Assembly (NCBI RefSeq): GCF_002160145.1 | Contig: NZ_NFKA01000023.1 | Location: 1 to 50,575 of the forward strand | Source of the DNA: Gemmiger sp. An194 | GTDB taxonomy: Bacteria; Bacillota; Clostridia; Oscillospirales; Ruminococcaceae | Reading direction: 5' to 3' | DNA: 50,575 nt | Part shown: piece after piece, positions 1 through 50,575 of the stretch | Layout of the letters: the number at the start of each line of letters is the position of its first letter | Position numbering within the stretch: the first letter of the stretch is position 1 | The notes under the pieces: model-generated | What the model was told of the DNA's origin: nothing | Database searches by the model: none | Seen by the model: the letters and a program-made list of their open reading frames with translations, nothing else | Translations under genes and position numbers: made by a program

Positions 1-31
1 GCGCTTCGCTTTTTTGCTGCGTTGGAATGGG

Positions 32-901
32 TCAGTCCTCCGGCCGCTTGAGGCGGCGGGGGCGGCGCGGGGCCAGAAAGTCCACGGCGGTGGCTGGGTC
101 AAAGGGGCGGCTGGTCTGCTGGAGCCAGGCGGGCATGTGGTACTTCTGCGCCTGTGCTGTGGGGGCCGCATCCTCCCAGCGGCGGTGGGTCAGCCAGCGG
201 GCCGGGTGGGGGATATACCGCCCGCCTGCCTCCTTCCAGGGGGCGCTTTCGCATTGGGTGGAAAGTGCTGCCAGCATGGTGTTTACCAGTTCCTGACTGG
301 GCCGCAGGGCCTTCCAGGCTAAAAGAGCGGCCCGTTTGTCCGCCTTGCGGGGATAGGCCTGCCAGAACCGCTCAAAGCCGGCTGGCGTATCGGCCGAGAG
401 CTGTTTGGACTTGGGTTCAGTCTTCGGTGTGTCGTTCCCCAATTTCTCAGAGGAGGGGGAAGACGCACGTCCGCCGCAGGCGGTGTATGTGTGTTGGGTA
501 TCTTCTTGGATATCTTTTTGGGTATCTTTTATAGCTCTTGCGGATTCATCACTTGAATGTTCCGAATTCGTTTGTTGCAAGTGACGATTTTGAAACATGG
601 AAGCAGCGGATTCGCTGACTGCATACCACAGGGTGCGGTCAAAGGCGAAACGGCCGAAGCGGCCCTCTATAAGTGCGCCCTGCCGGACAAGACTTTTCAG
701 CAGGCGGCGGATCTGGGGCACGCTCCAGAAGGAAAAATGTTCCGCCAGACGGGCGGCGCTGGCGTACATCCAGCAGCGGCCTTCTTTCTGGCAGTCCGGG
801 TTCGACTGGTTTTTCTCACACCAGAACCGGATGTGATCCAAAAGAATTGCCTCCTCCACGCCGTAGCGGGCGGCGGCTTCGGTATCAAAGGAATAACGCA
901 T
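32..901 (-). CDS. Replisome-organizer-like protein (phage/plasmid replication family)
   Basis: The protein has 289 residues. The N-terminal part resembles the winged-helix domain of phage and integrative-element replication proteins (segments VEEAILLDHIRFWCEKN and VPQIRRLLKSLV). A polar, low-complexity linker follows at about residues 125-185. The C-terminal segment FERFWQAYPRKADKRAALLA is the WxAYP-K pattern common at the ends of phage replisome organizers. The ATG at 901 is chosen because AAGGAGG lies at the right distance upstream; an upstream in-frame extension has no ribosome site. Its leader holds two terminator-like hairpins. No other phage gene is visible inside the window, so it is either a remnant or the edge of an element lying to the left. 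The family assignment rests on motif resemblance only. Confidence 0.55.
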   Translation of the reverse strand: MRYSFDTEAAARYGVEEAILLDHIRFWCEKNQSNPDCQKEGRCWMYASAARLAEHFSFWSVPQIRRLLKSLVRQGALIEGRFGRFAFDRTLWYAVSESAASMFQNRHLQQTNSEHSSDESARAIKDTQKDIQEDTQHTYTACGGRASSPSSEKLGNDTPKTEPKSKQLSADTPAGFERFWQAYPRKADKRAALLAWKALRPSQELVNTMLAALSTQCESAPWKEAGGRYIPHPARWLTHRRWEDAAPTAQAQKYHMPAWLQQTSRPFDPATAVDFLAPRRPRRLKRPED

Positions 902-936
902 GTGTGACCCTCCTTTTTGAAAATAGACCGGGAAAA

Positions 937-1025
937 CAAAAACCGCCCCCGGCGCGCCTGTGTTTGCACAAGGCGCACCGGATGACGGTTTGCAAAAAAG
1001 GCGGGGCCTGCACCGGCTCCGCCTG
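937..1025 (-). promoter_or_regulatory. Leader with two terminator-like hairpins upstream of the replication-like gene
   Basis: Reading on the minus strand, a TATACT -10 box lies near 1040. A hairpin with GGCGG/CCGCC arms ending in a T run follows (994-1025). A second, larger hairpin has arms CCGGTGCGCC/GGCGCGCCGG at 949-981 and is followed by another T run near 937. Both precede the ribosome site at about 910. The arrangement resembles attenuated leaders of plasmid replication genes, but the function is inferred. The rest of 902-1211 holds only the queH terminator. Confidence 0.4.
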
Positions 1026-1154
1026 ATCTTTTCAGTATACAGAATAGCACAGGATGAACCGGGCTTGCCAAGGGTCAAAATGTAAAAAAATCCGGGCTTT
1101 CCGGGTCAAAATCGGGATTTAGCCGGGCTTTTCGCGGTGGAGGGAAGGAGGGCG

Positions 1155-1191
1155 CAAAAAAAGCCCCGCGCGGCGTTGAAACGGGCGCGGG
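1155..1191 (-). terminator. Intrinsic terminator after queH
   Basis: On the minus strand the arms CCCGCGC and GCGCGGG are followed by GGC and a run of seven T. It lies about 20 bases after the queH stop. Confidence 0.7.
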
Positions 1192-1211
1192 ACGAGAGGG
1201 GTGGAGTAAAA

Positions 1212-1853
1212 TTATTTTGCGGGGGTGGGGTCCTCCGGCTTCGGGGCGCTGCCCCGGGCCGAGAATTCGCAGCCGCACCAGTCCTGCCGGTAGAGGCCGT
1301 ACTGGGCCGAAAGCTCCAGGCTGCGCTTGTGGCCCTCCTTGCGCTTGAACTCGTTGGGCAGATGGCGCACGCCGTATTTTTCTTCCAGCTCCCGGCCGAT
1401 GGCGTTGATCTTCTCCGCGTCCTTGCGGGGGCTGATCGAGAGGGTGGAGCAGAACCAGTCAAAGCCATGCTCGGCGGCGTATTTGGCCGCGTGCTCCATC
1501 CGCAGCCGGTAGCACACGGTGCAGCGGCCGCCCCGCTCCGGCTCTGTTTCCAGCCCGGCCACGGCGGTGTAGAATTCGCTCTGGTCGTAGCCCTCCTCCA
1601 CCAGCGTGATGCCCGGCAGCTTTGCCTGCTTCACGAACTGGTGCAGCTCGTCCGCCCGGCGGCGGTACTCGGATGCGGGCCAGATGTTCGGGTTATAATA
1701 AAGAATGGTGATGTCGAAAAAGCCGCACAGCATCTCCAGCACGGCGCTGGAGCAGGGGGCGCAGCAGGCGTGCAGCAGAAGGCGGGGGCGGCGCTCGCCC
1801 AGGCTCAGCAGCACCTGTTCCATCATTTTCGGGTAGTTGGGGCGGTTTGCCAT
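1212..1853 (-). CDS. queH: Epoxyqueuosine reductase QueH
   Basis: QueH carries out the last step of queuosine synthesis, reducing epoxyqueuosine to queuosine in the wobble position of tRNAs with GUN anticodons. It is the cobalamin-independent, non-homologous alternative to QueG. The 213-residue protein shows the family cysteines: HACCAPC (C30, C31, C34), CTVC (C111, C114) and a C-terminal CGC (C193, C195), which in this family bind an Fe-S cluster and a neighbouring metal site. The ATG at 1853 follows AAGGAG. It has its own terminator, and no other queuosine gene is adjacent. The identification is firm from motif order and length. Confidence 0.93.
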   Translation of the reverse strand: MANRPNYPKMMEQVLLSLGERRPRLLLHACCAPCSSAVLEMLCGFFDITILYYNPNIWPASEYRRRADELHQFVKQAKLPGITLVEEGYDQSEFYTAVAGLETEPERGGRCTVCYRLRMEHAAKYAAEHGFDWFCSTLSISPRKDAEKINAIGRELEEKYGVRHLPNEFKRKEGHKRSLELSAQYGLYRQDWCGCEFSARGSAPKPEDPTPAK

Positions 1854-1903
1854 AGGGAAAAATCTCCTTTTTGCGGGCCTTTTGGGGAACGGCCCTTCGG
1901 CGC

Positions 1904-2593
1904 TTATTGTATCACGTTTTGCGCCCTTGCGCCAGCGTCCGGCCCGGCAAAATGGACCTGCGCCTGGTCCAGCAGAGCGCGCAAAGAAAGCGGCGGGGCA
2001 CCGGCGGCAGCCGGTATAAAGTCCGCCACGGTCCGGGCCAGTGCGTCCGGGTTCGCCTCTGCCTGCAGGCAGAGCACCTGCCGGGGAAACGCCCGGGCCA
2101 GCTGCCGGTAGAAGGCCCGCTGCCGGGGCACCAGCAGCAGGTTGGAGTCAAAGGCTCCCCGCACCCGGGCGGTGTCGCCGTCCCGGCGGCGGCGCAGCAC
2201 CGGCTCCTCGGCGTACAGATACACCACCCCGTTTGCCAGCGGAGCATCGCCGGATTCGGCAAGCACCCGGGCGCAAAAGCGGGGGAGCACCTCCCACTCC
2301 AGCCCGTGGGCCCGGGGGTAGACCGCCGTGTGGGCGATCACATCCAGCACCCCCATGTCGTTGAGGCGGATGCTCCCCGAAGCCGGTTCAGCGGTTTGGT
2401 ACCGGCGCAGGGTATTGCGGAAAAACCACAGCTGCTTTTCCAGAAAGTCCTCCGGGGTGTGCCAGTGAAGGTAAGGGTTCGGGATGGTGGCCAGCAGCTC
2501 CGGTACGCACACCGCGCCGGGCAGCGCGGCGAACAGGCGGCGGGCCAGCGTGGTCTTGCCCACCGCGCTGGGGCCGTCCAGATCAAGAATCAT
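1904..2593 (-). CDS. P-loop kinase-like protein
   Basis: The 229-residue protein starts almost directly with a Walker A loop, GPSAVGKTT (residues 7-15). That architecture is typical of nucleoside, nucleotide or cofactor kinases and of small AAA-type ATPases. An acidic and aromatic middle part (HWHTPEDFLEKQLWFF) and an arginine-rich stretch near residues 130-145 (EPVLRRRRDGD) could form a lid. The substrate cannot be told from sequence. The ATG at 2593 follows AAAGGAGAG. It is transcribed in the same direction as queH, 50 bases upstream of it, so the two may form one transcript. Confidence 0.6.
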   Translation of the reverse strand: MILDLDGPSAVGKTTLARRLFAALPGAVCVPELLATIPNPYLHWHTPEDFLEKQLWFFRNTLRRYQTAEPASGSIRLNDMGVLDVIAHTAVYPRAHGLEWEVLPRFCARVLAESGDAPLANGVVYLYAEEPVLRRRRDGDTARVRGAFDSNLLLVPRQRAFYRQLARAFPRQVLCLQAEANPDALARTVADFIPAAAGAPPLSLRALLDQAQVHFAGPDAGARAQNVIQ

Positions 2594-2727
2594 GGCAATC
2601 TCTCCTTTATAATAATATGGTCAGTTGAGCACTTACATCTGAAGAAAAGTATACTGCAAAATCCGCTTTTCGCAAAATGTTTATAGGCCTATCACGAATT
2701 ATCCACAATTTGCCTGTAAGATAATAA

Positions 2728-2965
2728 GCGTAGACCGAAGGAAAGACAATCGTCTTTCAAAACCCGGTATTACTGACGCGGCAGGGCGGCCAGGGCCGAA
2801 TTGCTGCCCGCCGCGCACTTACACTGGAGCCCGGCGATGCGAGGCATTGCAGTGCCGAGCCGGGACCAGACAACCATCTCCGTTTTCCTCTGTAAAGGAA
2901 AGCTTCCTTATAATCGCTGTTGCAAAGCCAGCCCGGCAGAAATGCCGGGCTGACTTTGCGTTTTG
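2728..2965 (+). ncRNA. Putative structured small RNA with its own terminator (class not identified)
   Basis: This gene-free stretch contains a chain of strong hairpins on the plus strand. The first is GAAAGAC/GTCTTTC (2741-2758). A GC-rich pair of arms lies around 2780-2817 and another (CCCGGC/GCCGGG) at about 2831-2864. The last is a long hairpin, GCAAAG-CAGCCCGGCA/TGCCGGGCTG-CTTTGC (2922-2959), ending in GTTTT. A possible -10 box, GATAAT, sits at 2720-2725. The size of about 235 nt and the rod-like build would suit a 6S-type or other regulatory RNA, but no diagnostic conserved core was recognised. Riboswitch classes considered (cobalamin, THF, T-box) did not match. Confidence 0.4.
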
Positions 2966-2984
2966 CGGTAAAATCTGCTACAAT
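2956..2984 (+). promoter_or_regulatory. Sigma-A type promoter for the DUF896 gene
   Basis: TTGCGT (2956-2961) and TACAAT (2979-2984) are separated by 17 bases. The predicted start of transcription near 2991 coincides with the left end of the repeat element at 2993, so the whole element would be part of the mRNA leader. Confidence 0.5.
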
Positions 2985-2992
2985 AGCCCCTA

Positions 2993-3164
2993 GGCAACAC
3001 CACACAATTCACGCCGAACGGCTCAGGCGGCGTATCACGCCAAAATTTTCCGTGCTATTTTCCAAAAATGCGCGCCAAGCCACCAAGGCTTGGCTGTGCT
3101 TTTTGGTTCATATCACAAAAAATTTTCCGGCGTGCTCCACTATCTGGAATTGTGCGGTATTGCC
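2993..3164 (+). mobile_element. MITE/REPIN-like element, copy A (172 bp)
   Basis: The element starts with GGCAACACCACACAATTC and ends with GAATTGTGCGGTATTGCC, an 18-bp inverted repeat with two mismatches. The core holds GCCAAGCC-ACCAA-GGCTTGGC flanked by AAAAA on the left and TTTTT on the right. A side hairpin (ACGCCG/CGGCGT) lies next to the left end. It is non-coding and closely related to three other copies in this window. No clear target duplication is visible. Confidence 0.8.
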
Positions 3165-3208
3165 TTTGTATCCCAAAAGCAATGAACACAGAAAGTGAGA
3201 CATACAAT

Positions 3209-3427
3209 ATGACCAAGGAAAAGATCGCCCGCATCAACGAGCTGGCCAAAAAATCCCGCACCGAGGAAGGCCTCACCGAGGCGGAAAAGGCCGAGCAGGC
3301 CGCCCTGCGCCGGGAGTACATCGACGAGATGAAGCAGAGCCTGCGCAGCCAGCTGGACAACGCCGACTACATCGACGACAAGGGCGTGCGCCGCCCGGTG
3401 TCCGACCTGAAAAAAACGAAGAACTGA
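3209..3427 (+). CDS. DUF896 (YnzC-like) small protein
   Basis: The 72-residue protein opens with MTKEKIARINELAKKSRTEE and matches the DUF896/YnzC family of Firmicutes, small helical proteins of unknown role (the Bacillus member YneA-operon YnzC is linked to the SOS regulon). The start at 3209 matches the family N-terminus; an in-frame ATG at 3182 would add nine residues. The ribosome site is weak (GAAAGTGAG), which is unusual here and may reflect insertion of the repeat element just upstream. A terminator follows. Confidence 0.85.
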   Translation: MTKEKIARINELAKKSRTEEGLTEAEKAEQAALRREYIDEMKQSLRSQLDNADYIDDKGVRRPVSDLKKTKN

Positions 3428-3448
3428 TAAAACAGGCAGCAGCCTGCA

Positions 3449-3482
3449 AAAAGCCCGTACAACCACTGGTCAACGGGCTTTT
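3449..3482 (+). terminator. Intrinsic terminator after DUF896 gene
   Basis: The arms AAAGCCCGT and ACGGGCTTT enclose a 13-base loop, and the stem runs into TTTT. A TATAAT box for the next gene follows at 3490-3495. Confidence 0.7.
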
Positions 3483-3551
3483 GCTATGTTATAATAAAGC
3501 GGTGAATCGAATGATCCGGTTCGGTTCGCACAAAGAGAGGAAGGATTCAAC

Positions 3552-4730
3552 GTGACCAAAGCCCTGATCCGGCTTTTTGTGAAAAACCATGAGAACACCC
3601 GCGACCCCGCCGTGCGCGGCGCCTACGGCCGCATGGCCGGTGTGGTGGGTATCTGCTGCAACCTGGCCCTGTTCGCGGGCAAGTTCATCGCGGGCACCGT
3701 GTTCGGCAGCATCGCCATCGCGGCGGACGCCATCAACAACTTGTCCGACGCGTCCTCCAACATTGTGAGCCTGATCGGCTTCAAGCTGGCGGAAAAGCCC
3801 GCCGACGAGGACCACCCCTACGGCCACGCCCGGTTTGAGTATCTGGCGGGTCTGGCGGTGGCGGTGATGGTGCTGGTCATCGGCGTGGAGCTGGCCAAGA
3901 ACAGTCTGGACAAGATCCTGCATCCCACTCCGGTAGTGTTCAGCTGGCTGTCGGTGGCGGTGCTGGCGGCGTCCATTCTGGTGAAGCTGTGGATGGCGGT
4001 GTTCAATACCCACATCGGCAAGCTGATCGATTCCTCCACCCTGCAGGCCACCGCGGCGGACAGCCGCAACGACGTGCTCAGCACCGGCGCGGTGCTGCTG
4101 GCCACCCTGATCAGCCGGTTCACCCCGCTGGAGCTGGATGGCTGGATGGGCCTTGCGGTGGCGGCGTTCATTCTGTACAGCGGCGCGGGCCTCATCAAGG
4201 AAACGCTGGACCCCCTGCTGGGTCAGGCACCGGACGAGGCGCTGGTGCATTACATCCACGACAAGGTGATGAGTTACCCGGGCGTGCTGGGCACCCATGA
4301 CCTGATGGTGCACGACTACGGCCCCGGCCGTCAGTTCGCCAGCGTGCATGTGGAGATGGCCGCTGAGGGCGACGTGATGGAAAGCCACGATGTGATCGAC
4401 AACATCGAGCAGGACTTCTGGGACAAGGACCACCTGCATGTGGTGATCCACTTCGACCCCATCATCACCAGCGACGAAAAGGTGAACGACGCCCGCCACT
4501 GGCTGGGCGAGCTGGTGAAGGAGATCGACCCGGCGCTGACCATCCACGATCTGCGCATGGTGGCGGGCCCCACCCACACCAACCTGATCTTCGACTGCGT
4601 GACCCCCGCGGGCTTCGAGATGGACGAGGCCGACCTGAAACAGGCCATCAAGCAGGCGGTGCGCAGCCGCCGACCGGATTATTTCTGCGTCATCACGGTG
4701 GAGAGCGGCTACGCCTCCATCCCCCATTGA
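3552..4730 (+). CDS. Cation diffusion facilitator family metal exporter
   Basis: The 392-residue protein is a CDF transporter with about six membrane segments in residues 30-210 and a long cytoplasmic C-terminal part. The transport-site residues appear as N62-xxx-D66 in the second helix (AINNLSDASSN) and D170-xxx-D174 in the fifth (AADSRNDVL). An N/D plus D/D set is known from Mn-exporting CDF proteins such as MntE, whereas Zn exporters usually carry histidine at these places, so manganese is the more likely substrate. The start is a GTG after AGAGAGGAAGG. The aminotransferase gene follows after 34 bases. Confidence 0.9.
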   Translation: MTKALIRLFVKNHENTRDPAVRGAYGRMAGVVGICCNLALFAGKFIAGTVFGSIAIAADAINNLSDASSNIVSLIGFKLAEKPADEDHPYGHARFEYLAGLAVAVMVLVIGVELAKNSLDKILHPTPVVFSWLSVAVLAASILVKLWMAVFNTHIGKLIDSSTLQATAADSRNDVLSTGAVLLATLISRFTPLELDGWMGLAVAAFILYSGAGLIKETLDPLLGQAPDEALVHYIHDKVMSYPGVLGTHDLMVHDYGPGRQFASVHVEMAAEGDVMESHDVIDNIEQDFWDKDHLHVVIHFDPIITSDEKVNDARHWLGELVKEIDPALTIHDLRMVAGPTHTNLIFDCVTPAGFEMDEADLKQAIKQAVRSRRPDYFCVITVESGYASIPH

Positions 4731-4764
4731 TTGGGCATTTTATAAAGGAAAGAAGCGATTCGGC

Positions 4765-5949
4765 ATGGAATTCCGTTATTCAAACAAGGTCAAACAGATG
4801 AAACCCAGCATCATCCGCGAGCTGCTCAAGCAGATGAGCGACCCGCAGCTGATCAGCTTTGCGGGCGGCAACCCGGCGGCGGACAGCTTCCCCGCGGACA
4901 CCATCCGCAAATTCAGCGACGAGCTGCTGGCCACCGACCCGGTGGGCATGCTGCAGTATTCCGTCACCGAGGGCTACGGCCCCCTGCGCAAAGCCGCCCG
5001 GGACTACGCCAACCGTCAGTGGCCGGTGGTGAGCGATGCGGATGATCTCATTATCACCAGCGGCAGCCAGCAGATCATCGAGTTTATGACAAAGCTGCTC
5101 TGCAACGAGGGCGATGTGATCGCGGTGGAGGAGCCCGCCTTTCTGGGCGCCTACAATTCCATGCGCAGTTTCGGCGCGCGGCTGGCCGGTGTGCCTCTGG
5201 AGGCGGACGGCGTGAATCTGGAGGCTTTGGAACAGGTCTTCCGGGATCAGCAGCCCAAGTTCTTCTACTGCATTCCCAACTTCCAGAACCCCACCGGCTA
5301 CACCACCAGCCTGGCAAAGCGCAAGGCCATCTACGAGCTGGCGGTGCGCTACGGCGTGCCGGTGCTGGAGGATGACCCCTACGGCGCGCTGCGCATCTCC
5401 GGCGAAGCGGTGCCGCCTATCAAGCACTTCGACACCACCGGAGCGGTGGTGTATGCCGGGTCCTTCAGCAAGGTGCTCTGCCCGGGCATGCGTCTGGCCT
5501 TCTGCGCCGGTGCGCCGGAGCTCATCGGCAAGATGGTGGTGGCAAAGCAGGGCAGTGATGTACACACCAACGTGTGGGCCCAGCGGGTCTGCGAGCGGAT
5601 TCTGACCCAGACCGATCTGGACGCCCATCTGGCCCGCCTGCAGGACATCTACCGGGACAAGGCCAATTACATGATGGCGGAAATGGACGAAAAACTGGCC
5701 GGCCGGCTGACCTACATCAAGCCCGAGGGCGGCATGTTCATCTGGGCCACCCTGCCCGAAATAGTGGACACCGATGCCTTCGTGAAAAAGTGCCTGGAGC
5801 ACAAGCTGGCGGTGGTGCCGGGCAGCGCCTTCTACACCACCGATGCCGACTGCCCCAGCGTGCGGCTGAATTTCTCCACCCCCTCGAAGGAGCAGATCAA
5901 GCAGGGCGTGGAGATCATGGACAAGGTTCTGCGGGAGCTGGGCGCGTAA
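4765..5949 (+). CDS. PLP-dependent aminotransferase, class I/II (LysN/AraT-like)
   Basis: The 394-residue protein has fold-type I aminotransferase features: NPTGYT for the substrate carboxylate region, EDDPYGAL with the pyridine-nitrogen aspartate, and SFSKVLCPGMR with the lysine that forms the Schiff base. It belongs to the MocR-related subgroup that lacks the DNA-binding N-terminus. Members act as 2-aminoadipate, aromatic or branched-chain aminotransferases with 2-oxoglutarate. The next gene, 48 bases on, makes 2-oxoglutarate, which fits a supply of amino-acceptor. The exact substrate is not visible. Confidence 0.88.
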   Translation: MEFRYSNKVKQMKPSIIRELLKQMSDPQLISFAGGNPAADSFPADTIRKFSDELLATDPVGMLQYSVTEGYGPLRKAARDYANRQWPVVSDADDLIITSGSQQIIEFMTKLLCNEGDVIAVEEPAFLGAYNSMRSFGARLAGVPLEADGVNLEALEQVFRDQQPKFFYCIPNFQNPTGYTTSLAKRKAIYELAVRYGVPVLEDDPYGALRISGEAVPPIKHFDTTGAVVYAGSFSKVLCPGMRLAFCAGAPELIGKMVVAKQGSDVHTNVWAQRVCERILTQTDLDAHLARLQDIYRDKANYMMAEMDEKLAGRLTYIKPEGGMFIWATLPEIVDTDAFVKKCLEHKLAVVPGSAFYTTDADCPSVRLNFSTPSKEQIKQGVEIMDKVLRELGA

Positions 5950-5997
5950 CGCGCTTTCCCCGATTCCCCCCAAACGAGAGAAAGAGAGGACAAGCCG

Positions 5998-7209
5998 ATG
6001 GAAAAGATCAAGATGACCACCCCCCTGGTGGAGATGGACGGCGACGAGATGACCCGCGTGCTGTGGCAGTGGATCAAGGAGGAGCTGCTGTGCCCCTTTG
6101 TGGAGCTGAACACCGAATATTACGACCTGGGCCTGCCCAACCGAGACGCCACCGGCGACCAGGTGACCATGGACGCGGCGCTGGCCAACAAGAAGTACGG
6201 CGTGTCGGTCAAGTGCGCCACCATCACCCCCAACGCCCAGCGTATGACCGAGTATGACCTGCACGAGATGTGGAAGAGCCCCAACGGCACCATCCGCGCC
6301 GTGCTGGACGGCACCGTGTTCCGCGCGCCCATCCTGCTGGACTGCATCAAGCCGGTGGTCAAGACCTGGAAAAAGCCCATCACCATCGCCCGTCATGCCT
6401 ACGGCGATGTGTACAAGGGCACCGAGTTCCGCATCCCCGGCCCGGGCAAGGCCGAGCTGGTGTTCACCGGCGCGGACGGCACCGAAATGCGCCAGACCAT
6501 CTACGATTTCGAGTGCGCAGGCGTTCTGCAGGGCACCTACAACAAGGATACCTCCATCGAGAGCTTTGCCCGCAGCTGCTTTAACTACGCATTGTCCACC
6601 AAACAGGACCTGTGGTTCTCCACCAAGGATACCATCAGCAAGAAATACGACCACACCTTCAAGGACATCTTTGCCGAGATCTACGACAAGGAGTATAAGG
6701 AGCAGTTCGAGGCCGCGGGCATCGAATACTTCTACACCCTGATCGACGACGCGGTGGCCCGCGTGGTGCGCAGCGAGGGCGGCTTCATCTGGGCCTGCAA
6801 GAACTACGACGGCGACGTGATGAGCGACATGGTCTCCACCGCCTTCGGCAGCCTGGCCATGATGACCAGCGTGCTGGTCAGCCCGGACGGCAACTACGAG
6901 TACGAGGCCGCCCACGGCACCGTGACCCGCCACTACTACCGCTACCTGAAGGGCGAGAGCACCTCCACCAACCCCATGGCCACCATCTTCGCCTGGACCG
7001 GCGCGCTGGCAAAGCGGGGCGAGCTGGACGGCAACGAGGCTCTGGTGAAGTTCGCCAAGACTCTGGAAGCCGCCTGCCTGGACACTTTGGCCAGCGGCGT
7101 GATGACCAAGGACCTGTGCGGCCTGGCCGAGGGCGTGGAAACCAAGCCCGTGGACAGCCTGGAGTTCATCCGCGCCATCCGCGCCAACCTGGAAGCCAAG
7201 CTGGCCTGA
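5998..7209 (+). CDS. icd: Isocitrate dehydrogenase (NADP-dependent, homodimeric type)
   Basis: This enzyme oxidises isocitrate to 2-oxoglutarate and CO2. The 403-residue sequence is of the eukaryote-like homodimeric subfamily: it starts with the [15 protein letters not shown] motif, has the substrate loop [12 protein letters not shown], the metal-binding stretch [12 protein letters not shown], and [13 protein letters not shown] for cofactor binding. The ATG follows AGAGAGGACAAG. It is the last gene of a plus-strand run starting at the CDF gene and ends in a strong two-way terminator. In an anaerobe its likely role is glutamate-family amino acid synthesis through an incomplete TCA branch. Confidence 0.95.
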
Positions 7210-7235
7210 GCGCAGGTTTAAACGAGTAAGAAAAG

Positions 7236-7277
7236 AACCGCCCCGGCGGCCGAAGAGTTCGGCTGCCGGGGCGGTTT
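7236..7277. terminator. Bidirectional terminator between icd and the GNAT gene
   Basis: A long hairpin has arms AACCGCCCCGGC and GCCGGGGCGGTT with an inner CCGA/TCGG stem. A-rich and T-rich flanks serve both convergent genes. Confidence 0.8.
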
Positions 7278-7286
7278 TGCGCTTTG

Positions 7287-7703
7287 TTATGGGGTCACGG
7301 ATAACTGCATCCCGTGACCGGCGCGGTCGTTGGGGATGGAGGAAAACCCGAGGGATTCATAAAATGGCTCTTTGCCGCCCGCGCTGACCAGGGCAATGGT
7401 GCAGCGCTCTCCATCGGCAAGGGTCTGCCGGGCATGGGCAATGGTCCGACGGACCAGTTCGCCGCCGATGCCTTTGCCCTGACAGTCCGGTACAACCGCC
7501 ACATCACACAGAAGATAATAGATGCCGTCGCCCACAAGGCGGGCCATGCCCACCGGCTTGCCGTTCTCAAAGGCGGCCACATTGTACGCAGCGGCATTCA
7601 GGGCTCGCTCCAGCTGCGGGGCGGAAAATTCGCTCCAGCCCACGGCGGTGCGAATCCGGTTGACGACCTCCCCCGAAAGGGTATTTTCCCGATAAACGAT
7701 CAT
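7287..7703 (-). CDS. GNAT-family N-acetyltransferase
   Basis: The 138-residue protein shows the GNAT acetyl-CoA loop VVPDCQGKGIGGELVRRTI (about residues 75-95) and the C-terminal EPFYESLGF strand-helix seen in small amine or aminoacyl acetyltransferases. The acceptor is unknown. The ATG at 7703 is preferred because CGGAGG ends eight bases upstream; a GTG nine bases earlier would overlap that ribosome site. It lies downstream of the SLOG-like gene with a 38-base gap and may be cotranscribed. Confidence 0.85.
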   Translation of the reverse strand: MIVYRENTLSGEVVNRIRTAVGWSEFSAPQLERALNAAAYNVAAFENGKPVGMARLVGDGIYYLLCDVAVVPDCQGKGIGGELVRRTIAHARQTLADGERCTIALVSAGGKEPFYESLGFSSIPNDRAGHGMQLSVTP

Positions 7704-7741
7704 GCAGAACACCTCCGAAAAAAGATTGCATCCATTCTACC

Positions 7742-8239
7742 TCAAAAAGGCGGACCAGGCAAGGAGAGGGCAGAGGAACTCTGTTCCGAAGCAAGCAGCG
7801 TGACCGTGAGCAGACCCTTTTGCTGGCGGTGACGGGCGTATTCCACAAGCTTTTGTGTATTGCTTGCCGGATGCAGCATATAGGCGATCAGGCAGTCGGC
7901 ATGGTCAAGTACGTAGCGATTTGCCCGGATGATGGAGACTTTGCGGGGGACCATCTCCATACCCGGCGGATAATATGCGCCATCGAAACCAGCCGGAAGC
8001 TCGACCGGCCGTTCTGCGGGGTGGTAGGGCAGCAAAAGAAGCAGCGAGACGCTGGGGTGTGTCTGTTTGGCGGCAATCACAGCCTCTGCGGCAAGGTGGT
8101 CGAACCTGCCGTAATGACCGACGATAAATTCTGTTACCCCCAGCGTCAGAATGTGCCGTTCCACTTCCGCTCGCAGTATCGGGCCGATTTCAATGGGGGC
8201 ATCCCGGTGGCCCACAAAAAAGCATGTTTTCCTGCACAT
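7742..8239 (-). CDS. SLOG/Rossmann-like nucleotide-binding protein
   Basis: The 165-residue protein starts with a hydrophobic strand and FVGHRDA, and carries VGHYGRFDHLAAEAV, LLLPYHPAERP and DHADCLIAY. This pattern is typical of small proteins of the SLOG (YspA/DprA-like) Rossmann superfamily widespread in Clostridia and thought to bind nucleotides. The biochemical role is unknown. Start codons GTG 8242 and ATG 8239 are adjacent and neither has a strong ribosome site. The gene diverges from the XRE regulator at 8336 across a perfect palindrome and may be its target. Confidence 0.6.
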   Translation of the reverse strand: MCRKTCFFVGHRDAPIEIGPILRAEVERHILTLGVTEFIVGHYGRFDHLAAEAVIAAKQTHPSVSLLLLLPYHPAERPVELPAGFDGAYYPPGMEMVPRKVSIIRANRYVLDHADCLIAYMLHPASNTQKLVEYARHRQQKGLLTVTLLASEQSSSALSLPGPPF

Positions 8240-8251
8240 CACTCTATCACC

Positions 8252-8284
8252 AACCCTTTTGAGTTATATTAACTCAAAAGGGTT
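8252..8284. promoter_or_regulatory. Perfect 33-bp palindrome (putative operator)
   Basis: The arms AACCCTTTTGAGTTA and TAACTCAAAAGGGTT are exact complements around the 3-base centre TAT. The palindrome sits between the divergent SLOG-like and XRE genes, 13 and 51 bases from their starts, where an autoregulatory operator would be expected. It has no T run beyond the arms, so a terminator is less likely. Confidence 0.65.
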
Positions 8285-8335
8285 AAACTTTTCAAGAGGA
8301 AACGGGTATCATTTTTTAAAAGTGAGGTGATGCCC

Positions 8336-8578
8336 GTGAACATTGGCGAAGCGGTGAGGGAACGCATTCTGGAATTGTGCCGGGAGCGGGAACTTTCCAT
8401 CAATAAGCTGTGCAGCATGAGCGGCGTCACCCAGTCCACGGTGAACAACATCATCAGCGGCCGCAACCGCAGCGCCACCGTGTCCACCATTCAGAAGCTG
8501 TGCGACGGGCTGGGCATCACCATCGAGGAGTTTTTCCATTCCCCGCTGTTCCGGGGCCTGGAACAGGAACTGCAATAA
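8336..8578 (+). CDS. Small XRE-family transcriptional regulator
   Basis: This 80-residue protein is a single helix-turn-helix domain: INKLCSMSGVTQSTVNNIIS is the XRE recognition unit, followed by the dimer segment KLCDGLGITIEEFF. GTG 8336 is taken as start because GAGG lies at 8324-8327 and the product begins MNIGEAV as in relatives; GTG 8327 and ATG 8330 are also in frame but sit on the ribosome site. It probably binds the palindrome just upstream. Confidence 0.85.
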   Translation: MNIGEAVRERILELCRERELSINKLCSMSGVTQSTVNNIISGRNRSATVSTIQKLCDGLGITIEEFFHSPLFRGLEQELQ

Positions 8579-8580
8579 AC

Positions 8581-8625
8581 AAAAGCGCCGCCTCCATTGG
8601 TCATTTCCAATGGGGGCGGCGCTTT
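8581..8625. terminator. Bidirectional terminator between two convergent XRE genes
   Basis: The arms AAAGCGCCGCC and GGCGGCGCTTT surround an inner CATTGG/CCAATG stem. Flanking A and T runs suit both strands. Confidence 0.8.
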
Positions 8626-8631
8626 GTTGTG

Positions 8632-9717
8632 TCAGACGCTCGCCTCCAGCCGGGCGAGGGCGGCGGCGAACACCGGGTGGTCCATTAGGGAGCGGTATTT
8701 TTCCTCCTTGTGGATTTCATCCAGCAGCAGGCGGCGCAGCTCCCGGTGGCTGGCCTGGGCGCTTTCCGGGTGCTTGGCGGTCACGCCCGGGGCGAAGATG
8801 TCCGCCCGGGGAAAGGCGGGCGGGCCGGTGAGCACCTCCACATACTGCGCAAAGCAGGTGGCGGCTTCGTCCGGCTGGCCCTCCTGCAGGCACAGCTCCA
8901 TGGCAAGGCCTGCGCTCATGTCCGGAAAATCGAAGGCCCGGGCCAGCGCTCCATAGGCCTCGCACACCGCCCGCTGACGCTCCGGTTCCGGCAGCAGCTT
9001 CGGGTTCATCATCGTGGCCAGCAGGCTCTGGGTCTGGCTGATGAGCTTATACAGCTGCTTCTGGATGGTTTCCAGCGCCTTGCCGGGCTGGCCTGTCTTC
9101 AGGTAATACTGGGCCCAGGCCCCGGTGGGGTCGCCCACCCGCTCGGGCAGCTGGCGCAGCAGCGCCGCGCCCTGTTCCGGGTCGCCGTCCGTGAGCTCCA
9201 GCACCGCCAGCCCGATGGTGGCGGTCTGCCAGTAGGCCGCGTTGCCGCTTTCACGCACCTGCTCCAGCAACTGGCGCTTGCGGGCCCGCCAGCGGGTGCG
9301 CACCTCCTCGCCCGCCGCGGGGAAGAACATGGTCAGCGCGTCATAGCTGGCCACAGCGTTGTATTGCAGGGCGGTGCAGCTGGGGTACTGATGCAGCAGC
9401 TCCTCCAGCTGCCGCTCGGCGGCCTGCCAGCCGTCCGGCTGCTGGCGCATGGCGGTTTCCAGCAGCCGGTTTATCTGCCGCACCACCTCCTCGTCGCTTA
9501 AGGTCTCTTCAAATTGCAGCAGCGCGTCCACGCTGGTGCCCAGCGCCCGGGCCAGCGGGCAGAGCAGAGTGATGTCCGGGTAGGAGGTGTCGGTCTCCCA
9601 CTTGCTCACCGCCGGGGCACTTACCCCCAGCCGGGCCGCCAGCTGCTCCTGGGTCAGGCCCTTTGCCTTGCGGCGGGCCACGATAGCCGCGCCAATTTTC
9701 ATCCGGTTCAGTTCCAT
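8632..9717 (-). CDS. XRE-family regulator with a long TPR-like C-terminal domain
   Basis: The 361-residue protein has an N-terminal XRE domain (KGLTQEQLAARLGVSAPAVS, about residues 17-36). A roughly 290-residue helical region follows, with repeated A/L-rich helices that look like tetratricopeptide-type repeats. Such sensors in Firmicutes often bind a peptide or small ligand through the repeats; the ligand is unknown here. ATG 9717 follows AAGGAG; an upstream ATG region lacks a ribosome site. Confidence 0.8.
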   Translation of the reverse strand: MELNRMKIGAAIVARRKAKGLTQEQLAARLGVSAPAVSKWETDTSYPDITLLCPLARALGTSVDALLQFEETLSDEEVVRQINRLLETAMRQQPDGWQAAERQLEELLHQYPSCTALQYNAVASYDALTMFFPAAGEEVRTRWRARKRQLLEQVRESGNAAYWQTATIGLAVLELTDGDPEQGAALLRQLPERVGDPTGAWAQYYLKTGQPGKALETIQKQLYKLISQTQSLLATMMNPKLLPEPERQRAVCEAYGALARAFDFPDMSAGLAMELCLQEGQPDEAATCFAQYVEVLTGPPAFPRADIFAPGVTAKHPESAQASHRELRRLLLDEIHKEEKYRSLMDHPVFAAALARLEASV

Positions 9718-9849
9718 GGTGTGCTCCTTGTTCGGGTTAAATGGGTGGATGTGCGCCGCGCTCCTTCTGCTTTTATTGTAGTGCATCCCGCCCGCCGCCA
9801 CAAGCGACGGGTGGTTACGCGCCGGGCAGGTTTTTCTGCCCGCTGGTTA

Positions 9850-9884
9850 CAAAAATGCCCCGGGCCGAAGGTCCGGGGCATGGG
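9850..9884. terminator. Hairpin after the membrane XRE gene
   Basis: The arms TGCCCCGGGCC and GGTCCGGGGCA form a compact hairpin just beyond the stop at 9892. The T run on the minus strand is short, so terminator strength is uncertain. Confidence 0.5.
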
Positions 9885-9891
9885 CAGAGAG

Positions 9892-10875
9892 TCAGCGGGG
9901 CTGGCGCAGCATCCGGCGCAGGGCCAGCAGCGCCGCGAACAGCACTGCCGCCACCGGCCAGATGATCCAGGTGCGGGTCCACTGGCCGGTGTAAAAGCTC
10001 ACCGCCAGATAGATGGCGGTGGTCAGGCACCAGTAGAAGCCGGTAAAGGGGTCATTGCGCCGGTTTTCCGCCTTGTGTTCCCGGGTGTAGTCGCCCTCCT
10101 CCAGCAGCTTTTCGTAGGCCTCCCAGGGGCAGACCACCCGGATGATGATATAGACGCCCACAGCAATGAGGACTAAGATCAGGCAGACCGCGAACACGCA
10201 GGCCAGTTCGGCCTCCAGCGCCATGCAGAAGAACAGCGGCACCACGCTGAGAATGCACAGCACGATGCCCACCACCAGACCCGTGTGGTAAGTGGGGGCG
10301 AAGGCCTCCCGCTTGGCCTCCACGATGCCCGCCACCCCGTATTCCGTGGCGATGGGCTCCTTTTCCAAAAATTCATACCGCTCCAGCCGGATGCCGCTGG
10401 GCAGCAGGATGGCCACGCCCGCCGCCACGATCACGAACAAAAGCAGCAGGCCGATGGCGGCGACCATGTCCTCGGTGAGGGCGATGCGGCCGTGCTCCGC
10501 CATGCCGGCGATGGCGATCAGCGGCACCGGCGACAGGATGAACAGCGCCACCGCCAGCGCAATGAATTTGTGGCAGCGCTCGCTCAGGTCCATATAAGCG
10601 TTGGCCTCCTCCAGCGAGATGGGCCGGGGCGCGGGGCCCTCCTCGGGCAGAGGGGCGGCGCAGCCCTCCTCCTCGGCGGCATTGTCCTTTAATAAATAAT
10701 CGGTGCTCACCCCGAACAGTTCGCTCATTTTTACGATTTTGTCCAGGTCCGGCATGGAGGCCATGGACTCCCACTTGGACACCGACTGCCGGGACACCCC
10801 CAATCGCATCGCCAGCTCCTCCTGGGACCAGCCCTGAGCCTTGCGCAGCTTCATAATTTTTTCTGCTAAGATCAT
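9892..10875 (-). CDS. XRE-family regulator with membrane domain
   Basis: The 327-residue protein has an N-terminal XRE domain (GWSQEELAMRLGVSRQSVSK), a short acidic and proline-rich linker at about residues 65-85, and about six hydrophobic segments starting with FIALAVALFILSPVPLIAIA. Membrane-anchored XRE proteins are common in Clostridia and probably sense a membrane or envelope signal. ATG 10875 follows AAGGAG at nine bases; the TTG at 10884 is less likely. The neighbouring genes are also regulators, so no target is evident. Confidence 0.82.
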   Translation of the reverse strand: MILAEKIMKLRKAQGWSQEELAMRLGVSRQSVSKWESMASMPDLDKIVKMSELFGVSTDYLLKDNAAEEEGCAAPLPEEGPAPRPISLEEANAYMDLSERCHKFIALAVALFILSPVPLIAIAGMAEHGRIALTEDMVAAIGLLLLFVIVAAGVAILLPSGIRLERYEFLEKEPIATEYGVAGIVEAKREAFAPTYHTGLVVGIVLCILSVVPLFFCMALEAELACVFAVCLILVLIAVGVYIIIRVVCPWEAYEKLLEEGDYTREHKAENRRNDPFTGFYWCLTTAIYLAVSFYTGQWTRTWIIWPVAAVLFAALLALRRMLRQPR

Positions 10876-11079
10876 ATCCCACAACTCCTTCTCACGGGTT
10901 CTGTTTTGCTGCTCTCATTGTAGCAAAAGCGCCGGTTTTCCGCCACCCAGTTTGCTGTTCAATTTGTCAACCGGCGGTTGCACCGGAGGAAAACCGGCCG
11001 CGCAGGCCCGCCAATCCGGGCAAAAAGAAGCCGCCCGGCCCCATGTTACAACAGGGCCGGGCGTTGTTTTGTTTTGATG

Positions 11080-11625
11080 TCACATCTCTTCCAGCGGCTC
11101 GGCCAGCTGGCGCAGCAGGATCCGTTCCAGCTGGGCGGAAAGGCGGGCGGCGTCCAGCTCGCGGCGGCCGCAGTAGTCCAGCAGAATGCCGGTGAGCGCC
11201 CGGGAATTGTAATCCAGAAAGACCTCCCGGTCCGGCTGGTTCACCGCGAAGTTTGGCATAAAGCGTTCCAGCAGCCCGTTCAGAAAGACCCGCACGCAGG
11301 CGGTGAGGGCATCGGTGAAGCGCTGCCGCCGGTGGGAACAGAGCAGCTTGTGCAGCACGTCGAATTGCCCGGCGGTGTGGGCGATCAGCAGCTCCAGACC
11401 GCAGCGAAGCTGGGGCAGCTCCAGGCTCTGGCGCAGCAGCTGCTCGGTCTCGCGGCGGACAGACCATTCCATCACGTCGTTGATGTCCTGAAAATGGTAA
11501 TAAAAGGTCTGGCGGGAGATGTGGCACTCCTCGATCAGCGCCTTCACGGTGATCTTGTCCACATTGCCCCGGCGCACCAGCTCCTTGAATTGGCCGGCGA
11601 TCACCAGCTTCATGTCGATGGGCAT
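11080..11625 (-). CDS. TetR-family transcriptional regulator
   Basis: The 181-residue protein has a TetR-type N-terminal domain, with ITVKALIEECHISRQTFYYH as its helix-turn-helix, followed by a helical ligand-binding part. The FYYHFQDINDVMEW signature and overall build resemble the DhaS-like subgroup. ATG 11625 is chosen for GAGG placed 11 bases upstream; an ATG at 11649 would extend it by eight residues. The inducer and target genes are not evident. Confidence 0.8.
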   Translation of the reverse strand: MPIDMKLVIAGQFKELVRRGNVDKITVKALIEECHISRQTFYYHFQDINDVMEWSVRRETEQLLRQSLELPQLRCGLELLIAHTAGQFDVLHKLLCSHRRQRFTDALTACVRVFLNGLLERFMPNFAVNQPDREVFLDYNSRALTGILLDYCGRRELDAARLSAQLERILLRQLAEPLEEM

Positions 11626-11728
11626 AACGGGATACCTCGCAGGGATCAAAAACGATTGGGTGAATTATTTCCCATTATACCAAAAAAACAGCCGGGGAAC
11701 AATTTGAATTGCCCCGGCTGCGGTAAAA

Positions 11729-11935
11729 TTACTGGTTCCGAGTGTCCAGCTCCCGCTGGATCAGCTCATTGGCGATGGTGAAGGCCTCGATGCGCCGCTT
11801 TGCCAGCGTAAGCTGGGATTTATAGCGGGTCGGGTCTTCCTTTGCTTCAAAGGTCTTCACCGTCTGGCGAAGCTTGTGCAGGGTGGAGTCGATCTGGCGC
11901 TTTGCCTCGGTCAGCTCGTCGCGGGTGTAGTCCAT
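11729..11935 (-). CDS. Small helical protein of unknown function
   Basis: The 68-residue product is strongly charged (MDYTRDELTEAKRQIDSTLH at the start) and probably forms a helical hairpin or coiled coil. No family was recognised. The ATG at 11935 follows GAGAGGACA. It sits 20 bases after the XRE gene at 11956 and is probably cotranscribed with it. Small helical partners beside XRE genes can modulate the regulator, but that is only a suggestion. Confidence 0.6.
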   Translation of the reverse strand: MDYTRDELTEAKRQIDSTLHKLRQTVKTFEAKEDPTRYKSQLTLAKRRIEAFTIANELIQRELDTRNQ

Positions 11936-11955
11936 GGGGTGTCCTCTCTCAAATG

Positions 11956-12405
11956 TCACATCTGGCCCTTCCAGACCCGGGCCAGAATATCCTTTAATAC
12001 CAGCAGTGCGTCGGTGGTGTTGTAGCCGTATTCCACCTGCAGCTGGGTGAGCATCTCCCGCAGCTGGGGGGCGTAGTCCTGGATGCGCACCGTCTTGTGG
12101 TAGGTGGCCAGCACCGGGTATTTCTTGCTCCAGACCTTGTTCCAGTCGATTTTCGCCTGGGCCTCCTCGCTCACGCTGTCGATCATCTCCCGGGCCTGCT
12201 GCTCGTCAAAATCGTATTCCACCAGCTCGTCCAGCGTGATGTGGTACAAAACGGCCAGCCGCTTGGACTGGCGGATGTCCGGCAATGTTTCTCCGGTCTC
12301 CCACTTGGAGATGGTCTGGCGGGAAACGCCCAGCTTTCCGGCCACATCCTCCTGGGAAAGGCCGCTCTTTTTGCGGGCGTGATACAAACCGCTTGCAAAG
12401 CTCAT
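11956..12405 (-). CDS. XRE-family transcriptional regulator
   Basis: The 149-residue protein opens with an XRE domain (KSGLSQEDVAGKLGVSRQTI), then LAVLYHITLDELVEYD. A helical C-terminal extension of about 80 residues matches no domain known to me. ATG 12405 has AGGAGG at the best distance. It is first of a two-gene unit with the small helical protein. Confidence 0.82.
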   Translation of the reverse strand: MSFASGLYHARKKSGLSQEDVAGKLGVSRQTISKWETGETLPDIRQSKRLAVLYHITLDELVEYDFDEQQAREMIDSVSEEAQAKIDWNKVWSKKYPVLATYHKTVRIQDYAPQLREMLTQLQVEYGYNTTDALLVLKDILARVWKGQM

Positions 12406-12510
12406 GGGTAAAACCTCCTGTTGGCTTGTGTATTCTGCCCTTTCAGTATACCGCCAGCCGCGCCAAAAGGCCACCAACCAAACCTGCCGCTTTCGCCCGG
12501 TTTGTTAACA

Positions 12511-12885
12511 TCACTTGATGAGGGCAAACCGGTAGGCCTCTTCGGTCCAGTCCAGCAGCTCGGCGTCCACCTCTTTGGGGGTCGTGAGCAGGATGTGGTG
12601 GGTCCAGCGGTTGGGGTAGGGCTCGGTGGCCACCGCCACCCGGGGGGACTCCTTATGATAGGAAAGCCCCAGGCTCACCAGCAGGTATTCCTCCGGCCAG
12701 CCTTTCACCTTGCGCCAGGGCAGCGACACCGCCGCGAACACATACCGGTTGCGCAGCGAAATCTGGGTGCGGCTCACCTTGGCGGTGAAGGCAAGGCCCC
12801 GGTCCGCAAGCCCTTGGCAAAATGCCTCGTAGATGGGCAGCATTTGGGGCATGGAGTCAAAAAACAGCAGCTCGTCGTCGGTCAT
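12511..12885 (-). CDS. DUF5655 domain protein
   Basis: The 124-residue protein has the DUF5655 layout: PIYEAFCQGLADRG, the central KVSRTQISLRNRYVFAAVS strand pair, and a C-terminal HHILLTTPKEVD followed by a helix. The family is widespread in Firmicutes, sometimes labelled as predicted transport proteins, but its biochemical role is unknown. The ATG follows AGGTG. No tight neighbour association is visible. Confidence 0.7.
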   Translation of the reverse strand: MTDDELLFFDSMPQMLPIYEAFCQGLADRGLAFTAKVSRTQISLRNRYVFAAVSLPWRKVKGWPEEYLLVSLGLSYHKESPRVAVATEPYPNRWTHHILLTTPKEVDAELLDWTEEAYRFALIK

Positions 12886-12944
12886 GGTTGCACACCTGCC
12901 TTTTTTTCTTTATTATATCCCCGGCGGGCGGGGCGGGGCAACGG

Positions 12945-13454
12945 TCAGCGGTGCAGGTCCTGCCCGGCGGTCAGCGCCCGGCGGCGCAGATACAGCTTGC
13001 AGAAGCCGAAGGCGCCCACGGCGGCCAGCGCCAGGTTCAGCCAGCTGAGCTGTTGCAGATGGCTGTTGGCCAGATTGGCAAAGCCGGGCAGCACGTTAAC
13101 CGCCATGATCACGCCGCAGAGGGCCAGCACGCCGTCCAGATGGCGCAGCACGCCCTCCAGATCCGAGAAGATCTCAAAGGGCTGGCCGTCCGATTTCTTT
13201 TTCAGGTAGATCCAGTTCAGGCACCGGCCCACCACCTGGATGCCGGTCTCTTCCAGAAAGGCCAGGTAGTCCGGGTCGGTCTTGCGCAGCAGCTGCAGCT
13301 GGTACTGGTATTCGCCCGGCTGGCCCTGCTCGAATTCATACACGAAGAACCCCGCCCGGCACAGCTGCCAGCCCTGGCGGCTCATCTCGTTCAGCCAGGC
13401 GATCTCCTTTTCAAAGTTCCAGATAAAAAACGTGCGGTGGATGATCTTTTTCAT
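12945..13454 (-). CDS. DUF2812 membrane protein
   Basis: The 169-residue protein begins with a soluble DUF2812 domain (FEKEIAWLNEMSRQGWQL, then WLNxMxxxGW-type spacing) and ends with two hydrophobic segments, GVLALCGVIMAVNVLPGF and a second near residues 138-158. DUF2812 proteins are nearly always encoded beside a PadR regulator; here the ATG overlaps the PadR stop by four bases, which implies translational coupling. The pair probably acts as a stress or envelope-responsive switch, with the details unknown. Confidence 0.85.
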   Translation of the reverse strand: MKKIIHRTFFIWNFEKEIAWLNEMSRQGWQLCRAGFFVYEFEQGQPGEYQYQLQLLRKTDPDYLAFLEETGIQVVGRCLNWIYLKKKSDGQPFEIFSDLEGVLRHLDGVLALCGVIMAVNVLPGFANLANSHLQQLSWLNLALAAVGAFGFCKLYLRRRALTAGQDLHR

Positions 13455-13771
13455 ACCGGATTCCCTCCTGTGACCTGTTCGCCGTTTTTCACCAGCTCAC
13501 GCAGCCGGGCCAGCTCGTTTTCCACGGCGGCTCGGCCCGCGGCGGTGATGCGGTATTCCTTCTTCCGACTGCCCGGGGTGCAGGGCAGCGCCTCGATCCA
13601 GCCCTTGTCCTGCAGGGTGTTCAGCGCGCCGTACAGGGTGCCCGCCGCCAGCCGCACCCGCCCGCCGGAACATTCCTCGGCCTTCTGCATGATGCCGTAG
13701 CCGTGCAGCGGCTGATACAGCGAAAGCAGAATGTAGTAAAAGGCCTCGGTCAGCGCGATGTGTTCGTTCAT
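13451..13771 (-). CDS. PadR-family transcriptional regulator
   Basis: The 106-residue protein is a winged-helix repressor of the short PadR subfamily: ILLSLYQPLHGYGIMQKAEE, then the recognition helix region LAAGTLYGALNTLQDKGWIE and the wing KKEYRITAAGRAAVE. AAGGAGG precedes ATG 13771. Two inverted repeats directly upstream are likely self-operators. It is the first gene of a unit with the DUF2812 gene. Confidence 0.92.
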   Translation of the reverse strand: MNEHIALTEAFYYILLSLYQPLHGYGIMQKAEECSGGRVRLAAGTLYGALNTLQDKGWIEALPCTPGSRKKEYRITAAGRAAVENELARLRELVKNGEQVTGGNPV

Positions 13772-13802
13772 CTGCGGCCCTCCTTTGTTTTACTCGGGAA
13801 AC

Positions 13803-13844
13803 GTTATATCGTCTTCCGATATAACTATATCAGGTGCCGATATA
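13803..13844. promoter_or_regulatory. Two adjacent inverted repeats, putative PadR operators
   Basis: The first has 9-bp perfect arms, GTTATATCG-TCTTC-CGATATAAC (13803-13825). The second is TATATC-AGGTGCC-GATATA (13826-13844). They lie 32 bases upstream of the PadR start, in an AT-rich patch likely to contain the promoter. Confidence 0.6.
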
Positions 13845-13931
13845 CTTGTCAAGCAGTCGGGGACCGGCGACGGGATGAGAAAGGAAAAGATTGCGACAAA
13901 AATCTATGGCAAAAAGGGCGGAAAGAATGAA

Positions 13932-13958
13932 TTAGCACTCTAAGATGTAGAGTGCTAA
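13932..13958. promoter_or_regulatory. CIRCE element (HrcA operator)
   Basis: TTAGCACTC, nine bases, GAGTGCTAA: an exact match to the CIRCE consensus bound by the heat-shock repressor HrcA. The nearest downstream gene is hsp20, 211 bases away. Confidence 0.95.
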
Positions 13959-14081
13959 CAATTAACAAAATGTTCATAAATCAACCAATTTTATGTCACA
14001 AACCGGCGGTAGAATATAGTTGTCAAAAGGGAACGGGAGCCAAGGCCAAAGGTCCTTGGAAGCAGACCCGGACGATTCCGA

Positions 14082-14112
14082 TTGACAAAGCGGCGCAGCC
14101 CCCGCGTATCAT
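14082..14112 (+). promoter_or_regulatory. Possible second hsp20 promoter
   Basis: TTGACA (14082-14087) and TATCAT (14107-14112) are 19 bases apart, a suboptimal spacing. If active, transcription would start downstream of CIRCE and escape HrcA. The leader between CIRCE and the gene also has a CCAAGG/CCTTGG hairpin at 14040-14059. Confidence 0.35.
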
Positions 14113-14169
14113 GCGCGCCGCATTACAACAAAAATCTATGATAAATGGCGCGGAGCAAAGGAGCATTTT

Positions 14170-14598
14170 ATGTTTGGTATGATTCCGTTTGGCCGTGAAG
14201 AAAACAGTTTGTTCAACTATCTGGATAATATGGAGCGCAGCCTCTTTACCGGTTTCGGTGATATGAGCCAGTTCCGCTGCGACATTCAGGATAAGGGCGA
14301 TTCCTACCTGATGGAGGCGGAGCTGCCTGGCTTCAATAAGGAGGACATCGCCATCGACCTGAACGGCGACAACCTGATGATCACCGCCCGCCACAACTCC
14401 GAGAGCGGCGAGAAAGACGATAAGGGCAACTACGTGTGCCGGGAACGGAAGTTCGGCTCCTTCAGCCGGAGCTTCGACGTGAGCGGCATCGACACCACCG
14501 CCATCAAGGCCGCCTACAACAACGGCATCCTGGAGCTGACCCTGCCCAAGAAGGGCGAAGTCACCCCCGCCTCCCGCAGCATCCAGATCGAGGGTTAA
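14170..14598 (+). CDS. hsp20: Hsp20/alpha-crystallin small heat-shock protein
   Basis: The 142-residue chaperone holds unfolded proteins in a refoldable state. The alpha-crystallin domain spans about residues 35-130: MEAELPGFNKEDIAIDL is the first conserved block and the AxxxNGxLxLxxPK block appears as AAYNNGILELTLPKKGE. The last residues, IQIEG, resemble the C-terminal IxI anchor. AAAGGAGC precedes the ATG. A perfect CIRCE upstream points to control by HrcA, unusual mainly in that groES or dnaK operons are the commoner targets. Confidence 0.95.
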   Translation: MFGMIPFGREENSLFNYLDNMERSLFTGFGDMSQFRCDIQDKGDSYLMEAELPGFNKEDIAIDLNGDNLMITARHNSESGEKDDKGNYVCRERKFGSFSRSFDVSGIDTTAIKAAYNNGILELTLPKKGEVTPASRSIQIEG

Positions 14599-14633
14599 GC
14601 GCACAGCAAGCCCCGCGGCAGAAAAACAAAAAA

Positions 14634-14673
14634 GGGCCCCGGCCAGCAAACCCGCTGGCCGGGGCCTTTTTTG
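14634..14673 (+). terminator. Intrinsic terminator after hsp20
   Basis: The arms GGCCCCGGCCAGC and GCTGGCCGGGGCC are followed by six T; an A run on the other side could serve the opposite strand. Confidence 0.85.
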
Positions 14674-14782
14674 TGCATGCTCGGGCAGGATGACGCATCC
14701 GGCGGGCGGAATTCCCGTCCGGTGTGCTGGAAAAATTTTTATCGACCTGCTATGATGGAGACAGAAAAAGGAGGGCGACGGA

Positions 14783-15298
14783 ATGAGTCTGGCAAAACGA
14801 ATCGCAGCCTGCCGCAAGCAGGCGGGGCTTTCGCAGGAAAAGCTGGCCGAGCGCATGGGCGTAAGCCGGCAGACGATCTCCCGCTGGGAGACCGGGGAGG
14901 CACGGCCGGATCTGGAAAAGTTTGAACAGCTGTGCAGTGTGTTTTCGGTCAGCGCCGACGCCCTGCTGTTCGGCGCTCAAAGCCAGGCGCAGCCGGGCGA
15001 TCTGGAGCAGCCGGGCGATCTGGAGCAGCCGGACGGCCGGGAGCAGTCCCGGCGGGCAAAGGCACATTTTCGCATGGCGGCGGCAGTGGTTCTGGCGGCA
15101 GCGGGCGTGCTGCTGGTGGTGGCGGCGCTGCTGTTTGCTCTGATTGAAAGCCAGCAGCCCTATCAGACCTGGTATACAGCGCTGGGGCCGTACGCCAGCC
15201 ACCTGTTCTGCACCTGGCGGGTGTGGCTGCTGGTGCTGGGCATCGGAATGGCCGGGGCAGGTGGAGTGTGCATCACGCGGGAATACCGACGGCTGTAA
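14783..15298 (+). CDS. XRE-family regulator with two membrane segments
   Basis: The 171-residue protein has an XRE domain (AGLSQEKLAERMGVSRQTIS) in its first 65 residues. A linker follows that contains an almost exact peptide repeat (QPGDLE twice, then QPDGRE), and then two hydrophobic helices, the first around residues 97-120 and the second near 150-165. The repeat comes from an 18-bp tandem duplication at 14990-15025. AAAGGAGGG precedes the ATG. It is probably a membrane-tethered regulator; its targets are unknown. Confidence 0.82.
   Translation: MSLAKRIAACRKQAGLSQEKLAERMGVSRQTISRWETGEARPDLEKFEQLCSVFSVSADALLFGAQSQAQPGDLEQPGDLEQPDGREQSRRAKAHFRMAAAVVLAAAGVLLVVAALLFALIESQQPYQTWYTALGPYASHLFCTWRVWLLVLGIGMAGAGGVCITREYRRL
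14990..15043 (+). repeat. 18-bp tandem repeat inside the XRE linker
   Basis: Two identical units starting CAGCCGGGCGATCTGGAG (14990-15007 and 15008-15025) are followed by a diverged third unit to 15043. The reading frame is kept, so linker length can change without frameshift. Confidence 0.8.
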
Positions 15299-15303
15299 CG
15301 GCG

Positions 15304-15870
15304 TTACAGCTCCCACACCGCCGGGCAGGTGCTGGACACCGCCACCGCGCCCGCGCCCAGTGCGTCGATCACATCCTGCTTGTCGGCGATCAGGCCGCTG
15401 GCGATGAGCGGCGCGTTCAGCTCGTGGCTTAAACGGGCGATGAGCTTCGGCATCAGGCCGGGCAGAATCTCGATGAAGTCCGCCCACTGGCTGCCGCCGC
15501 TTTTGCGCAGGCTTTGCAGAGCCATGTTATCCAGAAGGAAGGTGCGGTACACGCCCGCAAGCCCCAGGGCCTTGGCCCGCCGCACCAGCGCCGCCTTGGT
15601 GCTGATGACCCCGTCCGCCTCGGTGGCCCCGACCAGATATTCCACCGCCGCCTCCCGGGCGGAAAGGCCGTCCAGCAGGTCCACGTCCACGAAGACGGTC
15701 TTGCCCGCCTCCTTCAGCCGCCGGACGATGTCCGGGATGCTCACCACCGAGCCGTACAGCACGAACACCACCGGCTTCGGGTTTTGAAGGCAGCGGGCAA
15801 GGCCCTCCTCGTCCTTGATGGCGATGATGATGGGGTTTTCCTCCAGCAGAGCGGGCAGCGGGGTGATCAT
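15304..15870 (-). CDS. glpP: Glycerol-3-phosphate-responsive antiterminator GlpP
   Basis: The 188-residue protein matches GlpP, which in Bacillus binds glycerol-3-phosphate and then prevents termination in the leader of glp mRNA. It shows the TIM-barrel-like pattern PIIIAIKDEEGL, VFVLYGSVVSIPDIV, FVDVDLLDGLSAREAAVEYL, GVISTK and LIASGLIADKQDV. The ATG at 15870 follows AGAGGATG. It has its own promoter (TTGTGG at 15927-15932 and TATAAT at 15903-15908 on the minus strand, 18 bases apart). It diverges from the glycerol operon it probably controls. Confidence 0.93.
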   Translation of the reverse strand: MITPLPALLEENPIIIAIKDEEGLARCLQNPKPVVFVLYGSVVSIPDIVRRLKEAGKTVFVDVDLLDGLSAREAAVEYLVGATEADGVISTKAALVRRAKALGLAGVYRTFLLDNMALQSLRKSGGSQWADFIEILPGLMPKLIARLSHELNAPLIASGLIADKQDVIDALGAGAVAVSSTCPAVWEL

Positions 15871-15984
15871 GGGGCATCCTCTTTTCGTTTGTGATGATAC
15901 CTATTATAGCACTCCGCCGCCGGGCCCCACAACGCTTTGTGCGCATGGCACAAAAAGCCGGGGATATTTTTTGCGGGTCTGCCC

Positions 15985-16015
15985 ATTGCGCCCCGGCGGC
16001 AGCGGCCTCTATAAT
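15985..16015 (+). promoter_or_regulatory. Promoter of the leader upstream of the glycerol operon
   Basis: TTGCGC (about 15986-15991) and TATAAT (16010-16015) are 18 bases apart on the plus strand. Transcription would start near 16022 and meet a strong terminator at 16098-16143 before any large gene. Confidence 0.55.
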
Positions 16016-16021
16016 AATAGT

Positions 16022-16099
16022 ATGACCAATAAACGCGGCCACGGTGCCGCCAGAAAAATGCCCGGGGCTTTCGGCAGGCTCCGGCCTGTGCAAGAGTGA
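16022..16099 (+). CDS. Possible leaderless small ORF (25 aa) in the glp leader
   Basis: An ATG lies at the predicted transcription start and reads MTNKRGHGAARKMPGAFGRL plus five residues, ending just at the terminator hairpin. The peptide is very basic. There is no ribosome site because there is no room for one, so translation would have to be leaderless. It may equally be chance in a non-coding leader. Confidence 0.2.
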   Translation: MTNKRGHGAARKMPGAFGRLRPVQE

Positions 16100-16143
16100 A
16101 GAGCAGCAGAACAAACGCCAAGGCGTGTTTCTGCTGCTCTTTT
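16098..16143 (+). terminator. Leader terminator, candidate GlpP target
   Basis: The hairpin has outer arms GAGCAGCAGAA and TTCTGCTGCTC and an inner ACGCC-AA-GGCGT stem, followed by seven T. It stands between a promoter at 16010 and the plus-strand operon beginning at 16395, next to glpP. Such a placement fits conditional termination. Confidence 0.75.
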
Positions 16144-16150
16144 TTTGTTG

Positions 16151-16321
16151 GGCGCTGCCACGGCCTTCACGCCTGCCGGCTCAGGCGGCGTATCGCACCA
16201 AAATTTTCCGTGGAATTTTCCAAAAATACTCGCCAAGCCACCAAGGCTTGCCTGCGCTTTTTGGTTCATTCCGCAAAAAATTTCCGGCGCGCTCCACCAC
16301 CTGAAAGGCCGTGTCACCGCC
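16151..16321 (+). mobile_element. MITE/REPIN-like element, copy B (diverged ends)
   Basis: The core from 16176 to 16295 matches copies A, C and D. The ends differ from those copies but still match each other: GGCGCTGCCACGGCC on the left against the complement of GGCCGTGTCACCGCC on the right. A 20-base near-duplicate of the left end recurs at 16330-16349 (one difference). Confidence 0.7.
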
Positions 16322-16394
16322 CATTGGGTGCTGCCACGACCTTCACGCCCAAAACTGCCGCCCCCGAAATTCAGCAATCAAAACGAGGTGCATG

Positions 16395-17522
16395 ATGACA
16401 AAGCAAAGAAAATGGTTCAAACGAATCGGGCTGGCGCTGCTGGCGCTCGTGCTGGCTCTGGTGCTGGCGGTGGGTGGCTATGTACTCTACCTGCAAACCG
16501 GCTATTACCGCATTCCGGACGGGGAGGTTCTAATGGTGGAGAATCTCCAGACCGGGCAGCTGGCCCCCGGGCAGGACTACACCGCCCTGACCTACAACAT
16601 CGGCTTCGGGGCCTACGAGCCGGACTACAGCTTCTTCATGGACACCGGCACCATGGCGGACGGCACTCCGGTGCAGGGCAAATGGGGCAAGGCAAAAAGC
16701 AGGGAATCGGTGCTGGTCAACACCCAGGGCGCGCTGGATACCATCGCCGCCCAGAATGCGGACTTCCTGCTGCTGCAGGAGGTGGACGTGGACGCCCACC
16801 GCAGCTACCAGGTGGACCAGCGGGCTATGCTGAAAGAGGGGCTGCCCGGCTACGGCGCGGTGTTTGCCTCCAACTTCCACACCCGGTACCTTTTGTATCC
16901 CTTCCACGACCCTCACGGCGCAGTGGACGCGGGCCTGCTCACCTTCAGCCGGTATTCGGTCAGCGAGGCGGTGCGCCGCAGCTACCCGGTGGACGAGAGC
17001 TTCTTTGTAAAATTCACCGATCTGGACCGCTGCTTTGCCCAGCTGCGCATCCCGGTGGAGGGTGGGGGTGAGCTGGTGCTCATCAACAGCCACATGTCCG
17101 CTTACGACGAGGGCGGCACCGTGCGGGCCCGCCAGCTGGAAATGCTCTGCGGCGTGATGCGTGAGGAATACGAAAAGGGCAACTACGTGATCGTGGGCGG
17201 CGACTTCAACCACGCTTTGGGCGAGGGCACGGCCGAGGCCTTTGAAAGCGGCCAGCTTCTGCCGGACTGGGTGGCCCAGCTCACCGATGAGGACCTGCCC
17301 GAGGGCTTTTCCCTCCAGCGGGCGGAGAACCAGTACCAGACCCCCACCTGCCGCACGGCAGACATTCCCTGGGAGCCGGGGGTCAACTACACCACCGTGC
17401 TGGACGGGTTTATCGTTTCGGATAACATCACCGCCACGGCGGAACATATCGACACCAATTTTGCTTACAGCGACCACAACCCGGTGAAGCTCACCTTCCG
17501 GCTGGGTCAGGCTGCGGAATAA
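16395..17522 (+). CDS. Membrane-anchored endonuclease/exonuclease/phosphatase family protein
   Basis: The 375-residue protein starts with KQRKWFKRIG and a hydrophobic helix rich in ALV (residues 12-36), so it is probably anchored with the catalytic part outside. The EEP fold is shown by LTYNIGFG, LLLQEVDVD (metal-binding Glu), INSHMSAYD, VGGDFNHA and YSDHNPVKL (catalytic His at the end). Relatives include phospholipid phosphodiesterases, sphingomyelinases and DNases. Its place 15 bases before the glycerol genes suggests release of a glycerophospho-compound outside the cell, which is an inference. ATG 16395 is preferred over 16392 because of GAGGTG spacing. Confidence 0.85.
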   Translation: MTKQRKWFKRIGLALLALVLALVLAVGGYVLYLQTGYYRIPDGEVLMVENLQTGQLAPGQDYTALTYNIGFGAYEPDYSFFMDTGTMADGTPVQGKWGKAKSRESVLVNTQGALDTIAAQNADFLLLQEVDVDAHRSYQVDQRAMLKEGLPGYGAVFASNFHTRYLLYPFHDPHGAVDAGLLTFSRYSVSEAVRRSYPVDESFFVKFTDLDRCFAQLRIPVEGGGELVLINSHMSAYDEGGTVRARQLEMLCGVMREEYEKGNYVIVGGDFNHALGEGTAEAFESGQLLPDWVAQLTDEDLPEGFSLQRAENQYQTPTCRTADIPWEPGVNYTTVLDGFIVSDNITATAEHIDTNFAYSDHNPVKLTFRLGQAAE

Positions 17523-17537
17523 AAGGAGGAAACAGTT

Positions 17538-18983
17538 ATGGTAGATGTGGCAATCATCGGTTGCGGCGTGACCGGCGCGGCGGTGGCATACCACCTGGCG
17601 AAAAAGCAGGTCAGCGTGCTGATTCTGGAAGCGGAAAACGATGTGTCCATGGGCACCACCAAGGCCAACAGCGCCATTCTGCACGCGGGCTACGACCCGG
17701 AGCCCGGCACCGCCATGGCCCGGCTGAACGTGCGGGGCAGCGCAATGGCAAAGGAAATCTGCGCCGCGCTGGATGTGCCTTATAAGCAAACCGGCAGCTT
17801 CGTGGTGGCCTTCGGCCCCGAGCAGGAGAAGACCCTGCAGCGGCTGTATGAAAACGGCACCGCCAACGGGGTGCCAGGGCTGGAGATTTTAAGCGGCGAA
17901 ACCGCCCGGGAGCTGGAGCCGAACCTCTCGCCGGAGATCACCGCCGCCCTGCACGCGCCCAGCGCGGCCATCGTGAGCCCCTGGGAGTTCGCGCTGGCCA
18001 TGGCGGAAAACGCGGTGGAAAACGGGGCTGACCTGCACTTGGAAAGCCGGGTCACCGGCCTTGCCCCCATCGAGGGCGGCTGGAAGATCGAGACCACAAG
18101 GGGCGACTTTGAAGCCCGCTTTGTGGTGAACGCCGCCGGTGTGGACGCGGGCAAAGTGCACGCGCTGGCCGCGCCGGAGAATTTTGTGACGAAACCCTGC
18201 CGGGGCGAGTATTACCTGCTGGACAAATCCGCCGGCAATACCGTGGGCCGGGTCATCTTCCAGTGCCCCACCGCCGCGGGCAAGGGCGTGCTGGTGGCCC
18301 CCACGGTACACGGCAACTTGATCGTCGGCCCCAACGCCCAGGACATTTCCGATTCCGCCGACACAGCCACCACCGCCCAGGGCCTTGCCCAGGTGGCCCA
18401 GAGTGCACGGAAAAGCGTGCCCGGCGTGGACCTTTCCGCCTGCATCCGCAACTTTGCGGGCATTCGGGCCAACACCGACCGGCCGGACTTCGTCATCCAG
18501 TGGGCGGCCCCCGGCATGCTGGACCTGGCGGGCATGAAGAGCCCGGGCCTTTCCGCCGCTGCCGCGGTGGGCGAGGAGGCCGTGGCCCTGCTGGCCGAAG
18601 CGGGCCTTGTTCTGACGGAGAAACCGAACCCGATGACCAGACGCACCCGGATTCGCTTCAAAGAACTGACCGGCGAGGAAAAAGCGGCAATCATCGCCCG
18701 CCAGCCCAGCTATGGCCGGGTGATCTGCCGGTGCGAGACCGTGACCGAGGGCGAAATCATCGCCGCCTGCCATACGGCCATCCCACCCCGCAGCATCGAC
18801 GGGGTCAAGCGCCGGGTGGGCGCGGGCATGGGCCGCTGCCAGGGCGGCTTCTGCGGGCCGCGGGTCATGGAAATTCTGAGCCGGGAACTGGGCAAGAGCC
18901 CGCTGGACATCCCGCAGGAGGGGGCGGCGAGCATTCTGCTCACCGGCCGGACGAAACAGGCAAAGGGGGACAAAACCGTATGA
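17538..18983 (+). CDS. glpA: GlpA-like FAD-dependent glycerol-3-phosphate dehydrogenase with BFD [2Fe-2S] domain
   Basis: The 481-residue protein has the FAD loop AIIGCGVTGAAVAYHL (residues 5-20), a DAO-type catalytic part, and a C-terminal BFD-like domain with C397, C399, C434 and C439 (CRC and CQGGFC) that should hold a [2Fe-2S] cluster. It likely oxidises glycerol-3-phosphate to dihydroxyacetone phosphate in an anaerobic complex with the next two proteins. AAAGGAGG precedes the ATG. The stop overlaps the next start (ATGA), so translation is coupled. A different 2-hydroxyacid substrate cannot be excluded, but glycerol kinase in the same operon supports G3P. Confidence 0.85.
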   Translation: MVDVAIIGCGVTGAAVAYHLAKKQVSVLILEAENDVSMGTTKANSAILHAGYDPEPGTAMARLNVRGSAMAKEICAALDVPYKQTGSFVVAFGPEQEKTLQRLYENGTANGVPGLEILSGETARELEPNLSPEITAALHAPSAAIVSPWEFALAMAENAVENGADLHLESRVTGLAPIEGGWKIETTRGDFEARFVVNAAGVDAGKVHALAAPENFVTKPCRGEYYLLDKSAGNTVGRVIFQCPTAAGKGVLVAPTVHGNLIVGPNAQDISDSADTATTAQGLAQVAQSARKSVPGVDLSACIRNFAGIRANTDRPDFVIQWAAPGMLDLAGMKSPGLSAAAAVGEEAVALLAEAGLVLTEKPNPMTRRTRIRFKELTGEEKAAIIARQPSYGRVICRCETVTEGEIIAACHTAIPPRSIDGVKRRVGAGMGRCQGGFCGPRVMEILSRELGKSPLDIPQEGAASILLTGRTKQAKGDKTV

Positions 18984-20251
18984 CAGACCGGCAGGAATAT
19001 GATGTAATTGTGGTGGGCGGCGGCCCGGCGGGCCTTGCAGCCGCCCTGAGCGCAAGGGAAAACGGCGCGGAGCAGGTGCTGATTCTGGAGCGGGACGAGG
19101 AGCTGGGCGGCATTCTGAACCAGTGCATCCACAACGGCTTCGGCCTGCACCATTTTAAAGAGGAGCTCACCGGCCCGGAATACGCCGGGCGGTTCATCCA
19201 GCAGCTGGAGGGCACTGGCATCGAAGTGATGCTGGGGGCCATGGTGCTGGAGGTGAACGCCCAGGCCCATACCGTGCAGGCCATCAGCAAAACCCTGGGC
19301 TACCGGCTGCTGCGGGGCAAGAGCATCCTGCTGGCCATGGGCTGCCGGGAGCGCACAAGGGGCGCCATCGGCATCCCCGGCACCCGCCCGGCGGGCGTGT
19401 TCACCGCGGGCGCGGCCCAGCGGTACGTGAACATGGAAGGCTACATGGTGGGCAAGCGGGTGCTGATCCTGGGCAGCGGCGACATCGGCCTCATCATGGC
19501 CCGCCGCATGACGCTGGAGGGCGCCAAGGTGCTGGCCTGCGTGGAGGTCATGCCCTATTCCGGCGGCCTGATGCGCAACATCGTCCAGTGCCTGCAGGAC
19601 TACGATATCCCTTTGTATCTCTCCCATACCATCATCGACATTCAGGGCAAGGACCGGGTGGAGCGGGCCGTGGTGGCCAAGGTGGACGAAAACCGCCGCC
19701 CCATCCCCGGCACCGAGATGGTCTTTGACTGCGACACCATTCTTTTGAGCGTGGGCCTGATTCCGGAAAACGAGCTCACCAGCGGCGCACACATCACTCT
19801 GGACCCGCGCACCAAGGGCCCGGTGGTGTTCGAGAACATGGAGACCAGCGCCCCCGGCGTGTTCGCCTGCGGCAATGTGGTGCATGTGCACGATCTGGTG
19901 GACTTCGTCACCGCCGAGAGCCAGCGGGCCGGTGCCGCCGCCGCCCGGTATGCGCTGGGGCAGGCAAACGACGGCCCGGCGGTGGAGATCACAAACGGTG
20001 AGGGCGTGGGCTACACGGTGCCCCAGAAAGTCCGCCCGGCAGCGGTGGACAAAAAGCTGGAGATCTTCTTCCGGGTGCGCCGGGTGTACGGCAATTCGGC
20101 GGTGGTGGTCGAAAGCGAAGGCGAGCCGCTGGCCCGCTTCAAGCGGGAGCATCTGGCCCCCGGTGAGATGGAGCACATCACCCTGCCCGCCGCCTTGCTG
20201 GCAAAGGCCAAGGGCGCGCTGGAAGTGGCGGTAGAGGAGGAACAGGCATGA
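18980..20251 (+). CDS. FAD/NAD-dependent oxidoreductase, GlpB-like partner
   Basis: The 423-residue protein carries two dinucleotide loops, VIVVGGGPAGLAAALSAREN near the start and VLILGSGDIGLIMARRM near residue 160, the pattern of pyridine-nucleotide disulfide oxidoreductases and NADH-dependent flavoproteins. It also has VFACGNVVHVHDLVD, which closes the FAD site. In related clostridial operons the GlpA-like, this and the DUF1667 protein occur together, replacing the GlpABC complex of enterobacteria. It probably passes electrons from the GlpA-like protein to NAD or another carrier. Its stop overlaps the following start. Confidence 0.82.
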   Translation: MTDRQEYDVIVVGGGPAGLAAALSARENGAEQVLILERDEELGGILNQCIHNGFGLHHFKEELTGPEYAGRFIQQLEGTGIEVMLGAMVLEVNAQAHTVQAISKTLGYRLLRGKSILLAMGCRERTRGAIGIPGTRPAGVFTAGAAQRYVNMEGYMVGKRVLILGSGDIGLIMARRMTLEGAKVLACVEVMPYSGGLMRNIVQCLQDYDIPLYLSHTIIDIQGKDRVERAVVAKVDENRRPIPGTEMVFDCDTILLSVGLIPENELTSGAHITLDPRTKGPVVFENMETSAPGVFACGNVVHVHDLVDFVTAESQRAGAAAARYALGQANDGPAVEITNGEGVGYTVPQKVRPAAVDKKLEIFFRVRRVYGNSAVVVESEGEPLARFKREHLAPGEMEHITLPAALLAKAKGALEVAVEEEQA

Positions 20252-20625
20252 AGGAACTGATCTGCATCGTGTGCCCCAAGGGCTGCCGTCTGCACGTGGA
20301 CGAGAACGATGGCTACAAAGTGACGGGAAATACCTGCCCACGGGGCGAAGAATATGGTAAAATAGAACTAACGAACCCCACCCGCACCATCACCAGCACG
20401 GTGGCCGTGCGGGGTGCGGCCCATCCCCGCTGCCCGGTGAAGACCACAAAGCCCATTCCCAAGGGACTGATTTTTGAGGCCATGCAGGCGCTGGACGGCC
20501 TGGAGCTGACCGCGCCGGTGGCCCTTGGCCAGGTGGCGGTGGCCAACGTGTGCGGCACCGGGGTGGACTTTGTGACCACCCGCGCGCTGGAGGCCCAGGG
20601 CGCGGCAAAGGAGGAAATGCAATGA
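20248..20625 (+). CDS. DUF1667 Fe-S protein
   Basis: The 125-residue protein has an N-terminal cysteine set C6, C9, C13 and C30 (CIVCPKGC...TCPRG), similar to the [4Fe-4S] site of molybdopterin oxidoreductases but without the catalytic domain. DUF1667 proteins are usually the third member of the glycerol-3-phosphate dehydrogenase operon. An electron-transfer role is likely but not shown by sequence. It overlaps both neighbours by four bases, which argues for a fixed ratio of the three subunits. Confidence 0.85.
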
Positions 20626-22121
20626 GCAGCCGGTACATCCTTGCCCTGGACCAGGGAACCACCAGCAGCCGGGCGATTCTGTTCGACGAGGAGCAGAACA
20701 TCCTGGAAATGACCCAGCGGGAGTTTGAGCAGATCTACCCCAAAGAGGGCTGGGTGGAGCACGACGCCATGGAGATCTGGTCCAGCCAGTACAGCGTGAT
20801 GATGGAGGTGGTGGCAAAAAGCGGGGTGGACCCGGCGGACATCGCGGGCATCGGCATCACCAACCAGCGGGAGACCACCATCCTGTGGGAAAAGGAGACC
20901 GGCCGGCCCATCTACAACGCCATCGTGTGGCAGTGCCGCCGCACCGCCCCCATCATCGACGAGCTGGTGGCAAAGGGCTACGGTGAGACCATCCGCAAAA
21001 AGACCGGCCTTGTGCCGGACGCCTACTTCTCCGCCAGCAAGATCAAGTGGATTCTGGACCAGGTGCCCGGCAGCCGGGAAAAGGCGGCGCAGGGCGAAAT
21101 CCTGTTCGGCACCGTGGACACCTGGCTGGTCTGGAAGCTCACCGGCGGCAAGGCCCACATGACCGACCGCACCAATGCCTCCCGCACCATGCTGTATAAC
21201 ATCGACACGCTGGACTGGGACGACGAGCTGCTGGAGCTGCTGGACATTCCCCGGGCCATGCTGCCCACCGTCTGCTCCTCCAGCGAGATCTACGGCTATA
21301 CCACCATCGGCCCGGTGCAGGTGCCGGTGGCAGGCATCGCGGGCGACCAGCAGGCGGCCCTCTTCGGGCAGGGCTGCTTTGAGGCCGGGCAGGCCAAAAA
21401 CACCTATGGCACCGGCTGCTTTTTGCTCATGAACACCGGCGAGACCCGCCACCAGAGCGAAAACGGCCTGCTCACCACCATTGCCGCCACCGTGAAGGGC
21501 CAGCCGGTGCAGTACGCGCTGGAGGGCAGCGTGTTCGTGGGCGGCGCGGTCATCCAGTGGCTGCGGGACGAGATGCGCTTCTTCACCGAAAGCCGGGACG
21601 CGGAGTACTACGCCCAGAAGGTGCAGGATACCGGCGGCGTGTATCTGGTGCCCGCCTTCACGGGTCTCGGCGCGCCCCACTGGGACATGTACGCCCGGGG
21701 CTGCATTGTGGGCATCACCCGGGGCACCAAGCGGGAGCACATCATCCGGGCGGCCCAGGAGTCCATCGCCTACCAGTCGGCGGATTTAGTGGCTGCCATG
21801 GAGAAGGACACCGGCATCCCCTTAAGCGTACTCAAGGTGGACGGCGGCGCCTCCCGGGACCGCTTTTTGATGCAGTTCCAGGCGGACATCCTGAACAAGG
21901 CGGTGCGCCGCCCCATGATTCGGGAGACCACCGCCCTGGGCGCGGCCTATCTGGCCGGGCTTGCCGTGGGCGTCTGGAAGGACACCGACGAGATCAGCCG
22001 CCTGTGGAGCTGCGACGTGGATTTCGCCCCCGACATGGCCGAGGACAAGCGCGCCCGGCTGCTGGCAGGCTGGCACAAGGCCGTGGGCCGCAGCCTTGAC
22101 TGGGCACGGCCGGAGGACTGA
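20622..22121 (+). CDS. glpK: Glycerol kinase
   Basis: This 499-residue FGGY kinase phosphorylates glycerol to sn-glycerol-3-phosphate. [15 protein letters not shown] (phosphate binding), [35 protein letters not shown] and [12 protein letters not shown] are all present and the length is standard. Enterococcal and Bacillus enzymes are activated by HPr phosphorylation of a histidine in a PYHFYG-like stretch before the AGDQQ motif. Here that stretch reads [14 protein letters not shown] with no histidine, so this activation is probably absent. The gene overlaps the DUF1667 stop. Confidence 0.97.
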
Positions 22122-22140
22122 CCGGAAGAAACTACACAAA

Positions 22141-22173
22141 AATCCCCGAGGGAAAAGCCCTCGGGGATTTTTG
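22141..22173 (+). terminator. Terminator of the glycerol operon
   Basis: The arms AATCCCCGAGGG and CCCTCGGGGATT are followed by TTT; the A run on the left may also serve nrdB on the other strand. Confidence 0.85.
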
Positions 22174-22196
22174 CTGTTATGGGAGAATTGAAAAAA

Positions 22197-23240
22197 TCAA
22201 AGGTCATCCACCAGCGCGGTGCTTTTGGCGTAGGCGGTGCTTTTGGCCTCGAAGAAATCGGTCTTCACCATGTTGGCGTTGGAGTACTGGCTCACCCAGC
22301 TCATGGAGGCGGGCTCGGTCTGGTTGTCCTCAAACAGAGGCCCGAAGCCGAGGCCCGTCCAGCGCAGGTTGCCCAGATACCGAATGTAGTCGGTGACCAT
22401 CTGTTTGGTCAGACCGGGAATGGCGTCGCCGATCACATAATGGCCCCAGGCGATCTCCTGCCGCACGCCCTCCTCCAGCATCTCCTTCAGCACCTGCACA
22501 TTTTCGGGGCTGAACAGCTCCGGCTCCTCCTTCTGCAATTCCAAGAGAATATTTCGGAACAGCCACAGATGGGTGTTCTCGTCCCGGTTGATGTAGCGGA
22601 TCTCCTGGGCCGAGCCGGGCATCTTGCCGTTGCGGGCCAGGTTGTAAAAGAACATGAAGCCGCTGTAAAAGTAGATGCCCTCCAGAATGTAGTTGGCCAT
22701 CATCACTTTCAGCAGGGTAAAGGGGTCCTTGTGCTGCTGGAACTCATTGTACAGATCGCCGATGAAGGTATTCCGGCGCAGCAGGTGCTCGTCGGTCTTC
22801 CACTGGTAGAGGATGTCGTTGCGCTCCACCGGGCTGCAGATGCTGTCCAGCATGTAGCTGTAGCTCTGGCTGTGCACGCACTCCTGAAAGGCCTGGATGG
22901 ACAGGCACAGGTTCACCTCGTTGGCGGTGATGTATTCCCCGATGTTGGGCAGGTTGGCGGTCTGGATGGAGTCCAGAAAGACCAGAAAGCTGAGGATCTT
23001 GTCGTAGGCGGTGCGCTCGGCGGCGGACAGGTTCGGGTAGTCCTTGGTGTCCTGGGCCAGGTTGATCTCCTCGGGAATCCAGAAGTTGTTCATGGCCTGT
23101 CGGTACCAGTCGCTCACCCAGGCGTAGCGCATGTTGTTGAAGTCGTTCAGGTTGGTGGTGTTGCCCCCGATCATCCGCCGCAGGCGCACGTCGGTGTCGC
23201 CGCCCGGGTTGAAGAGGGGCTTTTTGATCAGCTGAGTCAT
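22197..23240 (-). CDS. nrdB: Class Ia ribonucleotide reductase, small subunit
   Basis: The 347-residue radical-generating subunit has a full set of metal ligands: D90, E120, H123, E187, E221 and H224, with spacing that equals the E. coli enzyme (E/H three apart, E187 to E221 34 apart). Tyr127 in HSQSYSYM is in the place of the stable radical tyrosine, four residues after the ligand His. It therefore belongs to the Tyr-radical diiron (or Mn-Fe) group, not to class Ic with Phe. It needs oxygen or a reduced oxygen species for activation, remarkable for an anaerobe. It is the second gene of the nrdAB unit. Confidence 0.95.
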   Translation of the reverse strand: MTQLIKKPLFNPGGDTDVRLRRMIGGNTTNLNDFNNMRYAWVSDWYRQAMNNFWIPEEINLAQDTKDYPNLSAAERTAYDKILSFLVFLDSIQTANLPNIGEYITANEVNLCLSIQAFQECVHSQSYSYMLDSICSPVERNDILYQWKTDEHLLRRNTFIGDLYNEFQQHKDPFTLLKVMMANYILEGIYFYSGFMFFYNLARNGKMPGSAQEIRYINRDENTHLWLFRNILLELQKEEPELFSPENVQVLKEMLEEGVRQEIAWGHYVIGDAIPGLTKQMVTDYIRYLGNLRWTGLGFGPLFEDNQTEPASMSWVSQYSNANMVKTDFFEAKSTAYAKSTALVDDL

Positions 23241-23270
23241 GGTTCACACTCCTTCAGAATGGGCCGGGGG

Positions 23271-25784
23271 TCAGGAAGAGCAGCTCTCGCACTCTTCCAC
23301 TTCCAGCGATTTGCTGCGGATGTAGTAGATGGTCTTCACACCCTTTTCCCAGGCCAGCAGATACAGGTTCAGCACCTGGCGCAGGGTGTAGTCGTTGGTG
23401 ATGTACAGGTTCATGCTCTGGGCCTGGTCGATGTGCCGCCCGCGTACGCCCGCCGCCCGCACGCTCCAGCTCTGGTCGATCTGGTGGGCGTTCTTGTAAT
23501 ACCAGTAGGTGCGGGGGCCAAGCTCGGGGGCCACCCGGGGCAGCATGCTGCCCTTTTTCTCCTCCAGGAAGAAGCGCTTCATCACCGGGTCCACGCCCGC
23601 GGTGGTGCCGGCCAGAATGCTGGTAGAACTGGTGGGGGCCACGGCCAGCAGATAGGCGTTGCGCATGCCCTGCTTTGCCACGGTGGCGGCCAGCTGCCGC
23701 CATTCGGGGCTTGTGTAGCCGCGCTTTGCAAAATACGCGCCGGTCTGCCAGTCGCTGCCCTCGAAGGTGGAGTAGCTGCCTTTTTCGGCGGCGATGACGC
23801 TGCTGGCGGCGATGGCTGCCTTGTTGATGGTCTCGAACACCTCGTCCGCGAAGGCCAGGTGCTCCTCGCTCTCCCACCGGATGCCCGCCTTGGCCAGCAT
23901 GTGGTGGTAGCCGCTCACGCCCAGGCCGATGCTCCGGTACTTCCGGTTGGTGAGCTTGGCGTAGGGCAGGGGATAGAAGTTCAGGTCGATCACGTTGTCC
24001 AGCGCCCGCACCGCGGTGGACACCACCTGGCTCATGTAGGCCTTGTTGGTCACCGGCAGGTTGCCCAGCGACAGGCTGGCCAGATTGCAGACCACGAACT
24101 CGCCGGGGCGGGTGGTGGTGACCACCACCGGGTCGCCCTGCTCGGTGGAGATTTCGGTGCTCACCGTCTCGATGGGGGCCATGTTCTGGGCGATCTCGGT
24201 GCAGAGGTTCGAGCAGTAGATCATGCCCTTGTGGCCGTTGGGGTTGGCCCGGTTCACCGCGTCCCGGTTGAAGGTGAAGGGGGTGCCGGTCTCCACCGCG
24301 CTTTTCAGAATCAGCCGCACCAGCTCCTTCACGGTGACGGTGCGCTTCTGGATGCGGGGGTCGGCCACGCAGTCCCGGTAGCGGGTCTCCCACTCCTCGC
24401 CCCAGTAATCCTCCAGGCAGTAGCCCTTCACCGTCTCGATCTGGTGGGGGCACATCAGGTGCCAGGGGGCGTCCAGATTTTCTTTTGCCAGCTTCCAGAA
24501 CAGGTCCGGGTAGCACACCGCCGGGAATACGTCGTGGGCCTTCATCCGGTCGTCGCCGTTGTTGGTGCGCAGCTGCAAAAACTCCGGCAGGTCCTTGTGC
24601 CAGGCGTCCAGATACACCGCCACGGCGCCCTGACGCACGCCCAACTGGTCCACCGCCACGGCGGTGTCGTTCACCAGACGAATCCAGCGGATCACGCCGC
24701 CGGCCGCGCCCTCAAAGCCCCGGATGCTGCCGCCCGCGGCCCGCACCTTGCCGAAGTAAAGGCCCATGCCGCCGCCGAACTTGCTCACCTGGGCGAAGTT
24801 GTCCACGCTGCGGTAGATGCCTTCGAGACTGTCCGGCACCGTGTCGATGAAGCAGCTGGACAGCTGGTGGTAGGGCTTGCGGGCGTTGGACAAAGTGGGG
24901 GTGGCCATGGTCACCTCCATCCGGCTGAGCATGTCGTAGAACTTTTTCACCCAGCCCGGCCGGTCGGTTTTTTCCTCCATGGCAAGATGCAGGGCAATGC
25001 CCAAAAACATCTCCTGGGGCGTTTCCAGCGCCACGTGCTGCCGGGTGTGGATCACATACCGCTTGAGCAGCAGGTCCAGACCGGAATAGGTGAAGAGCTT
25101 GTCCCGCTCGGGGCAGAGGAAGGCCTCGGCCTCGCCGATCTCGGCCCGGGAATAGTGCTCCAGAATGTAGCTGCCGTAGAGACCCTCGTCGGTGAGGTAG
25201 CGCAGCTTGTCATAAAGGGTATGAATGCCCCGGCGGGAGAGTTCGGTCTCCAGCCGCAGGGAAAACGAGAGGTTCAAAAGGCGCGCCGCCACGAACTCCC
25301 ACTTGGGGGCCTCGGGGCTGGTCAGCTCCACCGCCGCCTTGGTCAGAGCGGCCAGCAGTTCAGCGGTGTCCATCTCGGGCTTTGCAAAGCCCGCAAACCG
25401 GGCCGCCAGCGCGGTGAGGGGGTAAACCAACTGGTCGAAGTCCTTCTGGATGCTCATGAGGCACTCCTCCAGACCGGGCGCGTTCACCTGCGCCGCGATG
25501 GCCTGGCGGGCGGCCCGCAGCTCGGCGTGGCGGGAGCGGTAGAGAATGTAGCTTTTGGCCGCCTCAAAGTGGCCCTGCTCCATCAGCGCCCGCTCCACCT
25601 GGTCCTGAATCTGCTCCACCGTGACCAGCTCGCCGCTCAGCCGTCCGGTCACCGCGTCCAGCAGGCCGGCCAGCTGCTCCACGCTGGGCGCCTGGCCCAC
25701 GCTGGCAAAGGATTTTTCCATGGCGGCAAGGATCTTGCCCCCGTCGAAGGCCTCGGCCTGGCCGCTGCGTTTTTGGATCTGCAT
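23271..25784 (-). CDS. nrdA: Class Ia ribonucleotide reductase, large subunit
   Basis: The 837-residue catalytic subunit has an N-terminal ATP-cone (residues 1-95) for allosteric on/off control. Active-site residues are visible: C311 (HQLSSCF), N526, C528 and E530 (SNLCTE), a paired strand PTSSTSILAGTT, and the C-terminal thiol pair C832/C835 (CESC) that takes electrons from thioredoxin. ATG 25784 follows GGGAGGAAA. The nrdB start lies 30 bases after its stop. A group of ACAC-containing partial palindromes upstream may be NrdR sites. Confidence 0.96.
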   Translation of the reverse strand: MQIQKRSGQAEAFDGGKILAAMEKSFASVGQAPSVEQLAGLLDAVTGRLSGELVTVEQIQDQVERALMEQGHFEAAKSYILYRSRHAELRAARQAIAAQVNAPGLEECLMSIQKDFDQLVYPLTALAARFAGFAKPEMDTAELLAALTKAAVELTSPEAPKWEFVAARLLNLSFSLRLETELSRRGIHTLYDKLRYLTDEGLYGSYILEHYSRAEIGEAEAFLCPERDKLFTYSGLDLLLKRYVIHTRQHVALETPQEMFLGIALHLAMEEKTDRPGWVKKFYDMLSRMEVTMATPTLSNARKPYHQLSSCFIDTVPDSLEGIYRSVDNFAQVSKFGGGMGLYFGKVRAAGGSIRGFEGAAGGVIRWIRLVNDTAVAVDQLGVRQGAVAVYLDAWHKDLPEFLQLRTNNGDDRMKAHDVFPAVCYPDLFWKLAKENLDAPWHLMCPHQIETVKGYCLEDYWGEEWETRYRDCVADPRIQKRTVTVKELVRLILKSAVETGTPFTFNRDAVNRANPNGHKGMIYCSNLCTEIAQNMAPIETVSTEISTEQGDPVVVTTTRPGEFVVCNLASLSLGNLPVTNKAYMSQVVSTAVRALDNVIDLNFYPLPYAKLTNRKYRSIGLGVSGYHHMLAKAGIRWESEEHLAFADEVFETINKAAIAASSVIAAEKGSYSTFEGSDWQTGAYFAKRGYTSPEWRQLAATVAKQGMRNAYLLAVAPTSSTSILAGTTAGVDPVMKRFFLEEKKGSMLPRVAPELGPRTYWYYKNAHQIDQSWSVRAAGVRGRHIDQAQSMNLYITNDYTLRQVLNLYLLAWEKGVKTIYYIRSKSLEVEECESCSS

Positions 25785-25830
25785 GGTGTTTCCTCCCGTG
25801 AATCGTCTATTTTGCAACGTTTCCTATTAT

Positions 25831-25902
25831 ACACCACATCTTGCATTCGCTTCAATGCGCAAAACCCATATCTGGTGTGTGAATTGTACCGAAATAGTGT
25901 AC
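25831..25902. promoter_or_regulatory. Weak candidate NrdR boxes upstream of nrdA
   Basis: Three 16-base stretches, at 25831, 25865 and 25887, contain ACAC or GTGT arms and AT-rich centres like NrdR boxes, but each has several mismatches. Their spacing is not an exact number of helical turns. A TATAAT box for nrdA is at 25825-25830 on the minus strand. Confidence 0.25.
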
Positions 25903-26030
25903 AAAACAGAGAAAATGCGCCCGCAGCGAGACGGGCCGCATCTTGCAAACATGGGATTTTACGATATGATAATATTGAATGCCTGTGTGCAGGAGGAAAA
26001 GAGAAGCGGGAAAGGAAACGGAACGGATTT

Positions 26031-27638
26031 ATGGTGACTGTGAGCAAGCGAAACCGATGGATTGCGGCGGACTGGTTTGCGGATTTTTTTGAGCGAAACC
26101 GCAATGGGATGTTCCTGTGCGTGATCGCCACCTTTGCATGGGGGCTGGTGACCCATGCCTATATTTTTCTGCACAGCTCCTTTTCCCACGATTCGCTGAA
26201 TGAGTTCAACGCGGCGGTGTTCGGCAATGCCTGGCGGATACAGCTGGGCAGAATATTCGTGCCCGCCTACCGGCTTCTGGTCCGGGAAGCCATCACCCTG
26301 CCCTGGCTGATCGGGGTTTTGTCGCTGCTGTACATCAGTGCGGCGGTGTTTCTGACCGTGAAGCTGTTTGGAATCCGGCCCAGACTGCTCACGGCGCTGA
26401 TTGCCGGTGTTTACACCGCGAATATCACGGTGACCGCAACGGCGGCCACCTATATCCATGATCTGGACTGCAACATGCTGGCGCTGGCATTGGCGGTTCT
26501 GGCGGTTTATTTGTGGAAAAGGTTCGACAAGGGCTTTTTGTATGGAATGCTGCCGCTGTGTGTTTCCATGGGGCTGTATCAAAGCTATCTGTCGGTGGCC
26601 ATCACGCTGGTCATTTTGTATCTGGTGTTGCAGCTGCTGGACGGCCACCCCTTTGCGGAGGTGTTCGGCAAAGGGCTGAAAAGCCTGGGGATGATCGTGG
26701 GCGCGGGTGTGCTGTATTATCTGGCCATTCAGCTGGTTTGCCGCATCACCGGTCTTTCGCTGGTCAGCGGGACCTACAATTCCATGGACTCCATCCTCTC
26801 CCGTCCGGTGCCGGAAATCCTTTACACGGTGGTGACCGGGTATATCCAGGTTGGCTACAAGCTGTGCACCGCCGTCTCGGCCTATCCGGGAGGGCTTGTG
26901 CTGGCGGTACATATTGTGATGGTGGGAATCAGCGGTGCGGTCGTGCTGTTCCGGATCGTTCAAAGAGAAATCGGAGTGCCGGAAAAGCTGCTGGCGCTGC
27001 TTTTGCTGGCGCTGGTGCCGCTTGGCATGAATGTGACCTATATTCTGACCGGCGGCATGAGCCATGATCTGATGCAGTTTGCCTTTTGGCTCGCTTATCT
27101 GTTTGTGCTGCTGATTGCCTGGTGGGCCGTGGACCGGAAGCTGCTGAGAAAGCCGGTGCTGCAATACGGGCAGCGCTGCGCGGCGGTGGGGCTGGTTTTT
27201 GTGGTGCTGTGGGGAAATGTGCAGACTGCAAACGCCGCCTACCTGAAAAAGGATCTGGAGCAGCAGGCAAGCCTGTCGCTGCTCACCCGGATCGTTTACC
27301 GGATGGAGGATTGCCCGGGATACGTAACCGGCCAGACCCCGGTGGTATTTGTGGGAATGCCGGACGCGGCGCTGGAAAATCAGGTGGCCGGGTTTGAGCG
27401 GCTTTATGAGATGGTGGGCAACGAGATCGGATACGCGCTCGGAGTCGCGGGGCAGAGCTACTATCAGGCATATTTCGACAATGTTCTTCAGAATCCGGCG
27501 GTGATGGCGGATGAGGGGACCTGGTTTCGGTTTCGAAAGGACGACCGGGTCGCGGCGATGCCCTGCTATCCGGCAGAGGGCAGCGTCGGGATGCTGGATG
27601 GAGTAATGATCGTGAAACTGGGCGAACGCTTCCGGTAA
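26031..27638 (+). CDS. GtrII-like membrane glucosyltransferase domain protein
   Basis: The 535-residue protein has about ten membrane helices starting at residue 27, and a soluble C-terminal part (about 430-535) with EDCPGYV and PVVFVGMP. The arrangement HDSLNEFNAAVFGNAWRIQL, then GRIFVPAYRLL near the first extracellular loop, matches the Glucos_trans_II family that adds sugars to surface polymers from lipid-linked donors. ATG 26031 is the first plausible start; the ribosome site is poor (AAAGGAAAC). The open frame continues upstream across nrdAB on the opposite strand, but that part is an antisense artefact. Confidence 0.75.
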   Translation: MVTVSKRNRWIAADWFADFFERNRNGMFLCVIATFAWGLVTHAYIFLHSSFSHDSLNEFNAAVFGNAWRIQLGRIFVPAYRLLVREAITLPWLIGVLSLLYISAAVFLTVKLFGIRPRLLTALIAGVYTANITVTATAATYIHDLDCNMLALALAVLAVYLWKRFDKGFLYGMLPLCVSMGLYQSYLSVAITLVILYLVLQLLDGHPFAEVFGKGLKSLGMIVGAGVLYYLAIQLVCRITGLSLVSGTYNSMDSILSRPVPEILYTVVTGYIQVGYKLCTAVSAYPGGLVLAVHIVMVGISGAVVLFRIVQREIGVPEKLLALLLLALVPLGMNVTYILTGGMSHDLMQFAFWLAYLFVLLIAWWAVDRKLLRKPVLQYGQRCAAVGLVFVVLWGNVQTANAAYLKKDLEQQASLSLLTRIVYRMEDCPGYVTGQTPVVFVGMPDAALENQVAGFERLYEMVGNEIGYALGVAGQSYYQAYFDNVLQNPAVMADEGTWFRFRKDDRVAAMPCYPAEGSVGMLDGVMIVKLGERFR

Positions 27639-27671
27639 CAGGAGGCGGAGCCCCAAAGGAGGAAAGAGCCC

Positions 27672-28430
27672 ATGAAACCCAGCGTCGGAATCTGGCCCTG
27701 CCTGAACCGGGATGCCATCAAGGCCATCGCCATGGCCACCATGCTGTTGAATCACATTGCAAATGCGCTGCTCTCGCCGGAAAATCCCTGGTTTGAGCCG
27801 CTGGTGGACATCGGCTACTTCACCGCGGTGACCATGTGTTATTTTCTGGCCGAGGGCTACGAGTACACCCATGACCGCAAGGCCTACGCGCTGCGGCTGC
27901 TGGTGTTTGCCCTCATCTCCCAGATCCCCTACCAGCTGGCGCTGGGCTTTTTCCAGCTGAACATGCTGTTCACGCTGCTGGTCTGCCTGGGAACCGCCCA
28001 TGTGGCCCATGAAATGGCCACCCGGCCCGGCGAGCGGCTCGGGCGGAATTTCGCGGCGCTGCTGGGGCTGTTCTTTGTCAGTCTGTTCATGGACTGGGGA
28101 ACGATGGCCCCGCTGTTCACCTTCCTGTTCTGCGGCTGGCGGTACGGAAAAGCCGGGCTGGGGGGCAGACGCAGCGGGCTGGCGCTTGTCTTTTTCGGGG
28201 AAGCGTTGATCTTTTTCTTCCAGACCATGCCGGGGGACTGGACGGTGCATACGGTGCTGCACACGGCGGCAAGCACGCTGGGCATTCTGGTGGCGGGCGC
28301 GGTGATCCTGCTGTTTTATAATGGAAAGCGGGCCGAGCACGGCCGGGCGTTCTGGAAGTGGTTTTTCTATCTGTTTTATCCGGCCCATCTGGCGGTGCTG
28401 GCGGCGGTGAAGCTGCTTGTCTTACAATAA
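27672..28430 (+). CDS. TraX-family membrane protein
   Basis: The 252-residue protein has about eight membrane helices and the TraX signature NRDAIKAIAMATMLLNHIAN at residues 14-33. TraX of the F plasmid N-acetylates pilin. Chromosomal relatives in Clostridia are acyltransferase-like proteins of unknown substrate. It is 33 bases after the GtrII-like gene with CAAAGGAGG upstream, so the two probably form one transcript and may modify the same surface polymer. Confidence 0.88.
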   Translation: MKPSVGIWPCLNRDAIKAIAMATMLLNHIANALLSPENPWFEPLVDIGYFTAVTMCYFLAEGYEYTHDRKAYALRLLVFALISQIPYQLALGFFQLNMLFTLLVCLGTAHVAHEMATRPGERLGRNFAALLGLFFVSLFMDWGTMAPLFTFLFCGWRYGKAGLGGRRSGLALVFFGEALIFFFQTMPGDWTVHTVLHTAASTLGILVAGAVILLFYNGKRAEHGRAFWKWFFYLFYPAHLAVLAAVKLLVLQ

Positions 28431-28442
28431 TAAAAGCGAAAA

Positions 28443-28482
28443 AGGCTCTGCCCGTGGGTTTTCCACAGGCAGAGCCTTTTTG
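28443..28482. terminator. Bidirectional terminator between traX-like gene and hisS
   Basis: The arms AGGCTCTGCC and GGCAGAGCCT with an inner GTGG/CCAC stem have A and T runs on both sides. Confidence 0.85.
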
Positions 28483-28505
28483 TGTTGAAAAATGGGGCCG
28501 AAAAA

Positions 28506-29750
28506 TCAGCCGTTTGCGCCCAGGGTCTTCACGTCGTCGTTGTCCGCGAAGGCCACGGCGGCAAAGCCCTGATTTTCCAGCGCGCCGAACTGCTTGCCCA
28601 GCTTTTTGGCCTGGGGCAGCACGGTCACGGTGTAGCCCTCCCGCAGGGTGGCCGCCTTGGCCAGCACCTGGGCGAAGTCCGCGTCGGGCAGGTAGAGCAG
28701 GGCCATCTTGGGCTTCTGGGCCGGGATGGCAAAGCCCTGCTCGGCCAGAATGCCGCAGATGCGCTCGAAGCCGATGGAGAAGCCCACCGCGGGCACCTGC
28801 TGGCCGATGAACTTGCCGATCATATTGTCGTAGCGGCCGCCGCCTGCCACCGCGCCGCTGAATGCCGCGCAGGTGACCTCGAACACCATGCCGGTGTAGT
28901 AGCCCTGGCCGCGCACCAGGCTGGGGCAGTAGGCGATCTTATACTTGCCGCCGGCCAGAGTCTCCACGGTGGCGATCACCTTGCCCAGGTTTTCGGCAAG
29001 GGTCTTGTCCTCGCACAGAGCGCCGATGGCCTCCAGGCTGAACTCGCCTTTCGCCAGAAAATCGCTCAGGGCGGCAACGGCCTCGGCGGGGCATTCCTTC
29101 TCGGTCAGCTCCTTGGCCACGCCCTCGGCGCCGATCTTGTCCAGCTTGTCGAAGGTGATGCAGACGCTGTCCAGGCTTTCGGGGGCAAAGCCCATGCTGG
29201 TCAGCATGCCGCGCAGAAGGCGCCGGTCATTGATGTTCACGGTGAAGTCGTCAAAGCCGATGTTCAGCAGCGCCCGGGCGGTCACGTCGATCAGCTCGAT
29301 CTCCGCGTTGCAGGAGCCGTCGCCCAGAATGTCGATGTCGCACTGGACGAACTCACGCATCCGGCCCTTCTGGGGCCGCTCGGCACGGAACACCCGGTCG
29401 GTCTGGATGACCTTGAAGGGGCTGGGCAGCTTGTCCTTGTTGGCGGCGTAGTAGCGGGAGAGGGGCAGAGTCAGGTCGTACCGCAGGCCCATGTCGGACA
29501 GATCCTTTTCGTTGCCGGAGGCAATGGCGCTTGCCAGCTTGTCGCCCCGCTTGAGTACCTTGAAGATCAGGTTCAGGTTGTCGCCGCCGTCGCTCTTGTC
29601 CAGATTCTCCATATCCTCCAGCATGGGGGTGGAGATGCGCTCGAAGCCGCTGGCGCGGTAGGTTTCCAGAATGCGGCCCTGCACATAGTCGCGCAGCGCC
29701 TGCTCTGCGGGCAGATAGTCCTTCATGCCCTTCAGCGGATTGGTTTTCAT
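28506..29750 (-). CDS. hisS: Histidine--tRNA ligase
   Basis: The 414-residue class II synthetase charges tRNA-His. Motif 2 is FRAERPQKGRMREFVQCDID. The histidine-specific loop reads LVRGQGYYTGMVFEV and motif 3 ends AVGFSIGFER. The C-terminal anticodon domain is short, ending VKTLGANG, so the usual LKDL-type tail is reduced. ATG 29750 follows GGGAGGAAC. A TTGACA/TATCAT promoter (29828-29833 and 29804-29809, minus strand, 18-base spacer) lies against repeat copy C. No T-box is seen. HisZ at 36135 is a separate paralogue. Confidence 0.92.
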   Translation of the reverse strand: MKTNPLKGMKDYLPAEQALRDYVQGRILETYRASGFERISTPMLEDMENLDKSDGGDNLNLIFKVLKRGDKLASAIASGNEKDLSDMGLRYDLTLPLSRYYAANKDKLPSPFKVIQTDRVFRAERPQKGRMREFVQCDIDILGDGSCNAEIELIDVTARALLNIGFDDFTVNINDRRLLRGMLTSMGFAPESLDSVCITFDKLDKIGAEGVAKELTEKECPAEAVAALSDFLAKGEFSLEAIGALCEDKTLAENLGKVIATVETLAGGKYKIAYCPSLVRGQGYYTGMVFEVTCAAFSGAVAGGGRYDNMIGKFIGQQVPAVGFSIGFERICGILAEQGFAIPAQKPKMALLYLPDADFAQVLAKAATLREGYTVTVLPQAKKLGKQFGALENQGFAAVAFADNDDVKTLGANG

Positions 29751-29833
29751 TGATGTTCCTCCCACAAATCTATTTTAATGAAATAAAGTGCTTTTATCTT
29801 CTAATGATAGCCCGGCGAGCCGGTATTTGTCAA

Positions 29834-30005
29834 GGCAACACCGCGCAATTCCAGATGGTGGAGCACGCCGTAAAATTTTTTGTGAGATGAAGCAAAAAGC
29901 GCAGCCAATCCTTGGTGGCTTGGCGAGCATTTTTGGGAAATATCACAGAAAATTTTGGCGCGATACGCCGTCTGAGGCGTTTGCCGTGAATTGTGCGGTA
30001 TTGCC
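29834..30005 (-). mobile_element. MITE/REPIN-like element, copy C (172 bp)
   Basis: It is inverted relative to copy A and of exactly the same length. The ends GGCAACACCGCGCAATTC and GAATTGTGCGGTATTGCC form inverted repeats that extend a few bases into the flanks. It fills most of the 306-base gap between hisS and the MFS gene and lies directly beside the hisS -35 box. Confidence 0.8.
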
Positions 30006-30056
30006 TCAACAAAAAGGGGGAACACTAAGCCAAAAAGAAAAGAGAGGAACAAAACA

Positions 30057-31232
30057 ATGGGGCAGTTTGTGAAACAGCACCCCTGGGCGATCCTGGCGGC
30101 GGGGGCGGCCATCCAGCTGCTGGCGGGCATCCCCACCGCCTGGGGCGTGTTTCAGGAGCCGGTGCGCTCAGAATACGGCTTTGAGGAGGAAACGGCCAGC
30201 TTTGTGCTCAGCTGGCTGGTGGCGGCCTTCGGCGCGGGCGGGGTGGCCGGCGGCTTTTTGCAGGATAAACTCGGCCCCCGCTTCGCCGCCCTTTTGGGCA
30301 GCGCCGGGCTCTGCGCCGGGTTCGTGGCGGCGGGCTTTGTGCCCGGGCAAATGCCTTGGCTCTTTTATCTGGCCTTCAGCGCCCCGGTGGGGGCGGGCTG
30401 CGCCTTTTTGTACCCGGCGGTGATGGGCTGCGCCCAGAAATGGTACGCGGACAAAAAGGGCCTTGCCACCGGGGTGATCGGCGTGGCGGTGGGGCTGTCC
30501 GGCGCGGCGCTCACGGTGCTGGTGAAGTGGTTCACCGGGCTGTGGGGCATCCGGGGCTGCTTCTGGGCATTGGGGGCGCTGCTGGGCCTTGTGTGCGGCG
30601 GGGCAAGTCTTTTGCTGCAGAACCCGGAAAAAGCGCCCGCGGCCCCAAAGCAGCAGGGCATGACCCCGGGGCAGATGCTGCGCACCTCCGCCTACTGGTG
30701 GATCACCGCCTCGGTGGCGCTGGCCACCCCGGCGGTTCTGCTGTTCAGCCCCCGGATTCTGGAGCTGGCCCGGCAGAGCGGCCTGCCGGAGACCGCCGCG
30801 GCCTGGATGGTGGCGGTGGGCGCGGCGGGGTCCGCCGCAGGGCGGCTGAGCCTTGCCGCGGCGGGGGACAAGCTGGGCCGACGGGCGGTGCTCATCGCCG
30901 CCTTCGGGGCGCTGGCGGCTTTGTCCGCCGGATTTGCCTTGGTGAAAGAATGGCTGTTTCTGGCCGTTTACGCCGGGCTGTGCTTTTTCTATGCCGGTCA
31001 GGCGGCGGTGCTGCCCAGCCTCTGCACCGAGCGGTTCGGCCTGGCCCACACCGGGGTTAACTATGGTCTGCTGGCGCTGGGGATGGCGGCGGGCAGCCTG
31101 GGCTTTCCCTTCGCGGCCAAGGCCCTTGGTCTGGACGCCGGGCGGCACTGGCTGGCGGTGGGCGCGGCGCTGGCCGGGGCCTTCTGTTTGTGGAAGCTGG
31201 GCCCGGTGCAAAAGAAGAAAACCTCCGGTTGA
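30057..31232 (+). CDS. MFS transporter, OFA (oxalate/formate antiporter)-like
   Basis: The 391-residue protein has 12 predicted membrane helices. The first loop, GGFLQDKLGPRFAALLGSAG, is the MFS A-motif and the middle repeat is GDKLGRRAVLIAAFG. The start WAILAAGAAIQLLAGIPTAW with VFQEPVRSEYGF is typical of the OFA family, whose members carry oxalate, formate or other monocarboxylates. The substrate cannot be assigned. AGAGGAAC precedes the ATG. The stretch between it and repeat C holds no clear promoter. Confidence 0.85.
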   Translation: MGQFVKQHPWAILAAGAAIQLLAGIPTAWGVFQEPVRSEYGFEEETASFVLSWLVAAFGAGGVAGGFLQDKLGPRFAALLGSAGLCAGFVAAGFVPGQMPWLFYLAFSAPVGAGCAFLYPAVMGCAQKWYADKKGLATGVIGVAVGLSGAALTVLVKWFTGLWGIRGCFWALGALLGLVCGGASLLLQNPEKAPAAPKQQGMTPGQMLRTSAYWWITASVALATPAVLLFSPRILELARQSGLPETAAAWMVAVGAAGSAAGRLSLAAAGDKLGRRAVLIAAFGALAALSAGFALVKEWLFLAVYAGLCFFYAGQAAVLPSLCTERFGLAHTGVNYGLLALGMAAGSLGFPFAAKALGLDAGRHWLAVGAALAGAFCLWKLGPVQKKKTSG

Positions 31233-31322
31233 CAGCGCCCTTTGGGAATGCTATGGTGAAGGTAACCGGGCGGGCCCGGTGCGAGGGTCCGCCGCATTAT
31301 AATGGTAAAGGAGCGATTCCCC

Positions 31323-32120
31323 ATGGCAAAACTGGATGGTAAAGCGGCACTCATCACCGGCGCGGCGGCCGGACTGGGCGAGGGCATTGCCACCGCCTAC
31401 GCAAAATACGGCGCAAAGATGGTTCTGGTGGACCTGGACCCCCGCGTGGAAGAGACCGCCCAGCGGCTGCGCGCCGAGTACGGCAGCGAGATCATCACCG
31501 TAGTGGCCAACGTGGCCGACCGGGCCCAGATGGACGAGGCCGCCCGCAAGGGCGCGGAGGCCTTCGGCGCCATCGACATCGCCTGCTGCAACGCGGGCGT
31601 CTGCCGCCTGGCCCCCTTTGAGGAGATGGACGACGCCACCCGGGATTTCCACATCGATGTGAACATCAAGGGCGTGTGGAACACCTGCAAGGCGGTTATC
31701 CCCTATATGCTGAAGCAGGGCGGCGGCAGCATCGTGATCGCCTCTTCCGTCACCGGCGACATCGTGGCCGACGCGGGCGAGGCCGCCTACGCCATGACCA
31801 AGGCCGCGCTGGTGGGCCTGACCAAGTGCCTGGCGGTGGAGTACGCCGGGCGCAACATCCGGGTAAACTGCTCCCAGCTGGGCTATGCCCGCACCCCCAT
31901 GGTGGAGAAGATGGCGGTGGAATCCAACCCCGAAAACCCGGAAGCTGCCATTGCGGCCATCGCGGCGGGCGTGCCCATGGGCCGGCTGGCAAAGCCCATC
32001 GAGGTGGGCGAGCTGTTCGCTTTTCTGGGCAGCGATGAATCCAGCTATCTGACCGGCAGCCAGATCGTGATCGACGGCGGCAGCACCCTGCCCGAGACCA
32101 TGAGCATCGGCACCAACTGA
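31323..32120 (+). CDS. Short-chain dehydrogenase/reductase (UcpA-like)
   Basis: The 265-residue classical SDR has TGAAAGLGEG (residues 12-21) for the cofactor, D37/D39 after the second strand (suggesting NAD rather than NADP), CNAGV, and the catalytic set N114, S141/S142, Y156 and K160 (YAMTK). It oxidises or reduces an alcohol or ketone whose identity is unknown. A ribosome site (AAGGAGCG) precedes ATG 31323. It follows the MFS gene by 90 bases; a shared transcript is possible. Confidence 0.9.
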   Translation: MAKLDGKAALITGAAAGLGEGIATAYAKYGAKMVLVDLDPRVEETAQRLRAEYGSEIITVVANVADRAQMDEAARKGAEAFGAIDIACCNAGVCRLAPFEEMDDATRDFHIDVNIKGVWNTCKAVIPYMLKQGGGSIVIASSVTGDIVADAGEAAYAMTKAALVGLTKCLAVEYAGRNIRVNCSQLGYARTPMVEKMAVESNPENPEAAIAAIAAGVPMGRLAKPIEVGELFAFLGSDESSYLTGSQIVIDGGSTLPETMSIGTN

Positions 32121-32135
32121 CCGGAAAAACAAAAA

Positions 32136-32170
32136 GGGCCGCGCACCGTGAAGATACGGTGCGCGGCCCT
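32136..32170. terminator. Bidirectional terminator after the SDR gene
   Basis: The arms AGGGCCGCGCACCGT and ACGGTGCGCGGCCCT surround GAAGAT. A runs precede and the opposite gene ends 20 bases later, so it serves both. Confidence 0.85.
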
Positions 32171-32188
32171 TGCTGCATTTCGTGACGC

Positions 32189-32440
32189 TTAGCCCTTGGT
32201 GTCGCCGAACAGGTTGAAGCGGTAGAGCTTGGCCTCGTCCTCGGGCTCGGAGCACTCGAACTTGGCCTCGGCGATCTGGCCGCCCTGAATCAGGGTGGTG
32301 AAGCCGATCAGCTGGCACAGCTTGCTCTTCAGGTTCAGCCGGTCGCCCTCGGGGGTGATCATGTAAATGTCGCCCTTGCAGGAGGCCAGCATCTCGCTGA
32401 AATCACGAACATTGAAATTATGAAGACTGATGCGATCCAT
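32189..32440 (-). CDS. Small HPr-like protein of unknown function
   Basis: The 83-residue protein has a sequence pattern that recalls the HPr fold (ASCKGDIYMITPEGDRLNLK, then SKLCQLIGF) but lacks the phosphorylatable histidine region of HPr. Similar short proteins are common in Ruminococcaceae and carry uninformative names. A strong promoter on the minus strand (TTGCAC at 32583-32588 and TATAGT at 32560-32565, 17 bases apart) implies a leader of about 110 bases with a CCCGGC/GCCGGG hairpin. The HPr comparison is tentative. Confidence 0.6.
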   Translation of the reverse strand: MDRISLHNFNVRDFSEMLASCKGDIYMITPEGDRLNLKSKLCQLIGFTTLIQGGQIAEAKFECSEPEDEAKLYRFNLFGDTKG

Positions 32441-32704
32441 AAAACGGATTCCTCACTTTCGTTTTTGCAGGCCCCGGCGCATCAAACAAGCCGGGCCGCC
32501 TTCTCTGGCAGTTGCCAATACTTTCTCCCTCGCGCGGGCCTTGCCGCCCGTGCACCTATACTATAGCACTGCATTTGTGCATGTGCAACAATGAAAATGG
32601 TGTTTCTTTGTACGTATTGACGATTTAATTCGCACAAAAATCCAGCAGCGGGCAAAAACGGGAAGGGCGGTGCAATTTTTTGGCTGAACAAATGGAAAAA
32701 CGCC

Positions 32705-32733
32705 TTGCAAAACCATTCGCCCCTATTTATAAT
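32705..32733 (+). promoter_or_regulatory. Strong promoter of the NifU-like/GGGtGRT operon
   Basis: TTGCAA (32705-32710) and a perfect TATAAT (32728-32733) are separated by 17 bases. The rest of the 355-base gap 32441-32795 holds the opposite promoter for the HPr-like gene and nothing else recognisable. Confidence 0.75.
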
Positions 32734-32795
32734 GAGAAGGTAGATGTTGTGAAATCCGCAACAAGCTTACAAAGAGAGCAAAGGAGAGTACTATT

Positions 32796-33488
32796 ATGAC
32801 CTATTCTCATGAAGTAGAGCGTATGTGTCCTCTGACCAAAGGCCCCCATCACGGCCCCGCCCCCATCCCGGAGGAGGGCGCCTGGGTTAAGGCCTATGAG
32901 ATCAAGGATATTTCCGGCCTGACCCACGGTGTGGGCTGGTGCGCCCCTCAGCAGGGCACCTGCAAGCTGACTCTGAACGTTAAGAACGGCGTGATCGAGG
33001 AAGCTCTGGTCGAGACCATCGGCTGCTCCGGCATGACCCACTCCGCCGCTATGGCCGGCGAGATCCTGCCCGGCAAGACCATCCTGGAAGCTCTGAACAC
33101 CGACCTGGTGTGCGACGCCATCAACGTGGCTATGCGCGAGCTGTTCCTGCAGATCGTTTACGGCCGCAGCCAGACTGCCTTCAGCGAGGGCGGCCTGCCC
33201 ATCGGCGCCGGCCTGGAGGACCTGGGCAAGGGTCTGCGCAGCATGACCGGCACCATCTTCTCCACCAAGGCCAAGGGCGTTCGTTACCTGGAGCTGACCG
33301 AGGGCTACATCCTGAAGACCGCTCTGGATGAGAACAACGAGGTCATCGGTTACCAGTTCGTCCGTCTGGGCAAGATGCTGGAAGCCATCCGTCACGGCGA
33401 GGACCCCAAGACCGCGTTCGAGAAGAACATTGGCACCTACGGCCGGTTCGATGGCGCTGCCAAGTACATCGACCCCCGCGAAGAATAA
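32796..33488 (+). CDS. NifU-like iron-sulfur scaffold-family protein (partner of GGGtGRT protein)
   Basis: The 230-residue protein has a NifU/IscU-like N-terminal fold with cysteines in VGWCAPQQGTC, TIGCSGMTHS and DLVCDAIN plus an early RMCPLTK. These could bind an Fe-S cluster, as in the scaffold family. An additional C-terminal region of about 90 residues is not found in IscU. The gene is always, in my recollection of gut Clostridia, next to the GGGtGRT gene, as here (18 bases). AAAGGAGAG precedes the ATG. Codon use is shifted to GCT, GTT and CGT, a sign of very high expression. Its biochemical role is not established. Confidence 0.8.
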   Translation: MTYSHEVERMCPLTKGPHHGPAPIPEEGAWVKAYEIKDISGLTHGVGWCAPQQGTCKLTLNVKNGVIEEALVETIGCSGMTHSAAMAGEILPGKTILEALNTDLVCDAINVAMRELFLQIVYGRSQTAFSEGGLPIGAGLEDLGKGLRSMTGTIFSTKAKGVRYLELTEGYILKTALDENNEVIGYQFVRLGKMLEAIRHGEDPKTAFEKNIGTYGRFDGAAKYIDPREE

Positions 33489-33506
33489 GAGAGGAGGAGA
33501 AACATT

Positions 33507-34499
33507 ATGGCTACTTTTGAATCTATGGATCGCCGCATGCCCAAGATCGAGGCATGCCTGAAGGCCAACGGCCTGGAATCCCTGGACGCCTGCCGTGAGA
33601 TGCTCCTCGAGAAGGGCATCGACTGCGACGCTATTGTTAAGGGCGTTCAGCCCATCTGCTTTGAGAACGCCGTTTGGGCTTACACCCTGGGCACCGCCAT
33701 CGCTGTGAAGCGTGGCCTGAAGAACGCCGCCGAGTGCGCCGCCGCCATCGGCGAGGGCCTGGAGGCTTTCACCATCCCCGGTTCTGTTGCCGAGCAGCGC
33801 AAGGTTGGTCTGGGTCACGGTAACCTGGGCGCCATGCTGCTGAGCGACGAGACCAAGTGCTTCGCCTTCCTGGCTGGCCACGAGAGCTTCGCCGCTGCTG
33901 AGGGCGCCATCGGTATCGCCCGCACCGCCAACAAGGCTCGTAAGACCCCTCTGCGCGTTATCCTGAACGGCCTGGGCAAGGATGCTGCTTACATCATCAG
34001 CCGCATCAACGGCTTCACCTACGTGGAGACCGATTATGACTTCAAGACCGGCGAGCTGAAGGTTGTTCGCGAGAAGGCTTTCTCCGACGGCGAGCGCGCT
34101 GCTGTTAAGTGCTACGGCGCCAACGACGTTCTGGAAGGCGTTGCCATCATGAAGGCTGAGGCTGTTGAGGTTTCCATCACCGGTAACTCCACCAACCCCA
34201 CCCGTTTCCAGCACCTGGTTGCCGGCACCTACAAGAAGTGGGCCATCGAAAACGGCAAGAAGTACTTCTCCGTTGCTTCCGGCGGCGGCACCGGCCGTAC
34301 CCTGCATCCCGATAACGTGGCTGCCGGCCCCGCTTCCTACGGCCTGACCGACAGCATGGGCCGTATGCACGGCGACGCTCAGTTCGCCGGCTCCTCCAGC
34401 GTGCCCGCTCACGTGGAGATGATGGGCCTGATCGGTATGGGCAACAACCCCATGGTTGGCGCCACCGTGGCCTGCGCTGTTGCTGCTTCTCAGGTCTAA
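33507..34499 (+). CDS. GGGtGRT protein (uncharacterised conserved protein)
   Basis: The 330-residue protein contains the name-giving motif GGGTGRT at residues 259-265 in FSVASGGGTGRTLHPDN, plus other glycine-rich turns (VGLGHGNLGAM, GLIGMGNNPMVGATV). No membrane helix or signal peptide is present. Its function is unknown. Pairing with a NifU-like protein suggests a cluster-dependent enzyme or a cofactor-binding partner. The codon use is even more biased towards fast codons than in the gene before it. GAGGAGGAG precedes the ATG and a strong terminator follows. Confidence 0.85.
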   Translation: MATFESMDRRMPKIEACLKANGLESLDACREMLLEKGIDCDAIVKGVQPICFENAVWAYTLGTAIAVKRGLKNAAECAAAIGEGLEAFTIPGSVAEQRKVGLGHGNLGAMLLSDETKCFAFLAGHESFAAAEGAIGIARTANKARKTPLRVILNGLGKDAAYIISRINGFTYVETDYDFKTGELKVVREKAFSDGERAAVKCYGANDVLEGVAIMKAEAVEVSITGNSTNPTRFQHLVAGTYKKWAIENGKKYFSVASGGGTGRTLHPDNVAAGPASYGLTDSMGRMHGDAQFAGSSSVPAHVEMMGLIGMGNNPMVGATVACAVAASQV

Positions 34500-34533
34500 T
34501 CGACCCGTTAAGCACACTGTGTTTTGACAAAGA

Positions 34534-34566
34534 GCACCGTCCCCTTTTGGGGGCGGTGCTTTTTTG
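34534..34566 (+). terminator. Terminator of the NifU-like/GGGtGRT operon
   Basis: The arms GCACCGTCCCC and GGGGCGGTGC are followed by six T. Confidence 0.88.
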
Positions 34567-34681
34567 TGTGCCCAAAGGGGGACGCCGGTGGATTTTTGCC
34601 GCCTGCGCACTGGCTTTTTTGCTGGATTGTATGCTACAATAAGAAAAATAATGCAGTCCAAAAAAGAGGAGGCGGCGGGTT

Positions 34682-35098
34682 ATGTATGATATGGCGGAAT
34701 CACAGATGACCCTTTACGATTATGTGCAGCCCTTTGGGGGAACACTGGATGAGAATAACCGCTGGGTGAAGCTGGCGAAGGAGATCGACTGGCAGGAGAT
34801 GGAGCGCCACTATGCGGGCAACTTCGGCCGGGCAGGCAATCAGGCGCTGCCCCTGCGCATGGCCTTCGGCAGCCTGGTCATCCGCCAGGCGCTGGAGCTT
34901 TCCGACCGGCAGACCGTGCAGATGATCCGGGAAAACCCCTACCTGCAATACTTCATCGGCATGACCAGCTTTAGCCACACCGCGCCCTTTGTGGCCCACA
35001 GTATGGTGGGCTTTCGCCAGCGCATTCCCCAGGAGCAGGTGGACAAGGCGGTGAAGCTGTTCAAACGCATTTCCCGCCAGTGCGAGCGGGAACAGTGA
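34682..35098 (+). pseudogene. Truncated transposase (DUF772 N-terminal domain only)
   Basis: The 138-residue reading frame matches the N-terminal DUF772 domain of IS5/IS1182-group transposases (TLYDYVQPFGGTLDENNRW, ENPYLQYFIGMTSF, VGFRQRIP). It ends before any DDE catalytic domain, and the following 90 bases encode nothing similar in any frame. The frame is intact and has a good ribosome site (AGAGGAGG), so a short protein may still be made; it could bind DNA without catalysing transposition. No flanking terminal inverted repeats of a full insertion sequence are seen. Confidence 0.65.
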
Positions 35099-35190
35099 GG
35101 GGCGTTTCGGCATAAAATAAAGGCGGCGCGTTCCGGTTATCCAATGTGATAAAGTCACTTTTCAAATGCACGCTAACATGATAGAGTTTG

Positions 35191-35362
35191 GGCAGCACCA
35201 CATAATTCCAGGTGGTGGAGCACGCCGGAAAATTTTTTGCGGAATGAATCAAAAAGCGCAGGCAAGCCTTGGTGGCCCCGCGAGCATTTTTGGAAAATTC
35301 CACAGAAAATTTTGGCGGGATACGCCGCCTGAGGCGTTCGCCGTGAATTGTGTGGTGGTGCC
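35191..35362 (-). mobile_element. MITE/REPIN-like element, copy D (172 bp)
   Basis: It has the same orientation and length as copy C. The ends are GGCAGCACCACATAATTC and GAATTGTGTGGTGGTGCC. The core hairpin is partly decayed (GGTGGCCCCGCGA instead of GGTGGCTTGGCGA). It lies in the 342-base gap upstream of rubrerythrin, whose promoter must lie in the 78 bases after it or inside it. Confidence 0.8.
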
Positions 35363-35440
35363 CCAAGAAAAAACAACGGAAGATAGCGCTTTCGGGCGCT
35401 GTAATAAAAAATATTCTTACTTTATTGGAGGGAGTTTGTC

Positions 35441-35980
35441 ATGAATCTGAAGGGTTCCAAGACCGAAGCCAACCTGATGGCCGCCTTTGCCGGTGAGAGC
35501 CAGGCCCGCAACAAGTACACCTACTACGCATCCAAGGCCAAGAAGGAAGGCTACAACGAGATTGCTGCCGTCTTCGAGGAGACCGCCAACAACGAGAAGG
35601 AGCACGCCAAGATCTGGTTCAAGCTGCTGCACGACGGCGAGGTGCCCGGCACCCTGGCCAACCTGGCCGACGCCGCTGCCGGTGAGAACTACGAGTGGAC
35701 CGACATGTACGCCAGCTTCGCCGCCACCGCCAAGGAAGAGGGCTTCGACCGCATCGCCGCCCTGTTCACCATGGTGGGCGACATCGAGAAGGAGCACGAG
35801 GCCCGTTACCGTGAGGTGGCCAAGCTGCTGGAAGAGGGCAAGCTGTTTGCCCGCGAGACCGAGCAGGTTTGGATCTGCACCAACTGCGGCCACATCCACA
35901 TCGGCACCCACGCTCCCGCCAAGTGCCCGGTCTGCGACCATCCTCAGGGCTACTTCGTGCTGCGCGCGGAAAATCACTGA
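35441..35980 (+). CDS. rbr: Rubrerythrin
   Basis: The 179-residue protein reduces hydrogen peroxide in anaerobes. The diiron four-helix bundle shows ExxxH pairs ([11 protein letters not shown] and [11 protein letters not shown]) with helix-1 [16 protein letters not shown]. The C-terminal rubredoxin-like domain has CTNCG (about residue 146) and CPVCDHPQG. Codon use is biased as in highly expressed genes. TTGGAGGGAG precedes the ATG. No convincing PerR box was found. It probably protects oxygen-sensitive enzymes, including the Fe-S proteins encoded nearby. Confidence 0.96.
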
Positions 35981-35997
35981 TTCATTTTGAACCTTTG

Positions 35998-36026
35998 GCC
36001 CCCCGGCTTTTGCCGGGGGGCTTTTT
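35998..36026 (+). terminator. Terminator of rubrerythrin gene
   Basis: The arms GCCCCCCGGC and GCCGGGGGGC with a TTTT loop are followed by TTTTT. Confidence 0.88.
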
Positions 36027-36052
36027 CTTTTGCGAAAACTCTGTGTGTGCTC

Positions 36053-36082
36053 TTGACAGAAGAACGGTTTGTCCTGTATACT
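36053..36082 (+). promoter_or_regulatory. Promoter of the histidine operon
   Basis: TTGACA (36053-36058) and TATACT (36077-36082) are 18 bases apart. The leader of about 45 bases has no T-box or attenuator, so control is probably at the enzyme level or by an unseen repressor. Confidence 0.75.
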
Positions 36083-36134
36083 TCCTTGTAGTATTACATT
36101 ATCACAATAAAGCAAAACAGGGAGGCGAGCCGGG

Positions 36135-37241
36135 ATGCAAAACGACCAGCTGCTGAAAAACGAAGAGCGGGCGGTGATCGCCCTGCGGGCTTTGTACCAG
36201 AGCTATGGGTACCTGCCCTATAAAATGAGCCGTTTCGAGGAATACGAGCTGTATGCCCGCAACAAGGACTTTCTGCTCAGCGACCGGGTCATCACCTTTA
36301 CCGACACCAACGGCCGCCTGATGGCCTTAAAGCCGGACGTGACCCTTTCCATCCTGCAAAAGGGCGAGGAGAACCCCGGCTGCAAGCGCAAGGTGTGCTA
36401 CAACGAAAACGTGTATCGGGTGTCCCGCCGGTCCGGCCAGTTCAAGGAGATCATGCAGACCGGTCTGGAGTGCATCGGCGACGTGGACGAATACGATGTG
36501 TTCGAGGCGGTGGAGCTGGCGGCCAAGAGTCTGGCGCTCATCGGCCCGGAGTACGTGCTGGAGATCAGCCATCTGGGCGTTGTCTCCGCCTTGCTGGAGG
36601 CGGCGGGCGGCGGCGAGGAGTTCCGGCGCAGTGCGCTGGAGGCCCTCTCCCAGAAAAACGCCCACGATCTGGCCCGCATCTGCGAAGAAAACCGCGTGCC
36701 CGCCGAATGTGCCCGGCGGCTGGCGGATCTTGTCACCATCTACGGCAGCCGGGGCCCGGCGCTGCAAAAGCTGCGGGAACTCTGCGGCGATGTTGCCGGG
36801 GAGGCGGTGGCCGAGCTGGAGCAGCTGAGCGCCCTGCTGGACGCGGCGGGTCTGGGCGACGAGGTGGTACTGGACTTCTCGGTGGTCAACCACATGGACT
36901 ACTACAACGGCATCGTGTTCCGGGGCTTTTTGCAGGGCCTGAGCCAGAGCGTGCTGGCGGGCGGACGATACGACCGGCTGATGCGCCGGATGGGCCGCAG
37001 CCAGGGCGCGGTGGGCTTCGCCCTTTATCTGGACCGGCTGGACCAGCTGCGCAGCCCCCGCCCGGAATGGGATGTGCAGGTGCTGCTGCTCTATGAAAAC
37101 GAGACCCCCGCGGCAGCGGTGGCGGCGGCGGTGCAACAATTGCGCGCCGAGGGCAGAAGCGTGAGCGCCCAGAAGGCGGTGCCGCCCAAGCTGCGGTATC
37201 AGGAATGCATCCGGCTCAACAAGGAGGGGAAACCATGCTGA
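36135..37241 (+). CDS. hisZ: ATP phosphoribosyltransferase regulatory subunit HisZ
   Basis: The 368-residue protein is a catalytically inactive relative of histidyl-tRNA synthetase that is needed by short-form HisG for activity and histidine feedback. Class II features remain (RLMALKPDVTLSI, NENVYRVSRRSGQFKEIMQ, GGRYDRLMRRMG) but the synthetase motif 2 signature is altered. It has a ribosome site GGGAGGCGAG. Its end overlaps the hisG start by seven bases. Confidence 0.93.
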   Translation: MQNDQLLKNEERAVIALRALYQSYGYLPYKMSRFEEYELYARNKDFLLSDRVITFTDTNGRLMALKPDVTLSILQKGEENPGCKRKVCYNENVYRVSRRSGQFKEIMQTGLECIGDVDEYDVFEAVELAAKSLALIGPEYVLEISHLGVVSALLEAAGGGEEFRRSALEALSQKNAHDLARICEENRVPAECARRLADLVTIYGSRGPALQKLRELCGDVAGEAVAELEQLSALLDAAGLGDEVVLDFSVVNHMDYYNGIVFRGFLQGLSQSVLAGGRYDRLMRRMGRSQGAVGFALYLDRLDQLRSPRPEWDVQVLLLYENETPAAAVAAAVQQLRAEGRSVSAQKAVPPKLRYQECIRLNKEGKPC

Positions 37242-37855
37242 ACATCGCGCTGCCCAAGGGCCGCCTGGGCGAAAAGGTCTATGCCATGTTCGAGGCGGCG
37301 GGCTACGAGTGCCCGGCCATCCGGGAAAACAGCCGCAAGCTGATTTTTGAAAACGCCGAAAAGGGCATCCGGTATTTCTGGGTCAAGCCCTCGGATGTGA
37401 GCATCTATGTGGAACGGGGCGCGGCCGATGTGGGCGTGGCCGGAAAAGATATTTTACTGGAATACCACCCGGACGTGTACGAGCTGCTGGACCTGAACGT
37501 GGGCCGCTGCAAGATGGCGGTGGCCGCTCCCCGCGATTTCCATGACGACGGGGAGCGCACCCTGCGGGTGGCCACCAAGTTCGCGTCCATCGCGGCGGAC
37601 TACTACGCGGGCATGGGCCGGGATGTGGATTTCATCAAGCTGAACGGCTCCATCGAGCTGGCCCCCATTCTGGGCCTGTCCGATGTGATCGTGGACATCG
37701 TGGAAACCGGCACCACCCTGCGGGAAAACAACCTGGAGGTGGTGGCGGACATTCTGCCCATCAGCGCCCGGCTGATCGCCAACAAGGCCAGCTTCAAATT
37801 CAAAAACCGCCAGCTGGAAGAGATGCTGGCCAGGATGAAGGAACAGGTGAAGTGA
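37235..37855 (+). CDS. hisG: ATP phosphoribosyltransferase, short form
   Basis: HisG starts histidine synthesis by joining ATP and PRPP. The 206-residue length without the C-terminal regulatory domain defines the short form that depends on HisZ. It shows NIALPKGRLGEKV, DVSIYVERGAADVGVAGKDIL and the PRPP loop IVDIVETGTTLRENNL. AAGGAGG lies at the correct distance within the end of hisZ. Confidence 0.97.
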   Translation: MLNIALPKGRLGEKVYAMFEAAGYECPAIRENSRKLIFENAEKGIRYFWVKPSDVSIYVERGAADVGVAGKDILLEYHPDVYELLDLNVGRCKMAVAAPRDFHDDGERTLRVATKFASIAADYYAGMGRDVDFIKLNGSIELAPILGLSDVIVDIVETGTTLRENNLEVVADILPISARLIANKASFKFKNRQLEEMLARMKEQVK

Positions 37856-37856
37856 C

Positions 37857-39140
37857 ATGATCCCCATTTATGAATACGGCCAGGTACCAAATAGCGAAAT
37901 TTTTGCCCGGGATAACATCGCCTCCAATGTGGAGGGCGCGGTGACCGAGATTCTGGCCCAGGTGGCCGCCCGGGGCGACGAGGCCCTGCGGGAATACACC
38001 CTGCGCTTCGACAAGGCCGACCTGACTGATCTGGAAGTGACCGAAGCGGAGATCGACGAGGCCTTCGCGGCGGTGGAGCCGGAATTTGTGGAGATTCTGC
38101 GCCAGGCGGCGGCGAACATCCGCGCCTTCCATGAAAAGCAGCGCCGCAACAGCTTTGTGGTGGCCGACCAGCCCGGCGTAGTGCTGGGCCAGAAGATCGT
38201 GCCCATCCAGAAGGTGGGCCTGTATGTGCCCGGCGGCACCGCGGCCTACCCCTCCACCGTATTGATGGACAGCATCCCCGCCAAAATCGCGGGCTGCCCC
38301 CAGCTGGTGATGGTCACCCCTCCCGGCGCGGACGGCAAGGTGAACCCGGTGATTCTGGCGGCGGCGAAAATCGCGGGCGTGGACCGCATCTTCAAGGTGG
38401 GCGGCGCACAGGCGGTGGCGGGCCTTGCCTATGGCACCGAGACCCTGCCCAAGGTGGATAAGATCGTGGGCCCCGGCAACGCCTATGTGGCGGAAGCCAA
38501 AAAGCAGGTATTCGGCCGGGTGGCCATCGACATGATCGCCGGACCCAGTGAAATTCTGGTGGTGGCGGACGGCAGCTGCAACGCCAAAATCGTGGCGGCG
38601 GATATGCTCAGCCAGGCCGAGCACGATAAAATGGCCAGCGCGGTGCTGGTCACCGACAGCGGCGAGTTGGCCAGGGCAGTACAGGCGGAGCTGGAGCGGC
38701 AGATTCCGCTGCTGCCCCGCAGTGAGATCGCCCGGGCCTCCATCGATAACAACGGCAAGATCATCGTGGCGGAAAATCTGGATCTGGCCATTGACATCGC
38801 CAACGAGATCGCCCCCGAGCATCTGGAGCTGTGCGTGGACGCGCCCTTTGATTATCTGGACCGGGTGCGCTGCGCCGGGTCCATCTTCCTGGGCAAGAAC
38901 TGCCCCGAGGCCCTGGGCGATTACTTCGCCGGCCCCAACCACACCCTGCCTACCAGCGGCACGGCGAAATTTTCGTCGGCGCTGTCGGTGGATGATTTCG
39001 TGGTGAAGAGCCAGTTTACCTATTACACCGCCGACGCGCTGGCCAAGGTGGGCGAACAGGTGGCCTATTTCGCCCGCAAGGAAGGGCTGGACGCCCACGC
39101 CAACAGCGTCACCGTGCGGCTGGAGGAGAAAAAGCAATGA
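37857..39140 (+). CDS. hisD: Histidinol dehydrogenase
   Basis: The 427-residue NAD-dependent enzyme oxidises histidinol to histidine in two steps, using Zn. Recognisable blocks are VGLYVPGGTAAYPSTVLM, VGGAQAVAGLAYGTETLP, KIVGPGNAYVAEAKKQV, DMIAGPSEILVVAD, LSQAEHD and the catalytic ANEIAPEHLEL. It starts one base after the hisG stop. Confidence 0.97.
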   Translation: MIPIYEYGQVPNSEIFARDNIASNVEGAVTEILAQVAARGDEALREYTLRFDKADLTDLEVTEAEIDEAFAAVEPEFVEILRQAAANIRAFHEKQRRNSFVVADQPGVVLGQKIVPIQKVGLYVPGGTAAYPSTVLMDSIPAKIAGCPQLVMVTPPGADGKVNPVILAAAKIAGVDRIFKVGGAQAVAGLAYGTETLPKVDKIVGPGNAYVAEAKKQVFGRVAIDMIAGPSEILVVADGSCNAKIVAADMLSQAEHDKMASAVLVTDSGELARAVQAELERQIPLLPRSEIARASIDNNGKIIVAENLDLAIDIANEIAPEHLELCVDAPFDYLDRVRCAGSIFLGKNCPEALGDYFAGPNHTLPTSGTAKFSSALSVDDFVVKSQFTYYTADALAKVGEQVAYFARKEGLDAHANSVTVRLEEKKQ

Positions 39141-40204
39141 GCCGATTTTTTTCAAGTCGTTACGCGGCGCTCACCCCCTATACTCCGGGCGAGCAGCCCC
39201 AGGACCAGGACTACCTGAAGCTGAACACCAACGAATCCCCGTTCCCGCCTTCGCCGGGGGTGGCGGCGGCGGTGGCCGCTCAGTGCGGCAAATTGCAGCT
39301 GTATTCCGACCCCCAGTGCGCCGGGCTGCGCCGGGCGCTGGCGAAGCGCTACGGGGTGAAGCCCGCCAATATCATGGTGGGCAACGGCTCGGATGAGGTA
39401 CTGGACCTGGCCTTCTGCGCCTTTGCGGGGGAGGAGCGGCCCCTGTATTTCGCGGATGTGACCTACGGCTTTTATCCGGTGTTCGCGGCCAAGAACCGGC
39501 TGCCCTATGAGGTGATCCCCTTAAAGGAGGATTTCACCATCGACCCGGCGGATTACTTCGGCAAAAACGGGGTGGCGGTGATCGCCAACCCCAACGCCCC
39601 CACCGGTCTGGCGCTGGGGCTGGATGCCATCGAAGCGATTCTGAAGGCCAACCCGGACGGGGTGCTGATCGTGGACGAGGCCTATGTGGACTTCGGGGCC
39701 GAGAGCGCCGCCGCCCTGCTGGACCGGTACGACAATCTTCTGGTGGTGCGCACCTTCTCCAAGTCCCGCTCCATGGCAGGGGCCCGTCTGGGCTTTGCCA
39801 TCGGCTGCGAGGCGCTGATCGCCGATCTGGAGACCCTGCGCTATTCCACCAACCCCTACAACGTGAACCGGATGACCCTGGCGGCGGGCGAGGCCGCGCT
39901 GGCCGAGGATGACTATTACATGGACAACTGCCGCCGCATCGCCGCCATTCGGGACAAGGTGGCCGGGCAGCTGGAGGCCATGGGCTGGCGGGTGCTGCCC
40001 AGCAAAACCAACTTCCTGTTCGCGGCATCTCTCAAGCTGGGCGGCAAGGCCATGTATCAGGCCCTGCGCCAGAAGGGCGTGCTGGTGCGGCATTTTGATG
40101 CCCCCCGCACTCGGGATTTTATCCGCATCACCATCGGCGACGAAGCCCAGATGGAGCGGTTTGTGAACACTGTCAAGGAAATTGAAAAGGAGGCAGCCCA
40201 GTGA
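39137..40204 (+). CDS. hisC: Histidinol-phosphate aminotransferase
   Basis: The 355-residue PLP enzyme has LNTNESPFPPSPGV, NPNAPTG, VDEAYVDFG with the ring aspartate, and RTFSKSRSMAGARLGFAIG containing the Schiff-base lysine. It converts imidazole-acetol phosphate to histidinol phosphate. Its start overlaps the hisD stop by four bases. Confidence 0.96.
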   Translation: MSRFFSSRYAALTPYTPGEQPQDQDYLKLNTNESPFPPSPGVAAAVAAQCGKLQLYSDPQCAGLRRALAKRYGVKPANIMVGNGSDEVLDLAFCAFAGEERPLYFADVTYGFYPVFAAKNRLPYEVIPLKEDFTIDPADYFGKNGVAVIANPNAPTGLALGLDAIEAILKANPDGVLIVDEAYVDFGAESAAALLDRYDNLLVVRTFSKSRSMAGARLGFAIGCEALIADLETLRYSTNPYNVNRMTLAAGEAALAEDDYYMDNCRRIAAIRDKVAGQLEAMGWRVLPSKTNFLFAASLKLGGKAMYQALRQKGVLVRHFDAPRTRDFIRITIGDEAQMERFVNTVKEIEKEAAQ

Positions 40205-40788
40205 GAACGGCAGAGATCAAACGCACCACCGCCGAGACGGACATTTCCCTGCGCCTTGTGCTGGAGGGTACCGGCAAGGGCAGCTGCGCCACCGGCTGCG
40301 GCTTTCTGGACCATATGCTGGTGCTGTTTGCCCGGCATGGCCGGTTCGATCTGGATCTGACCTGCACCGGCGACACCTACGTGGACTACCACCACACGGT
40401 AGAAGATGTGGGCATCTGCCTGGGCGATGCCTTCCGGCAGGCCCTGGGCGACAAGCGGGGCGTATGCCGCTACGGTCAGTCCCTGCTGCCCATGGATGAA
40501 ACCCTGATTCTGGCGGCGGCGGACCTGTCCGGCCGGGGCGGCTATTATGGCCAGGTGGAGATCCCCACCCAGAAGGTGGGCGACTTCGACACCGAGCTGT
40601 TCGAGGAATTCTGGATCGCCTTCGCCCGTCAGGCCCAGCTGACCCTGCATCTGCAAAAGCTGGCGGGGGCCAACTCCCACCACATCATGGAGGGGGCCTT
40701 CAAGGCGGCGGCCCGCTGCCTGCGGGCGGCAGTGGCCATCGACCCGGAGTTCGCCGGGGAAATTCCATCCACAAAAGGGGTGCTGTGA
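40201..40788 (+). CDS. hisB: Imidazoleglycerol-phosphate dehydratase
   Basis: The 195-residue single-function HisB has the Mn-binding histidine pairs in GFLDHMLVLFARHG, DYHHTVEDVGICLG and, at the end, NSHHIMEGAFKA. It has no phosphatase domain; that step is encoded separately at 43524. A GTG start (40201) follows AAAAGGAGG within the end of hisC, with a four-base overlap. Confidence 0.97.
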   Translation: MRTAEIKRTTAETDISLRLVLEGTGKGSCATGCGFLDHMLVLFARHGRFDLDLTCTGDTYVDYHHTVEDVGICLGDAFRQALGDKRGVCRYGQSLLPMDETLILAAADLSGRGGYYGQVEIPTQKVGDFDTELFEEFWIAFARQAQLTLHLQKLAGANSHHIMEGAFKAAARCLRAAVAIDPEFAGEIPSTKGVL

Positions 40789-41408
40789 TGATCGGCGTAA
40801 TTGACTACGGGGTGGGCAACCTGTTCAGCCTCTGCTCCTCCCTGCGCTATGTGGGGGCCCAGGTGCAGGTGAGCGCCGACCCCGCCGTTCTGGAACAGGC
40901 GGACAAGCTGGTCTTGCCCGGCGTGGGCGCCTTTGGCGACGCGGCCCAAAAGCTGCGGGCCACCGGGCTGGACCAGCTGGTGATAAAGCAGGCGAAAAAG
41001 GGCGTGCCGGTGCTGGGCATCTGTCTGGGCATGCAGCTGCTCTTTGAAGAAAGTCTCGAATACGGCCGCCACAAGGGGCTGGGCCTTTTGGCCGGGCGGG
41101 TGGTGCCCATGGAGGGAGCCATCCCGGCGGAGCTGAAGATCCCCCACATCGGCTGGAACGCCCTGCAGCCGGTGGCCGAAAGCCCGCTGCTGCGGGATGT
41201 AAAACCCGGCGACTGCGTATACTTTGTTCATTCCTACTACGCCGACGGCTGCGCCGACAGTCTGGTGGCCACGGCGGAGTACGGCATCCCCATCACCGCC
41301 ATGGTGCAGAAGGGGAACGTGATGGGCTGCCAGTTCCACCCGGAAAAAAGCGGCCCGGTGGGCCTTGCCATCCTGCGGGCCTTTTGTGAAGAGGAGGGAA
41401 AAGCATGA
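40788..41408 (+). CDS. hisH: Imidazole glycerol phosphate synthase, glutaminase subunit
   Basis: The 206-residue class I glutamine amidotransferase supplies ammonia to HisF. The nucleophile is in GICLGMQLLFEES and the partner His-Glu in QFHPEKSG. It begins MIGVIDYGVGNL at ATG 40788; a GTG at 40785 is in frame but would be one codon longer. The start codon shares its A with the hisB stop. Confidence 0.96.
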   Translation: MIGVIDYGVGNLFSLCSSLRYVGAQVQVSADPAVLEQADKLVLPGVGAFGDAAQKLRATGLDQLVIKQAKKGVPVLGICLGMQLLFEESLEYGRHKGLGLLAGRVVPMEGAIPAELKIPHIGWNALQPVAESPLLRDVKPGDCVYFVHSYYADGCADSLVATAEYGIPITAMVQKGNVMGCQFHPEKSGPVGLAILRAFCEEEGKA

Positions 41409-42118
41409 TCCTGTTTCCGGCCATCGACCTGTACGAAGGGCAGGCGGTCCGGCTTTATCAGGGCGATTACCGGCAGATGACCGTGTACAGCCCCGACCCG
41501 GCGGCACTGGCCAAACAATTTGCCGAAACCGGCGCCACCCACATCCATCTGGTGGACCTGGAGGGCGCGCGGGACGGCACCACCCCCAACCTGGAGCTGA
41601 TTCGGCGCATCGCCGCTGAGACCGGCCTGTTTGTGGAGGTGGGCGGCGGCATCCGGAATATGGACATTGCCCGCACCTATCTGGAAAACGGGGTGAGCCG
41701 GGTGATTCTGGGCACTGCTGCCGTCACCGACCCGGACTTTCTGCAAAACGCGCTGGATACCTGGGGCGAGCGGGTGGCCGTTGGGGCCGACCTGCGGGAC
41801 GGCCAGGTGGCCATCCGGGGCTGGCAGCAGACCAGCGACGAGGGGGCCGAGGCCTTCTTTGACCGGATGCAGGGCCTTGGCGTTTCCACCATGATCTGCA
41901 CCGACATCTCCCGGGACGGGGCCATGCGGGGCGCGAATCTGGAGCTGTACCGCAGTCTCGCCAAACGGCAGGGCCTGCAGATCGTGGCCTCCGGCGGCGT
42001 GAGCAGCCTGGACGACATCAAAGCCCTGCGTCAGATGGACCTGTACGGGGCTATTCTGGGCAAGGCCTACTACACCGGCGCAGTGGATCTGGCCGATGCA
42101 CTGGAGGCGGCGAAATGA
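41405..42118 (+). CDS. hisA: ProFAR isomerase
   Basis: The 237-residue TIM barrel converts ProFAR to PRFAR. LFPAIDLYEGQAVRLYQGD holds the N-terminal catalytic Asp, VGGGIRNMD the phosphate loop, and ASGGVSSLDDI the second phosphate site. The N-terminal DL and the D in DISRDGAM are the acid/base pair. It overlaps hisH and hisF by four bases each. Confidence 0.96.
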   Translation: MILFPAIDLYEGQAVRLYQGDYRQMTVYSPDPAALAKQFAETGATHIHLVDLEGARDGTTPNLELIRRIAAETGLFVEVGGGIRNMDIARTYLENGVSRVILGTAAVTDPDFLQNALDTWGERVAVGADLRDGQVAIRGWQQTSDEGAEAFFDRMQGLGVSTMICTDISRDGAMRGANLELYRSLAKRQGLQIVASGGVSSLDDIKALRQMDLYGAILGKAYYTGAVDLADALEAAK

Positions 42119-42873
42119 TCACAAAACGAATCATCCCCTGCCTGGACGTGCGGGACGGCCGTGTGGTGAAGGGCGTAAATTTTAAAGGGCTGTCGGATGT
42201 ATCCGACCCGGTGGAGCTGGCCCGATACTATTCCGAGAGCGGAGCCGACGAGCTGGTCTTCTACGACATCACCGCCTCCGCCGAGGGGCGCAAGCTGTTT
42301 ACCGACATCCTCTGCCGGGTGGCGGAGACGATTTTCATCCCTCTCACCGTGGGCGGCGGCGTGAACACCCTGGAGGATTTTGACCGAGTGCTCAAATGCG
42401 GCGCCGACAAGGTGAGCGTGAATTCCGGCGCCATCCGGGACCCGGAGCTGATCCGCCGCGCCGCGAAGCGCTACGGCAACCAGTGCGTGGTGCTCTCGGC
42501 GGACATCAAACGGGTGAACGGCCGGTTTCAGGTGTTCGCCAAGGGCGGCCGGGAGGATACCGGCATCGAGGCCATCGGCTGGCTGCGCCGGGGCGTGGAG
42601 CTGGGCGCGGGCGAGGTGGTGGTGAATTCCATCGACACCGACGGCGTGAAGCAGGGCTTTGACCTGGAGCTGCTGGACGAGGTCTGCCGGGCGGTGCCGG
42701 TTCCGGTGATCGCCTCCGGCGGCGCGGGCAGCCAGCAGGATTTTGTGGAGCTGTTCAAAAAGGTCCCCAGTGTGGACGCGGGCCTGGCGGCCTCGGTCTT
42801 CCACTTCGGCGAGATCGCCATTCCGGACCTGAAACAGACCCTTTGGGAAAACGACATCATAGTGAGGCGATAA
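42115..42873 (+). CDS. hisF: Imidazole glycerol phosphate synthase, cyclase subunit
   Basis: The 252-residue TIM barrel closes the imidazole ring with HisH. Seen are RIIPCLDVRDGRVVKGVNF with its catalytic Asp, ELVFYDITASAEGR, VGGGVNTLED, NSGAI and IASGGAGS. It is a paralogue of HisA by gene duplication, both being in the same operon here. Confidence 0.97.
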   Translation: MITKRIIPCLDVRDGRVVKGVNFKGLSDVSDPVELARYYSESGADELVFYDITASAEGRKLFTDILCRVAETIFIPLTVGGGVNTLEDFDRVLKCGADKVSVNSGAIRDPELIRRAAKRYGNQCVVLSADIKRVNGRFQVFAKGGREDTGIEAIGWLRRGVELGAGEVVVNSIDTDGVKQGFDLELLDEVCRAVPVPVIASGGAGSQQDFVELFKKVPSVDAGLAASVFHFGEIAIPDLKQTLWENDIIVRR

Positions 42874-42876
42874 GAT

Positions 42877-43527
42877 ATGCTGAACATTCAAGACCTGAAA
42901 TTTGACGAAAAGGGCCTGATCCCGGCGGTGGTGGTGGATGCCAAAAGCCGCAAGGTGCTCACCGTGGCCTACATGAACGCGGAGAGCCTGGCCATCAGTA
43001 TGGAGAAAAAGCTCACCTGCTTCTGGAGCCGTTCCCGTCAGGAGCTGTGGCTCAAGGGCGAGACCAGCGGCAACTATCAGCACATTGTGAGCATCACCGC
43101 CGACTGCGACCGGGACGCGCTGCTGGTGCTGGTGGAAAAGGATGGCCCGGCCTGTCACCTGGGCAACGACTCCTGCTTTGAGGATGTATTGTTCCAGAGC
43201 GACGAGCGGGGCGACTTCACCCTGCAGGGCCTGTACGATCTGCTGGTGCAGCGCAACGCGGACCGGCCCGAGGGCTCCTACACCACCTATCTGTTCGAGA
43301 AGGGTCTGGATAAGATTCTGAAAAAGGTGGGCGAGGAATGCACCGAGGTGATCATCGCGGGCAAGGCCGAGGATAAAAAGGAGACCATCTACGAGCTGGC
43401 GGACCTGGCCTACCACGCCATGGTGCTCATGGTGCAGATGGGCATCACCGTGGAGGACGTGCGGGATGAGTTGGCCAGCCGTCACATCATCGACCACAAG
43501 GTCAAGCAGGAAAAGATGACCTCATGA
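42877..43527 (+). CDS. hisIE: Fused phosphoribosyl-AMP cyclohydrolase / phosphoribosyl-ATP pyrophosphatase
   Basis: The 216-residue protein joins HisI (residues about 1-110; VAYMNAES, SRSRQELW, then the Zn-cysteines in DCDRD and GNDSCF) to HisE (about 115-216; LFEKGLDKILKKVGEECTEV), so steps two and three of the pathway are in one chain. It starts three bases after the hisF stop. Confidence 0.96.
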   Translation: MLNIQDLKFDEKGLIPAVVVDAKSRKVLTVAYMNAESLAISMEKKLTCFWSRSRQELWLKGETSGNYQHIVSITADCDRDALLVLVEKDGPACHLGNDSCFEDVLFQSDERGDFTLQGLYDLLVQRNADRPEGSYTTYLFEKGLDKILKKVGEECTEVIIAGKAEDKKETIYELADLAYHAMVLMVQMGITVEDVRDELASRHIIDHKVKQEKMTS

Positions 43528-44285
43528 GACCCTACAATCTGCACACCCACACCATCTTCTGCGACGGCGACAACACCCCCGAGGAGCTGGCCGCGGCGGC
43601 GCTGGCGGCAGGCTGCGAAACCCTGGGCTTTTCCGGCCACAGCCACACCGGCTTTGACGAGCGGTATTGCATGAGCCTTGCGGGCACCCGGGAATATAAA
43701 GAGCGGGTGCGGCGGCTGCAGGTGGAATACGCGCCCCGGCTGCGGATTCTCTTGGGCATCGAGCAGGATTATTACTCGGAGCTGCCCGCGGAAGGATACG
43801 ATTTTGTCATCGGCTCGGTGCATTATTTGTATCGTCATGGGGAATACCTGCCGGTGGATGAGGACCCCCAGTGGCAGCAGGGCATCGTGACAGACCACTA
43901 CGGCGGGGACTACTATGCCTTTGCGGAGGATTACTTCGCCACGCTGGCGGATGTGCACCGCCGTACCGGGTGTGACATCGTAGGCCACTTTGACCTGATC
44001 GCCAAGTTCAACGAGGGCGGCGTGCTGTTCGACGAAGCTCACCCCCGCTACCGGGCGGCGGCGCTGGCCGCGCTGGACCGGCTGGCCGGGGAGGGCGTGG
44101 CCTTCGAGGTGAACACCGGCGCGGTGGCCAAGGGCTGGCGCACCCAGCCCTACCCGGCCGATTGGCTGCTGAAAGAGCTGCAGGCCCGGGGTGCTTGGCT
44201 GGTCTTTTCCAGCGACTGCCACAACGCCGGCCAGCTGCTGGACGGCTGGGAAACCTGGGGGCCCCTGTGCGGCCCTTCTCTCTGA
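43524..44285 (+). CDS. hisK: Histidinol-phosphatase, PHP type
   Basis: The 253-residue PHP-domain phosphatase supplies the one activity missing from the single-function HisB. Metal ligands appear in NLHTHTIFCDGDN, GFSGHSHTG, GSVHYL, IVGHFDLI and FSSDCHN. It overlaps hisIE by four bases and closes the operon, so all ten reactions are encoded between 36135 and 44285. Confidence 0.93.
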   Translation: MRPYNLHTHTIFCDGDNTPEELAAAALAAGCETLGFSGHSHTGFDERYCMSLAGTREYKERVRRLQVEYAPRLRILLGIEQDYYSELPAEGYDFVIGSVHYLYRHGEYLPVDEDPQWQQGIVTDHYGGDYYAFAEDYFATLADVHRRTGCDIVGHFDLIAKFNEGGVLFDEAHPRYRAAALAALDRLAGEGVAFEVNTGAVAKGWRTQPYPADWLLKELQARGAWLVFSSDCHNAGQLLDGWETWGPLCGPSL

Positions 44286-44307
44286 CAGGCTGATATTGTG
44301 AATGAGA

Positions 44308-44348
44308 AGCCGCCCGGCGGGGGAGTGAAAGCCCCGGCCGGGCGGTTT
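44308..44348 (+). terminator. Terminator of the histidine operon
   Basis: The arms AGCCGCCCGGC and GCCGGGCGGTT with inner GGGG/CCCC pairs are followed by TTTT. Confidence 0.8.
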
Positions 44349-44352
44349 TGCT

Positions 44353-44402
44353 TTGCCCCGGCGGGGCCGGTCTGCTATAATACGTTATATATTACGATAT
44401 AA
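44353..44402 (+). promoter_or_regulatory. Promoter and palindrome upstream of the HAD gene
   Basis: TTGCCC (44353-44358) and TATAAT (44376-44381) are 17 bases apart. Just after them comes the palindrome TTATAT-ATTACG-ATATAA (44385-44402), which covers the expected transcription start and resembles the PadR-region repeat at 13803. Confidence 0.5.
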
Positions 44403-44414
44403 GGGGGAACGAAT

Positions 44415-45071
44415 ATGGCCTGCCTGCCCTGCCTGGTGCTGGATCACGACGATACCGTGGTGGCCAGCACACCTACCATCCACTACCCGGCCTTTCTGGA
44501 TGCTATGAAAATCCTGCGCCCGGAGGTGAACTGGAGCCTGCAGGAATATGTGCTGTATAACTTCGAGCCGGGCTTTGAGGCCATCTGCCGGGAGATGCTG
44601 CACCTGACCGATGAGGAGATGCAGCTGGAGGGCCAGGTCTGGAAGCAGTGGACCAGCACCCATGTGCCGCCCATGTTCCCGGGCATGGCCGAGCTGCTGC
44701 GCCGGTACCGGGATGCCGGGGGAATCATCTGCGTGGCCAGCCATTCCAGCGAGGAGATGATCCGGCGGGATTACCGGGTGCACTGCGGCTTCGAGCCGGA
44801 GCTGGTGTTCGGCTGGGAGCTGCCGCCCCAAAAGCGCAAGCCCGCCTCCTATGCGCTGGAGGAGATCATGCGTCATTACGGCCTTGCGCCGGATGAGCTT
44901 TTGATGGTGGACGATTTAAAGCCCGGCTGGCAGATGGCGAAAAGCTGCGGCGTGCCCTTTGCCTTTGCGGGCTGGGGCTGCGAGGTGGAGCCGGTGCGCG
45001 ACTTCATGAAAAAACATTCCACCCACCCATTGGACACCGTGGACCAGCTGACCCCGCTGCTGGGCCTGTAA
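44415..45071 (+). CDS. HAD-family hydrolase
   Basis: The 218-residue protein has the HAD catalytic motif I, VLDHDDTVV (D10 nucleophile, D12 acid), a helical cap, motif II in VASHSSEEM, the motif III lysine in QKRKPASYA and the metal site MVDDLKPGW. It is probably a phosphatase of the phosphoglycolate phosphatase-like group with an unknown substrate. GGGGGAAC precedes the ATG. It stands alone between the his operon and the rRNA operon. Confidence 0.85.
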   Translation: MACLPCLVLDHDDTVVASTPTIHYPAFLDAMKILRPEVNWSLQEYVLYNFEPGFEAICREMLHLTDEEMQLEGQVWKQWTSTHVPPMFPGMAELLRRYRDAGGIICVASHSSEEMIRRDYRVHCGFEPELVFGWELPPQKRKPASYALEEIMRHYGLAPDELLMVDDLKPGWQMAKSCGVPFAFAGWGCEVEPVRDFMKKHSTHPLDTVDQLTPLLGL

Positions 45072-45154
45072 GGCCCGGATTTCTATACAAAGAGGACAAA
45101 CCGGGCAGCATATTAGCAAAGTGATACTTTTTCGAAAAAAATTGAAAAAAGGTG

Positions 45155-45184
45155 TTGACTTCTGGTTGCAGGCTGTGGTATTAT
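45155..45184 (+). promoter_or_regulatory. rRNA operon promoter P1
   Basis: TTGACT (45155-45160) and TATTAT (45179-45184) are 18 bases apart in an A-rich stretch that begins with runs of A at 45136-45150, which could act as an UP element. Confidence 0.65.
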
Positions 45185-45247
45185 AACTGAGCCGTCAACG
45201 ACGGCAAGCCGCTCGGAAGAGCTTGAAAAAATATTTCAAAAAAGTGC

Positions 45248-45276
45248 TTGACAACAAGAACTTGGTGAGATATAAT
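45248..45276 (+). promoter_or_regulatory. rRNA operon promoter P2
   Basis: TTGACA (45248-45253) and TATAAT (45271-45276) with exactly 17 bases between is a full consensus promoter. It is followed by a leader that begins with the processing-stem arm at 45317. Confidence 0.9.
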
Positions 45277-45316
45277 AAACAAGCTGTCCCGCGAGGGAGA
45301 GCGGCACAGGACCTTG

Positions 45317-45335
45317 AAAATTGAACAATATCGAA
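45317..45335 (+). other. 5' arm of the 16S precursor processing stem
   Basis: AAAATTGAACAATATCGAA is the exact complement of 47063-47081 beyond the 16S 3' end. The two arms should pair in the precursor and be cut by RNase III. Confidence 0.8.
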
Positions 45336-45469
45336 GCTTGAACGGAACCTTATCGTGATGGAAAATCACGTTAAACAATTCCAATATACAAGTAATTCGT
45401 GGATGCAAGCGTTATTGTATCTGAGAAATTACAGTGATTTAATTCAGAGTAATCTGGTTTAAATACCAT

Positions 45470-47000
<1,531 letters not shown>

Positions 47001-47062
47001 GGGAGTCAGACGGCCACGACAGACTGGTTCTGTTGTTGGACGGACAGGTTGCTGTGAGAGCA

Positions 47063-47081
47063 TTCGATATTGTTCAATTTT
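47063..47081 (+). other. 3' arm of the 16S precursor processing stem
   Basis: TTCGATATTGTTCAATTTT pairs without mismatch with 45317-45335. Confidence 0.8.
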
Positions 47082-47136
47082 GAGGGCCCTGAAAAGGAAC
47101 CTCAAAAAGATAAGCGAGACCGAAACGCGAAAGCGT

Positions 47137-47212
47137 GGGGGTATAGCTCAGCTGGGAGAGCACCTGCTTTGCAAGCAGGGGGTCAAGAGTTCGAGCCTCT
47201 TTATCTCCACCA
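47137..47212 (+). tRNA. tRNA-Ala (TGC)
   Basis: The acceptor arms are GGGGGTA and TATCTCC, the D-loop is AGCTGGGAGAG, and the anticodon stem-loop CCTGCTTTGCAAGCAGG carries TGC. The T-arm contains GTTCGAG. CCA is encoded. This is the usual position in the 16S-23S spacer. Confidence 0.97.
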
Positions 47213-47215
47213 TAT

Positions 47216-47292
47216 GGGCTCATAGCTCAGGTGGTTAGAGCGCGCGCCTGATAAGCGCGAGGTCGGTGGTTCGAGTCCACTTGAGCCCACCA
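47216..47292 (+). tRNA. tRNA-Ile (GAT)
   Basis: 77 bases with acceptor arms GGGCTCA and TGAGCCC, anticodon stem-loop GCGCCTGATAAGCGC carrying GAT, T-loop GTTCGAG and encoded CCA. It is three bases after tRNA-Ala. Confidence 0.97.
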
Positions 47293-47456
47293 CTTTTGTG
47301 GAAACACGAAAGTGCAGCAAGCTAAATCTTGCTTATCGTGCTTATACGAAGCGAATGCGGAGTATAAGCAATCTTCCTTCGATGATTCGATGGTGCAGCG
47401 ATGCACACTTCGACGAAGTCGAAGGCAGATGCGACGCAAGTCGCAGATGCACCTTG
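47293..47456 (+). other. tRNA-Ile to 23S spacer with a series of hairpins
   Basis: The spacer holds GCTTATAC/GTATAAGC (about 47340-47378), GTGCA-GCGA-TGCAC (47393-47406), CTTCGAC-GAA-GTCGAAG (47408-47424) and GCGAC-GCAA-GTCGC (47431-47444). Two of the loops are GNRA tetraloops. No gene is present. Confidence 0.7.
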
Positions 47457-47475
47457 AAAACTGAATAATAACTGC
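47457..47475 (+). other. 5' arm of the 23S precursor processing stem
   Basis: AAAACTGAATAATAACTGC pairs with 50428-50447 apart from one bulged base, forming the precursor stem that RNase III would process. Confidence 0.75.
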
Positions 47476-47563
47476 GAAATGAGATACAAAGTAAAATGTT
47501 ATTTAACTACAATTTTGTTTTGATCTTGTTGGCAAATTAGGAGAATCAATAAAGCATAAATAC

Positions 47564-50397
<2,834 letters not shown>

Positions 50398-50427
50398 ACA
50401 AGTCTTTATGGTACTTCTAATTTGCAA

Positions 50428-50447
50428 GCAGTTTATTATTCAGTTTT
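50428..50447 (+). other. 3' arm of the 23S precursor processing stem
   Basis: GCAGTTTATTATTCAGTTTT is complementary to the arm at 47457-47475 with one extra T. Confidence 0.75.
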
Positions 50448-50501
50448 GAGGGTGCATCCCTCGAAGTAAAGAGAATATGTAAGGCCAGTATGCTGAACAT
50501 A

Positions 50502-50575
<74 letters not shown>

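Follow-up and report, generated by a model that had tools for sequence, protein, structure and literature searches.

Probable IS5-type MITEs with a conserved fold and changing ends in Gemmiger sp. An194 and related genomes

Introduction

MITEs are usually viewed as decaying leftovers with an irrelevant interior. In the type II class, as characterized in PMC10969869, the terminal repeats are common to an insertion sequence (IS), while the interior is unrelated to it.

Here, we describe a family of repeats with four copies in a 50,575-nucleotide stretch of Gemmiger sp. An194, the whole of which is referred to as the window. The window's genome (G000) comprises 3.07 Mb and is related to Fournierella massiliensis. 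Across a bacterial order, the interior of this family is conserved and the ends change. Our reading, to which we give a probability of about 0.8, is that the window's repeats are non-autonomous, IS5-type type II MITEs moved in trans, with an interior kept as a strand-specific fold and with ends that have been exchanged. The conserved fold with its strand preference, the broad distribution and the changing ends all go beyond the preliminary description of this DNA. A literature search, with most subscription journals outside its reach, found no paper on the family, which also provides a ready set of markers for these genomes.

Four copies in the window

The preliminary description had reported four elements, two in each orientation, and all four lie where it placed them, with lengths of 172, 171, 172 and 172 bp and the orientations that it gave. 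The copies and their parts are as follows.

2993..3164, + strand (orientation of the preliminary description): copy 1, full-length element; its ortholog in An50 is 98% identical
2993..3010, + strand: left terminal inverted repeat of copy 1
3013..3022, + strand: side hairpin GCC-GAAC-GGC of copy 1
3074..3094, + strand: central hairpin GCCAAGCC / GGCTTGGC of copy 1
3147..3164, - strand: right terminal inverted repeat of copy 1, GGCAATACCGCACAATTC on the - strand
16151..16321, + strand: copy 2, full-length, 171 bp, ends divergent
29830..29833: TCAA, target-site duplication on the left of copy 3; TCAA is single in the empty sites
29834..30005, - strand: copy 3, full-length; filled in An50, site empty in An87 and F. 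massiliensis
30006..30009: TCAA, target-site duplication on the right of copy 3
35191..35362, - strand: copy 4, full-length; in An50 and An87 the matched flanks are separated by a gap of 172 bp, and the F. massiliensis site is without such an element

Identity to copy 1 over the aligned part is 87-89%, with copy 2 aligned over 142 of 172 positions. The 18-bp terminal inverted repeats described earlier are present but imperfect, and the central stem is perfect in copy 1 but not in the other three copies. The middle pair of the side hairpin is C-G in some copies and G-C in others. An intergenic, non-coding location fits the four window copies; for other copies the gene calls are too crude to be used. 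Only two of ten ORFs adjoining copies have a Pfam match, and a gene for an IS5-type N-terminal domain, catalytically incomplete, adjoins copy 4 at 34682-35098.

Copy number and shortened forms

The genome-wide BLASTN search proposed in the preliminary description, run with copy 1, extended the family beyond the window: the genome has at least 26 complete or almost complete copies, among them the window's four (40 of 55 candidates were scored, and a few copies were perhaps missed). A search for the ends added one full copy, C49:18810-18981. With ~27 full and ~15 shortened copies, the earlier estimate of hundreds per genome was wrong for this genome. A relative, G134, carries ~160 copies, several of them identical, with 164 and 163 ends compared with 1 and 0 for a reversed-pattern control. 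The interior is usually 172 bp long, and a second class of ~160 bp lacks the side hairpin in the examples aligned.

Shortened forms in the window's genome measure 128, 94-95, 69, 68, ~60, 45-47 and 32 bp (sizes partly by eye). At five of six loci compared, the shortened copy is longer in a relative; no longer form of the sixth, L030:10062, was found among the relatives compared, nor one of L029 in a second relative. In G134, two 46-bp forms that are almost identical have exact duplications and may move without the core.

A conserved, strand-specific fold

The two strands of copy 1 fold with z = -8.9 and -9.1, and the - strand is the better-folding one. In an alignment of 38 divergent sequences, 96.0% of the cells in paired positions pair and double changes occur at 38 of 54 pairs. 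Covariation is 0.511, compared with 0.070-0.118 when slid, and none of 500 shuffles reaches the observed value; because the structure comes from this very alignment, the figures are biased in its favour. Pairing reaches 96-97% of cells in helices 1 and 2, and in helices 2 and 3 double changes are seen at each of the 17 pairs. The same strand folds better in 38/38 sequences (mean -91.7 versus -68.9 kcal/mol), a count from related sequences and not 38 independent events, and the RNA and ssDNA energy sets agree on it. A strand-neutral structure built from 40 sequences has more AC than GT on the + strand (99 versus 53). Because of the pairing, the double changes and the uniform strand advantage, it seems that selection favours a single-stranded form, either RNA or ssDNA. 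Rfam gave no match on an element, either in the window at gathering thresholds or at ten loci at E<=0.5.

Quasi-palindrome correction yields compensatory changes without selection, and an ordinary MITE with a long imperfect palindrome could owe its covariation to such correction (template switching) and to descent rather than to selection on a single strand. In the Subdoligranulum variabile copies L116:44136 and L117 one arm has indeed been rewritten from the other, the copy 4 orthologs show a block change at positions 83-86, and palindromic MITEs with stable stem-loop transcripts are common according to PMC2229807 and PMC10969869. We nevertheless regard this explanation as rather unlikely: correction alone favours neither strand, double changes extend to all pairs of two helices, and the non-complementary stretches flanking the central hairpin recur across groups.

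Less probable still is the view of the core as a regulatory or insulating mobile RNA that is retained because it benefits or does not harm the host, along the lines proposed for ERIC, BOX and Correia elements. The strand specificity of the fold would suit such a role, as would the lower divergence of the element in 10 ortholog pairs (78/1725 differences versus 228/3019 in 150-bp flanks) and the orientation-dependent effect of ERIC on mRNA stability reported in PMC2229807. However, the core was lost in place at the five loci mentioned above, and orientation to neighbouring genes is inconsistent, with crude gene calls and opposite tendencies in two samples, the G134 loci coming from a list dominated by + hits. 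An apparent strand bias in G134 was discarded because known - strand copies are missing among the matches listed. Furthermore, in the L022/L039 pair divergence is greater within the element (20/175) than in the flanks (9/300), as if overwritten by another copy, so gene conversion may lower divergence elsewhere.

Evidence for transposition

The elements have transposed. Empty orthologous sites, which the preliminary description had suggested looking for, were found with a 4-bp flank overlap for window copy 3 (two species), where the 4-bp target occurs once, and for L015 (An50); at L019 and L020:16600 the element is absent from a relative too, the sites being inexact. Neither of the two outcomes named as evidence against mobility, a genome with only four copies or a lack of empty sites, was encountered.

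Among 52 copies of G000 and An50, some of them orthologous, flanks of length 4 match at 129 of 208 positions (80.9 by shuffling), and 11 copies have exact 4-bp duplications (1.41 by shuffling, maximum 6). In the same set, there is no excess of duplications of length 3, and small excesses of flank matching are seen at lengths 5-8. Across 126 elements, 55 exact 4-bp flanking repeats compare with a mean of 9.75 and a maximum of 18 with shuffled partners. TTAA accounts for 25 of these 55 and the pattern YTAR for 29, the other 26 being mostly AT-rich 4-mers; YTAR is the duplication reported for IS5 in PMC10359306.

Probable partners in the IS5 family

IS5-family elements with MITE-like ends span 1133-1137 bp and all lie in genomes other than the window's. 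The IS of G129 (1136 bp) encodes a 325-aa transposase and has CATA on both sides; that of G160 (1133 bp) has TTAT on both sides in one of four copies among the matches listed; that of G208 (1136 bp) has differing flanks; and that of G539 (1137 bp) has TTAG on both sides and an interrupted gene. One end of the G129 IS and two copies in the window's genome have 17 identical bases in common. The family of the putative partner transposase is NF033581 (319.7 bits, cut-off 140), and plasmid relatives of the IS are annotated as ISPre1, IS1384 and ISPst7. When five such IS were compared with the MITEs, the best matches were 15-19 bp long and at the ends, with an additional weak internal match in the G160 IS (33 bp, 79-82%). 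The empty sites, the excess of 4-bp repeats and the IS5-like ends and duplications in other genomes indicate a DDE-type mobile element and support the MITE interpretation first offered.

Full-length elements with ends of the same kind and a transposase, for which the preliminary description had suggested a search, were found in other genomes. In the window's genome none was found: no end pair 0.8-3.5 kb apart encloses a transposase, as judged by eye for ends with <=2 mismatches and in part for those with 3. The facing ends at C1:87244/90061, at a distance of 2.8 kb, are parts of two distinct short elements around other genes. A 1742-bp candidate pair in G134 (C2:3517734/3519461) consists of a 172-bp element and another end, with no transposase recognised by eye.

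At E<=1e-20, the window's genome, G002 and G004 have no homolog of the G129 transposase (G001 lay outside the matches listed), and G134, for all its copies, is not among the 15 genomes positive for one. The element occurs in 7/15 genomes with the transposase and 42/232 without it (Fisher p = 0.014, two 247-genome draws being taken as identical), so that 42 of the 49 element-bearing genomes of the family sample lack a homolog at this threshold and seven have one. PF01609 has no match in G138, G011, G139, G257 or G212, and PF13586 none above the cut-off in 12 genomes. The GGTTCAG and GGTCACC ends are without a partner because NF033581 is unmatched in G310, G376, G466, G475 and G008.

An IS1182-type element in the window's genome is its only PF01609 match (389.3 bits for IS1182; NF033581, for IS5, barely passed at 144.2 versus 140) and might for that reason be the mover; its surrounding inverted repeats (GAAATGCAGCAGCCTTTCAG) are unlike GGCAAYACCGC, and we ruled it out on these ends as highly improbable. 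The REPIN alternative of the preliminary description, taken here to mean movement by a RAYT transposase, would suit many short intergenic palindromes in both orientations, but REP and REPIN elements are by definition without target duplication, and the 4-bp duplications, clean empty sites and ends common to IS5-family elements leave it scarcely any credibility.

Spread across genomes and exchange of ends

Of 247 genomes sampled from the family, 49 contain the conserved fold; of 345 sampled from the order, 43 do. Within the family sample, the element is present in 28 genera or more. The same core is found with at least five kinds of ends. Between G129 and G310, the core agrees at 67/82 positions and the ends at 7/21 and 10/21; between G494 and G535, the values are 56/70 for the core and 10/21 and 12/21 for the ends.

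Two kinds of ends match IS5-type ends of the same genome. The IS ends are of the element's kind in G129, G160, G227 (one end), G539 and G535 (one end); in G219, G545 and G468, they are GGAACC-like and the element ends examined are GGCAA-like. Of the five NF033581-searched genomes with visible IS ends, G539 and G535 thus have IS ends like those of the element, and the other three do not. In G535, a transposase fragment (52.3 bits, below the cut-off) is followed at ~200 bp by GGAACCTCTGAACAA, as at one element end. One pattern and one BLASTN search gave no match in phage records and viral contigs. Matches in a plasmid collection were to four records labelled Subdoligranulum variabile, which are taken to be chromosomal pieces.

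Proposed mechanism

In the mechanism that we propose, an IS5-family DDE transposase encoded elsewhere would recognise GGCAAYACCGCACAATT-type ends and move the element, leaving an AT-rich 4-bp duplication, most often TTAA; mobilisation in trans is the step that we infer from sequence. The 172-bp interior is not IS-derived, and its helices, better formed on one strand, are maintained by compensatory changes. Because young copy sets are full-length and most of the shortened copies compared are in-place deletions, the fold may serve the element's own spread in single-stranded form, as RNA or as ssDNA during transposition. Different ends have become joined to the core, two kinds with an IS5-type match in the same genome and the rest with no partner found.

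A further possibility, which we put forward tentatively, is a mobile structured RNA or ssDNA device that parasitises IS5-family transposons, its fold promoting spread in cis and forming its lasting identity, and its ends being repeatedly changed for a new transposase. Should the fold be required in cis, the family would allow a test of how a DDE transposon can be served by a structured single strand, and might account for the survival of some MITEs after the loss of the insertion sequences on which they depend.

Comparison with known systems

ERIC/IRU (127 bp, enterobacteria) and YPAL (~168 bp, Yersinia) resemble the window family in size, long stem-loop, many copies and mobility; their hosts are different, and they were compared by description only, from PMC2229807. 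RUP, BOX and SPRITE of Streptococcus pneumoniae are likewise non-autonomous and structured and belong to another host, again by description only, in part from PMC10969869. With the IS5 family (NF033581 type), the elements share their ends and the 4-bp duplication; unlike it, they carry no transposase gene, and the likeness is mainly confined to 15-19 bp at the ends.

Type II MITEs are the closest match, being small and non-coding, with terminal repeats, target duplications and ends that match an autonomous IS. The window family has a length of 172 bp (range for the class 50-500 bp), no transposase gene, terminal inverted repeats, a 4-bp target-site duplication, empty orthologous sites and a similarity to IS of other genomes that is mainly confined to the ends. 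It differs from them in that its interior is a conserved, covarying fold of two main lengths (~172 and ~160 bp), and in that its core spans at least 28 of the family's sampled genera and has been carried between different ends.

Copies of the element in the window's genome and its relatives

The four repeat copies lie where the preliminary description had placed them, with 87–89% identity to copy 1 where aligned. The features of the window are as follows:

2993-3164, copy 1 of the 172-bp element, whose orientation defines the + strand of the element
16151-16321, copy 2
29834-30005, copy 3
34682-35098 (+), 138-aa gene that has the N-terminal DUF772 domain, and no other, of an IS5-type transposase
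35191-35362, copy 4
45470-50575, rRNA operon with tRNA-Ala and tRNA-Ile between 16S and 23S; the window ends within 5S

A BLASTN search of the whole genome (G000; 3,071,855 bases, 50 contigs) with copy 1 gave at least 26 full or nearly full copies, including the window's four, among the best 40 of 55 candidates that were scored. Searching with the ends added C49:18810-18981, which is full-length, and several shorter copies. The family is therefore real and dispersed, as first described, but the hundreds of copies then envisaged come down to ~27 full copies and ~15 shorter forms.

A 28-base core pattern was found in 43 stretches of a genome collection from which records very near G000 were possibly left out, all of them in Gemmiger sp. 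An50, Gemmiger sp. An87, Fournierella massiliensis or one uncultured Ruthenibacterium bin. BLASTN matches were present in 6 of 41 genomes, namely four of the seven of the genus (G000 counted) and two others.

The 34682-35098 gene, 92 bp before copy 4, scores 133.6 bits against NF033578 (cut-off 275). Intact versions exist in An87, An50 and F. massiliensis; synonymous to nonsynonymous codon changes are 5:0, 7:1 and 9:1, and the gene may for this reason be domesticated.

Target duplications and empty sites

Across 52 copies, agreement between the flanks was best at 4 bp (129 of 208 positions versus 80.9 expected; 11 exact versus 1.41), with no excess at 3 bp and a slight one at 5–8 bp. Exact 4-bp flanking repeats were seen in 55 of 126 elements, orthologs included, against a shuffling mean of 9.75, and 25 of them were TTAA.

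Copy 3 stands as ...TTTGTCAA[element]TCAACAAAAAG, and the same site is empty in An87 and F. massiliensis (...TTTGTCAACAAAAAG); in An50 there is a 172-bp gap between matched flanks. The site of locus L015 is empty in An50, and at L019 and L020:16600 the element is absent from a relative, the site being inexact. In the empty sites found by comparing loci between species, the 4 bp occur a single time. Since other copies are common to G000 and An50 (10 pairs, L017/L081 among them), insertions are spread over a long time. Genome G134 (2 contigs, 3.6 Mb) has three identical copies (L118, L121, L122) and a fourth, L120, with one base changed; three of these four have an exact TTAA duplication.

Shortened copies

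Relatives were examined at the loci of six shortened G000 copies. For five (L030:7245, L036, L034, L031 and L029) at least one relative has a longer form, which is full-length in four cases and about 130 bp in one; in a second relative (L050), L029 corresponds to a gap without a match. L030:10062 had no match in relatives, with flank borders set for a 172-bp element. Forms of 94–95 bp fit a deletion between repeats AAAATTTTCC. The S. variabile set was found by a full-length query and was thus excluded as evidence of decay.

The short forms look mostly like decay in place. Taken with the presence in G134 of full-length copies that are identical, this suggests a greater importance of the core for spreading than for staying. 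A possible exception, also in G134, is a pair of nearly identical 46-bp forms with exact duplications. The copy at L141:3294-3465 in the same genome combines the left part of one subfamily with the right part of a second and looks like a recombinant of two copies.

A conserved, strand-specific fold

RNAalifold gave 45 pairs for 53 sequences, with double changes in 25. A more diverse set of 38 sequences, taken on the opposite strand, gave 54 pairs, 96.0% paired, with double changes in 38; the covariation score of 0.511 (at most 0.118 for slid structures) is favoured, the structure having been derived from the alignment on which it was scored. In all 38 sequences, the strand corresponding to + in copy 1 is the one that folds worse, at -68.9 versus -91.7 kcal/mol with RNA parameters and -40.1 versus -50.4 with DNA parameters.

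In a further structure, built from Watson-Crick pairs only, the remaining cells on the + strand are AC in 99, GT in 53 and other in 86; the naive binomial p for AC versus GT is 0.0002, for sequences that are not independent. Across groups, the central hairpin is repeatedly flanked by the unpaired parts GCAG (one side) and C[GA]AG (other side). We judge that a single-stranded form of the element, RNA or ssDNA, is under selection.

Two Subdoligranulum copies (L116:44136-44307 and L117:4001-4172) look as if quasi-palindrome correction had acted on the central hairpin, with one arm rewritten after the other.

Length classes and spread

Judged by terminal repeats alone, 33 end pairs in the fetched G134 loci are shorter than 260 bp, and 25 of these span exactly 172 bp. 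The order-wide scan gave a second class of ~157–161 bp, whose aligned ~160-bp examples are without the side hairpin, and some elements of 190–193 bp; in one 193-bp form, 20 extra bases are inserted at the central hairpin.

Within the family, model R1 of the element matched 49 of 247 genomes, in 28 of 126 genera; within the order, presumably Oscillospirales, model R2 matched 43 of 345 genomes, in 27 of 162 genera and, by handle labels, ten families. These counts come from samples under strict filters, and weak single R2 matches are possibly chance, e.g. that in G032, which covers only the model's middle.

Two loci were of separate note. One copy (L135:1002-1174, G219) begins 4 bases past the end of an RNase P RNA match, and L205:385-1253 (G533) holds three near-identical copies in direct repeat, spaced 348–349 bp.

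Candidate mobilisers

PF01609 matches, present in five of ten element-rich genomes, brought up a 1136-bp element of G129. Its 325-aa IS5-family transposase is enclosed by GGCAACACCGCATATATCC and GGCACCACCGCACAATTGCC, and CATA occurs on either side. Relatives with GGCA-type ends were found in G208 (1136 bp), G160 (8 gene copies; exact duplication, TTAT, in one among four copies listed) and G539 (1137 bp, TTAG, gene interrupted), and G200, G159 and G227 each have one GGCA-type end beside gene pieces. Five such IS resemble the MITEs only over 15–19 bp at the ends, plus a weak internal match in G160.

Evidence against such a partner is that, of the 49 genomes in the family sample that bear the element, 42, G000 and G134 among them, gave no match to the G129 transposase at E<=1e-20. 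Our interpretation is that the IS was lost or turned over; a second mobiliser is possible.

Different ends on a shared core

The ends have changed on a shared core. One core carries five kinds of ends: GGCAAYACCGC, GGAACCYCTGAATAAAT, GGTTCRGRTGTC, GGTCACCTCTAAAAACC and GGCTTCCCCGCATAAAT, the last four represented by three, three, one and one sequences, respectively. Cores agree at 67/82 positions between G129 and G310 (ends 7/21 and 10/21), at 56/70 between G494 and G535 (ends 10/21 and 12/21) and, with an insertion counted, at 68/103 between G219 and G008 (ends 10/21 and 11/21).

There is only partial support for the ends following the local IS. G535 has a transposase fragment that scores below the family cut-off and, after it, GGAACCTCTGAACAA, which also stands at one end of the G535 element L198; in G539 both IS and element have GGCA-type ends. 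In G219, G545 and G468, the IS ends are GGAACC-like and those of the element examined GGCAA-like. An NF033581 match (IS5-family transposase) was absent from G310, G376, G466, G475 and G008.

Comparison with known MITEs

The element shows the testable features of a MITE. What is new beyond known MITEs is its strand-specific conserved fold, the span of that fold and the change of ends.
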